Of a DNA stretch of 64,000 bases, positions 1 through 64,000 are shown piece after piece. The notes beneath the pieces were generated by a model that saw nothing but the letters and a program-made list of their open reading frames with translations, had not been told where the DNA came from and searched no databases. A program made the translations under genes and the position numbers. The stretch covers positions 5,113,827 to 5,177,826 of the forward strand of contig OY848928.1 of assembly GCA_963693285.1 (NCBI GenBank). The letters are read 5' to 3'. Source of the stretch: Xestospongia muta. Taxonomy: Eukaryota > Porifera > Demospongiae > Haplosclerida > Petrosiidae. Positions within the stretch are counted from its first letter, which is position 1. Each line of letters begins with the position of its first letter.

Positions 1-1417
1 GCTTTACTACAGAGATACATGTTCAATATGTATGGTTGGTTATGAGAGAAATAGATAATTTTAGTGGACAAACCTGTATCATACATTCTAATGGGCACTA
101 TAGCGGAACCTCTAATAAAGAAGGGTCTTATATAAAGATATTTGCTATAGAAAGGTATCATTGGCTTGTTACCATGGTAATGGAATAAACTATGCAATGA
201 GGATATACTTTGAGGGGCTACGACATAATTAACAACAGAATAAATGGAAAACCTCAAAGGGAAAGAAACCATCCAAATGTTAAACATTAGCACTTAACAC
301 TTAAACCAGTAACTAGTAACTAGAGACTTCTCTTGTTCTTTGATGGGGAAAGATGACGTCCAAAATGATGAACTCATTAAGTCAATTATTTATTCCTCAC
401 AATAGCAGCTGTAACTAATATAAATATCATATACATGTACATGTACAGTGTTGTTGTTTTCTACTACGCATTAGGTAAGTGTTAAAATAAATTAATGGAT
501 AAAGGAATGATAATAATGCAGACTTACTATGATAATATTATAGTACGTTAACCAGACAATTTGGCATGAAGCAAGAACGGAAGCCAATGATTGGTCAGTT
601 AGACTGTATACGTGTATATGACTTCATTTTGCTAGGATTACATCCCATATTATCACAATTGCTTCCTTTATCCTGTTGCTATGCTATGACTAACTAAATA
701 ACACCATCTCTTTAATAAACTAACTACAGACACTTTCTTTAATTAGGACACTTATTTTAGTTCAATAATTGAGTGTATTACATACAACTTCATCATTAAG
801 GACACCTCTATATTGCGGACACACCTATATTGAGGACATCTTACTATTGAGACCCTCCATATTGAGGACACCCTTCTATTTGGGACACCTCTATACAACG
901 GACATGTCTATATTGGGGATACCTCTATACTAAGGACACCTCTATATTGAGGCCCTTTTGTACTAAGGAGAACCTTTAAGTATTAAATTTCACGCTATGT
1001 ATTCAACATTTCATTGGTATTATTGAAGAGAATAGAAATGACATATTCAATGGCACAATTGTTTTATTTTCAATTTAAAGGGATGTCCAGTCCAATAATA
1101 TTGGATCTATTAGCATTCATTATAAAGAAGGCATTAATATATGTGAAATAGAACCTAATTTACACCTTGTTATGATAATTTGTAAAACTACCAATCAAGA
1201 ATGAGTCATGCTTAGAGAGAGAGAGATAAAATACACAAATTTTACATAATCATAATACATTTTAATGTTTATTTTATTATACTAAAGTAAATATATATGT
1301 GTACATATCACTCCTCCATTCTACAGATTGGAATGTTAATAAATACTGATGCATCATAACTCATCTATCTCAATGCATTATTGATCATTGTTTCATACAT
1401 TGAACATCCATACTTAC
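1..1417. other. non-coding left flank, probably intron 1 of the Scribble-like gene
   Basis: I see no convincing coding exon on either strand. The stretch lies downstream, in the minus-strand sense, of the Scribble-like first exon at 1418-1576, so it is most simply that gene's first intron, running off the left edge. It contains the degenerate GAGGACACCTCTA-type minisatellite at 741-965 and, from about 1050 on, sequence duplicated near 9500-9870. Function beyond this is not visible. Confidence 0.5.
741..965. repeat. degenerate ~17-20-bp minisatellite (GAGGACACCTCTATATT type)
   Basis: Imperfect tandem copies of a motif close to ATTGAGGACACCTCTAT run through this stretch, with variable spacing and many substitutions. 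The same motif recurs at 9291-9420, exactly where the second copy of the large tandem duplication begins. It probably marks or supplied the left duplication breakpoint. Confidence 0.7.
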
Positions 1418-1576
1418 TGTAGGCAACTCTTGAATTGTGTTAGAATCCAAAAGTAATTCTTCTAAGGTAGCCTCATGGCGGTATATCTCTTCAGGTATGT
1501 CATTCAACTGGCAGTTTCGTCGGTCTATAAAGTCAATTTGTCGAGCACAGTTCAGTCCAATACAAGCCTTAAGCAT
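1418..1576 (-). CDS. Scribble/LAP-family LRR protein, first coding exon only
   Basis: The exon begins at the ATG at 1576-1574 and encodes 53 residues starting MLKACIGLNCARQIDFIDRR, followed by a segment containing PEEIYR and LEELLLDSN. This closely matches the start of Scribble-type LAP proteins, whose N-terminus runs MLK, a Cys/Arg-rich stretch, PEEI and LEELLLDAN before the first leucine-rich repeats. LAP proteins are cytoplasmic scaffolds for epithelial polarity. The exon ends at a good donor (ACA|GTAAGT) at 1417. No second exon is visible down to base 1, so the rest of the gene probably lies beyond the left edge across a first intron of more than 1.4 kb; an orphan exon is the alternative. 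It is divergent from the UQCRB copy at 1821, with 244 bp between the ATGs. Confidence 0.72.
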
Positions 1577-1820
1577 GTTGCTGATAATTGTAGACTCTTC
1601 CAATGATTCTAGCGTATTTAACTAATAGTTTGCTGGTGATTCAGAAAAAGGAGTTGTCGAGAGGTGGAGAAGACGAAATCGAAGCATAGATAGCACAGAG
1701 AAGGAGGTGCAATCTACACAACACAGCCGAAGTATTCACAGAACGTGGGTGTTTAAATATACGGAATGTAAACAAACTATGTCTTTCAGTTTACGGTGTA
1801 GGCGTGGTTATAAAAATAAA

Positions 1821-2757
1821 ATGGCTGTATCGAGCAAAGCAACTGTTACTCTAGGCCAAAGACTTTGGAATGCATGGACTGTTCGACAATCTGAGTATCA
1901 AAAGCTTGGTAAGTAATTACGATATTTCTCAGTTTAAATACAGCAGCTATAATTGTCCTTTTTATTAAATTGTTGTCATTGACCACTCCCCTTAGGATTA
2001 CTTAGAGAAGACCTCTATGATGATGAATACCAACCAGATGTCATTGAAGCTATTCACCGTCTTCCTGAACATAAGTGAATCTGTGACAATATCAAATCAA
2101 GCAGGCTCTAGATCTATTCATGAAACACATTCACCTTCCAAAGGAACAGTGGACAAAACATGAAGAGGTTTGAATTTTAATATTTTTCTGCCTTGCATGT
2201 TGCAAATCCCAGGTGGTCCTAAGATTGTTTTGGACCACGTATACATATGTGTGTATATGTATAACAGGCTATATTTGTTTTCATCATTTTATTGTATTGC
2301 TATAGGCAAGCACTTCAAGACCAATGATTGTATTTAACCCATATACAATAACCACCAATATACATAGCAACCAATTAATATCTTTTCTCTTACCATGAAT
2401 TGGATGCAGCTGATCAAAACGTCTAAGTGACTATTGTAACATTGAAACAATTTTAAGTATTTTTTCATATTATATTTGTTAGCCTGTAATAAATTAATAT
2501 TAGGATATTATAGTTATAACAATTAGGGACATGTCTTTAATAGAGAGAAAACAAACATGTCTGATTAATTTAGTAACTAGTAAGATGAGCAAAATTCCAA
2601 ATAAATCCCTTATTAATATTATTCTGACATCTTGGATATATATCCATTTTTATCTATCTATTGCTGGTTTCTCTTTTAGGATGTACCTTATCTTACACCT
2701 TATATAGAGCGTGTGAAGAAAGAGATGTTAGAGATGAAATCTTGGAACAGACAATAA
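1821..2757 (+). pseudogene. UQCRB: UQCRB (complex III subunit 7) pseudogene, unit 1 copy
   Basis: Three exons match the intact copy at 10002-10963: 1821-1908, 1996-2167 and 2680-2757. Exon 1 lacks 9 nt that the other copy has, which leaves the frame intact. Exon 2 is 172 nt instead of 173 because one base is missing just after the EAIHRLPEH segment, so translation hits TGA at 2076-2078, about half way through the protein. Exon 3 is otherwise intact, reading [15 protein letters not shown] and ending at TAA. The splice sites are conserved. This is a recently disabled duplicate; a sequencing error at the single base is the alternative, but the reading around it also carries other non-conservative changes relative to copy 2. 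Confidence 0.8.
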
Positions 2758-3069
2758 ATATATCTATCATTGCTCTAGACAACATTATTATACAGCTTGT
2801 CATATTTATGAATTGTTAGCGTGTGATACTAAAAATTATTTGTATAATAACTTGATCACGTGATCTCTATTAATAATAATAATAATCCTTCTTTGTTACG
2901 TGATAATAAAATTTTATTATCGAATAATAATAATAAAGAAAATTTCTTCGAAAAATTCATTGACGTAGTGATAGTGCTGCAGTAAGTAATGACCTTGCAG
3001 TATTAACTGACCAGCGCTGACTTAAACTAAACTACTGTTACTTGAGGAAAGAGAACCTTCGATTAACAG

Positions 3070-3199
3070 GTTAGTATAGACTGTAAATTTATTTCTTAAC
3101 TTACCTCTGACAAAGTGACATTGATAATTGTATCATAAGAACCTAGTCACTCTGCTATAATGCTTCAATATTTTCTATATCTTTTCCTCTCTCTCTTAG
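3070..3199 (+). other. predicted 5'UTR intron of gene A
   Basis: A donor (TTAACAG|GTTAGT) at 3070 and a pyrimidine-rich acceptor (CTCTCTCTTAG) ending at 3199 flank this stretch, leaving a 15-nt leader before the ATG at 3215. The paralogue B keeps both sites with the same spacing (donor near 11277, acceptor ending near 11405). Genes C and D also have an acceptor just upstream of their ATG, so a 5'UTR intron seems to be a family feature. Confidence 0.55.
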
Positions 3200-3214
3200 C
3201 AGTAAACTCACAAA

Positions 3215-6200
3215 ATGATTAACTATGTCTTTCTTCTTATTCTCTCACTTGTTGCCATGACAACAAGTCAATGCAGTAACTTTACACTGTCTGATGCCAC
3301 AGATGCTCTCAATGGCATTGTACCAAGTGGAGATGGATCCCAAAACAATGTTAATATTTTAAATTGGCATATTGATTGTCTGGCGGCCTCATCCACAAAG
3401 AACCGATACACATGGATCACCTTCACTGCCCAATACACTAATAAAGGAGCAACACAAATGAGTCAAGTTGTTGTCCCTTGTTCAAGTAATGTATGGAATG
3501 TTTATAGTAATTCTGGATATCATAGAATTGTCTCAAGTACTGACTATAACCAGCTGTTTTCTAGTCCGACAAGAACTGATTGTTATCGTTGTTCTAACTT
3601 TGATCATACTGATCCCTTGACTCTTTGTGCTGGTAAGAGGTTTTAAGTGGTAGAAGGATGAGAATTAATGGTTTGCTTGGGATGGTATTGAACAGTAGAA
3701 TGATATATAGTTTAAGAATAAATACAAATGTCTGTATGAAAAGCATATTGTAACGATTGTAGATTTACAAGTCGCCAACACCTGTTCTAATTTGTATAGT
3801 GAATTGTACATTTTCCTATCTCCACTAAGAAAAGGACAAACCACAAAAAGATTATTGATTCTTTTGCTGTGGCTGTTAAAAATACCAATACCAGATATTA
3901 TAACAATAGTATTACTGTACTGTTATAGTGTCCACAACATAATAACTAATAGCCATATTTTTCTTCCTTTATCTTAGAGTGTGATTCCAGCTGTAATCAA
4001 GGAACTATGCAATGTACAAGTGATAATGCTGCTGGTTGTTGTAATTATTATGATAATAACAGATGTGTGATACAATGCGGTAGCAACAAACATCCTGATG
4101 AAAACTTTGACTGTGTGTGTGACATGTTTTACATTGGATCCCAATGTGATAGTAAGTTATGAATGGATGGAGGGAACAACTGATGAATAAATAGACTGAT
4201 GGATTGACAGATAGATGGATGGACAAACAGAATAGAAGATTAGAATAACTCTGATGCACTGATATGTATTATAGAGATGATGACTAATAATATCTGTAGC
4301 TGTCATCTTAACACTAATGTCCTTGTAACCGTCAACATAATCTCAACAATTTAACAAGTAAAATTAGTTTTTAGCTATTTTAAGAACAGGCCATCGTGAC
4401 AGCCTTGTGGAATAGCCTCTAGTGAACACATACAAACACAAACATAGTAAACTTACATTTAGTTCTTTTCCCAACTGTAACTCCCTTATTAAATTATCCT
4501 TTGTAATTCAACTGTTGTTGGGAAATGAAATTGTAATATAATGTCACACTACAGTCTCATGAGATTTATATTATAATAACAAAGTACCAAAACGTAGTAG
4601 TTCACTTATATGAGCATTCTCTCATCTCTATAGCCTGCAACATCCAATCTACTGATTGTAAGAATGAAGGTGTAACTAATAACATTTCTTGTTCCTGTCA
4701 ATGTAACTCTACTGGTTACACAGGTCTGACCTGTATTGAGGATATCAATGAATGCAACCTTACCAACCCATGTCAACATGGAGGATCTTGTTATAATACT
4801 AATGGTAGCTATATATGTGAGTGTGCTATTGGTTACACAGGAAATGATTGTCAAACTAACATTGACGATTGCCTGATGTCTTCTTGTTGGCACAATGCTA
4901 CATGCATTGATGGAGTGGCTAATTACACATGTGACTGTCTTCCTGGTTATACTGGAAAGAATTGTGAAACAGACATTAATGAATGTGAATCAAATCCGTG
5001 TCAAAATGGAGGTACTTGTATAGATGAAGTTAATAAATACACTTGTAATTGTACTGGTGGTTACAATGGTCCGACCTGTATCGAGGATATCGATGAATGT
5101 AACCTTACCAATCCATGTCAACATGGAGGATCTTGTTATAATACTAATGGTAGCTATATATGTGAGTGTGCTATTGGTTACACAGGAAATGATTGTCAAA
5201 CTAACATTGACGATTGCCTGATGTCTTCTTGTTGGCACAATGCTACATGCATTGATGGAGTGGCTAATTACACATGTGACTGTCTTCCTGGTTATACTGG
5301 AAAGAATTGTGAAACAGACATTAATGAATGTGAATCAAATCCGTGTCAAAATGGAGGTACTTGTATAGATGAAGTTAATAAATACACTTGTAATTGTACT
5401 GGTGGTTACAATGGTCCGACCTGTATCGAGGATATCGATGAATGTAACCTTATCAATCCATGTCAACATGGAGGATCTTGTTATAATACTAATGGTAGCT
5501 ATGTATGTAAGTGTGCTACTGGTTACACAGGAAATGACTGTCAAACTAACATTGACGATTGTCTGATGTCTCCTTGTCGGCACAATGCTACATGCATTGA
5601 TGGAGTGGCTAATTACACATGTGACTGTGTTCCTGGTTATACTGGAAAGAATTGTGAAACAGACATTAATGAATGTGAATCAAATCTGTGTCAAAATGGA
5701 GGTACTTGTATAGATGAAGTTAATAAATACACTTGTAATTGTACTGGTGGTTACAATGGTCCGACCTGTATTGAGGATATCAATGAATGTAACCTTACCG
5801 ATCCATGTCAACATGGAGGATCTTGTTATAATACTAATGGTAGCTATGTATGTAAGTGTGCTACTGGTTACACAGGAAATGACTGTCAAACTAACATTGA
5901 CGATTGCCTGATGTCTCCTTGTTGGCACAATGCTACATGCATTGATGGAGTGGCTAATTACACATGTGACTGTCTTCCTGGTTATACTGGAAAGAATTGT
6001 GAAACAGACATTAATGAATGTGAATCAAATCCGTGTCAAAATGGAGGTACTTGTATAGATGAAGTTAATAAATACACTTGTAATTGTACTGGTGGTTACA
6101 ATGGTCTGACCTGTATCGAGGATATTGATGAATGTAACCTTACCAATCCATGTCAACATGGAGGATCTTGTTATAATACTAATGGTAGCTATGTATGTGA

Positions 6201-8983
6201 GTGTGCTACTGGTTACACAGGAAATGACTGTCAAACTAACATTGACGATTGTCTTATGTCTCCTTGTTGGCACAATGCTACATGCATTGATGGAGTGGCT
6301 AATTACACATGTGACTGTCTTCCTGGTTATACTGGAAAGAATTGTGAAACAGACATTAATGAATGTGAATCAAATCCGTGTCAAAATGGAGGTACTTGTA
6401 TAGATGAAGTTAATAAATACACTTGTAATTGTACTGGTGGTTACAATGGTCTGACCTGTATCGAGGATATTGATGAATGTAACCTTACCAATCCATGTCA
6501 ACATGGAGGATCTTGTTATAATACTAATGGTAGCTATGTATGTAAGTGTGCTACTGGTTACACAGGAAATGATTGTCAAACTAACATTGACGATTGTCTG
6601 ATGTCTTCTTGTTGGCACAATGCTACATGCATTGATGGAGTGGCTAATTACACATGTGACTGTCTTCCTGGTTATACTGGAAAGAATTGTGAAACAGACA
6701 TTAATGAATGTGAATCAAATCCGTGTCAAAATGGAGGTACTTGTATAGATGAAGTTAATAAATACACTTGTAATTGTACTGGTGGTTACAATGGTCCGAC
6801 CTGTATCGAGGATATCGATGAATGTAACCTTATCAATCCATGTCAACATGGAGGATCTTGTTATAATACTAATGGTAGCTATGTATGTAAGTGTGCTACT
6901 GGTTACACAGGAAATGACTGTCAAACTAACATTGACGATTGTCTGATGTCTCCTTGTCGGCACAATGCTACATGCATTGATGGAGTGGCTAATTACACAT
7001 GTGACTGTGTTCCTGGTTATACTGGAAAGAATTGTGAAACAGACATTAATGAATGTGAATCAAATCTGTGTCAAAATGGAGGTACTTGTATAGATGAAGT
7101 TAATAAATACACTTGTAATTGTACTGGTGGTTACAATGGTCCGACCTGTATTGAGGATATCAATGAATGTAACCTTACCGATCCATGTCAACATGGAGGA
7201 TCTTGTTATAATACTAATGGTAGCTATGTATGTAAGTGTGCTACTGGTTACACAGGAAATGACTGTCAAACTAACATTGACGATTGCCTGATGTCTCCTT
7301 GTTGGCACAATGCTACATGCATTGATGGAGTGGCTAATTACACATGTGACTGTCTTCCTGGTTATACTGGAAAGAATTGTGAAACAGACATTAATGAATG
7401 TGAATCAAATCCGTGTCAAAATGGAGGTACTTGTATAGATGAAGTTAATAAATACACTTGTAATTGTACTGGTGGTTACAATGGTCTGACCTGTATCGAG
7501 GATATTGATGAATGTAACCTTCTTACCAATCCATGTCAACATGGAGGATCTTGTTATAATACTAATGGTAGCTATGTATGTGAGTGTGCTACTGGTTACA
7601 CAGGAAATGACTGTCAAACTAACATTGACGATTGTCTTATGTCTCCTTGTTGGCACAATGCTACATGCATTGATGGAGTGGCTAATTACACATGTGACTG
7701 TCTTCCTGGTTATACTGGAAAGAATTGTGAAACAGACATTAATGAATGTGAATCAAATCCGTGTCAAAATGGAGGTACTTGTATAGATGAAGTTAATAAA
7801 TACACTTGTAATTGTACTGGTGGTTACAATGGTCTGACCTGTATCGAGGATATTGATGAATGTAACCTTACCAATCCATGTCAACATGGAGGATCTTGTT
7901 ATAATACTAATGGTAGCTATGTATGTAAGTGTGCTACTGGTTACACAGGAAATGATTGTCAAACTAACATTGACGATTGTCTGATGTCTTCTTGTTGGCA
8001 CAATGCTACATGCATTGATGGAGTGGCTAATTACACATGTGACTGTCTTCCTGGTTATACTGGAAAGAATTGTGAAACAGACATTAATGAATGTGAATCA
8101 AATCCTTGTCTAAATGGAGGTACTTGTGTAGATGAAGTTAATAAATACACTTGTAATTGTACTGGTGGTTACAATGGTACCAATTGTGAATTGGACATTG
8201 ATGAATGCAGTACAGGTAATCCCTGCTTCAATGGAGGAACTTGTCGGAATAATCCTGGTGGATTCAATTGTTCGTGTCAAGGTAGTTGGACAGGTGACAC
8301 ATGTGAAACTTGTGTAATAAGTGATTGTTTTCAACCAATGTGTGATGGTCCATCTACTAACTGCCTACAGTGTAATGCTGACTTCTCTTTAGTCAATGGA
8401 CAATGTAGTAAGTTACAATAGAACACATCTAAGATACATCACAACCTGATTAGGAGTTGGATATGTGCCCTCATAAAGAGGATGTCCCTTTTAATCTGGA
8501 CAGTAATGAAGCTAATATCTAGGATGTCTTAGCTTTCTCTTTGCATATAATAATATTTATTGCACCTGCTCATATTTAATGAAGTTGAAAAAATTTTCCC
8601 TTGTAGTTTCTTGCAACATCAAAGATTGTGTACTCTGTATCATAAAGGATGTGTGTAAAACATGTAATAATAGCTATGATCTCAATGACAGTGGGACTTC
8701 ATGTACTCCGCCATTTCTTACGCTACCTCCTCCTGAACCAACTAGAGATAACAGATCATCAAATAATACAGGAACAATTATCGGTAAGACTCTTCCTCTG
8801 TTTGTCTGTTCAGTTGATCCATTTATTTCTTGTATATATATAGGTATTGTAATTGGTTTTATAGTTCTACTGGTTACTATAGCAATAATCATTGTGGTAA
8901 TTATTGTTATACTCGGAAAAATTAATAGTCAAAAGCCACCTACTTATAATGTTAAGACACCAAAGCCAGAGGACAAAGAGTAA
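3215..8983 (+). CDS. multi-EGF gene A: single-pass membrane protein with 31 cbEGF repeats
   Basis: Five exons: 3215-3632, 3978-4151, 4634-8407, 8607-8783 and 8844-8983, giving 1,560 aa. Residues 1-18 are a signal peptide. Residues 19-139 form the family's N-terminal six-Cys domain ([21 protein letters not shown]). Exon 2 encodes a Cys-rich module with a CC pair. Exon 3 encodes one atypical EGF, ten copies of an EGF triplet (115 aa, 345 bp) and a final EGF, then the CVISDC...C-x-x-C module. Exon 4 repeats that module (CNIKDCVLC...CKTC) and adds a Pro/Thr stalk. Exon 5 encodes a ~26-residue hydrophobic helix and a short tail containing KPPTYNV. All introns are phase 1. The EGFs carry the [DN]-x-[DN]-[DE]-C calcium and C-x-D-x4-Y-x-C-x-C hydroxylation patterns. 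Cell-surface adhesion or recognition is inferred. It is not Notch: there are no LNR or ankyrin segments. Confidence 0.85.
4745..8185 (+). repeat. 345-bp EGF-triplet tandem array in gene A, ten copies
   Basis: Each 345-bp unit encodes three different EGF domains in fixed order: ECNL-type (38 aa), DDCLM-type (38 aa) and ECESN-type (39 aa). Copies are nearly identical in DNA. A larger period is superimposed: 5221-6600 (four units, 1,380 bp) is repeated at 6601-7983. I saw no difference between the two blocks except a 3-nt insertion near 7521, which adds one Leu in ECNLLTNPC. The next ~120 bp continue the match. Confidence 0.9.
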
Positions 8984-9017
8984 GCTATATGAAGTACTGT
9001 GATGTGCTTTATCACTC

Positions 9018-9064
<47 letters not shown>

Positions 9065-9266
9065 TATTATCTTAACCAAGGTTTGCAATATTTAATTCAC
9101 ATCTTAAATGTCTTCTAGTCCAATTTAAAATAGCCTTTTATTATTTTTTTGTACGAACAATTTTTGTATCATGTGACACTAAATTAGAACAATTAAACAT
9201 TTTTGTATTTTAATTCTAATAATTTAATTTTTATTGAATGACTTATAATTATTACAATATTGTATT
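8984..9266. other. 3' flank of gene A with (CT)n(CA)n microsatellite
   Basis: No coding sequence is seen. A CT run followed by a CA run lies at about 9017-9062. The same order occurs after gene B at 14042-14192, where the CT run is much longer. The flank aligns base for base with 14013-14390 outside the microsatellite, showing that it belongs to the duplicated unit. Confidence 0.7.
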
Positions 9267-9290
9267 AAGCATAACATTTATAGTATATTA
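9267..9290 (-). pseudogene. 3'-end remnant of the MFF-like gene at the duplication junction
   Basis: This short stretch aligns with 14395-14418, which encodes the last residues of the MFF-like protein (YYKRHA and the stop). It keeps the in-frame stop but has substitutions mostly of the CG-to-CA/TG type. Homology with the MFF region ends abruptly at 9290/14418, after which 9291 onward switches to the GAGGACAC minisatellite. It is too short to be functional and is best read as the scar of the tandem duplication. Confidence 0.65.
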
Positions 9291-9420
9291 CATTGAGGAC
9301 ACTCTATATTGAGGAGACCTCTCTATTTGGGAGACCTCTATATTGAGAGCACATCTATATTGTGGAGACCTCTTTATTGAGGATACCTGTATATTAAGGC
9401 CACGTCAATACTAAGGATGA
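9291..9420. repeat. GAGGACACCTCTA-type minisatellite, second occurrence
   Basis: The same degenerate motif as at 741-965, here directly abutting the MFF remnant. It is followed by sequence homologous to 965 onward, so it marks the start of duplicated unit 2. Confidence 0.65.
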
Positions 9421-9871
9421 CTTTTACAGTATTAAATTTAAGGGCATGTATTCAACATTCATTGCCGTTATTGCATTGGAAGAGAATAGAAGTGATATAT
9501 TCAATGGCTCAATTGTTTTATTTTCAATTTAAAGGGATATCCAGTCCAATAATATTGGATCTATTAGCATTCATTATAAAGAAGGCATTAATATATATGA
9601 GATAGAACCTAATGAACACTCTGTTGTGATAATTTGTAAAACTACCAATCAAGAATGAGTTATGTTTAGAGAGAGAGAGATAAAATACACAAATTTTACA
9701 TAATCATAATACATTTTAATGTTTATTTTATTATACTAAAGTAAATATATATGTGTACATGTCACTCCTCCATTCTACAGATTGGAATGTTAATAAATAC
9801 TGATGCATCATAACTCATCTATCTCAATGCATCATTGACCATTATTTCATACATTGACCATCCATACTTAC

Positions 9872-9925
9872 TGTAGGCAACTCGAAATTGTGTTAGAATC
9901 CAAAAGCAATTCTTCTAAGGTAGCC
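9872..9925 (-). pseudogene. truncated Scribble-like first exon, unit 2
   Basis: The donor side of the LRR exon is present (ACA|GTAAGT at 9872/9871), together with the codons matching LEELLLDSNTI. The rest of the exon, including the ATG, is missing: sequence jumps at about 9925-9930 straight to the UQCRB upstream region that lies near 1748 in unit 1. A 2-nt loss near the GAGTTGCCT codons also breaks the frame. Confidence 0.7.
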
Positions 9926-10001
9926 CATGGCATTTAAATATACGGAATGTAAACAAACTATGTCTTTCAGTTTACGGTGTAGGCGTAGTTATAAAAATAA
10001 A

Positions 10002-10963
10002 ATGGCTGTATCGAGCAAAGCAACTGTTACTCTAGGCCAAAGACTTTGGAATGCTCTTTCAGCATGGACTGTTCGACAATCTGGGTATCAAAAGCTTGGT
10101 AAGTAATTACCACATTTCTCAATTTAAATACAGCAACTATAATTGTCCTTTTTATTAAATTGTTGTCATTGACCACTCCCCTTAGGATTACTTAGAGAAG
10201 ACCTCTATGATGATGAATACCAACCAGATATCATTGAAGCTATTCGCCGTCTTCCTGAACATGAGCGAAATCTGCGACAATATCGAATCAAGCGAGCTCT
10301 AGATCTATCCATGAAACATGCTCACCTTCCAAAGGAACAGTGGACAAAACCTGAAGAGGTTTGAATTTGAATATTTTTCTGCCTTGCATGCTCCACCTGC
10401 CAGGTGGTCCTAAGATTGTTTAAAGTTTTGGACCACATATATGTGTGTATGTGTGTGTGTGTGTGTGTGTAACAGCCTATGTTTGTTTTCATCATTTTAT
10501 TGTATTGCTATAGGCAAGCACTTCAAGACCAATGATTGTATTTAACCCATATACAATAACCACCAATATACATAGCAACCAATTAATATCTTTTCTCTTA
10601 CCATGAATTGGATGCAACTGATCAAAACTTCTGAGTAACTATTGTAACATTGAAACAATTTTTAAGATTTTTTCATATTATATTTGTTAGCCTGTAATAA
10701 ATTAATATTAGGATATTATAATTATAACAATTAGGGACATGTCTTTAATAGAGAGAAAACAAACATGTCTGATTAATTTAGTAACTAGTAAGATGAGCAA
10801 AATTCCAAATAAATCCCTTATTAATATTGTTCTGACATCTTGTGTGTATCCATTTTTATCTATCTATTATTGGTTTCTCTTTTAGGATATACCTTATCTT
10901 ACACCTTATATAGAGCGTGTGAAGAAAGAGATGTTAGAGATAAAATCTTGGAACAGACAATAA
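10002..10963 (+). CDS. UQCRB: UQCRB, cytochrome bc1 complex subunit 7, intact copy
   Basis: Three exons, 10002-10098, 10186-10358 and 10886-10963, encode 115 aa; human UQCRB is 111 aa. Recognisable family segments are [60 protein letters not shown] and the charged end with RVKKERE. The protein is a matrix-side structural subunit of mitochondrial complex III that contacts cytochrome b and helps form the ubiquinone site. The start is the ATG in ATAAAATGGCTG; the upstream 5' region is shared with the disabled copy at 1821. Introns are phase 1 and phase 0. This appears to be the only working copy in the window. Confidence 0.93.
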
Positions 10964-11420
10964 ATATATCTATCATTGCTCTAGACAACATTATTATACA
11001 GCTTGTCATATTTATGAATTGTAAGCAAGTGATACTAAATATTAATTGTATGATGACGTGTCACGTGATCTCTATTAATAATAATAATAAGCCTTCTTTA
11101 TCATGTGATAATAAAAAGTTTATTATCGAGTATTAACGAAGGAATTTCCTCTAGTAAGGGCATTCATAGACGTAGTGATAGTGCTGCAGTAAGTAATGAC
11201 CTTGCAGTATTAACTGACCAGCGCTGTCTTAAACTAAATTACTGTTACTTGAGGAAAGAGAACCTTCCATTAACAGGTTAGTGTAGACTGTAAACTTATT
11301 TCTTAACTTACCTCTGACAAAGTGACATTGATAATTGTATCATAAGAAGCTAGTCACTCTGCTATAATGCTTCAATATTTTCACATCTTTTCCTCTCTCT
11401 CTTAGCAGTAAACTCACAAA

Positions 11421-14012
11421 ATGATTAACTATGTCTTTCTTCTTATTCTCTCACTTGTTGCCATGACAACAAGTCAATGCAGTAACTTTACACTGTCTGA
11501 TGCCACAGATGCTCTCAATGGCATTGTACCAAGTGGAGATGGATCCCAAAACAATGTTAATATTTTAAATTGGCATGTTGATTGTCTGGCGGCCTCATCC
11601 ACAAAGAACCGATACACATGGGTCACCTTCACTGCCCAATACACTAATAAAGGAGCAACACAAATGAGTCAAGTTGTTGTCCCTTGTTCAAGTAATGTAT
11701 GGAATGTTAATAGTAATTCTGGCCATCATAGAATTGTCTCAAGTACTGACTATAACCAGCTGTTTTCTAGTCCAACAAGAACTGATTGTTATCGTTGTTC
11801 TAACTTTGATCCTACTGATACCTTGACTCTTTGTGCTGGTAAGAGGTTTTAAGTTGTAGAAGGATAAGAATTAATGATTTGCTTGGGATGGTATTGAACA
11901 ATAGAATGATATATAGTTTAAGAATAAATACAAATGTCTGTATGAAAAGCATATTGTAACAATTGTAGATTTACAAGTTGCCAACACTTGTTCTAATTTG
12001 TATAGTGAATTGTACATTTTCCTACCTCCACTAAGAAAAGGACAAACCACAAAAAGATTATTGATTCTTTTGCTGTGGCTGTTAAAAATACCAATACCAG
12101 ATATTATAACAATAGTATTACTGTACTGTTATAGTGTCCACAACATAATAACTAACAGACATATTCTTCTTCCCTTATCTTAGAGTGTCATTCCAGCTGT
12201 AATCAAGGAACTATGCAATGTACAAGTGAACATGCAAGTGGTTGTTGTAATTATTATGATAATAACGCGTGTGTGACACAATGTGGTAGCAACAAACATC
12301 CTGATGAAAACTTTGACTGTGTTTGTGACATGTTTTACATTGGATCTCAATGTGATAGTAAGTGATGTGGATGGATGGATAGACAGATGGACAAGTTGAT
12401 AGGTAAATGGATGAATAGAATGATTAGAATAACTTAATTGCTCTGATATGTATTATAGAGATGATATCTATATCTGTCATGTTTACGCTAATGTTGTTGT
12501 AACTGTCAACATAATCTCAACAATTTAACAAATAAATTAATTTTTAGCTATTTTAAGAACAAACCAGTAACCAATATGACAGCCTTGTGGAATAACCTCT
12601 AACAAACACATACACAAACAGATAGTAAACTTACATTTAGCTCTTTTTCCCAACTGTAGCTCTCTTATTAAATTATCCTTTGTAATTCAACTGTTGTTGG
12701 AAATGTAATTGTAATATAATGTCATACTATAGTCTCATGAGAATTATATGATAATAGCAAAGTTTAAAGTATAGTCTACTTATATGGCCATTGTCTCTCT
12801 TCTCTAGCCTGCAACATCCAATCTACTGATTGTGAGAATGGAGGTGTAGCTAATAGCACTTCTTGTTCCTGTCAATGTAACTCTACTGGTTACACAGGTC
12901 TGACCTGTATTGAGGATATCGATGAATGCAACCTTACCAATCCATGTCAACATGGAGGATCTTGTTATAATACTAATGGTAGCTATGTATGTGAGTGTGC
13001 TACTGGTTACACAGGAAATGATTGTCAAACTAACATTGACGATTGTCTGATGTCTCCTTGTTGGCACAATGCTACATGTATTGATGGAGTGGCTAATTAC
13101 ACATGTGACTGTCTTCCTGGTTATACTGGAAAGAATTGTGAAACAGACATTAATGAATGTGAATCAAATCCATGTCAAAATGGAGGTAGTTGTATAGATG
13201 GAGTTAATAAATACACTTGTAATTGTACTGGTGGTTACAATGGTACCAATTGTGAATTGGACATTGATGAATGCAGTACAGGTAATCCCTGTTTCAATGG
13301 AGGAACTTGTCGGAATAATCCTGGTGGATTCAATTGTTCGTGTCAAGGTAGTTGGACAGGTGACACATGTGAAACTTGTGTAATAAGTGATTGTTCTCGA
13401 CCAATGTGTAATGGTCCATCTACTAACTGCCTACAGTGTAATGCTGACTTCTCTTTAGTCAATGGACAATGTAGTAAGTTACAATAGAACACATCTAAGA
13501 TACATCACTACCTGATTAGGAGTTGGTTATGTGTCCTTTTAAAGAGGATGTCCCTTTTAATCTGGATATCTTAGTTTTCTCTTTGCATATAATGTTATTT
13601 ATTGCACCTGCTCATACTTAATGAAGTTAAAAAATTTTTCCCTTGTAGTTTCTTGCAACATCAAAGATTGTGTACTCTGTATCACAAAGGATGTGTGTAA
13701 AACATGTAATAATAGCTATGATCTCAATGACAGTGGGACTTCATGTACTCCGCCAATTCTTACGTTACCTCCTCCTGAACCAACTAGAGATAACAGATCA
13801 TCAGTTAATACAGGAGCAATTATCGGTAAGACTGTTTGTTGGTTTTTGTTGATCCATTTATTTCTTGAATAGGTATTGTAATTGGTTTTATAGTTCTACT
13901 GGTTACTATAGCAATAATCATTGTGGTAATTATTGTTATACTTGGAAAAATTAATAGTCAAAAGCCGCCTACTTATAATGTTAAGACACCAAAGCCAGAG
14001 GACAAAGAGTAA
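11421..14012 (+). CDS. multi-EGF gene B: single-pass membrane protein with 4 cbEGF repeats
   Basis: Exons 11421-11838, 12184-12357, 12808-13473, 13649-13825 and 13873-14012 encode 524 aa. The gene is a close paralogue of gene A with identical exon lengths except exon 3, which is 666 nt rather than 3,774 nt. The difference of 3,108 nt is exactly nine 345-bp triplets plus the 3-nt insertion. The product has the signal peptide, six-Cys N-terminal domain (residues 19-139), Cys-rich exon, one atypical EGF, one EGF triplet plus the terminal EGF, two C-x-x-C modules, a Pro/Thr stalk ([11 protein letters not shown]), a transmembrane helix (about residues 479-504) and a tail with PPTY. Intron 4 is only 47 nt. 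It is probably a surface protein with the same partners as A but a much shorter stalk. Confidence 0.87.
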
Positions 14013-14041
14013 GTCATATGAAGTAGTGTGATGTGTTTTAT

Positions 14042-14192
<151 letters not shown>

Positions 14193-14392
14193 GTATTATC
14201 TTAACCAAGGTTTCCAATATTTAATGTACATCTTAAGTGTCTTCTAGTACAATTGTCTGTTATTATTTCATTTGTTTTGTACAAACAACTTTTGTATCAT
14301 GTGACACTAAACCAAAACAATTAAAGATTTTTGCATTATAATTTTAATAATCTAATTTATATTTAACGACTTATAAATATTACAACATTGTG

Positions 14393-15059
14393 TTAAGCAT
14401 GACGTTTGTAGTATATTAAAAATATGGCTATTAGTGGTACCATCATCCAACTTGAAAATGTCACTACATACCAAAATTGACTAGCACCAGGTGAAGCCAC
14501 ACCCATTTCTCCCAGCCTATTCTCAACATGGTGTAGTCTATTTTCCAATCTTTGTACTCGTTGGTATAATTCAGTATCGGGTAAACCCCTGGGGATTACA
14601 TCAGAGTCGAGTACTGGAGGAACACTACATTGGAAAATAGAGTAAACATTTATAAATAGAAAAGTAGTCATGACAACGTATGATTGATAATTAACTATAA
14701 TTAATTATAACCTTGTAGTTTCATTCATAGCTTCAAATCTCTGACTGCTAATTATCATTCCTGATTGAGGGGCAGGGATGTGAGTCACACTCATATCCCC
14801 ACCTCCGCTAGTACCCTCTCCCCCACCAGACAACGTCTTGTTCAGTGTAATTTTATCGGGTACCTGTATAATGATAATATTAATACATTAATTAAAAGGA
14901 GTTGATACATGATTTGAGTACTTTCATTGGACGATAGTCTCGTTGGACAGGTTTTGATGACGTTGTCTTTTGAGGATCACTGGAGAGTTGGATTGTATCT
15001 GGAACACTCATAATTTTCACAGCTGAAGGAACCTGACTCGTATACCCAGGATCTGCCAT
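14393..15059 (-). CDS. MFF-like tail-anchored mitochondrial/peroxisomal fission factor
   Basis: Exons 14922-15059, 14712-14863 and 14393-14624 give 173 aa. Near the N-terminus is SAVKIMSVPDTIQL and, across intron 1, PMKVPDKITL; these resemble the duplicated I-M-x-VP-x-x-I-x-V motif of the Mff/Tango11 family. The C-terminal exon has a short coiled coil (YQRVQRLENRLHHVENRLGE), then a hydrophobic segment (about residues 145-166) and the basic end YYKRHA, the layout of a tail-anchored outer-membrane protein. MFF recruits the fission GTPase DRP1 to mitochondria and peroxisomes. Human MFF isoforms are longer, so this is a short version. The intron 1 donor GTACTC is weak. Family assignment rests on the motif and layout, not on overall identity. 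It is divergent from the RAB20-like gene. Confidence 0.62.
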
Positions 15060-15189
15060 AGCTATATACAAGATGAACAATAGTTCAAATAAAAGTAGGC
15101 GTGGCTAAATACAATTAATTTACCACTAAGTGGGTGTGCCCATATTTATCTATCTGCCTTCATTAAACAGGTAGAGGTTTAACTTCATT
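15060..15189. promoter_or_regulatory. divergent promoter region between MFF-like and RAB20-like genes
   Basis: Only 130 bp separate the two ATGs, which face away from each other. Any core promoter for both genes must sit here or overlap the first exons. No TATA box is obvious. Confidence 0.5.
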
Positions 15190-15430
15190 ATGGCGACTGC
15201 TGCAGGAGCAGCTAAAGCTAAAACGTGAGTGGCAGTCCTTTATGACGTTACGTGGATGTCATGTATTCGTATTTAGAGATATTAAACTGATAATATTAGG
15301 AGATACAAATGTTGGTAAGACTTGTTTGATTCAACGATACCTCACTGGGGAGTTTGCTGAGACAGTTACTGTGAGTGATGTTATTAGATATATTGTAGAT
15401 ATGATTTTAAGTAAAGTTTTTATACTGTAC

Positions 15431-15467
<37 letters not shown>

Positions 15468-16917
15468 CTGTGTTACTGTCAAATTTCAACTAAGGTAATT
15501 CGCATGTAGTCTTTTTTCAGAATTGAATAAAGAAATGTTTAACAACTACAAATATACATGTATACATATCTCTCTATTGAACTACATAATCATAATATAC
15601 TTTATATAAAAGTACATTATAACATCTATTATATTATATGTAATGTAAAATGCCGTGTATTACTATGTGTGTTAAGTATTCTACATTCAACAATTTTTAG
15701 AGCATTGGAGCATCTCTCGCTCTTAAGAAATGGGGAGAGTGGAATGTAGCATTATGGGTAAGTCCCTGTCATTAACAAACATGTCTAATGTATACCAATA
15801 CATGTATACTAGTCACATGTACATGTATACTAGTCACATGTCAGTAATAATAAGTCACATGTACATGTATACTAGTCACATGTCAGTAATAATAAGTCAC
15901 ATGTACATGCATTGTTTTTGTATAAATCACGTGACTGTTAGTAATGTATGATTATTATATAACAACTTCCTTTGTATTATGATACTTAATATAAATTTTG
16001 CTAGAAACAAAATGAATAGCTCTAGATATTATAACACAATTCCACGAAATACTAATGTAGTCTTATATAAACAATAACATTTAGTATTATTGTCTACTAC
16101 TGGCTGGCTCACATTACTACTGCTACTAATAGCATTAACTGTTACTGATATACTACCACTGACTCACACTACTACTGCTACTAATAGCATTAACTGTTAC
16201 TGATATACTACCACTGGCTCACTTAATCAATATACTGCATAAATATGACATACTTTCAAATAATATGTCTAAATCACACAGCTGCTAATATACCGCCAAA
16301 ACTTTAAAACTACAAGTACTTTATCTCCTAAGAAATGATGAGTATATTGTATCATCTATACTATATTACAGGATACAGCTGGTGAAGAGAAGTATGCTAG
16401 TTTGAGTTCATTTTATTGTCGTGGTGCTCACGTAGCTATATTAGCAGTTGATTTGACAAAGAAAAAAACGTTCGAAAAACTTCAACAAGTTTTTATTCCG
16501 CTCCTCGAGCAACAAGCTCCTACGTGTATGACTGTTGTTGTAGGCACTAAACTGGATTTAATAAAATCTCAAGGACGACAGATTGGTGCCTCCGAAGGTA
16601 AATCCTTTGCAGTGTTACAACATAATAAGCAGTTAGAGAAAGCATTAGAACAGAATCCTAGCTCCTTCCTATCAAAAGTTCAAGGCAATGAGTCTTATTT
16701 CGAGACTAGTTCTAAAACTGGAGAAGGTGTGACTGAATTATTTCAATACATCGAGCGTATCATTCTTGTGCAGTTACAGAAAACACAACCATCATCAACT
16801 AACACTCAATCTAGTAAAACTAGAACTGCAAGTAAATCAGGAAAACCAGAGAAGACGATTCGATTGGATGATCCACCACCTCCATCTAGTCAGGAGTCTG
16901 GTTGTTGTAAGAATTAA
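15190..16917 (+). CDS. RAB20-like small GTPase
   Basis: Exons 15190-15224, 15277-15370, 15701-15757 and 16372-16917 encode 243 aa. G1 is GDTNVGKT; the effector region reads TVTSIGASLALKKW, like RAB20's TVSTVGGAFYLKQW; G3 is WDTAGEEKY, followed by FYCRGAHVAIL. G4 is TKLD, with Thr where most Rabs have Asn, and G5 is ETSSKTG. The C-terminus ends SGCCKN, a Rab-type double-cysteine prenylation site. RAB20 acts in endosome/phagosome maturation in vertebrates. A Pro/Ser-rich linker (about residues 190-238) is longer than in human RAB20. Intron 2 contains a GT microsatellite (about 15433-15467) and intron 3 several short repeats. It converges on gene C, whose stop is 132 bp away. Confidence 0.78.
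15785..16230. repeat. intronic tandem repeats in the RAB20-like gene
   Basis: Intron 3 holds two repeat clusters. At about 15790-15910, copies of a ~45-bp unit contain ACATGTACATGTATACTAGT and CACATGTCAGTAATAATAAG. At about 16095-16225, a ~65-bp unit containing CTACTACTG and TAGCATTAACTGTTACTGAT is duplicated. No coding potential is evident. Confidence 0.75.
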
Positions 16918-17048
16918 ATTACTATTTTTGTTTTGCCTCTTCAAACAGAATATTAAAAATTTTCTTAATGCTATGTAAAAACTTTGTATTTGATTAACAC
17001 AATAAATAAAAAAACGTTAATGTTAAGACATAGTCCATGTTAATCTTT

Positions 17049-20000
17049 TTATTGACATTTATTGCCAAATTTTGACTCAAAATTTGATAAGTCATTGGAC
17101 CATTTGTCATTGAATTCTTCAAATGTGTTAACAAGATCATTTTGAGAATTATCTGAAAGGTGGACAGATGGATGAATGGAGAGATGAAGGGATGGACAGA
17201 TGGATGAATGGAGAGATGAAGGGATGGACAGATGGATGAATGGAGAGATGAAGGAATGGACAGATGGATGAATGGAGAGATAAAGGGATGGACAGATGGA
17301 TGAGCGTATGTATGGGATAGCTGGGTCAATGGATGAATGAATGGTGAATGGATCAATAGTTGTTGTACATGGATGGATAAATGGATAGATGAATGGTCCA
17401 ATGAATGGACAGATGAACAGATAGATGGGACAATAAGTGGATGAATTACGCACTTACATACCTGGTTCTAAATTGATATTACTAAAATCTTCTACAGCTA
17501 TTGATGGGTTTAATATTTTAGCATATTGCTGCCAAACTGTCTGATCATCGATGACATTTTCTATATTATTATACCACTCATCCACAATACCTTTATAACA
17601 AAGACAATAATCTCACTGTAATATCATTATCTTACTATCAAATATTGGTCCCTGTGAGTTTGAGGGAAATGTAAGACCACGTTGTTTTGCTTCCTCCAAC
17701 CAAATAACTCTAAACTTTTCTTGTTCAACCAATGCAGCTCTCCATTGTTCTTCTTTAGACAAACTTGGGTCCTAAAAATAGAGTTTAAAAGTCAAGATAT
17801 ACCACTGACAAAATACCTGAGGTTGTATGTCAGGTAATGACCATCCACATTCCATTGCTGTCTTCCTCCATTCATTTAAGTGGCAATAAAATTGACAAAT
17901 TCTTAACTGAAAACCAACTAAAAATAACCAATATTAATAACCATTATTAATAACCAATATTTAATTACTCCATGAACACAAAAAAATAACCAATATTAAG
18001 TTAGTCAATAAACACACTAATTATTAACTTACCTATACCAATACAAGGAGTAATACATGTGTCTTTGACTAAACAATAAAAGAAGTGAAAATTTAAGGCA
18101 GGTATATTTTGTTTTTCAAACTTACTGCATTGGTATGCATCATTTAAGATATATCCATTCATGCAGACATTACAAGTATTAGCAGTATTTGAACAAAGTT
18201 GACAGTTTTCTATAGAACACACTGAACAATCACTATATGTCCAGGAACCAGTACAAATACAGTTGTAACCAGCTATTCCATCAACACAAGTGCCATTATT
18301 ATCACAAGGATTTGGGGTACAGTCATCAATATTTACTGAACAATTTTCTCCAGTATATCCATTGGAACAGATACAGTTGTAACCAGCTATTCCATCAACA
18401 CAAGTGCCATTATTATCACAAGGATTTGGGGTACAGTCATCAATATTTACTGAGCAATTTTCTCCAGTATATCCATTGGAACAGATACAGTTGTAACTAG
18501 CTATTCCATCGACACAAGTGCCATTATTTTGACATGGATTTGGGCTACAGTCATTGATATTTACTGAACAATTTTCTCCAGTATATCCATTGGAACAGAT
18601 ACAGTCGTAACCAGCTATTCCATCAACACAAGTGCCATTATTATCACAAGGATTTGGGGTACAGTCGTCAATATTTACTGAACAATTTTCTCCAGTATAT
18701 CCATTGGAACAGATACAGTTGTAACCAGCTATTTCATCAACACAAACGCCATTATTATCACAAGGATTTGGGCTACAATCATCAATATTTACTGAACAAT
18801 TTTCTCCAATGTATCCATTAGAACAGATACAGATGTAACCAGCTATTTCATCGACACAAGTGCCATTATTATCACAAGGATTTGGGGTACAGTCGTCAAT
18901 ATTTACTGAACAATTTTCTCCAGTATATCCATTGGAACAGACACAGTCGTAACCAGCTATTTCATCGACACAAGTGCCATTATTTTGACATGGATATGGG
19001 CTACAGTCATCAATATTTACTGAACAATTTTCTCCAGTATATCCATTGGAACAGATACAGTGGTAACTACCTATTCCATCCACACAAGTGCCATTATTAT
19101 CACATGGATTTGGGCTACAATCATTGATATTTACTGAACAATTTTCTCCAGTATATCCATTGGAACAGATACAGTGGTAACCACCTATTCCATCAACACA
19201 AATGGCATTATTTTGACATGGATTTGGGCTACAGTCATTGATATTTACTGAACAATTTTCTCCAGTATATCCATTGGAACAGATACAGTGGTAACTACCT
19301 ATTCCATCCACACAAGTGCCATTATTATCACATGGATTTGGGCTACAATCATTGATATTTACTGAACAATTTTCTCCAGTATATCCATTAGAACAGATAC
19401 AGTTGTAACCAGCTATTCCATCGACACAAGTGCCATTATTTTGACATGGATTTGGGCTACAGTCATTGATATTAACTGAACAATTTTCTCCAGTATATCC
19501 ATTAGAACAGATACAGTTGTAACCAGCTATTCCATCGACACAAGTGCCATTATTTTGACATGGATATGGGCTACAGTCATTGATATTTACTGAACAATTT
19601 TCTCCAGTATATCCATTAGAACAGATACAGTCGTAACCAGCTATTTCATCGACACAAGTGCCATTATTTTGACATGGATTTGGGCTACAGTCATTGATAT
19701 TTACTGAACAATTTTCTCCAGTATATCCATTAGAACAGATACAGTTGTAACCAGCTATTCCATCGACACAAGTGCCATTATTTTGACATGGATTTGGGCT
19801 ACAGTCATTGATATTTACTGAACAATTTTCTCCAGTATATCCATTGGAACAGATACAGTTGTAACCAGCTATTCCATCGACACAAGTGCCATTATTATCA
19901 CAAGGATTTGGGCTACAGTCATCAATATTTACTGAACAATTTTCTCCAGTATATCCATTGGAACAGATACAGTTGTAACCAGCTATTCCATCGACACAAG

Positions 20001-23000
20001 TGCCATTATTTTGACATGGATTTGGGCTACAGTCATCAATATTTACTGAACAATTTTCTCCAGTATATCCATTAGAACAGATACAGTTGTAACCAGCTAT
20101 TCCATCGACACAAGTGCCATTATTTTGACATGGATTTGGGCTACAGTCATTGATATTTACTGAACAATTTTCTCCAGTATATCCATTAGAACAGATACAG
20201 TTGTAACCAGCTATTCCATCGACACAAGTGCCATTATTTTGACATGGATTTGGGCTACAGTCATCAATATTTACTGAACAATTTTCTCCAGTATATCCAT
20301 TGGAACAGATACAGTTGTAACCAGCTATTCCATCGACACAAGTGCCATTATTATCACAAGGATTTGGGCTACAATCATCAATATTTACATGAACAATTTT
20401 CTCCAGTATATCCATTGGAACAGATACAGTTGTAACCAGCTATTCCATCGACACAAGTGCCATTATTTTGACATGGATTTGGGCTACAGTCATCAATATT
20501 TACTGAACAATTTTCTCCAGTATATCCATTGGAACAGATACAGTTGTAACCAGCTATTCCATCGACACAAGTGCCATTATTATCACAAGGATTTGGGCTA
20601 CAATCATCAATATTTACTGAACAATTTTCTCCAGTATATCCATTGGAACAGATACAGTTGTAACCACCTATTCCATCGACACAAGTGCCATTATTATCAC
20701 AAGGATTTGGGGTACAGTCATCAATATTTACTGAGCAATTTTCTCCAGTATATCCATTGGAACAGATACAGTTGTAACTAGCTATTCCATCGACACAAGT
20801 GCCATTATTTTGACATGGATTTGGGCTACAGTCATTGATATTTACTGAACAATTTTCTCCAGTATATCCATTGGAACAGATACAGTCGTAACCAGCTATT
20901 CCATCAACACAAGTGCCATTATTATCACAAGGATTTGGGGTACAGTCGTCAATATTTACTGAACAATTTTCTCCAGTATATCCATTGGAACAGATACAGT
21001 TGTAACCAGCTATTTCATCAACACAAACGCCATTATTATTACAAGGATTTGGGCTACAATCATCAATATTTACTGAACAATTTTCTCCTATGTATCCATT
21101 AGAACAGATACAGATGTAACCAGCTATTTCATCGACACAAGTGCCATTATTATCACAAGGATTTGGGGTACAGTCGTCAATATTTACTGAACAATTTTCT
21201 CCAGTATATCCATTGGAACAGACACAGTCGTAACCAGCTATTTCATCGACACAAGTGCCATTATTATCACAAGGATTTGGGCTACAGTCATCAATATTTA
21301 CTGAACAATTTTCTCCAGTATATCCATTGGAACAGATACAGTTGTAACCAGCTATTCCATCGACACAAGTGCCATTATTATCACAAGGATTTGGGCTACA
21401 GTCATTGATATTTACTGAACAATTTTCTCCAGTATATTCATTGGAACAGATACAGTTGTAACTAGCTATTCCATCTACACAAGTGCCATTATTTTGACAT
21501 GGATTTGGGCTACAGTCGTCAATATTTACTGAACAATTTTCTCCAGTATATCCATTGGAACAGATACAGTTGTAACCAGCTATTCCATCGACACAAATGC
21601 CATTATTATCACAAGGATTTGGGCTACAATCATCAATGTTTACTGAACAATTTTCTCCAGTATATCCATTAGAACAGATACAGATGTAACCAGCTATTTC
21701 ATCGACACAAGTGCCATTATTTTGACATGGATTTGGGCTACAGTCATCAATATTTACTGAACAATTTTCTCCAGTATATCCATTGGAACAGATACAGTTG
21801 TAACCAGCTATTCCATCGACACAAGTACCATTATTATCACAAGGATTTGGGCTACAGTCATTGATGTTTACTGAACAATTTTCTCCAGTATATCCATTGG
21901 AACAGATACAGTTGTAACCAGCTATTCCATTGACACAAGTGCCATTATTATCACAAGGATTTGGGCTACAATCATCAATATTTACTGAACAATTTTCTCC
22001 AGTATATCCATTGGAACAGATACAGTTGTAACTAGCTATTCCATCGACACAAGTGCCATTATTATCACAAGGATTTGGGGTACAGTCATCAATATTTACT
22101 GAACAATTTTCTCCAGTATATCCATTGGAACAGATACAGATGTAACCAGCTATTCCATGGACACAAGTGCCATTATTATCACAAGGATTTGGGGTACAGT
22201 CATCAATATTTACTGAACAATTTTCTCCAGTATATCCATTGGAACAGACACAGTCGTAACCAGCTATTTCATCGACACAAGTGCCATTATTATCACAAGG
22301 ATTTGGGCTACAATCATCAATATTTACTGAACAATTTTCTCCAGTATATCCATTGGAACAGATACAGTTGTAACTAGCTATTCCATCGACACAAGTGCCA
22401 TTATTATCACAAGGATTTGGGGTACAGTCATCAATATTTACTGAACAATTTTCTCCAGTATATCCATTGGAACAGATACAGATGTAACCAGCTATTCCAT
22501 GGACACAAGTGCCATTATTATCACAAGGATTTGGGGTACAGTCATCAATATTTACTGAACAATTTTCTCCAGTATATCCATTGGAACAGACACAGTCGTA
22601 ACCAGCTATTTCATCGACACAAGTGCCATTATTATCACAAGGATTTGGGGTACAGTCATCAATATTTACTGAACAATTTTCTCCAGTATATCCATTGGAA
22701 CAGATACAGTTGTAACCAGCTATTCCATCGACACAAGTGCCATTATTATCACAAGGATTTGGGCTACAGTCATTGATATTTACTGAACAATTTTCTCCAG
22801 TATATCCATTGGAACAGATACAGTTGTAACCAGCTATTCCATCTACACAAGTGCCATTATTTTGACATGGATTTGGGCTACAGTCGTCAATATTTACTGA
22901 ACAATTTTCTCCAGCATATCCATTAGAACAGATACAGTTGTAACCAGCTATTCCATCGACACAAGTGCCATTATTATCACAAGGATTTGGGCTACAATCA

Positions 23001-26000
23001 TCAATGTTTACTGAACAATTTTCTCCAGTATATCCATTGGAACAGATACAATCGTAACCAGCTATTTCATCGACACAAGTGCCATTATTTTGACATGGAT
23101 TTGGGCTACAGTCATCAATATTTACTGAACAATTTTCTTCAGTATATCCATTGGAACAGATACAGTTGTAACCAGCTATTCCATCGACACAAGTACCATT
23201 ATTATCACAAGGATTTGGGCTACAGTCATTGATGTTTACTGAACAATTTTCTCCAGTATATCCATTGGAACAGATACAGTTGTAACCAGCTATTCCATCG
23301 ACACAAGTGCCATTATTATCACAAGGATTTGGGCTACAATCATCAATATTTACTGAACAATTTTCTCCAGTATATCCATTGGAACAGATACAGTTGTAAC
23401 CAGCTATTCCATCAACACAAGTGCCATTATTATCACAAGGATTTGGGGTACAGTCATCAATATTTACTGAACAATTTTCTCCAGTATATCCATTGGAACA
23501 GATACAGATGTAACCAGCTATTCCATCTACACAAGTGCCATTATTATCACAAGCATTTGGGGTACAGTCATCAATATTTACTGAACAATTTTCTCCAGTA
23601 TATCCATTGGAACAGATACAGTTGTAACCAGCTATTCCATCGACACAAATGCCATTATTATCACAAGGATTTGGGGTACAGTCATCAATATTTACTGAAC
23701 AATTTTCTCCAGTATATCCATTGGAACAGATACAGTTGTAACCAGCTATTCCATCAACACAAGTACCATTATTATCACAAGGATTTGGGCTACAGTCATT
23801 GATTTTTACTGAACAATTTTCTCCAGTATATCCATTGGAACAGATACAGATGTAACCAGCTATTCCATCGACACAAGTGCCATTATTATCACAAGGATTT
23901 GGGCTACAGTCATCAATATTTACTGAACAATTTTCTCCAGTATATCCATTGGAGCAGATACAGTTGTAACTAGCTATTCCATCGACACAAGTGCCATTAT
24001 TATCACAAGGATTTGGGGTACAGTCATCAATATTTACTGAACAATTTTCTCCAGTATATCCATTGGAACAGATACAGTTGTAACTAGCTATTCCATCTAC
24101 ACAAGTGCCATTATTTTGACATGAATTTGGGCTACAGTCATTGATATTTAAAGAACAAATTTCTCCAGTATATCCATTGGAACAGATACAATCGTAACCA
24201 GCTATTCCATCGACACAAGTGCTATTATTATCACAAGGATTTGGGGTACAGTCGTCAATATTTACTGAACAATTTTCTCCAGTATATCCATTAGAACAGA
24301 TACAGTTGTAACCAGCTATTCTATCGACACAAGTGCCATTATTTTGACATGAATTTGGGTTACAATCATCAATGTTTACTGAACAATTTTTTCCAGTATA
24401 TCCATTAGAACAGATACAGTTGTAACCAGCTATTCCATCGACACAAGTGGCATTATTTTGACATGAATTTGGGCTACAGTCGTCAATATTTACTGAACAA
24501 TTTTCTCCAGCATATCCATTGGAACAGATACAGTTGTAACTAGCTATTCCATCATCACAAGTGCCATTATTATTACAAGGATTTGGGGTACAGTCGTCAA
24601 TATTTACTGAACAATTTTCTCCAGCATATCCATTAGAACAGATACAGATGTAACCAGCTATTCCATTGACACAAGTGCCATTATTTTGACATGAATTTGG
24701 GCTACAGTCATTGATATTTAAAGAACAAATTTCTCCAGTATATCCATTGGAACAGATACAATCGTAACCAGCTATTCCATCGACACAAGTGCTATTATTA
24801 TCACAAGGATTTGGGGTACAGTCGTCAATATTTACTGAACAATTTTCTCCAGTATATCCATTAGAACAGATACAGTTGTAACCAGCTATTCTATCGACAC
24901 AAGTGCCATTATTTTGACATGAATTTGGGTTACAATCATCAATGTTTACTGAACAATTTTTTCCAGTATATCCATTAGAACAGATACAGTTGTAACCAGC
25001 TATTCCATCGACACAAGTGGCATTATTTTGACATGAATTTGGGCTACAGTCGTCAATATTTACTGAACAATTTTCTCCAGCATATCCATTGGAACAGATA
25101 CAGTTGTAACTAGCTATTCCATCATCACAAGTGCCATTATTATTACAAGGATTTGGGGTACAGTCGTCAATATTTACTGAACAATTTTCTCCAGCATATC
25201 CATTAGAACAGATACAGATGTAACCAGCTATTCCATTGACACAAGTGCCATTATTATCACAAGGATTTGGGGTACAGTCATTGATATTTACTGAACAATT
25301 TTCTCCAGTATATCCATTGGAACAGATACAGTCGTAACCAGCTATTCCATCAACACAAGTGCCATTATTATCACAAGGATTTAGGCTACAGTCATCAATA
25401 TTTACTGAACAATTTTCTCCAGTATATCCATTGGAACAGATACAGTTGTAACCAGCTATTTCATCGACACAAGTGGCATTATTTTGACATGAATTTGGGC
25501 TACAGTCATTGATATTTACTGAACAATTTTCTCCAGTATATCCATTGGAACAGATACAATCGTAACCAGCTATTCCATCGACACAAGTGCCATTATTTTG
25601 ACATGGATTTGGACTACAGTCATTGATATTTACTGAACAATCTTCTCCAGTATATCCATTGGAACAGATACAGTCGTAACCAGCTATTTCATCAACACAA
25701 GTGGCATTATTTTGACATGGATTTGGGGTACAGTCATTGATATTTACGGAACAATTTTCTCCACTATATCCATTAAAACAGATACAGTTGTAACCAGCTA
25801 TTTCATCGACACAAGTGCCATTATTTTGACATGGATTTGGGCTACAGTCATTGATATTTACTGAACAATTTTCTCCAGTATATCCATTGGAACAGATACA
25901 GTTGTAACCAGCTATTTCATCGACACAAGTGGCATTATTTTGACATGAATTTGGGCTACAGTCATTGATATTTACTGAACAATTTTCTCCAGTATATCCA

Positions 26001-29000
26001 TTGGAACAGATACAATCGTAACCAGCTATTCCATCGACACAAGTGCCATTATTTTGACATGGATTTGGACTACAGTCATTGATATTTACTGAACAATCTT
26101 CTCCAGTATATCCATTGGAACAGATACAGTCGTAACCAGCTATTTCATCAACACAAGTGGCATTATTTTGACATGGATTTGGGGTACAGTCATTGATATT
26201 TACGGAACAATTTTCTCCACTATATCCATTAAAACAGATACAGTTGTAACCAGCTATTTCATCGACACAAGTGCCATTATTTTGACATGGATTTGGGCTA
26301 CAGTCATTGATATTTACTGAACAATTTTCTCCAGTATATCCATTGGAACAAATACAGTCGTAACCAGCTATTTCATCGACACAAGTGCCATTATTTTGAC
26401 ATGGATTTGGGCTACAGTCATTGATATTAACTGAACAATTTTCTCCAGTATATCCATTGGAACAGATACAATCGTAACCAGCTATTCCATCGACACAAGT
26501 GCCATTATTTTTAAATGGATTTGGGGTACAGTCATTAATATTAACAGAACAATTTTCTCCAGTATATCCATTGGAACAGATACAGTCGTAACCAGCTATT
26601 CCATCGACACAAGTACCATTATTTTGACATGGATTTGGGCTACAGTCATTGATATTTACTGAACAATTTTCTCCAGTATATCCATTCAAACAGATACAGT
26701 TGTAACCAGCTATTTCATCGATACAAGTGCCATTATTTTGACATGGATTTGGGGTACAGTCATTAATATTAACTGAACAATTTTCTCCAGTATATCCATT
26801 GGAACAGATACAGTCGTAACCAGCTATTCCATCGACACAAGTGCCATTATTTTGACATGGATTTGGGCTACAGTCATTGATATTAACTGAACAATTTTCT
26901 CCAGTATATCCATTGGAACAGATACAATCGTAACCAGCTATTCCATCGACACAAGTACCATTATTTTGACATGGATTTGGGCTACAGTCATTGATATTTA
27001 CTGAACAATTTTCTCCACTATATCCATTCAAACAGATACAGTTGTAACCAGCTATTTCACCGATACAAGTGCCATTATTTTGACATGGATTTGGGCTACA
27101 GTCGTTGATATTTAATGAACAATTTTCTCCAGTATATCCATTGGAACAGATACAATCGTACCCAGCTATTTCATCGACACAAGTGCCATTATTTTGACAT
27201 GGATTTGGGCTACAGTCATTGATATTAACTGAACAATTTTCTCCAGTATATCCATTGGAACAGATACAGTTGTAACCAGCTATTCCATCCACACAATTGC
27301 CATTATTTTGACATGGATTTGGGCTACAGTCATTGATATTTACGGAACAATTTTCTCCAGTATATCCATTGGAACAGATACAGTTGTAACCAGCTATTTC
27401 ATCGACACAAGTGGCATTATTTTGACATGGATTTGGGGTACAGTCATTGATATTTAAAGAACAATTTTCTCCAGTATATCCATTGGAACAGATACAGTTG
27501 TAACCAGCTATTTCATCGATACAAGTGCCATTATTTTGACATGGATTTGGGCTACAGTCATTGATATTTACTGAACAATTTTCTCCAGTATATCCATTGG
27601 AACAGATACAATCGTACCCAGCTATTTCATCGACACAAGTGCCATTATTTTGACATGGATTTGGGCTACAGTCATTGATATTAACTGAACAATTTTCTCC
27701 AGTATATCCATTGGAACAGATACAGTCGTAACCAGCTATTCCATCCACACAAGTGCCATTATTTTGACATGGATTTGGGTTACAGTCGTTGATATTTACT
27801 GAACAATTTTCTCCAGTATATCCATTGGAACAGATGCAGTCGTAACCAGCTATTTCATCCACACAAGTGCCATTATTTTGACATGGATTTGGGCTACAGT
27901 CATTGATATTAACTGAACAATTTTCTCCAGTATATCCATTGGAACAGATACAATCGTAACCAGCTATTTCATCGACACAAGTGCCATTATTTTGACATGG
28001 ATTTGGGCTACAGTCATTGATATTAACTGAACAATTTTCTCCAGTATATCCATTGGAACAGATACAGTTGTAACCAGCTATTCCATCCACACAAGTGCCA
28101 TTATTTTGACATGGATTTGGGCTACAGTCATTGATATTTACTGAACAATTTTCTCCAGTATATCCATTAGAACAGATACAATTGTAACCAGCTATTCCAT
28201 CCACACAAGTGCCATTATTTTGACATGGATTTGGGCTACAGTCATTGATATTTACTGAACAATTTTCTCCAGTATATCCATTGGAACAGATGCAGTCGTA
28301 ACCAGCTATTTCATCCACACAAGTGCCATTATTTTGACATGGATTTGGGCTACAGTCATTGATATTAACTGAACAATTTTCTCCAGTATATCCATTGGAA
28401 CAGATACAATCGTAACCAGCTATTTCATCGACACAAGTGCCATTATTTTGACATGGATTTGGGCTACAGTCATTGATATTAACTGAACAATTTTCTCCAG
28501 TATATCCATTGGAACAGATACAGTTGTAACCAGCTATTCCATCCACACAAGTGCCATTATTTTGACATGGATTTGGGCTACAGTCATTGATATTTACTGA
28601 ACAATTTTCTCCAGTATATCCATTAGAACAGATACAATTGTAACCAGCTATTCCATCCACACAAGTGCCATTATTTTGACATGGATTTGGGCTACAGTCA
28701 TTGATATTAACTGAACAATTTTCTCCAGTATATCCATTGGAACAGATACAGTCGTAACCAGCTATTCCATCGACACAAGTGCCATTATTTTGACATGGAT
28801 TTGGGCTACAGTCATTGATATTTAAAGAACAATTTTCTCCAGTATATCCATTGGAACAGATACAATCATAACCAGCTATTTCATCGACACAAGTGGCATT
28901 ATTTTGACATGGATTTGGGCTACAGTCATTGATATTTACTGAACAATTTTCTCCAGTATATCCATTGGAACAGATACAGTTGTAACCAGCTATTCCATCG

Positions 29001-31120
29001 ACACAAGTGGCATTATTTTGACATAGATTTGGGGTACAGTCATTGATATTTAAAGAACAATTTTCTCCAGTATATCCATTGGAACAGATACAATCGTAAC
29101 CAGCTATTTCATCGACACAAGTGCCATTATTTTGACATGGATTTGGGCTACAGTCATTGATATTTACAGAACAATTTTCTCTAGTATATCCATTGGAACA
29201 GATACAGTCATAACCACCTATTCCATCGACACAAGTGCCATTATTTTGACATGGATTTGGGCTACAGTCATTGATATTAACTGAACAATTTCCTCCAGTA
29301 TATCCATTGGAACAGATACAGTCGTAACCAGCTATTTCATCAACACAAGTGCCATTATTTTGACATGGATTTGGGCTACAGTCGTTGATATTAACTGAAC
29401 AATTTTCTCCAGTATATCCATTGGAACAGATACAATCGTAACCAGCTATTCCATCGACACAAATGCCATTATTTTGACATGGATTTGGGCTACAGTCGTT
29501 GATATTTACAAAACAATTTTCTCCAGTATATCCATTGGAACAGATACAGTCGTAACCAGCTATTTCATCGACACAAGTGGCATTATTTTGACATGGATTT
29601 GGGCTACAGTCATTGATATTTACAGAACAATTTTCTCCAGTATATCCATTGGAACAGATACAGTCATAACCAGATATTTCATCGACACAAGTGCCATTAT
29701 TTTGACATGGATTTGGGCTACAGTCATTGATATTTATGGAACAATTTTCTCCAGTATATCCATTGGAACAGATACAGTCGTAACCAGCTATTTCATCGAC
29801 GCAAGTGCCATTATTTTGACATGGATTTGGGCTACAGTCATTGATATTTACTGAACAATTTTCTCCAGTATATCCATTAGAACAGATACAATCGTAACCA
29901 GCTATTCCATCCACACAAGTGCCATTATTTTGACATGGATTTGGGGTACAGTCATTGATATTTACTGAACAATTTTCTCCAGTATATCCATTGGAACAGA
30001 TACAATCGTAACCAGCTATTCCATCGAGACAAGTGCCATTATTTTGACATGGATTTGGGCTACAGTCATTGATATTTACTGAACAATTTTCTCCAGTATA
30101 TCCAATGGAACAGTTACAGTTGTAACCAGCTATTCCATCAACACAAGTGCCATTATTTTGACATGGATTTGGGCTACAGTCATTGATATTTACTGAACAA
30201 TTTTCTCCAGTATATCCAGTACCACTGCAATTACATGTGTAATTTTCAGGAGCAGATAATAATACACATGATCCTCCATTTTGACAAGGTATATCTCGTA
30301 GACAGATATCAGTCAGATCACATCCATTACATGTAGTATTAACAACTTCACCAGCACCACAGGTATAGTTACAGACTGTATAGTATAGGATCAATGTATT
30401 AGATATATACTAGTTTACTTACCACATGTAAAGTTAGTATCAACATTAGCAATATAGTTAGTTGGGTTTACTTACCACATGTAAAGTTAGTATCAACATT
30501 AGCAATATAGTTAGTTGGACATGATGTAGTACACATATTATCAAGACCAAAGAATGGACAACAGTCATTAATGGATGATACACAACTTCCTTGTCCCATA
30601 TTCCTACAAGTTGCACTACACTCTATTTATAAAATAATAATAATATCAACAATTATAATAATGAGGGTAACTTACCAAAACAATGATTAGAATCACCACC
30701 AAGATAAAAATTTCCAGGTACACAAGTAAAACAGTCAGTTCTTAACATTGGATTTGAGGGAAGAGCACCAGTACCAAAACCATGATTAGTTACTGCACTC
30801 CATGTACCACTTGAACACTCTAATTGAAAGTGTTGTGTTTGTGAAGGTTGTCCACTCTTAGGAGTAAATGTAGCTATAATAGATACTCTACGGTATCTAT
30901 CTTTAGTTGATCCTTGAGCAAGACAAGTATACTGATATGATGATACAGTAGGATTATATGGTACTCCTCCTGAATCTGCATCAAGAAGTAAATCATTCAA
31001 CTCTCTCTCTATATCATCTACTGTAGGTATAGGACAGTTGCTTTGAGTAGTCACAAGTAATGGAGAATATGTTAGTAATAATAACGTGAAGAAACAAATT
31101 GACGTTGTAGTACTGGTCAT
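17049..31120 (-). CDS. multi-EGF gene C: giant secreted protein with ~105 near-identical EGF repeats, frameshifted in this sequence
   Basis: Exons in transcript order: 30676-31120, 30476-30622, 18126-30375, 18033-18068, 17817-17917, 17636-17771, 17462-17590 and 17049-17152. The start is the ATG at 31120, just after an acceptor (TTTTCAG|GCCAAG); upstream in-frame non-ATG starts lie in the polypyrimidine tract. Order: signal peptide, six-Cys N-terminal domain (CLAQGSTKDRY, RTDCFTC, CFG; to residue 148), Cys-rich CC exon, one EGF shared with gene D, about 105 EGFs of 38 aa, a C-x-x-C module (CSIENCQLC...CNVC), then the ~165-aa Trp-rich C-terminal domain ending GNKCQ. The 12,250-nt EGF exon is one base too long: an extra A at 20389 breaks the frame (EGF reading ends ENCSCKY-stop at 20378). 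Without it the exons would encode about 4,448 aa. The gene could be a pseudogene or the base an assembly error. Confidence 0.82.
17160..17455. repeat. GGATGAATGGA-type minisatellite in the last intron of gene C
   Basis: Imperfect ~35-bp copies containing GGACAGATGGATGAATGG and GAGAGATGAAGGGA fill most of the intron 17153-17461. The equivalent intron of gene D (31563-31771) carries a related GGATGAATGGA repeat. Long open frames read from this stretch (Ile-His-Pro-Ser runs) are repeat artefacts. Confidence 0.85.
18230..30200 (-). repeat. 114-bp EGF tandem array of gene C, with nested higher-order repeats
   Basis: The array has roughly 105 units of 114 bp. The 5' half (about 25470-30200) is mostly the INDC...CQNNGTCVDEIAGYDC type, the 3' half mostly IDDC...CDNNGTCVDGIAGYNC. 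Higher-order copies can be followed through rare variants: 570 bp (AAGAACAAAT at 24151 and 24721), 456 bp (TCTTCTCCAG at 25641 and 26097; CAGATGCAG at 27831 and 28287) and 2,281 bp (CACAAACGCC at 18741 and 21022). Each repeat has two N-glycosylation sequons (NGT, NCS), an O-fucose site (C-x4-T-C), an Asp hydroxylation pattern and the C-x-x-G-Y-T-G-x-x-C O-GlcNAc pattern. Confidence 0.93.
20389..20389 (-). other. single-base insertion breaking the gene C EGF frame
   Basis: The plus strand reads TTTACATGAACAATTTT where every other unit I compared reads TTTACTGAACAATTTT or a substitution variant of the same length. Exon length confirms it: 12,250 nt, where 12,249 would keep the phase 1 to phase 1 exon in frame. 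It is not in a homopolymer. Confidence 0.85.
30421..30526. repeat. 53-bp tandem duplication of an exon end plus splice donor in gene C
   Basis: GTTTACTTACCACATG and the following 37 bases occur twice with a 53-bp period; gene D has a single copy at 34558-34610. On the minus strand the unit holds the last 45 or so coding bases of exon 2 together with its GTAAGT donor. Only the donor at 30475 keeps the frame. Use of the second, at 30422, would add 53 nt. Confidence 0.85.
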
Positions 31121-31458
31121 CTTGGCCTGAAAAGAATAGGAAAGAGAAGACATCTTAAATGTAAGATTAAAGTTAACTAGTAGCAATTAATTACTAATTA
31201 CTATTGAATTATATAAAATTTAAATTAACTCTCACTTTACTTTTTTATATTATAGACCCTTTGACTACAGATGAACTTACAGAAGCTGTTACAAAAGCGT
31301 CCAACTGCAAATACACCGCCCTTATTTGCCACAATGATGAATATTATTTCAAAAATATGAATTTTATTATTGTGCTGTATTTAAAAATATATCTTTAGTA
31401 TCATCTGATGCTCTAATATTGTGTGCATATATATTGTATGTGTGAGTAGCATTGTGTT
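31121..31458. other. intergenic region between genes C and D
   Basis: It contains the 5' region of gene C and the 3' region of gene D. A plus-strand open stretch at about 31255-31398, preceded by an acceptor-like TATTATAG, encodes PLTTDELTEAVTKASNCKY and more, but has no start or recognisable family and overlaps nothing conserved in gene D's upstream region. I do not call it a gene. Confidence 0.4.
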
Positions 31459-34400
31459 TTATTGGCAGTTGTCTCCAAATTCAGCATCATACGTTGATAA
31501 GTCACTAGACCATTTGTCAATATAATTATTAAAAGTAGATATAAGATCATCTTGAGTAGGATCTGTGGTAAATGGATGAATGAAATATAGATAAACAAAT
31601 GGATGGATGAATGGATGAATAAATGAATGGATGGATAAATGGACAGATGAACAGATAGATGGATGAATGAATGGATGGATGAATGGACAGATGAACAGAT
31701 AGATGGATGAATGAGTGGATGGATGAATGGACAGATGAACAGATAGATGGATGAAGTATGCTCTTACATACCTGGTTCTAAATTGATATTACTAAAATCT
31801 TCTATAGCTATTGATGGCTTTAATATTTTAGCATATTGCTGCCAAACTGTCTGATCATTGATGACATTTTCTATATTATTATACCACTCATCCACAATAC
31901 CTTTATAACAAAGACAATAATCTCACTGTAATATCATTAACTTACTATCAAATATTGGTTCCTGTGAGTTTGAGGGGAATGTAAGACCACGTTGTTTTGC
32001 TTCCTCCAACCAAATAACTCTAAACTTTTCTTGTTCAACCAATGCAGCTCTCCATTGTTCTTCATTAGACAAAGTGGGATCCTAAAATCATAATCCACTT
32101 CATTTGTATATGCCTTCTTTTATACTTACCTGGGGCACTATCTTAGGTAGAGACAGACCACATGTTGTTGCTTGCTCTCTCCATATTTCTAACTGACAGT
32201 AAAACTTACACATACTAGATTGATAGTCTATAAAAGAAAAAATAATGTTTTCATGTTAAAAGTGAGTATTTGATATACCTGTACCAGGGCATTGAGTTGA
32301 GCAATCTTTTTCTACAATAAAAAAAAAAAATTCAAAAATATCTACATTATAACTCACCACAAATTGTAGCATTATTGAGACTGTATCCATTATCACAAAT
32401 GTTACAAATTTTACCAGTATATCCAATGGAACAGTTACAGGTATAACTACCTACTCCATCAACACAAGTGCCACCATTTTCACAAGGATTAGGATCACAT
32501 TCATTGATATCAATTAAACAGTTTTCTCCAGTATATCCAATGGAACAGTTACAGGTATAACTACCCACTCCATCAACACAAGTGCCACCATTTTCACAAG
32601 GATTAGGATCACATTCATTGATATCGATTAAACAGTTTTCTCCAGTATATCCAATGGAACAGTTACAGGTATAACTACCGACTCCATCAACACAAGTGCC
32701 ACCATTTTCACAAGGATTAGGATCACATTCATTGATATCGATTAAACAGTTTTCTCCAGTATATCCAATGGAACAGTTACAGGTATAACTACCCACTCCA
32801 TCAACACAAGTGCCACCATTTTCACAAGAATTAGGATCACATTCATTGATATCGGTTAAACAGTTTTCTCCAGTATATCCAATGGAACAGTTACAGGTAT
32901 AACTACCTACTCCATCAACACAAGTGCCACCATTTTCACAAGGATTAGGATCACATTCATTGATATCAATTAAACAGTTTTCTCCAGTATATCCAATGGA
33001 ACAGTTACAGGTATAACTACCGACTCCATCAACACAAGTGCCACCATTTTCACAAGGATTAGGATCACATTCATTGATATCGATTAAACAGTTTTCTCCA
33101 GTATATCCAATGGAACAGTTACAGGTATAACTACCAACTCCATCAACACAAGTGCCACCATTTTCACAAGGATTAGGATCACACTCATTGATATCGATTA
33201 AACAGTTTTCTCCAGTATATCCAATGGAACAGTTACAGGTATAACTACCGACTCCATCAACACAAGTGCCACCATTTTCACAAGGATTAGGATCACATTC
33301 ATTGATATCGATTAAACAGTTTTCTCCAGTATATCCAATGGAACAGTTACAGGTATAACTACCCACTCCATCAACACAAGTGCCACCATTTTCACAAGGA
33401 TTAGGATCACATTCATTGATATCGATTAAACAGTTTTCTCCAGTATATCCAATGGAACAGTTACAGGTATAACTACCCACTCCATCAACACAAGTGCCAC
33501 CATTTTCACAAGGATTAGGATCACATTCATTGATATCGATTAAACAGTTTTCTCCAGTATATCCAATGGAACAGTTACAGGTATAACTACCCACTCCATC
33601 AACACAAGTGCCACCATTTTCACAAGGATTAGGATCACATTCATTGATATCGATTAAACAGTTTTCTCCAGTATATCCAATGGAACAGTTACAGGTATAA
33701 CTACCTACTCCATCAACACAAGTGCCACCATTTTCACAAGGATTAGGATCACATTCATTGATATCAATTAAACAGTTTTCTCCAGTATATCCAATGGAAC
33801 AGTTACAGGTATAACTACCGACTCCATCAACACAAGTGCCACCATTTTCACAAGGATTAGGATCACATTCATTGATATCGATTAAACAGTTTTCTCCAGT
33901 ATATCCAATGGAACAGTTACAGGTATAACTACCAACTCCATCAACACAAGTGCCACCATTTTCACAAGGATTAGGATCACACTCATTGATATCGATTAAA
34001 CAGTTTTCTCCAGTATATCCAATGGAACAGTTACAGGTATAACTACCGACTCCATCAACACAAGTGCCACCATTTTCACAAGGATTAGGATCACATTCAT
34101 TGATATCGATTAAACAGTTTTCTCCAGTATATCCAATGGAACAGTTACAGGTATAACTACCCACTCCATCAACACAAGTGCCACCATTTTCACAAGGATT
34201 AGGATCACACTCATTGATATCGATTAAACAGTTTTCTCCAGTATATCCAATGGAACAGTTACAGGTATAACTACCCACTCCATCAACACAAGTGCCACCA
34301 TTTTCACAAGGATTAGGATCACATTCATTGATATCAATTAAACAGTTTTCTCCAGTATATCCAGTACCACTGCAATTACATGTGTAATTATCAGGAGCAG

Positions 34401-35180
34401 ATAATAATACACATGATCCTCCATTTTGACAAGGTATATCTCGTAGACAGATATCAGTCAGATCACATCCATTACATGTAGCATTAGCAACTTCACCAGG
34501 ACCACAGGTATAGTTACAGACTGTATAGTATAGGATCAATATATTAGATATATACTAGTTTACTTACCACATGTAAAGTTAGTATCAACATTAGCAATGT
34601 AGTTAGTTGGACATGATGTAATACACATATTATCAAGACCAAAGAATGGACAACAGTCATTAATGGATGATACACAACTTCCTTGTCCAATATTCCTACA
34701 AGTTGCACTACACTCTATTTATAAAATAATAATAATATCAACAATTATAATAATAATGGTAACTTTACCTAAACAATGATTAGAATCACCAAAAAGATTT
34801 TCAGGTACACAAGTAAAACAGTCAGTTCTTAGCATTGGATTTGAGGGAGGAGTACCAAAACCATGATTAGTTACTGCACTCCATGTACCACTTGGACACT
34901 CTAATTGAAAGTGTTGTGTTTGTGAAAGTTGTCCACTCTTAGGAGTAAATGTAGCTATAATAGATACTCTACGGTATCTATCTTTAGTTGATCCTTGAGC
35001 AAGACAAGTATACTGATATGATAATACAGTAGGATTATATGGTCTTCCTCCTGAATCTTCATGAAGAAGTAAATCATTCAACTCTCTCTCTATATCATCT
35101 ACTGTAGGTATAGGACAGTTGCTTTGAGCAGTCACAAGTAATGGAAAGTAAAGAAATAAAAAGCAAATCCACAGCTTCAT
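31459..35180 (-). CDS. multi-EGF gene D: secreted protein with 17+1 EGF repeats
   Basis: Exons in transcript order: 34769-35180, 34568-34714, 32358-34520, 32279-32311, 32130-32227, 31946-32081, 31772-31900 and 31459-31562, giving 1,073 aa. ATG at 35180 follows an acceptor-like TTGAATAG. The N-terminal six-Cys domain (to residue 137), Cys-rich exon and first EGF ([13 protein letters not shown]) are nearly identical to gene C, and so is the C-terminal domain (QWRAALVEQEKFRVIWLEEA, QTVWQQYAKILKPSIAIEDF, ending GDNCQ). The core differs: 17 EGFs of the form [20 protein letters not shown] with almost no protein variation. There is no transmembrane helix, so the product should be secreted. Only 156 bp separate it from the stop of gene E. 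The intact frame makes it the cleanest model for gene C. Confidence 0.9.
32395..34345 (-). repeat. 114-bp EGF array of gene D with a 798-bp higher-order repeat
   Basis: There are seventeen units. The third base of the Val codon in DGVG varies T, C, G or A, and its order along the plus strand is T C G C T G A G C C C T G A G C C. The run T-G-A-G-C-C(-C) therefore occurs twice, seven units (798 bp) apart; a rare CACTCATTG variant at about 33183 and 33981 shows the same spacing. Confidence 0.9.
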
Positions 35181-35336
35181 CTTGCTCTCTACGCCCACCT
35201 ATTCAAGTAAACGAGATACGCCCTCTGAAATACAATCAATGAATTCATTCACATAATAATTAAAATTATAATATTGATTATAATCATAAAATCATAAAAT
35301 CATAAAATTATTATTAATAACAAAATACTAGTTATA

Positions 35337-37684
35337 TTAATGACATTGATCCCCAAAGTTATCATCAAATAACGACAAATCTTTAGACCATTTGTAGATG
35401 TAGCTCTGAAATGTGGCAGAAGTATTTTCTTCTACGACAAAGAAACGATCAGTTAATAAAGAAAGCAATGTTCTTTACACTTACTTAATTTGTTATACAA
35501 ATTACTAAAATCTTGAAATGATATTGATGAATCAATTGTTATAACATAATTCTGCCACGCTATGTGATCTTTGAGAGCGTTTTTAACGTCTTTTTTCCAT
35601 TGACGTACAAGATCTGTTTAATTAAAAACAAGATAACAAAACATTTATCAATTCTTTTTGAATTCTCTCTACATAGTAATTAAAGTCAATAATAATTAAT
35701 TTTAAACTCTGACTATTGCTTACCTCTTGTAGTCCCAGTCTTTTCACGACTAGTGGAAAATTTTCCTTTAACTTGCTTCATCCATATACCTTGTAGTTTC
35801 TTTCGTTCAGTTAAAGCTGCTCTCCACTGAGCTTCTTCAGACAGACTGAGATCCTATTTAAATTATTTAAAAAACTAGTCACTATTATAACAAACTATTA
35901 TTGTATTCCATGCCTGAGGGTTTATATTAGGTAGAGATAATCCACACTCAATTGTTCTCTGTCTCCATCGAGCCAATTGACAATAAAAGAGACACATATT
36001 GAACTGAAATCCAGCTTCAATAAAATAATAAAAAAATATTTTCCATTTTAAAATAACTAACCTTTACCATCACATGAACCTATACAGTCGTCTTCTAAAT
36101 GACGGAATTAAATTTAAAATTCTTTGTCTCTTTAATTGACTTACCACAGGTTCCAATTTTGTTAAGACGATATCCATCATCACATACATTACATTTACCA
36201 ATATCACTGGAACATGTCTGACAGTTTGGTAGCAAGCACTGGCTACAATTTGAACTTGACCAAGACCCGCTACAAACACATATGTAACTGTTGACACCAT
36301 CAACACAAGTGCCACCATTTTGACAAGGGTTAGGATCACAATCATCAATATTTGTCTGACAATTTTCTCCAGTGTATCCATTGGAACAGATACAGTTGTA
36401 ACCAGCTACTCCATCTACACAAATGCCACTATTTTCACAAGGATTAGAATTACAATCATCAATGTTTGTTGTACATTTAGTTCCAGTATATCCATTGGAA
36501 CAGACACAATTATAACTGTCTACTCCATCGACACATGTACCGTCATTTTGACAAGGATTAGGATCACAATCATTAATGTTTACTGTACAATGAGTACCAG
36601 TATATCCATTAAAGCAAATACAGCTGTAACTGTCTACTCCATCGACGCATGTACCACCATTTTGACAAGGATCAGGATCACAATCATCAATGTTTACTGT
36701 ACAATGAGTACCAGTATATCCATTAAAGCAAATACAGCTGTAACTGTCTACTCCATCGACGCATGTACCTCCATTTTGACAAGGATCAGGATCACAATCA
36801 TTAATGTTTACTGTACAATGAGTACCAGTATATCCATTAAAGCAAATACAGCTGTAACTGTCTACTCCATCGACGCATGTACTGCCATTTTGACAAGGAT
36901 TAGGATCACAATCATTAATGTTTACTGTACAATGAGTACCAGTATATCCATTAAAGCAAATACAGCTGTAACTGTCTACTCCATCGACGCATGTACTGCC
37001 ATTTTGACAAGGATTAGGATCACAGTCATCGATATCAAATTGACAATGTTTTCCAGTGTATCCTCTGGAACATTTACATGTATAGCCATTAATACCGTCA
37101 ATACAAACACCATTTTGACAATTATGTTGCAAGCAATCATCAATGTTACTTTCACAGAATGTCCCAGTGAATCCACTATCACATAAACAATAGCTACAGT
37201 TAGTAATATTTGAAAATCCATTGACACAGGTAAGATTACATTCTATATAGACAAGTAATAAGACATAAGTTAAGAGTTATAAAGATTTAAACTAACTGTC
37301 ACATTGTTCTCCTATCCAATAAGGTACACACTGGCAGTCGAAATTATTATCAGGTTCTTTGTTTACTCCACACTGTTCTGTGCATTGGTTGTTGTCATAG
37401 AAACTGCAGCAGTCCGTACTATCAAAATAGTTTCCAATGCATAATGAATTAGCATCTTCTTTAATGCATTTCTCTGGACATTCTAGCAAAAGTTAATGTA
37501 TTTAATTGCTTTGTGAGTTATAATGTTTAATGACATTCTGTACATTGTGTCAACCAAATGTTCTTCAGAATATATCAATAATTCATACAAACACGTTTTG
37601 TTGTTAGGGTTTATTAAATAAACTATAGAATGAAGCTAGCAAGTTGTTGCATTATTACATGGAGTACTAAATATTTATTATATA

Positions 37685-37755
<71 letters not shown>

Positions 37756-37774
37756 ATATATATATATATATATG

Positions 37775-37847
<73 letters not shown>

Positions 37848-38960
37848 TATATGTATATATATATATATATATTAACTTTTTGAACAAGTAGTATTTACTA
37901 TAAACCTAATCAGTTGTATATTAGAAAAATCTACAAGTAATCAGTTCAAAGTTATTGGACACACGCACAAGAAACCTTACACTAGCTAATTATACTATTA
38001 ATCAGATAATATAAACAGTAGCCATGCCATGGTTTATATTTGTGTTAGCATGAAAATTAAATTTAAAAAAATAACAACTACTATTAGACAATGTTATACC
38101 ACAGAAACACATACAACTTTTACTGTTATGTAAGCTGATTGTACTCTCTAACCTCAGAAATGAAACTTCAAAGCACACGAACATTGTTATGATATGAGAA
38201 GCAATGTAGTTTAGCTGGTTGCTAGACAACTAATTACATTATTGACCAACTATTTGAGTAATTTTTGTTTGGCAAACCATCAGACTAACATCGTTTGCCA
38301 GGACTTTTTTGGACAATTACATGGTTACCAGACATGTGATTCACAAAGGGGATTGGATTGCTATGGCAACATAATTTTGTAATGTTTCAACATGAATGCA
38401 CAATATTAATTATTTATATTTAGCTTCCTTTGAAGTAGAGCAGTATTCTCAACGATGTATGTATTCGATACCCTTGAGATCATCTTACCTATACAGTGAT
38501 GGATCGGATCACCTGCTGTAGGTACGCCTACAGTTGGAGCTTCAAATCCTTGACAGAATGAACAGTTTGTCTTAGTGTCATTTGCAGATCTTCCAAGAGT
38601 ACTAAATGTAAGCTGAAATGCTTCATCAAATGGCTGCAATTTCCATCCCTCAAACTGTAGACAGTAAAGATCAAGATATGCTGTTTGATTCTCTTCAGGT
38701 TTGTCAGAAGCAACAAACACAACAGTGATAGTTGAAAACTTCCATCGTCCTCTCTCATTGCTAGCTGCAAGACAATTAATGTAGAACTCACGTACTTCAA
38801 ATGTTACATTAATATCGTTAGCATAACCATCATTTATAATATTAAAGGTGATAACATCAGAGATTGTCGGTACTTGACACTGTGCTGTAACAACAGTGTT
38901 AGGATTCATCAGCAGAAGAGATACAACAGTTGCAAAGATAGCAGCTACTAAGTTCATCAT
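35337..38960 (-). CDS. multi-EGF gene E: secreted protein with 8+1 EGF repeats
   Basis: Exons in transcript order: 38489-38960, 37297-37482, 36145-37242, 36062-36094, 35914-36014, 35724-35853, 35485-35613 and 35337-35431, giving 747 aa. The signal peptide is about residues 1-26. The six-Cys domain shows [18 protein letters not shown] and CIG. Exon 2 contains [11 protein letters not shown], like gene A. Exon 3 has one atypical EGF, CQNGVC, seven DPNPC-type EGFs (one with CENSGIC) and the CLLPNCQTC...CNVC module. The C-terminal domain has [27 protein letters not shown] and ends GDQCH. Exon 5 ends CAG|GCATGG, implying a GC-AG intron of 60 nt; a GT donor 18 nt downstream would instead leave a 42-nt intron and also keep the frame. 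No membrane segment follows the EGFs, so secretion is inferred. Confidence 0.88.
37677..37871. repeat. (TA)n microsatellite in intron 1 of gene E
   Basis: About 195 bp of nearly uninterrupted TA, with a few TG and AC breaks. It lies in the 1,006-nt intron 37483-38488, which otherwise shows no features. Tyr-Ile open frames here are artefacts of the repeat. Confidence 0.97.
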
Positions 38961-39228
38961 CTTTTACTACATTATAAAAACATAATAGAACTGATTGTAC
39001 ACTATTAACTATTCAAGTAGTAAACTTACCCAGCAATAGTTAAGAGATAGTAAATAAATTAAACAAGGTTAATCTGGAGGAGTGTTTTATAATCATTGTT
39101 TAGGAGGTGTGTTTAGATTATTAAATTGATTATTAAATTATGTTAAAGTTATTAAGAAAATTGTTTCATCAGCCAAAATTACAATGCAAGTAAATTGAGA
39201 AACAAAGGAATTAAAAAAACAAATGTGT

Positions 39229-42200
39229 TTATATATTTGGACATTGAGAGGGAACAGCTTCATTAGCAAATTGTTTAAAAATACTATTCCAATAGTTAAT
39301 GTATGTCTTGTAAAGATCTTCTGGATTTCCATTAGCTATGAAATAAATAAATAAAATTATAAATAGCAAGTAATTTAATTAGATAAAGAAACACATAATA
39401 TACTATAATATACTATAATATACTAGAATATACTAGAATATAGACGAGTGATTGTTAGCATGTAAATAGTGGAACAAAAAGTCAATACATTTTACTACTA
39501 ACCAGTAAACTTTGAATATATAACAAAAGATAAAAAATAATTATTTTTTGTTATATGAGATGCTTTATGTGCTAATTCTTAAATTAGTTATATTTGACTC
39601 TGTTTCCATAGCAACAAAGCACCACTATATACAGCATTATGTATGCATATATAATTAACTTATTATCTTAGTGATATATCATTGCCTTGTTTAGAAACAC
39701 AGTTATACAATCTATTAAACATTATGATGATCAGCAATGCATACCAGTGTCCAATTTAGGTACAGGTGACAAAGTAACACCGAGTTCTGACTTATAATAT
39801 TTGATCCAGGTATCGAGACTGTCCAATGCTTGTTTCAAACTTTTTCTCCATTCTCGTACAAGTTTTTGAAAGTCTATGTTTAATAAAGTACAAGAATATA
39901 ATACACATTACCATGTATGCATACATGATATGGACAGGTGCATGTAGATGTACATGTATATTTACATGTATAGGTGCATTTACATGTACATGTACATCTA
40001 CATGTATGTATATGTACTGTAGGTCACCAGCACCCAAAACCTTTTATAGTATGCGATGACTAAAACATTAGCAAAGACAGAATTAATTAAGGCTGGGCGA
40101 TTTGTTTGATAACCAAACCAATGTAATCACACATGGGATTTACTGGTGATACCATGTAAATGTCTACCCACGTACTAACCCCTCCTATATATGTGCATAC
40201 ACCTATTTTTGTATTATATAATGTGTGTGTGTACAAAATCATATACAATATTAACAAGTAATAATGTACTGTTTTGATGTTTCTCTGTAGTTGCTTCTTC
40301 AACAAGAGTTAATCCACTAATGGACGCTGATGCTCTTTTCTCCCATTGTCTTTGAAGCTTCTTGTAACAATCATATCGTTTTTTGAAACTCTTGTATGGA
40401 GTATACTTATGTCTGTTAATTTTACATTCATCAGGTATAAGACCACACTGGCGAGATAAATATTTCCATCGACATAAATACTTATCTATTAAATGATAAT
40501 AAAATTAAGATTATGGAGATGTATTTATAAGAATGGTTCACTGTTAAGAGTTAAATGAGTTAAACAATGCTCAAATAAGACTGTCTATATATTTAACCCT
40601 TGTTGAAATATAGTCCTGTTTATTAAAAGTCATATGATATATACAGTGAGTGGGTAGGTCTATTTGATACAGTCAACAAATTATAAATAAAATATCTAAG
40701 ACCACTTTATCAATTACTATAATTATTTAAGTCTTTAGATGTCTCTTTAAACATGATATTATCTACCCCCTCAAACTGACCCACCTAAATGTGGGTATCA
40801 TCTTACAAAGCTAACAGCTCTTATTTGGCAACTCAAAAATTAAGTTCCAGTAAACTAAGGCTAGCCAAGTAACACTATAAACTTGGCTAACAAATAAGTG
40901 GGTGTTCAAAGAGTCAGAGCATTTCATGAGCTTCCAAGCAAGTGTTTAGACTACTCTTGTGGTAAACTAAGTATCCTATTGCTTACATTCCAGTCTAGAG
41001 AAACTATTTGGGAAGTTATAAGTGTATGGACAGTAGTGCTCACTGATATACAAGTGTTATCTTAATTACTACAGTTTATATTGACACACCTAAACTAAAA
41101 TTAGATGATTAAAACAATATAATATAATAATATAATATATATAACAATGTTTATCAATTTAGGAATTAGGATTAAAATGAAATTATAAATTAACATCAAT
41201 TTGATTACCAAACTAGAGCAGTTTTGGAATATCAGAAGAGACTAATTACTTAATTATATTTACACTTCATGTATATTGTTTGTTAAATTATGTTATTGAA
41301 CGGGCTGTGGTTTGTAGTGTATACACCCTTAACATATACATATATCATACTACCATAACATATATTATACTACCTTAACTTATATCATACTATTACTTAT
41401 ACCATACTACCATAACATATATCATACTACTGTAACATATATCATACTACTGTAACTTATATCATACTACTGTAATATATATCATACTACTGTAATATAT
41501 ATCATACTACTGTAACTTATATCATACTACTGTAACATATATCATACTTCCTTAACTTATACCTGGAATATTATGTCATGTAGAGTACAAAGTCATTAAT
41601 TAGAGTAAGTATGTGTATTTATATTACCTGGATCACTAAGACATAGTAAATCAATGTCTTTGACTACAATAAGAAAAAATGTTTTATTTCAACGTTTGTC
41701 AATCCATCCATCCATCCATCCATCCATCCATCCATCCATCCATCCATCCATCCATCCATCCATCCATCCATCCATCCATCCATCCATCCATCCATCCATC
41801 CATCCATCCATCTATCCATCCATCCATGTCATGGACTATTTTATATCTTACCACAGCCATTTTTCATATTAGGTTTATAACCTGAAATGCAGATGTTACA
41901 AACTCCATCTTTTAGACTACAATTGACACAATTATCAATAACACAATTACTGCACTGAGAACCAGAAAAGTTTGGAAGACATGTACATGTAAAACTGGCA
42001 ACTCCATCAGTACAATTCCCTCCATTTTGACAAGGATTAGGATCACAATCATTAATATTAGTATTACAATCATCTCCTGTATAACCTTTGTCACATTGAC
42101 ATGTAAAACTACCATTCCCAAAGTCTGTACAATTTCCGTTAACGCATGTCACAATCTCACAGATGGAAACTAGAGAGAGAGAGAGAGAGAGATGGAGGGA

Positions 42201-42763
42201 GAAGGATGGAATAGAATTAAAATGTAAGGGAGACAACTTACCACATTTTCCATTTCTTATAACAAATGGACTATCACATTCGTTGCAGATGCCCAGTGTT
42301 GTGGAACAGTTCTTACAATTTTTTAACTCACATGCGTCACAGGTTCTTCCAGAAAAGTTATCAAAACAATCACAAGTGAAATTGTTAACACCATCAATGC
42401 AGACACCATTTTGACAAGGATTGGGTAGGCAATCATTGATCTTTGTATCACAAAAGGCTCCAGTGAAATCAGGATCACATTGACAAGTGAAGTTATTTAT
42501 TCCATCAATACAAGTACCGTTATTGCAGTTTACAGAGGCACATTCATCAATATTATTATCACACAGAGTACCATTATAGCCGGGAAAACATCTACATTGA
42601 AAACCATTTACTTGATCTATACATGTACCATTCACACAAGGATCGTTTGCACATTCATTAATATCTACTTCACATCCAATGCCTGTGTATCCAGGAGCAC
42701 AGTTGCAGAAACAAAAATCATTATTTAATGTGCCTCCATTTTGACAAGATATATCACATACTG

Positions 42764-42862
<99 letters not shown>

Positions 42863-44177
42863 GATAAAAGCATTACACTAATTAATGTTATTTAGTCTAG
42901 GTATCTATTAAAAGGATGGGAGGTCTACTCTTCAAAGAAGACAAACGAAAAGGTACTTTAATTGTACATTAAGTACAACACTGAAAGCGTGCAACCTTGT
43001 TTTCATTTATCTTAATGTTTAGTCTACTTGGTAGTCTAAGGGTGGATGTTGCAATTAAAAGAAATATTACCGAGTGAGTATGACTTGTGTGGGAAGCATA
43101 TATTCTCACAGTATCATATATACTGAGTAAGGATGTTAGCATAACATAAGGGAAACATTAATATCAAATATAGGAATTTAGTACATTTTCTTTATAAAAT
43201 TTAGGCAAGGTAACATTGTTAACACTGTTTTTAAACAACACTAAATTGCTGATTGTAGGCAATAATATTATCCATGAAATTCTAACCTGTGCAGTTTGGT
43301 CCAGTGAAACTGTTATTGCAGATACAGCTAAAGTTGGTTGCTGGGGTGGCAATTCTTCTATGACTGCATTGATCAGTGCATAAGCCGTTCTCGTAGAAGT
43401 TACAACAAACGTCAATTGTGAGACCTAGGCAAAAACTTAAACCTCGATTAAAACAAGTTGGACTACATACTAAAGAAAGGAAGGGAAACATATTTCATTT
43501 ATTTACAAATGATACAACGGGAAAGTATGAGCAATTTGTATTTTATAATTATATCTAACAGGAAAATACCATTGAAGGGCGTATGCAATAATTAATAAGA
43601 CAATTAAACTAATATAAAAATGTTGATATACAATAATGTTGTGGTAATTACATTATATTAAACACATCAGTGGTTGTTCTTATTAGAACTCACCAAAGCA
43701 ATGGGTTTTACTATCAAAGTTTGGCATAGCAATAGGTGGTACAGAGCTTTCTATACCACAATTACCACAATCAGTTCTGGGGTTGCTGAGATTTAAAGGT
43801 GCATTAGCATCAATACTAAGACTCTGAACATTGGAAAGTGGATTAGTAATCCATTTATAATCAGATACTTGACATGTGAGTTCGTGATAAGCCCTACAAC
43901 CAGCATCAGTTGTACAAGCACTGTCCTGGAAGGTCACATTAGTCTTAAATTGGACAATAACCGTCGCATGTCGAAAACGATTCCTCATCGTTCCAACAGA
44001 AAAACATGAGAAAGTGAAGTTGAGCAAAGTGACTTGTACATTTTGATTGGCAATAGTGTTAACTAGAGAATCCAGGAGAGTCGAAATGTCTGTTTCGGTA
44101 GGTTGGACGCAGTTGCGGGCCTCAGCCATAAATGATAACAAAGTTACACAGATCAGAAGCACCGTAAAAGATGTCAT
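39229..44177 (-). CDS. multi-EGF gene F: secreted protein with two EGF/C-x-x-C blocks
   Basis: Exons in transcript order: 43694-44177, 43287-43469, 42242-42760, 41852-42169, 41628-41663, 40270-40485, 39745-39873 and 39229-39335, giving 663 aa. Signal peptide about residues 1-20; six-Cys domain with [21 protein letters not shown]. Exon 2 has [10 protein letters not shown]. The EGF part is split over two exons: the first carries one atypical EGF, three EGFs and CELKNCKNC...CNEC; the second carries two EGFs and CVIDNCVNC...CNIC. This repeated layout suggests internal exon duplication. In the C-terminal domain, the two exons that are separate in C, D and E are fused (40270-40485). The domain ends PSQCPNI and is more basic than in the other paralogues. 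Long introns hold ATCC, AG and AT-rich repeats. Confidence 0.87.
41330..41560. repeat. ~22-bp AT-rich tandem repeats in a gene F intron
   Basis: Copies of ATATCATACTACTGTAACTT, with variants, run for about 200 bp inside the 1,142-nt intron 40486-41627. The rest of that intron shows nothing I can name. Confidence 0.85.
41703..41826. repeat. (ATCC)n microsatellite in a gene F intron
   Basis: About 31 copies of ATCC, almost perfect, lie directly beside exon 4 of gene F (which ends at 41852). On the minus strand this is GGAT, the same tetranucleotide family seen in introns of A, B, C and D. Confidence 0.98.
42763..42859. repeat. (AG)n microsatellite abutting a gene F splice acceptor
   Basis: About 97 bp of AG. 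On the minus (coding) strand it is CT and runs right up to the acceptor at 42761, so it forms the polypyrimidine tract of exon 3. A shorter AG run (42171-42192) does the same for exon 4. Confidence 0.95.
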
Positions 44178-45205
44178 TCTCTCTTCTTCAAGTTAGTGGG
44201 TGATCTTATTAAAAATACAACCAGTCAAGACTTTTTATCTACTCCATCGCCTACGCAAATGGGCATGGCTGGTTCATCAAATCAAAGCAGACTACATGTC
44301 TGAGAGGTGCTTTGTCAGCAACCGCAACGCCTTTAGCCTATCTCTATAAATTAAAATATACACGAAGATCGTTATAATTAAAGAAACATAATCTATGACT
44401 TCATTATGTTGTAGTCGTAATTTTATATTATATTTATTGAAATAATATTTATAATCGAGCCCCACTCATTCAGTATGGAGTACCACATTTTGTCGGCTGT
44501 TTTGTCTACTCTAGTCTATGTGTAGATTAATTCTATAAGCACAACAGCATTGTTTTACAGACTTAGTATGCAAACATTCTATCTTTCAATACATTTTTTA
44601 TGTCTACAGCCATTCATAGCATATAAACAAAATAACAAATGGTTACATGTATAAAACATGTGTAACGAGGAGATAATTGTTTTTAGTCCACAAAAACGTA
44701 TCAAATTTATATCTTTGGATACAGGATTGTGCATACATAGAGATTATACCTATATCCATGTTATGATGTGTCATTATAGTTCACGAAAAATTTAAAATAA
44801 TTTTTTTCTCCAATTGAATTATATTACATTGTAGACAGTCAAAGAACATAGCTTAATATTCTTATATTACAAGCAGCAACATGTCTATTGTGACTGGTAT
44901 ATAATATAATTAGTCTTTGCTTTACAACAATTAGAAAGTACCTTGTGAACCATTAACCAAGTAGTAAACATTACAATTGAAGGTATGCAAGACTGTTTAT
45001 GCATCTCATGGAAGTGGACATTTCTGTTGTCATGGCAACTAATCTGACATAACGTATAACATGTACGTATTGTTCTCGGTATTACATATCTGATTCATAT
45101 AGACAGTTGTTGACTATTGTTATTTTTGAATGGCAGATATTTCATAAAAGTAAAGTAGAAAACATGATTAAAAATTGTTTTGAGTTCTTATGATTTTAAG
45201 TCATT
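44178..45205. other. intergenic region between genes F and G
   Basis: About 1 kb of AT-rich sequence with no supported exon, RNA gene or repeat cluster. It must contain the promoter of gene F and the 3' end of gene G. Confidence 0.6.
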
Positions 45206-47778
45206 TTAACTACAACGGTCATTGGCTATTCTGTTCCGGAACTCGTCAGATATTTGTAGCCATTGTGCTCTAATATTATTATATACTTCTTGTGACTTTG
45301 TGTCTAAATTGAGGAAAATGAATAGCTATGAAATTAACCAAGACGTAAATGTAAGCTCATACCGATATCAGCTAAAATGTTTGTAAGATTGAAATTAGGA
45401 AAGTCGTTATCCACTGTTTTTATATGCTGTAGCCATATCTCCAAATTATCAACCCAAATGGAAACTGCAGCTTTCCAGGCAGAAAAGGAGTTACTGTCTA
45501 TAAAATAAGTAAAAGTGGATGCAATAGAAAACTTTACACTTACTTCTGTCAGCTAAGTCAACATTCAAACCAATGTTGGTTGCACCATTGTGCCAAGCTC
45601 CCTCGGAAATGTTTGCAGCCGTCAAAGCAACAGTGTACTGATCAAGGACAGACAAACCTGGGTCCGGTCTCATGATTGCAGGAATGGTGAGATTACACTT
45701 AATAGAATCACTTCTCCAAACTAACAATTCACAGAAGTAATTGCATATATTGATCAAGTTTTTATCTGTTGGGTAATAGAAGTGTGTGATATATGTCAGT
45801 ATCAACATCATACCATCCACCCACACACAGACACACTTGTCTAGAGTGTCTTAAGGTGGGGTTATACCACAATAAATGGACTGTTAGCAAACAATCAAAT
45901 TAATAGTATTATAGCATTCATTACTATAGTAATTTTAATGGTCAATATTGTGATGACTTTGATCACCTATTTGCCAAAAGATTAGCCAGGGAAAATTCAG
46001 GATGTTCTCAAAAGAGTTTGTAAACATAAGTATGTGAATGAACACATCAAGGCTATGGGCTATACCACTACATAATGTAATCATATCCCAGGCATATTCT
46101 GAGAACTAGAAGTCATAATTCCATTCTATTACTTAACAAGTATATAATTTACAACAGTGATTTTACAAAACGAACCTGTTAATCGAGGACAAGCAGAACA
46201 GTTGAGAACTACATAGGAAGAAAATTATAATTACAATAATATATATTAGCGATAGGAGCTTACTGCATTTTTCTGTTATACGATCAACCGTGAAACCATC
46301 AATACACTCTAAACATAATCCCTTTGTTTCGGTGGAACATCTTTTACAGTTAGGAAGGTCGCAATTCTCGCAACGATCTCCACTAAAGTTATCTCTACAT
46401 TCACAGACAGCTGTACCATTTACCACTACACAAGTACCGCCATTCTGACAATTTATATTATTGCACAAGTCAATTTCACAAGTACTGCCAGTGTAGTTGG
46501 GAGGACAAGTGCATGTAAAATTAGGATATGTTCCAGGAGTACAAGTGCCCCCATTTCGACATGGATTAGGATCACATGGATTTAAAGCTATAGAACAGTT
46601 TTCACCAGTGAAACCTGGAAGACATCGACAAGTATACTGTGGGTAGGTACCAGGAATACAAGTGCCCCCATTTTGACATGGATTAGGATCACATGGATTT
46701 AAAGCTATAGAACAGTTTTTGCCAGTGAAACCTCGAGGACATCGACAAGTATACTCTGGGTGGGTACCAGGAATACAAGTGCCCCCATTTTGACATGGAT
46801 TAGGATCACATGGATCTAAAACAGTTTCACACAGTTGTCCAGTTGTTCCTATTGGACAATTGCACATGTTACATTCATCATTAGCAGTACCATTATTTTG
46901 ACAACCGAAAGCACACTCTAAATGGATAGACAAAATCATAAACTCAAATAGCATGGACAGGAGACTCACCGCAAACAAAGTTTGTGGCTGGACTGGCGGA
47001 AAAATTAAGTGGACACTCAACAGCACAACGGTTAACAATGTATACATTACAACATTGACTAGATGAGTCTCCATAACAAAGTGTAAGATTAGCAGCAAGA
47101 CAATCATTAGGACAACCTTGGATAAAGAGAAAAGAACATACACATTATGAAAATCAATGTTACATCTCCAGCCTGTATGTTTATATAAAAGAACTTGCTA
47201 GCTCCTTATCCAATGCGTATATAATATAAGTGGACATTTTATAAACAAAATATATACATGAACTCACGTCTGCAGTGTCGAACGACATCATCACCTTTAG
47301 TGGGGTCAAGAGGAAAAACATCGTGATTTCGCGAGTTGCATCTCGAGCAGTCCGTCAATGTATTGTTGTTGGCTAGAAGTAATGCATTAGAAGCATCTGT
47401 TACCTTGTTGTAGCTCTTGATTAATCCTAATTTCCAAAATCTTCCAGAACCCACAGGTTGATCGCATACTATATCAACTTGTGCTAGTACAGAGCCAGTA
47501 TTCCCAGGCTCGCCAGTGAAGCGAACAGTGTAAGTTGCTTGACGATGGTAGCCTCGAATGTTGCCTACAGATAGACAGCTGATATTAAAGCTTTCTATGA
47601 TTACATTTGCAGGAGATCCATCGCCTGGTTGAAGCTCCGAGACGCTATTGAGTATGGTCGTTAGTTCAGAACGTGTAGGCAAGGAAGAACAGCCTTCTAA
47701 ATTCACATTTTGAGCTCCACAGAATGAATAGTGAGCCAAAAGGCTAAGACAAAATAACAGCACCTTTAGGAAACCCAT
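45206..47778 (-). CDS. multi-EGF gene G: secreted protein with 4+1 EGF repeats
   Basis: Exons in transcript order: 47268-47778, 46970-47116, 46264-46917, 46176-46208, 45544-45765, 45363-45497 and 45206-45303, giving 599 aa. The signal peptide is about residues 1-22. The six-Cys domain has CLSVGNIRGYH, LTDCSRC and HCR. Exon 2 has SQCCNVYIVNRC. The EGFs are one atypical, three [18 protein letters not shown] with a PGTYP loop, and one NINCQNGGTC, followed by CDLPNCKRC...CLEC. Exon 4 is short (NCSACPRLTG), as in C-F. The C-terminal domain contains CNYFCELLVW, SAWKAAVSIW and RAQWLQI and ends NDRCS; two of its exons are fused, as in gene F. It is the most diverged paralogue of the minus-strand series. 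Confidence 0.87.
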
Positions 47779-48057
47779 GATTCAGTGATATACTACAACT
47801 CTGCAAAGTGCAACCTTATATATCCGCGAAGCCCAGAAATACGAACAGGAGCGGGGCGGAGCGGGGCCGCAAAAGGAACGAAATCTCACATGTAGGGTTA
47901 ATAATTAAGGTTTGTTCTACAAAATCTGGACTAGCAACAACAAAAGTCCAAAACAAGTCATTCTACAAACCACAAACAAGTCATACAGGTTACCAACTTG
48001 TTATTTCAAGCACAAATATTACTAGCTAGGCCGTTGGGAAGTGTATTATACTTGTCA

Positions 48058-50375
<2,318 letters not shown>

Positions 50376-50485
50376 GCTACTCAATATACCACGTGGTTTT
50401 CAATTTTAACCCCTTCCTATTTATGGGTGGAGCTGAGCAAGTGAACGATCACATCTTTTTCTTCTATATAGATCTCTTATTCTTA
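50376..50485. promoter_or_regulatory. divergent promoter between MRPS7 and the DCAF5-like gene
   Basis: The two ATGs are 110 bp apart and point away from each other. The interval must contain both 5'UTRs and core promoters. No further motif is confidently assigned. Confidence 0.5.
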
Positions 50486-52013
50486 ATGATGGAAGCACTT
50501 ATAAGGTACACTAGTATGTTAAGATATACTGAAAATATATTGATAGTATACTAAGAATAACCTGAGCATATACTAACTACCCAAATAGATCAAATCATTT
50601 GGTATCCTGTCTCAGTCAAGATCGTTGTTACCTACCACGCCCACTTTCTTATCGACATGCCTACTTGTCCAGTAAACTATGTTTCACTGACTGTATGTAT
50701 ACACGAGATATATGTGGTCACTTTGGCTGCGTGAATGCTATTACCTTCTCTCAAATGGGACAAGAATTTCTTGCATCAGGTATGTTTACAAATGTCCATA
50801 TTAAATAGAACCATTGACTATCCATTTTGTAATATGCTGTCATACAAATTTAAAAATGTTTGATATAATAATAATAATGGCAAGTTCCTTTGTTTAATTA
50901 ATTCATTTTATTGAGTGACTTCTTTAATTAAAGAGATTTGGTTGACTGGTTGACTTGAAAGGTAAGTTGTAATGAAGGCATATATGCAGCTGGAAATTGT
51001 GCTGCTTATTTCACTATTTACAAAGGAGTCATTTGTCTAATTGACTGATCATGTCATCAGTTCAATACTTAGTGACTTCTTTGTCTTTTTAGGAGGTGAC
51101 GATAAACGAGTTCTTATTTGGAAAGTGAGCAGTCTTCTCAATGGAGAACATAGACCTATCATCATGACAACCACTCACCACTCCAATATTTTCTCTCTTG
51201 TATTTTCATGCAACAACTCTTACTTATATTCAGCTGGTAAGTAAACATCATTATAATAGTTTGCTCTTAAAGTAATTATTAAAGTCATGTGACCATATTA
51301 ACAGACCTTACTAAGATAGAAAAATTGGAGTACTGTTAAACTAAAATATTATAACAATAATATTAAGAGTACACATATACAATGAGTTAATGTTATAAAG
51401 TTGTGTAGTTGGTATTAAGTTAAAGTCAATGTGATACTATATTATCAGCATGTGGTGGTTAAATAATGTAGTTAGTTACCTCTTGAAATTATTAATAATT
51501 ATTAACAATTATTAACAATTATTAATAATTAAGTTTTTAAAATTAATAATTATTAATAACTTTTTATTTTCTTTTAAGGAAATGATGGTCAAATAATCAA
51601 ACATGACTTCCACAAGTGAGTTCACCCCTCCCACTTCCTAACGACTCCTTACTCCTCCCATCTTCTATCCATTCTCAGTGGAGAGGCAGTACAGACTTAC
51701 CAACATACAGCTGCAATTTATTGTGTGGATTCCTCTCCTCTCTCTCCTGATATATTTACAGCTGCCACTGAAGATGGTTGTATCTTTATAGTAGACTCAA
51801 GAGCACCAAGATGTGAGTAACCATAGTAACATGTAGTAAATTCCAGTAACACATGGTATATCCTTTGGTTCTATTGTAGTATCACAAGAGATGATGTTAG
51901 AAGATACTATAAATCCTTATCATAGTGTCTCTATTAATCCCAGTGATGGACAGCTACTAGTAGCTGGTAATGAATTGAGTGGAGCATCTCTGTATGATCT
52001 AAGAAATTGGAAA

Positions 52014-52069
<56 letters not shown>

Positions 52070-53334
52070 TTTGTCACAGGAGGCTTTTGAAAATTATATT
52101 TTATTAAAGTTGTTTAGCTAGAAAAGTATATCAAATTCTGATTATTTTAAATTTCACTAACATTATTTATACTAATGAGCTCTATCACATTTTGTAATTT
52201 CTTATTTAGGTTGTTTGTTTATCAAACTTCTGTATCATTTCTGACCAAGTCTGATATAGCTTCCGTCTGTTACAACACTACTGGTACTCAAGTGTTTATT
52301 ATGCAACGATCACATCCACCTTGTGTGTTTTCAACTCTCTCTCCTAATCCACTGTTCCATTGTGTAGACAATGCAGGCACATACAAGTAAGTAATTGAAC
52401 TAGTTAGAAACTAATTGGACTGGTTTAAAATTAGTACTAATGATAATGGTTAAGAAAATAAATGTACTTATACTAGTTGGACTGGTTTTAAAATTAGTAC
52501 TAATGATAATGGTTAAGAAATAAATGTACTTATACTAGTTGGAGTGGTTTAAAAACTAGTACTAATGATAATGGTTAAGAAAGAAATGTACTTATACTAG
52601 TTGGACTGGTTTTAAAATTAGTACTAATGATAATGGTTAATAAATAAATGTACTTATACTAGTTGGACTGGTTTAAAAACTAGTACTAATGATAATGGTT
52701 AATAAATAAATGTACTTATACTAGTTGGACTGGTTAAGAACTGCTTTAAAAGAATTGTACTTCGTGTAAAGGACTAACATAATAACACCAGATACTACTG
52801 CCACAATCCGTTTATGAAAAACAGTTATCTCCTTTAATATGATAGTAAACAGCACATATTTCCAGTGTTTATATTTTGTCATGTATATGCCATTCAGTGA
52901 CTTTAAGAAGTAGTTGAGGTGTTCTAGGCTATTGGTTTTAGATATTATACTTTTTTAACTTTCAGAAACACAGTGACAATGAAATCTGGATGTTTTGCTG
53001 GAACTAATGATGAGGTAATGTCATCTCTTAATTTGCGATGTCACGTGACATCATCTTATCTCCCCCTCTCTCTCTCTCTCTCAGTATGTTGTTTCAGGAT
53101 CTGATGATTTTAGGGTTTACTGGTGGAAATTACCAGACTACATTACTTGTAAGTAGATTTAAAACACACAAGTCATGAATCATTTCTTTAGCTTCTTATC
53201 ATGAGGTCACTCCATGCTTGGTTCTACCTGGCCATCGCTCAATTGTAAATCAAACACGTTATTCAGCTGTTAATCACATGTTGTGTTCCTCTGGTGTTGA
53301 AAAAATTATTAAGGTATTCATTTCTTTGTATCTC

Positions 53335-53373
<39 letters not shown>

Positions 53374-55355
53374 AGCTCTGGACACCATTCCCTTTATACA
53401 ATGGTCACAAATCATTGCAGTCTAGAGCCCCACCTTCCAGGGAACATTACAGTTATTCTGATTTTATTGTTATGAACAATGAAGTAGATTCACCTTTTGA
53501 AGGTGAAAGTGATGAAGAGACTGTCGAAGAAAATGGCAGAGTCTTGGCCTTTTTTGATCAACTTATTGAACAGGATAGAGATGGATCATTATCTAGCAAG
53601 TGGATGGATGGATAGATGGATGGATAGATAGATAGATAGATAGATGAATGGATGAATACAAAATAGTTTAGTTCAGTTATCCACTCACTAACTTTATATA
53701 TCCACTATTTATCCATTGTGCATCAAACTGTTGTGTGAAAAGTTTATGAAATTGCGAGATGAGCTACTGCTGTGAAAGTCTACATTTTCATACTTTTTAT
53801 AAATAATTGCTATCAGCTTTAATCAAATTCATGACACTCAATGAATATTTAATGAAATTATAACTGATAAATGAGTCATCAAATCTCAACCCATGAGTCC
53901 ATCATGACCTCTGAGGTGGTTATCAGCATACTCCATGTTTGTAGGTATCCCTACAGGGCAGACTAGAATACAGCACTGATAGTCTCCTTTTAAACATGAA
54001 GAGGCATTGTGGTTGCATTCCCGACCTGCTTGATATTGATATACCCTTATCTCGAATCCCAGTATGACTGGTTTGAAGTGGGGGGCAATGCTCCAGCCAG
54101 GATTACCTCATCTGAGGGCTATCATGCATTAAGCATAACTAGCGAGCATTGCCTAGCAGTCAGAGCACTGGTTTAGCTCTAGCTAGTAATCCAATAAGAG
54201 GCCCTTAGGTTATTTGTCTCAACACAATGAGATCGATTTTTTTCTTTTCTTTTTGTTAAGTTACTTTAAAGTGAATATAGCTATTAAAAGTTTTAGTTCA
54301 GGATTACCAAAACCAGCTCCTTACTCATTGACAGCATATTTTACTTTAGAGTATACACACTAACTTTTAGTATTATTGTCTTTTTAATAGTAAACATTTA
54401 TCGATCCATATTAAACGTGACTATCCATCCATCCATACCAGCTATCTATCAATACTTGTATAACCTATTCATACTATTAAAGACAATATTTAAATTATAA
54501 TCTTATTTATTAGGTGATGATAGCATTACAGAAGATGATGATGATCAAGAAAGGCCAACTTATCGTCTGGAATCCTTTGTACGTCAAAATGACGACACTC
54601 ACAGTAATGAACTCTACCTTATGAGGCTTCATAGATTAGGACTAGAAGTTACTCGTGGTACAACTAATGACAGTGATAGAACTCCTTCAAGTATTTCCGT
54701 TGGAAATACCTCATCCCTTATCCCACCATGGTCGACTCCTGACGATAGTTTAGTATGTGAAGAGACTTGTGATCAAGAAGAAGAAGAAGAAAAAGAAACT
54801 GTTTCTTTCCATAATGGCATACATTATAATGTGGAAGTTGAAAGCGATTGTACTAAAGTACAAACTATTTTGCCACAACCTTCTCCTCAAGCTAGTGATT
54901 CTAAAAGGTCTAAGAAAACTCAATTGGGTCTTCAATCTGAGCTTGATTTCTTACATTCACACTTTCCCAGTGAAAATAGAGGACATGTGACCGATGATAG
55001 AACAAAACAATCTTGTATTGAAGTAGTTGATCGTACTTCAGGTCATGAAGACAGAACTGATGATAGAACAAAACAATCTTGTATTGAAGTAGTTGATCGT
55101 ACTTCAGGTCATGAAGACAGAACTGATGATAGAACAAAACAATCTTGTATTGAAGTAGTTGATCGTACTTCAGGTCATGAAGACAGAACTGATGATAGAA
55201 CAAAACAATTTTGTATTGAAGTAGTTGATCGTACTACAGGTCATGAAGACAGAACTGAACAAACTCATGTTGAGTCGACAAAAACTGATGGATCATCATT
55301 AGAGTGTTTGTCGGTAGAGAAGTTTTACTCATCAAAGAACAAAAGAACATCGTAA
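50486..55355 (+). CDS. DCAF5-like WD40 protein (putative CUL4-DDB1 substrate receptor)
   Basis: Twelve exons: 50486-50505, 50589-50779, 51093-51236, 51579-51615, 51679-51812, 51880-52015, 52210-52386, 52966-53014, 53085-53148, 53192-53313, 53376-53595 and 54514-55355, giving 711 aa. The WD40 part contains GHFGCVNAITFS, SGGDDKRVLIWK, HHSNIF, SGSDDFRVYWWK, LPGHRSIVNQ and CSSGVEKIIKLW, all typical of DCAF5 (WDR22). GRVLAFFDQLI matches the segment after the propeller. DCAF5 recruits substrates to CUL4-DDB1 ubiquitin ligase. The acidic C-terminal region carries four tandem 22-residue repeats (DDRTKQSCIEVVDRTSGHED type). Exon 11 must end at CTA|GCAAGT for the frame to hold, a GC-AG intron of 918 nt. 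A short exon 1 (20 nt) starts at ATGATGGAAGC. Confidence 0.86.
52393..52740. repeat. ~62-bp tandem repeats in a DCAF5 intron
   Basis: About five copies of a unit containing TTGGACTGGTTTTAAAATTA and GTACTAATGATAATGGTTAA occupy the first part of the intron 52387-52965. They are near identical and presumably recent. Confidence 0.9.
53596..54513. other. long intron of the DCAF5-like gene, with a GGAT/GATA microsatellite
   Basis: GGAT and GATA tetranucleotides fill about 53600-53655. A stretch at about 54060-54250, with inverted and tRNA-like short motifs (GTCAGAGCACTGGTTTAGCT), could be a dispersed element, but I cannot define its ends. No exon is seen. Confidence 0.5.
54989..55252 (+). repeat. 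66-bp coding minisatellite at the DCAF5 C-terminus
   Basis: Four copies of a 66-bp unit encode DDRTKQSCIEVVDRTSGHED plus RT. The first three are identical or nearly so; the fourth has SC to FC and S to T changes. The unit length is a multiple of three, so copy number can change without frameshift. Confidence 0.95.
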
Positions 55356-55730
55356 CAAATTAATTTTATTAAAATAAATGTTGATAACTATTTGTCTAAA
55401 TCACATATCATCTACACTGTGTATTGTCTGAGCCAATACAAAATTAATTCTTAAAAAAAGACCAAATAGAAGTATTCTGTACTAGGCCAGAGTTACTGAA
55501 ACAGCCATGTTTGATAAATTTTTTGACTGCTTGAATGTTCGCAATTATGATAGTGGGAAATTACAAGTTACGTAGTCTATACTATCCATACATACTGGCT
55601 ATCTATTAATACCACGTGACCACTTATTCCTTTATCATTTACAATATTTAATTTAACATTTCTTCAATGACAATCACACAAATAACAATAGAAAGCATTA
55701 GATACAGCATCTATTCATACATAGTATGTT
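55356..55730. other. convergent intergenic region
   Basis: About 375 bp between the stop of the DCAF5-like gene and the stop of the next minus-strand gene. It contains two sets of 3' ends. No further feature is seen. Confidence 0.6.
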
Positions 55731-58700
55731 TCAGTCTGCTTGACTTTCTAGTAGAGGTTCACGTAACTCAGGTCTGACATCATGTTCAAAAATTTCAACA
55801 GAAGTAAAACTTATTGTCTTCTCTCCTGGTGTAGGAATATCATCGACTGCAACACTATTCATTACTAAGTTTCCATCTTTTTTTGTTTGCCATTTCTTCT
55901 TCATCCACTGCAACAGTACAAAGTATTGATAAATGTGATAGAATACAATTCCTACAAACACAAAAAAACTGGTACTCAAGACAACAGCTACACCAATCTT
56001 AACATCATAGTATGAATAGACGCCACCATCTATTACACCTTGTACCAAATACACAATAACAAGAACAGATAGGAGATACCATATGTCCAGTATGTGTATA
56101 TATTGGCTTTTGTAAATTTTACCGAAACTTAAGATGAGGATCAAAATGGTTACTATGGCAACAAGAATACTAACCGGTGGACTGACTTCATAGAACAGTG
56201 CTAATGTTAATGCTAGGACCACTCTCAAAACAATTAGTATGCCTGGCCAATAACGAAAGAGATCATTGTGGGGTCCAGCATAAGCGTCAAATACAGGTTT
56301 TAGTTTGATATAAAGTGATGTGCATACTGTCCACTTTGAACGACACACTTCAAAAAGAGGGAAAAAGAGAAGGAAAAAAGTGTATGGAACCACTAGTACT
56401 ATCAGATATAGTAGAGCAATAATGAACAGTCCTAAATGACAAGAACTTAAATAAGGTATGTTTGCATCGACAAACCAATATTGTTTGGTGTCACCATTGC
56501 ATGATATCTGAGAACGAGACAAAATAAGGATAATAGTACGAAGAAGTTTGGTATATGAGAGAAGCAAGAGAGTAGCTAGAACAGGGACTGCATTGTTACC
56601 GACAGCCTTGGCCATTTTTGAAGACCAACGACTCACTAAAATTATCATAAAAATCAGAAACCATATGTAGAAGGGAAAGATAAATTGTAGACCTATTTTA
56701 CCACAAGAATTCATACCCACATAGAAACAGGTCTCAATGCCCAGATCAAGATTGATCCAATCAATGAATTGAGTAAGAAATGGGATGTCACTTAGAGGTA
56801 AAGCTGGTTCGTATATTTTGATAATGTTAGCATAGAATATAAGTCCATTGATGGTACCCACAGATACAGTGAAGTTTAAAGCAATGAGGAAAACTACCAG
56901 TGCTATACCAGCTAGACCAAATAGTAGGATAAGAGTTATGTAAGCATTACTATCACACTGTTTGCATTGATTGGAGCCTAAGATTAGACTAAAGTTTTGA
57001 GCACAACCTCCACAAAGACGACCACTACGATTAGAAATGCATTGCCTATCGGATTCATTTAGTGGTAGAACAACAGGAGAGACATTACAGTATGTAGAGC
57101 GACAATTATTATTAACAATAGTACAGTTCTCACCGATGTCATATTCTAACCAAGTGGTCCCCTCTCTAGTCACTGTACCATTTATATTATTGCATTGTAA
57201 ATTTTCTGCAGCTGATAATTCTGTGAGACACTCACATATGTGGTTGTCATTAGATACTTGGAAACCATATGGACAAGGTTGTATCTCCACAGTGATTTGT
57301 TTGGGTGTTTGTTGAAAATTGGTTTGAAATTCATTTAGTGTCACAGTTATGTTAATACTCCTTTCATAGCGACTTGTAGCCTCAATCTTGTAAGTAATAT
57401 TTGTACATTGAGCTGATAAGTTTTGATTAAGAACAGGAACTAAAGAACGTGCATCGATGACATTTACAACACCAGTAGTTGTACCATCTTGTTCTCCAAC
57501 TGCTACCACTGAGAATGTAATACTTCTACCAGGAACACTTTGAAAGGTCATCGAAGTACTGTTACATGTAGGCATAGAATTGTCACAGAAACATATATCT
57601 CTAGCATCAGAAGATATAACAGAATATCCTGTCTGATTATTAACAAAAGTACTAATACTAGCAAACAAATGGTTTGAAGCTGTGTCAAAAGTTTGGTCTA
57701 GTTGATATGTACACAATGATGATGCACCACCATACACAGCTGATCCAGCTACAACAGCACTGTTGTTCTCAAAATAAAAGTGTCTGTTGACGTCATCATT
57801 GAGAAATTGAAAGAAACAACGTCCAATGATTGTCTCATCAATATAATCACCAAAGTTTGATTGTGCTGCCTCTAATATTATTTGAGTAATATGAATAGCA
57901 CCTCCTTTGTTTGTAGCGTGATTGTTAATGAAAGAAATCAAAGCATCAGATTGGAGTAACAAGAAAGAATCTGTAATTAAAAACATTCCTCCTCCATTAT
58001 ATCCAGTATTGTTAATAAAGGTATTATTACCATAAAATGTAGCAACTGATTCGTATAGACTTAGAGCACTGGCTCTGTTGTTGCTGAATGTACAGTTATT
58101 AATGTGTAAACTCCTAATAGATATTAGTGCAACAGTTAGTTCAAAGGATGGTGTTAGGCCAACCAGTTTGGCAAGAGTTTTGTTAATGCTATTGTTATCA
58201 AAGGTCAAGTTATAAAGACACACTTTAAAGGAATTTGGCTTGTTGATATCAATACCTAATTGTTCGATTTGCAAAGCAGTAGCACCAATACCATTGTTGT
58301 TCACAAACATTGAAGAATTTATCAGAAGAATACCTTCTATGAAAGCAGACCATTGAATAGTAATTCCATTATTTGTGCAATTGCTAATAACACTATTAGT
58401 AATAGTGATAGTAGGCACAGCAAGGGAATCTTGTAAGCATGACGTCTGAGTAAGTACAAATGCATACCTACTACCAATATTGAGTAAATCATCAAATGTT
58501 AGATCATAGAGACATGTTAAAATATTGTCTAAATAAATCCCAATAACGTCATTTTTAGCCAAGAATAAAGACTGAAAATGCATGTGGACAAAGTACTGAC
58601 TTTGAGCTAGAGAAATGTAAATACCAACAGTACCACTCTCAGTAATATTGGTGTTTATAACACGAAGGACCCAGTAGTCTGATAAAGGTGGTTCAGTAAG

Positions 58701-59324
58701 ATTAGGAAAAGATAAGTATATACTGCCGATGTTATTTACTAGGCCTAGGTCACCATTGTTGCTGAAAGAAGAGTCAGTAATGGATATGTTAATAACTTCA
58801 TTGATGTACAGGCCATGTCCAAGACTATTCTGAATGGACATATACTCCAGAATAAGGTTGACAACTTTACTGATCAATAGTGATGTAGTCGGAATGTAGT
58901 TATGCTCCTTGCTACAATTTTTGATAGTTAAGTTAGCAAGTTTGATATCTTCACAGCCAAAAAAAGTTATACCTACTTGTTCATTGACACAGACTATCTC
59001 TACATTGGTCTGCCTCACACTCTCGTCAGTACCATACTCCATGTTACTCAGGCCCTGTAATGTGAGATTTGTAACGTTAAGGATCACGACTGGATAACTC
59101 AGATGATAAGTGCCCTCCAGAAAATAGAAGATGCTATCACTAAGCAAAGCTGGATCAAGGTTAGTAGCATAATAGTCAAGTGGTTTACAAGAAGTGCCTG
59201 GAGGACATTGAGATGACTCTTCAGAGACATAAAAGATATCACCACACACCATGGGAGAACATATCAATAAAGTAAGTAGAAAGGAGAGAAAATACATTTT
59301 GTATAAAGAAGATAAAGCAAACAT
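55731..59324 (-). CDS. large beta-helix-like ectodomain / multipass membrane protein, copy 1
   Basis: Single open frame of 1,197 codons from the first ATG (59324). The ATG at 59297 (MYFLSFLLTLLICSPMVCGD) aligns with the start of copy 2 and makes a better signal peptide, so 1,188 aa is preferred. The first ~560 residues are rich in repeated N-rich strands such as NCTFSNNRA, FINNTGYNGGGMF and FINNHATNKGGAI, resembling the FxxN/GGA(I) repeats of parallel beta-helix surface proteins. A Cys-rich block (CECLTE..., RLCGGC, CKQC) precedes about eight hydrophobic segments from residue ~785, with FRYWPGILIVLRVVLALTLA among them, and a cytosolic tail. I do not recognise a named family; a surface receptor or sensor is possible but unproven. 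Confidence 0.75.
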   Translation of the reverse strand: MFALSSLYKMYFLSFLLTLLICSPMVCGDIFYVSEESSQCPPGTSCKPLDYYATNLDPALLSDSIFYFLEGTYHLSYPVVILNVTNLTLQGLSNMEYGTDESVRQTNVEIVCVNEQVGITFFGCEDIKLANLTIKNCSKEHNYIPTTSLLISKVVNLILEYMSIQNSLGHGLYINEVINISITDSSFSNNGDLGLVNNIGSIYLSFPNLTEPPLSDYWVLRVINTNITESGTVGIYISLAQSQYFVHMHFQSLFLAKNDVIGIYLDNILTCLYDLTFDDLLNIGSRYAFVLTQTSCLQDSLAVPTITITNSVISNCTNNGITIQWSAFIEGILLINSSMFVNNNGIGATALQIEQLGIDINKPNSFKVCLYNLTFDNNSINKTLAKLVGLTPSFELTVALISIRSLHINNCTFSNNRASALSLYESVATFYGNNTFINNTGYNGGGMFLITDSFLLLQSDALISFINNHATNKGGAIHITQIILEAAQSNFGDYIDETIIGRCFFQFLNDDVNRHFYFENNSAVVAGSAVYGGASSLCTYQLDQTFDTASNHLFASISTFVNNQTGYSVISSDARDICFCDNSMPTCNSTSMTFQSVPGRSITFSVVAVGEQDGTTTGVVNVIDARSLVPVLNQNLSAQCTNITYKIEATSRYERSINITVTLNEFQTNFQQTPKQITVEIQPCPYGFQVSNDNHICECLTELSAAENLQCNNINGTVTREGTTWLEYDIGENCTIVNNNCRSTYCNVSPVVLPLNESDRQCISNRSGRLCGGCAQNFSLILGSNQCKQCDSNAYITLILLFGLAGIALVVFLIALNFTVSVGTINGLIFYANIIKIYEPALPLSDIPFLTQFIDWINLDLGIETCFYVGMNSCGKIGLQFIFPFYIWFLIFMIILVSRWSSKMAKAVGNNAVPVLATLLLLSYTKLLRTIILILSRSQISCNGDTKQYWFVDANIPYLSSCHLGLFIIALLYLIVLVVPYTFFLLFFPLFEVCRSKWTVCTSLYIKLKPVFDAYAGPHNDLFRYWPGILIVLRVVLALTLALFYEVSPPVSILVAIVTILILILSFGKIYKSQYIHILDIWYLLSVLVIVYLVQGVIDGGVYSYYDVKIGVAVVLSTSFFVFVGIVFYHIYQYFVLLQWMKKKWQTKKDGNLVMNSVAVDDIPTPGEKTISFTSVEIFEHDVRPELREPLLESQAD

Positions 59325-59534
59325 TGATGATTAGAACAATGAACTACTAACTGTATTCCTCCCACCTTTGATTTGAACAAGCAGAGTAAAATTGGGTGGA
59401 GGTCTATCTTACTAGCTCCGAGTTTATAATAATATTCATAAGTTGGTTTAGGGTTTAATACCACACTATTAATAAAATATAGGGAACATACACACTGCAT
59501 ATATATTAATATACAAAATGTTGTGAGATTAAAT

Positions 59535-62500
59535 TCAATCTGGTAGACTATCTAGTAGAGGTTCACGTAACTCAGGTCTGATAACATCATGATCAAAAAT
59601 TTCAACAGAAGTATAACTTATTGTCTTCTCTCCTGGTATAGAAATGTCATCACCTGCAACACTATTCATCATTAAGTTTCCATCTTTTTTGGTTTGCCAT
59701 TTCTTCTTCATCCACCGCAACAGTACAAAGTATCGATAAATGTGATAGAATACAATTCCTACAAACACAAAAAAACTGGTACTCAAGACAACAGCTACAC
59801 CAATCTTAACATCATAGTATGAATAGACTCCACCATCTATTACACCTTGTACCAAATACACAATAACAAGAACAGATAGGAGATACCATATGTCCAATAT
59901 GTGTATATATTGGCTTTTGTAAATTTTACCGAAACTTAAGATGAGGATCAAAATGGTTACTATGGCAACAAGAATACTAACCGGTGGACTGACTTCATAG
60001 AACAGTGCTAATGTTAATGCTAGGACCACTCTCAAAACAATTAGTATGCCTGGCCAATAACGAAAGAGATCATTGTGGGGTCCAGCATAAGCGTCAAATA
60101 CAGGTTTTAGTTTGATATAAAGTGATGTACATACTGTCCACTTTGAACGACACACTTCAAAAAGAGGGAAAAAGAGAAGGAAAAAAGTGTAAGGAACCAC
60201 TACTACTATCAGATATAGTAGAGCAATAATGAACAGTGCTAAATGACAAGAACTTAAATAAAGTATGTTTGCATCAACAAACCAGTATTGTTTGGTGTCA
60301 CCATTGCATGATATCTGAGAACGAGACAAAATAAGGATAATGGTACGAAGAAGTTTGGTATATGAGAGAAGCAAGAGAGTAGCTAGAACAGGGACTGCGT
60401 TGTTACCGACAGCCTTGGCCATTTTTGAAGACCAACGACTCACTAGAATTATCATAAAAATCAGAAACCATATGTAGAAGGGAAAGATAAATTGTAGACC
60501 TATTTTGCCACAAGAATTCATACCCACATAGAAACAGGTCTCAATGCCCAGATCAAGATTGATCCAATCAATGAATTGAGTAAGAAATGGGATGTCACTT
60601 AGAGGTAAAGCTGGTTCGTATATTTTGATAATGTTAGCATAGAATATAAGTCCATTGATGGTACCCGCAGATACAGTGAAGTTTAAAGCAATGAGGAAAA
60701 CTACCAGTGCTATACCAGCTAGACCAAATAGTAGGATAAGAGTTATGTAAGCATTACTATCACACTGTTTGCATTGATTGGAGCCTAAGATTAGACTAAA
60801 GTTTTGAGCACAACCTCCACAAAGACGACCACTACGATTAGAAATACATTGCCTATCGGATTCATTTAGTGGTAGAACAACAGGAGAGACATTACAGTAT
60901 GTAGAGCGACAATTATTATTAACAATAGTACAGTTCTCACCGATGTTATATTCTAACCAAGTGGTCCCCTCTCTAGTCACTGTACCATTTATATTATTGC
61001 ATTGTAAATTTGTTGCAGCTGATAATTCTGTGAGACACTCACATATGTGGTTGTCATTAGATACTTGGAAACCATATGGACAAGGTTGTATCTCCACAGT
61101 GATTTGCTTGGGTATTGGTTGAAAATTGGTTTGAAATTCATTTAGTGTCACAATTATGTTAATTCTCCTTTCATAGCGACTTGTAGTCTCAATCTTGTAA
61201 GTAATATTTGTACATTGAGCTGATAAGTTTTGATTAAGAACAGGAGCTAAAGAACGTGTATCAAAAACACTTACAACACCAGTAGTTGTACCATCTTGTT
61301 CTCCAACAGCTACCACTAAGAATGTAATACTTCTACCAGGAATACTTTGAAAGGTCATCGAAGTTGTGTTACATGTAGGCATAGAATTGTCACAGAAGCA
61401 TACATCTCGAGCATCAGAAGAGATAGTAGAATATCCTGTCTGATTATTAACAAAGGTAGCAATATTAGCAAATAAATCACTTGAAGCTGTGTTTAAGGCA
61501 CTACGAACACGATATGTACACAATGATGATGCACCACCATACACTGCTGATCCAGATACACCAGCAGTGTTGTTCTCAAAATAAAAGTATTTTTTGTCAC
61601 TGTCATTGAGAAATTGAAAGAAACAATATCCAACAATAGCTTCATTAATATCATCCAGGTTTGATTGGGTTGTTTGTAAGATTACTTGAGTGATATGAAT
61701 AGCACCTCCTTTGTTTGTAGCGTGGTTGTTAATGAAATAAATGAAAGCATTAGATTGGAGTAACAAGAAAGAATCTGTAATTAAAAACATTCCTCCTCCA
61801 TTATATCCAATATTGTTAATAAAGGTATTAACACCATAAAAAGTAGCAAGCGATTGGTATAGAAATAGAGCACTGCCTCTGTTGTTGCTGAATGTGCAGT
61901 TATTAATGTGTAAACTCCTAATAGATATGAGTGAAACAGTTAGTTCAAAGGATGGCGTTAAGCCAACTAGTTGTGCAAGAGTTTTGTTAATGCTATTGTT
62001 ATCAAAGGTCAAGTTGTAAAGACACACTTTAAAGGATTCAGGGTTATGATCAACACCAATATCCTTGTATTGTGCAATGCTGAGGGCACTACCTGTGGTG
62101 CCCTTGTTGTTACGAAACAGTGAAGAATTTATTTGTAAAACACCTTCTCCATAATTCAACCATGCTATATAAATACCAAGATACGTGTTATTACTTATAA
62201 CACTATTTGTAATGGTGATATAAGGAATAGCAGAGGTGTTTAAACATGAATTTTGAATAACTGCTAGACCAATTGCACTACCAATGCTGACCATATTATC
62301 AATTGTCAAATTATATAAACATGTCGAGATTGCATTAATGTTGCCTATTATGATGTTACCCACACTGTTATTAGCCAAAAAAATAGACTGGAAGTGTAGA
62401 TTAAGAAAGTATTGACTTTGTTGTAATGTAATGGCAATCCCAATATAACTACTCTTAGTAATGTTAGTGTTCACTACACGGCAATCCCAGTAGTCAGTGA

Positions 62501-63137
62501 GAGGTGTTTCAAGACCAAGAAAATATAAGTATATAGCACTGGAGTTTACAATAGAGTGACCATTGTTAGAGAAAGAAGAGTCACTAATGGAGATATTGAG
62601 AGTATAAAATATAACAATACCAGAACCAGGGCTATTCTGAATGGAAAAATACTCCATCATAAAATTGACAGCATTACAAACTAACAAGGAGGTGCTACTC
62701 ATTGTGGTCACTAATGGTATATCATATTTTCGAGTACAATTTTCATATTTTCGAGTACAATTTTTAATGGTTAAGTTAGTAAGTTTGATATCTTCACATT
62801 TAATAAATGTTATACCTACTTCTTCATTGACACAGACTATTTCCACATCAGTTTGCCTCACACTCTCATCAGTACCATACTCCATGTTACTCAGGCCCTG
62901 TATTGTGAGATTTGTAACATTGTAAATCTCAACTGGATAGTTCAGATGATGAATCCCCTTCTGAAAATAGAAGATGCTATTACTAAGGTTAGCTGGATCA
63001 AGGTTAGTAGCATAATAGTTAAGCGTTTCGCAATTAGAAGTAGAACATTGAGATGAATCTTCATAGACAAAAAAGACGTCACCACACACCATGGAAGAAG
63101 ATATCAATAAAATAAGCAGGAAAGACAAAGTCCGCAT
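59535..63137 (-). CDS. large beta-helix-like ectodomain / multipass membrane protein, copy 2
   Basis: Single open frame of 1,200 aa from the ATG at 63137 (MRTLSFLLILLISSSMVCGD). It is a tandem paralogue of the gene at 55731-59324 with the same layout. From the block near VEIQPCPYGFQVSNDNHIC to the C-terminus the two proteins are almost identical, whereas the N-terminal ectodomain differs at many positions and carries a short internal repeat here (ENCTRKYENCTRKYD). A CCCTTAG just before the ATG could be the acceptor of a 5'UTR intron. The stop of the PEX13-like gene lies 192 bp upstream on the same strand. Confidence 0.75.
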   Translation of the reverse strand: MRTLSFLLILLISSSMVCGDVFFVYEDSSQCSTSNCETLNYYATNLDPANLSNSIFYFQKGIHHLNYPVEIYNVTNLTIQGLSNMEYGTDESVRQTDVEIVCVNEEVGITFIKCEDIKLTNLTIKNCTRKYENCTRKYDIPLVTTMSSTSLLVCNAVNFMMEYFSIQNSPGSGIVIFYTLNISISDSSFSNNGHSIVNSSAIYLYFLGLETPLTDYWDCRVVNTNITKSSYIGIAITLQQSQYFLNLHFQSIFLANNSVGNIIIGNINAISTCLYNLTIDNMVSIGSAIGLAVIQNSCLNTSAIPYITITNSVISNNTYLGIYIAWLNYGEGVLQINSSLFRNNKGTTGSALSIAQYKDIGVDHNPESFKVCLYNLTFDNNSINKTLAQLVGLTPSFELTVSLISIRSLHINNCTFSNNRGSALFLYQSLATFYGVNTFINNIGYNGGGMFLITDSFLLLQSNAFIYFINNHATNKGGAIHITQVILQTTQSNLDDINEAIVGYCFFQFLNDSDKKYFYFENNTAGVSGSAVYGGASSLCTYRVRSALNTASSDLFANIATFVNNQTGYSTISSDARDVCFCDNSMPTCNTTSMTFQSIPGRSITFLVVAVGEQDGTTTGVVSVFDTRSLAPVLNQNLSAQCTNITYKIETTSRYERRINIIVTLNEFQTNFQPIPKQITVEIQPCPYGFQVSNDNHICECLTELSAATNLQCNNINGTVTREGTTWLEYNIGENCTIVNNNCRSTYCNVSPVVLPLNESDRQCISNRSGRLCGGCAQNFSLILGSNQCKQCDSNAYITLILLFGLAGIALVVFLIALNFTVSAGTINGLIFYANIIKIYEPALPLSDIPFLTQFIDWINLDLGIETCFYVGMNSCGKIGLQFIFPFYIWFLIFMIILVSRWSSKMAKAVGNNAVPVLATLLLLSYTKLLRTIILILSRSQISCNGDTKQYWFVDANILYLSSCHLALFIIALLYLIVVVVPYTFFLLFFPLFEVCRSKWTVCTSLYIKLKPVFDAYAGPHNDLFRYWPGILIVLRVVLALTLALFYEVSPPVSILVAIVTILILILSFGKIYKSQYIHILDIWYLLSVLVIVYLVQGVIDGGVYSYYDVKIGVAVVLSTSFFVFVGIVFYHIYRYFVLLRWMKKKWQTKKDGNLMMNSVAGDDISIPGEKTISYTSVEIFDHDVIRPELREPLLDSLPD

Positions 63138-63329
63138 TATTCTAAGGGCAGGAAAAGGAAAAGGAGATTATCAATGTTTAAAACCCTGCTAAATTACTAG
63201 ACACACCTTCTTTCTCTCTCACTCTCTTCTCCAGAACTGAAGGAAGTAGTAATAGGATTCATAAGTTAATTAAAAACACAACACATTCCATTGACAATAA
63301 TAATAATGATAATTGCATTACAATAATGT

Positions 63330-64000
63330 CTAGTCATCAGAAAGGTTTAAGTTAGGAGGAGCAGGTGGAATAGATGAGGCTGTGTTCTGAGATGTCCTAC
63401 CAGAGATGGGTAATATCTCAATATAATTAGAAGGAACAAAACTAGTAAAGGAAAACAATAATGGATGATAATATTAAAACACTACATACCCAGAACGTCT
63501 ATTTCGACCGACAAGGACCCATCCAGTTGCATGAGGTTGCAGTTGTAATGGTGCAACAATCTAATGGTAGATGGATAAATGGATAGATGGATGAAAAATG
63601 GTTAGAAAAACATACAAGTTCGTCTCCAGCTGAAATAGTTAATTCATTTTGTCTTTCAGCTGTAAAATCATACAAAGCACGTGCTACATTACCAGTGTTC
63701 TGGGACCTATAAATGAAATAAAATAACTCTTTTCTTTCTCTCTTCCTTACCAAGACTCCATTGATACATCAGTACTTTCAGACACTATAGGCAAAGAAAT
63801 ACTACATGTTATTATAACAAACATCAAATATATACCAGCTGAAGAAAGGAGTCTCCATAGTAACCAAGGCACACCCACAATGATAGTGAAAAATGTTACA
63901 ACAGGCCAGAATCGATGAGTACTAGTCGTAAAGAAATGAAGTATGATAAATGTATGTATATATTTTACCAATGTTTTACATGTACTGCTGTTTAATATGA
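63330..64000 (-). CDS. PEX13: PEX13-like peroxisomal membrane protein, 3' part
   Basis: Exons in transcript order: the end of one running off the window at 63969, then 63836-63921, 63751-63784, 63616-63706, 63490-63560 and 63330-63441. The membrane segment reads HRFWPVVTFFTIIVGVPWLL followed by WRLLSS, matching the second membrane helix of PEX13. The SH3 domain then reads VARALYDFTAERQNELTISA, GDEL, TGWVLVGRNRR and GFVPSNYIEI. PEX13 is a core component of the peroxisomal docking complex; its SH3 domain binds PEX14 and PEX5. The product ends PPNLNLSDD. The N-terminal Gly-rich and first membrane parts lie beyond the right edge. Confidence 0.85.

Follow-up and report, generated by a model that had tools for sequence, protein, structure and literature searches.

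Clustered receptor genes with alternative 5' exons have been described outside sponges. In the available portion of the work on chelicerate sDscam (PMC4835542), tandem multi-exon 5' cassettes stand before one constant region, and cassette promoters and isoforms have been shown; the vertebrate clustered protocadherins share this layout. The adhesion G-protein-coupled receptors (GPCRs) of Amphimedon queenslandica, as given in the accessible text of PMC4302439, combine 7tm_2, GPS, HRM, Ig, EGF, fn3 and SRCR domains. Here we describe an N-terminal domain (N-domain) of Xestospongia muta, found in seven genes of the window (the whole stretch of 64,000 nucleotides that was analysed) and at many other sites in the genome, including two loci where 5 and 9 copies precede one shared Ig/EGF/HRM/GPS/7TM receptor (Pfam covered the first locus). 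As in sDscam and the protocadherins, tandem multi-exon 5' cassettes stand before one constant region. However, the cassettes consist of a new head, a Cys module and EGF in place of Ig or cadherin domains, the constant part is a 7TM receptor, and, while cassette promoters and isoforms are documented in the available part of the sDscam work, the cassettes described here are known from their frames and splice sites. The 7TM loci resemble the Amphimedon receptors in carrying 7tm_2, HRM or HRM-like and Ig domains, with GPS and EGF on C5; they also have a head and cassettes, whereas the accessible text of PMC4302439 names only Pfam-recognised domains and mentions neither an unrecognised head nor cassettes. 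We propose that the N-domain, together with the Cys-rich exon that follows, probably forms a two-exon, phase-1 recognition head that would be deployed as alternative cassettes and diversified by duplication and recombination.

The window genes

An earlier note on this DNA had placed an N-terminal six-cysteine domain at the start of seven genes, here called A to G, and all seven were found at those positions (Table 1). In their alignment the six cysteines never vary, nor do a Trp that follows Cys3 and a Thr that follows Cys1, the motif [DN]-C-x-x-C occurs in 7/7, and a phase-1 GT donor closes exon 1 in every gene, as it does in 50/50 distinct N-domain exons from fetched genomic loci. The domain has a conserved core comprising the CLAQ, VSIIATF and HFQLEC stretches, and the variable positions lie mostly outside it. 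The N-domains of genes A and B are 96% identical. The kinship of the window domains is not a matter of chance, since searching the 158 Mb genome with single sequences connects gene A to gene D (E 3.8e-8), A to G (9.6e-8), E to G (3.4e-4) and, as the weakest link, F to G (0.0027).

In each of the seven genes an extra phase 1-1 exon, encoding a module with 8 or 10 cysteines of its own, separates the N-domain exon from the EGF exon; the head therefore comprises two exons. When four pieces of this module were compared with Pfam at E ≤ 1, two had no match, and the other two gave LNR (E 0.42) and DUF7949 (E 0.035), both under the Pfam cut-off. The module may bear a furin-like resemblance.

The two alternative C-terminal ends claimed for these genes are real at the level of open reading frames: A and B end in a transmembrane segment with a PPxY tail, and C–G in a Trp-rich helical tail with no transmembrane segment, so that C–G look secreted. 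A genome search at E ≤ 1 with one of the C-terminal exons of gene C matched genes C, D and E alone; the tails of F and G were joined to this type by eye. The helical tails of C, E and G, joined from their exons, gave zero Pfam matches above cut-off. EGF repeats exceed the Pfam cut-off in genes A, C–E, F and G, those of gene B being recognised by regular expression only.

Table 1. Features of window genes A–G. EGF repeats were counted by regular expression; exon 2 boundaries of all seven genes were counted by hand from flanking sequence.
Gene	Feature	Position	Strand	Remark
A	exon 1, signal peptide + N-domain	3215..3632	+	
A	exon 2, second Cys-rich module	3978..4151	+	phase 1-1
A	EGF ORF	4537..8421	+	31 EGF-type repeats
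A	last ORF, transmembrane segment + PPTY tail	8516..8980	+	
B	exon 1, signal peptide + N-domain	11421..11838	+	
B	exon 2, second Cys-rich module	12184..12357	+	
B	EGF ORF	12768..13487	+	4 repeats
B	transmembrane segment + PPTY tail	13869..14009	+	
C	exon 1, signal peptide + N-domain	30676..31120	-	
C	exon 2, second Cys-rich module	30476..30622	-	
C	EGF region	18001..30409	-	86 + 19 repeats; two overlapping frames, one-base offset near 20384
C	Trp-rich helical C-terminal exons	16994..17933	-	looks secreted
D	exon 1, signal peptide + N-domain	34769..35180	-	
D	exon 2, second Cys-rich module	34568..34714	-	
D	EGF ORF	32347..34554	-	18 repeats
D	helical C-terminal exons	31462..32255	-	looks secreted
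E	exon 1, signal peptide + N-domain	38489..38960	-	end counted by hand
E	exon 2, second Cys-rich module	37297..37482	-	
E	EGF ORF	36095..37276	-	8 repeats
E	helical C-terminal exons	35340..36063	-	looks secreted
F	exon 1, signal peptide + N-domain	43694..44177	-	
F	exon 2, second Cys-rich module	43287..43469	-	
F	EGF ORF	41841..42872	-	5 repeats
F	helical C-terminal exons, probable	39232..40504	-	by eye
G	exon 1, signal peptide + N-domain	47268..47778	-	
G	exon 2, second Cys-rich module	46970..47116	-	
G	EGF exon	46166..46915	-	4 repeats; upper end approximate
G	helical C-terminal exons	45209..45850	-	by eye

Distribution of the domain in the genome

The earlier note had taken the seven genes for an EGF family forming a coherent surface/matrix system of its own. 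This proved too narrow, as the domain is mobile: about 71 N-domain exons are present in the genome, mostly in tandem clusters (50 D-like exons, kept of 90 search rows, and 21 others, one of which matched only in part), and the stalks and outputs behind them include EGF, Ig, FN3, SRCR, LDLa-like, HRM and 7TM regions. Among the combinations are EGF with a single transmembrane segment, EGF with a secreted helical tail, and Ig/FN3 with a transmembrane segment and a Tyr-rich tail. An EGF-only family is thus ruled out by the Ig, SRCR, HRM and 7TM genes that also carry the domain, and window genes A–G are the EGF-stalk branch of a larger head-domain family. The two-exon arrangement extends beyond the window: exon 2 lies 16–114 bp behind the N-domain match in 50/50 D-like copies, and a second Cys-rich exon follows the N-domain exon in 70/71 copies overall.

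Pfam scores on single exons support these assignments, with Ig_3 at 44.9 bits (cut-off 30), fn3 at 45.6 (25) and SRCR at 32.6 (26.1). At the 7TM loci HRM scored 30.0 bits (cut-off 26.2) and EGF 25.4 (21.5), and 7tm_2 was matched by two exons each in L064 (46.4 and 28.9 bits) and L066 (34.2 and 57.6 bits; cut-off 20.6). GPS scored 43.3 bits in L064 (cut-off 22.5) and was seen by eye in L065, while the ORF at the GAIN position, one each in L064 and L066, had zero Pfam matches at E ≤ 0.01. A secretin/adhesion-type 7TM region is present at the N-domain loci on both C5 and C9, and the proteins that the domain caps include adhesion-type GPCRs with up to nine tandem heads.

Tandem head cassettes

Each cassette of the two arrays comprises head, Cys module and EGF. 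In 14/14 no stop interrupts the three domain frames and each of the five splice sites is GT or AG, and a single intact Ig1 exon lies behind the last cassette of each array. The start and signal peptide are intact in 11/14; of the other three, two lack an ATG where it normally stands and the third carries a stop codon within its signal peptide, indicating decay in part of the arrays. The beginning of the Ig1 exon survives as a relic in the spacers between cassettes, and the units therefore arose by unequal exchange.

These relics and the three defective beginnings favour a reading in which the cassettes are mostly leftovers from unequal crossing-over, with one used per array, or with upstream ones yielding short secreted proteins that end in the Ig1 relic. 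Such proteins might indeed be made, as the acceptor before the truncated relic is intact in 8/12 spacers, the frame then running about 37 residues to a stop, and AATAAA or ATTAAA occurs in 4/11 spacers read. However, these signals are absent from the other 7/11, and 4/12 relics have no intact acceptor, against no broken splice site in any cassette. Neutral decay should have put about 9.6 stops, or conservatively 4.8, into the domain frames (calculated for 13/14 cassettes, the one without an equal-length neighbour being left out) and none was observed, with a probability of 7e-5 or 0.008, respectively. Moreover, in the 5-cassette array the final cassette has no start codon at the usual place, so exclusive use of the last cassette fails there; the receptor of this array must depend on an upstream cassette or an unseen start, or be dead. 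We consider the leftover reading possible but, on balance, doubtful. Under the favoured reading, the most likely use of the cassettes is that each would be transcribed from its own promoter and spliced to the common part, providing one receptor with alternative heads.

Relationship to known families

The earlier note knew of no named family with this cysteine pattern, and searches of Pfam, PDB sequences and PDB folds gave no confident recognition. Six window N-domains (A and C–G) had no Pfam match at E ≤ 10, and no PDB sequence was matched at E ≤ 10. Among the 117 members of alignment A3, Pfam at E ≤ 1 returned 16 families with a best E of 0.0018: C6 (26/117 members), DUF7467 (4), Calponin, Zn_ribbon_IFT122 and Big_12 (2 each) and eleven families with one member each.

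C6 is an extracellular, mainly nematode family. Like the N-domain, C6 (PF01681) is Cys-rich, and there is weak, partial similarity around Cys2-Cys3-Trp, but the six window domains do not match it at E ≤ 10, and on rerunning ten members the matches were partial and reached at most 16.7 bits against a cut-off of 27.9. Both predicted N-domain models place one helix on an antiparallel sheet, as in the cystatin/monellin-like fold; cystatin and NTF2-like folds are among the structural classes considered for it. A known family, such as C6 or the cystatin/monellin fold class, might include the N-domain as a highly diverged member, but this is in our view somewhat unlikely.

Homologue database searches returned 13 proteins at E ≤ 0.01, 148 at E ≤ 0.05 (the best 120 of the 148 being listed) and 17 at E ≤ 10. 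Since such a search needs shared 5-residue words, distant relatives may exist in other phyla. The domain is not named in the accessible portions of the literature compared on novel sponge domains, sponge receptor expansions and adhesion GPCRs, cassette loci and C6, which includes PMC10855680 and PMC12756402. The sponge-specific domain in the available text of PMC3386278 belongs to NACHT NTPases; the head domain could be among the 1,783 putative novel clusters given there.

Proposed role of the head

Because the same domain caps dozens of surface proteins, it may serve in the recognition of self, neighbours or microbes. We propose that the head serves as a recognition module, secreted and held together by disulphides, at the outermost end of cell-surface and secreted proteins, where it would bind a ligand on a partner cell surface, in the matrix or on a microbe. 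The stalk would set the reach of the head, and the C-terminal part would decide the output, be it G-protein signalling, adhesion or matrix, with diversity arising as copies duplicate in tandem and recombine with one another. Alternatively, the head could be a cap with a structural or folding role in matrix and adhesion proteins, recognising no ligand and copied by ordinary tandem duplication. This would agree with the strongly conserved core, the constant partner exon and the secreted appearance of C–G, but is quite unlikely given that the domain is carried by many unrelated receptors, 7TM proteins among them, that it varies largely outside the core, and that a cap has no need of many open-frame cassettes kept before two receptors.

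If the recognition reading is true, the lineage has a large superfamily of uncatalogued receptors that are united by their head and not by their stalks, and that annotation pipelines would scatter among EGF, Ig, SRCR and GPCR genes. It would also supply concrete candidates for the discrimination of self, kin and microbes in early-branching animals, a long-open question, and possibly a non-neural case of cassette-based receptor diversity. A more specific and unlikely extension is that these are protocadherin-like loci of a non-neuronal animal with an adhesion-GPCR constant part, in which one cassette is chosen per cell or individual, recombination reshuffles the cassettes, and the receptor gives a G-protein signal of self/non-self or neighbour, the EGF-stalk genes of the window bearing these heads too and acting as partners in adhesion or matrix.

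Signs of recombination and selection

Shuffling is indicated in exon 1, where 563 of 1275 informative site pairs fail the four-gamete test; failures are commoner at greater distance, and 0/2000 permutations were as strong. The dN/dS of exon 1 is 0.98 (bootstrap range 0.60–1.66) against 0.46 for exon 2 and 0.51 for exon 3 (P = 0.026 versus exons 2 and 3 together), suggesting a modest selection signal on exon 1. Across the broader set of D-like copies, dN/dS is 0.71 for the EGF exon and 0.79–0.82 for the N-domain. Diversity is highest in intron 1 (0.203) and not in exon 1 (0.098); old shuffled lineages therefore explain part of the diversity.

Anatomy of the seven window genes

In each of the seven genes A–G the product begins with a signal peptide, followed by a domain of about 115–150 residues (the N-domain), bearing out the shared domain of ~120–140 aa that the earlier note had placed at their starts; six cysteines, a Thr after Cys1 and a Trp after Cys3 are invariant in the alignment of the seven. 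As that note also held, a phase-1 GT donor closes exon 1 in every gene (7/7, gene E counted by hand), one codon and one base past the last Cys, and the same donor is present in 50/50 distinct N-domain exons readable from loci fetched genome-wide. Its gene layout, an N-domain exon followed by EGF exons, stands with one addition: a further exon, missing from its list, lies between the two in 7/7 genes. This exon 2 measures 147–186 bases by hand count, is a multiple of three with phase 1 on both sides, and encodes a module with 8 or 10 Cys, an adjacent pair among them. Together the two exons form a head.

Behind the head, a regular expression counts 31 EGF-type repeats in A, 4 in B, 105 in C, 18 in D, 8 in E, 5 in F and 4 in G. 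The frame shift in gene C (Table) reflects a mistake in the assembly or else a genuine break of the frame; the periodicity of the gene A stalk is visible as antisense ORFs recurring at intervals of 345 bases. The two alternative C-terminal ends noted earlier are a transmembrane (TM) segment with a PPTY tail (A, B) and a Trp-rich helical tail without a TM segment (C–G; C, D and E linked through one exon by search, F and G assigned by eye). Three helical tails joined from exons gave no Pfam match above cut-off, one helical-tail exon searched against the genome matched only in C, D and E, and this tail is predicted to be a second uncatalogued, local domain.

Table. Coordinates of features in the window and on other contigs
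Feature	Sequence	Position	Strand	Remark
Gene A EGF stalk	window	4537-8421	+	higher-order repeat, near-identical units of about 345 bases
Ras-superfamily GTPase gene	window	15167-16917	+	Ras 65.7 bits; between plus- and minus-strand EGF clusters
Helical-tail exons	window	16994-17933, 31462-32255, 35340-36063	-	
Frame shift in the gene C 105-repeat EGF region	window	20378-20439	-	one-base frame shift near 20384
Two large tandem ORFs	window	55731-63167	-	1199 and 1210 residues
Cassette array 1	C5	1201364-1206955		five cassettes
Cassette array 2	C5	1238395-1248750		nine cassettes
N-domain cluster	C1	33.1-33.2 Mb		
N-domain clusters	C2	0.44-0.49 and 4.28-4.35 Mb		
N-domain cluster	C5	1.0-1.34 Mb		
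N-domain cluster	C9	4.74-4.85 Mb		
N-domain cluster	C12			
ORF (L068)	C2	432175-433125	-	near G-like Ig/FN3 locus; resembles receptor L domain, then furin-like Cys-rich piece (by eye)

Copies and architectures across the genome

The window occupies C12:5113827–5177826 in an assembly whose gene content (EGF, Ig, adhesion-type 7TM, SRCR) indicates an animal, putatively a sponge. A search of the genome (158 Mb, 28 contigs) with the gene D N-domain returned 90 rows, of which the 50 strongest near-complete ones were retained and 40 weaker, partial or other-subfamily rows left out; searches with A, G, F and E brought in further subfamilies. The working list holds 71 N-domain exons, window genes included (C9:4813897 being only a partial match), and broken fragments exist besides. 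Searching with a D-type exon 2 located the module 16–114 bp downstream of the match in 50/50 D-like exons and in 10 of the other 21; it was read directly for 10 of the remaining 11 (A, B, E, G, C9:2932137, C2:8930105 and four C2 loci resembling gene G) and was not found behind C9:4804280, giving 70/71 overall. Three of the four G-like modules have one Cys replaced by Tyr, and one of these copies, C2:441833, may be decaying, since its exon-2 module has lost its beginning.

The head is mounted on diverse architectures, deduced from frames and splice sites: EGF and TM (A, B); EGF and a secreted tail (C–G); EGF followed by many Ig, EGF, HRM, GPS and 7TM at the C5 loci (supported also by Pfam for array 1); HRM (26.0 bits against a cut-off of 26.2), Ig, more HRM-like exons (by eye) and 7TM at a C9 locus; Ig (by eye), FN3, TM and a Tyr-rich tail on C2; LDLa-like (Pfam 20.5 bits, below the cut-off of 24.1) and SRCR (32.6, above cut-off) at C9:4795166; EGF with SRCR-like repeats (by pattern; 16.7 bits, below cut-off); and a direct junction to TM with a Tyr-rich tail at C2:8930105 (by eye).

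Cassette arrays on contig C5

In two arrays a cassette of signal peptide plus N-domain, Cys module and one EGF exon recurs at a spacing of about 1.2 kb. None of the 14 cassettes has a broken splice site (five per cassette) or domain frame (three per cassette), and one intact first Ig exon (Ig1) stands behind the last cassette of each array, followed by Ig, EGF, HRM, GPS and 7TM exons, recognised by Pfam at the array-1 locus and by near-identity (by eye) at the array-2 locus. The whole locus was probably duplicated, with cassette numbers now differing (5 vs 9), because the Ig-GPS-7TM parts of the two loci (L064 and L065) are nearly identical by eye. Spacers are 321–343 bp long, and 11/12 contain a truncated copy of the Ig1 exon start, which shows that cassettes multiplied through unequal exchange with one end inside Ig1.

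Under neglect, about 9.6 stops (conservatively 4.8) would be expected in the domain frames of 13 cassettes and none was observed; the short signal-peptide part, by contrast, has one stop and two lost starts. Cassette dN/dS is 0.98 for exon 1, 0.46 for exon 2 and 0.51 for exon 3, with wide bootstrap ranges (exon 1 against the other exons, P 0.026). Genome-wide it is 0.82 for the N-domain in 35 D-like exons and, in the 25 D-like copies with three exons read, 0.79, 0.35 and 0.71 for N-domain, exon 2 and exon 3. Among the 12 internal cassettes, nucleotide diversity is highest in intron 1 (0.203), followed by exon 2 (0.105), exon 1 (0.098), exon 3 (0.060) and the spacers (0.055); the excess therefore extends beyond coding sites. 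The copies are mosaics, since four-gamete failures (563/1275 site pairs) become more frequent with distance, affecting 0.16 of close pairs and 0.60 of distant ones, a trend matched by 0/2000 permutations.

A putative recognition module

The sequence shows how the head is built, how many copies exist, their phases, domain frames that have been kept open, and mosaicism. The head is most likely a membrane-distal recognition module on varied stalks and outputs. It would have diversified via duplication and recombination and been placed on different stalks and outputs through phase-1 exon shuffling; presumably it binds ligand.

The cassettes may be alternatives, each with its own promoter. Their layout is similar to that of the sDscam 5' cassettes, for which cassette promoters were demonstrated (PMC4835542), but the C5 arrays are not members of the sDscam family. 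That the cassettes are partly unused is a rival explanation, made tenable by defective beginnings in 3/14 (the usual ATG is missing at 1206183, the last of array 1, and at 1245602, and a stop lies within the signal peptide at 1244400) and by a relic acceptor intact in 8/12 spacers. Because its last cassette lacks the usual start, the array-1 receptor needs an upstream cassette or an undetected start, or is dead.

A structural cap is a rival to a recognition module. Another rival would make the N-domain a divergent known domain; head domain and partner exon are uncatalogued in the domain libraries searched, in agreement with the earlier view that no named family has this pattern, and no description of them was found in the literature searched, where unlabelled clusters of older domain surveys may include them. 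Judged by sequence, relatives or other individuals carry the head domain, since homologue searches returned some proteins that by eye match this genome letter for letter, along with others about 60–80% identical to the nearest query.

Elsewhere in the window, the two tandem ORFs gave weak Pfam Chlam_PMP matches under cut-off, and inspection by eye shows several hydrophobic segments close to the C-terminus.
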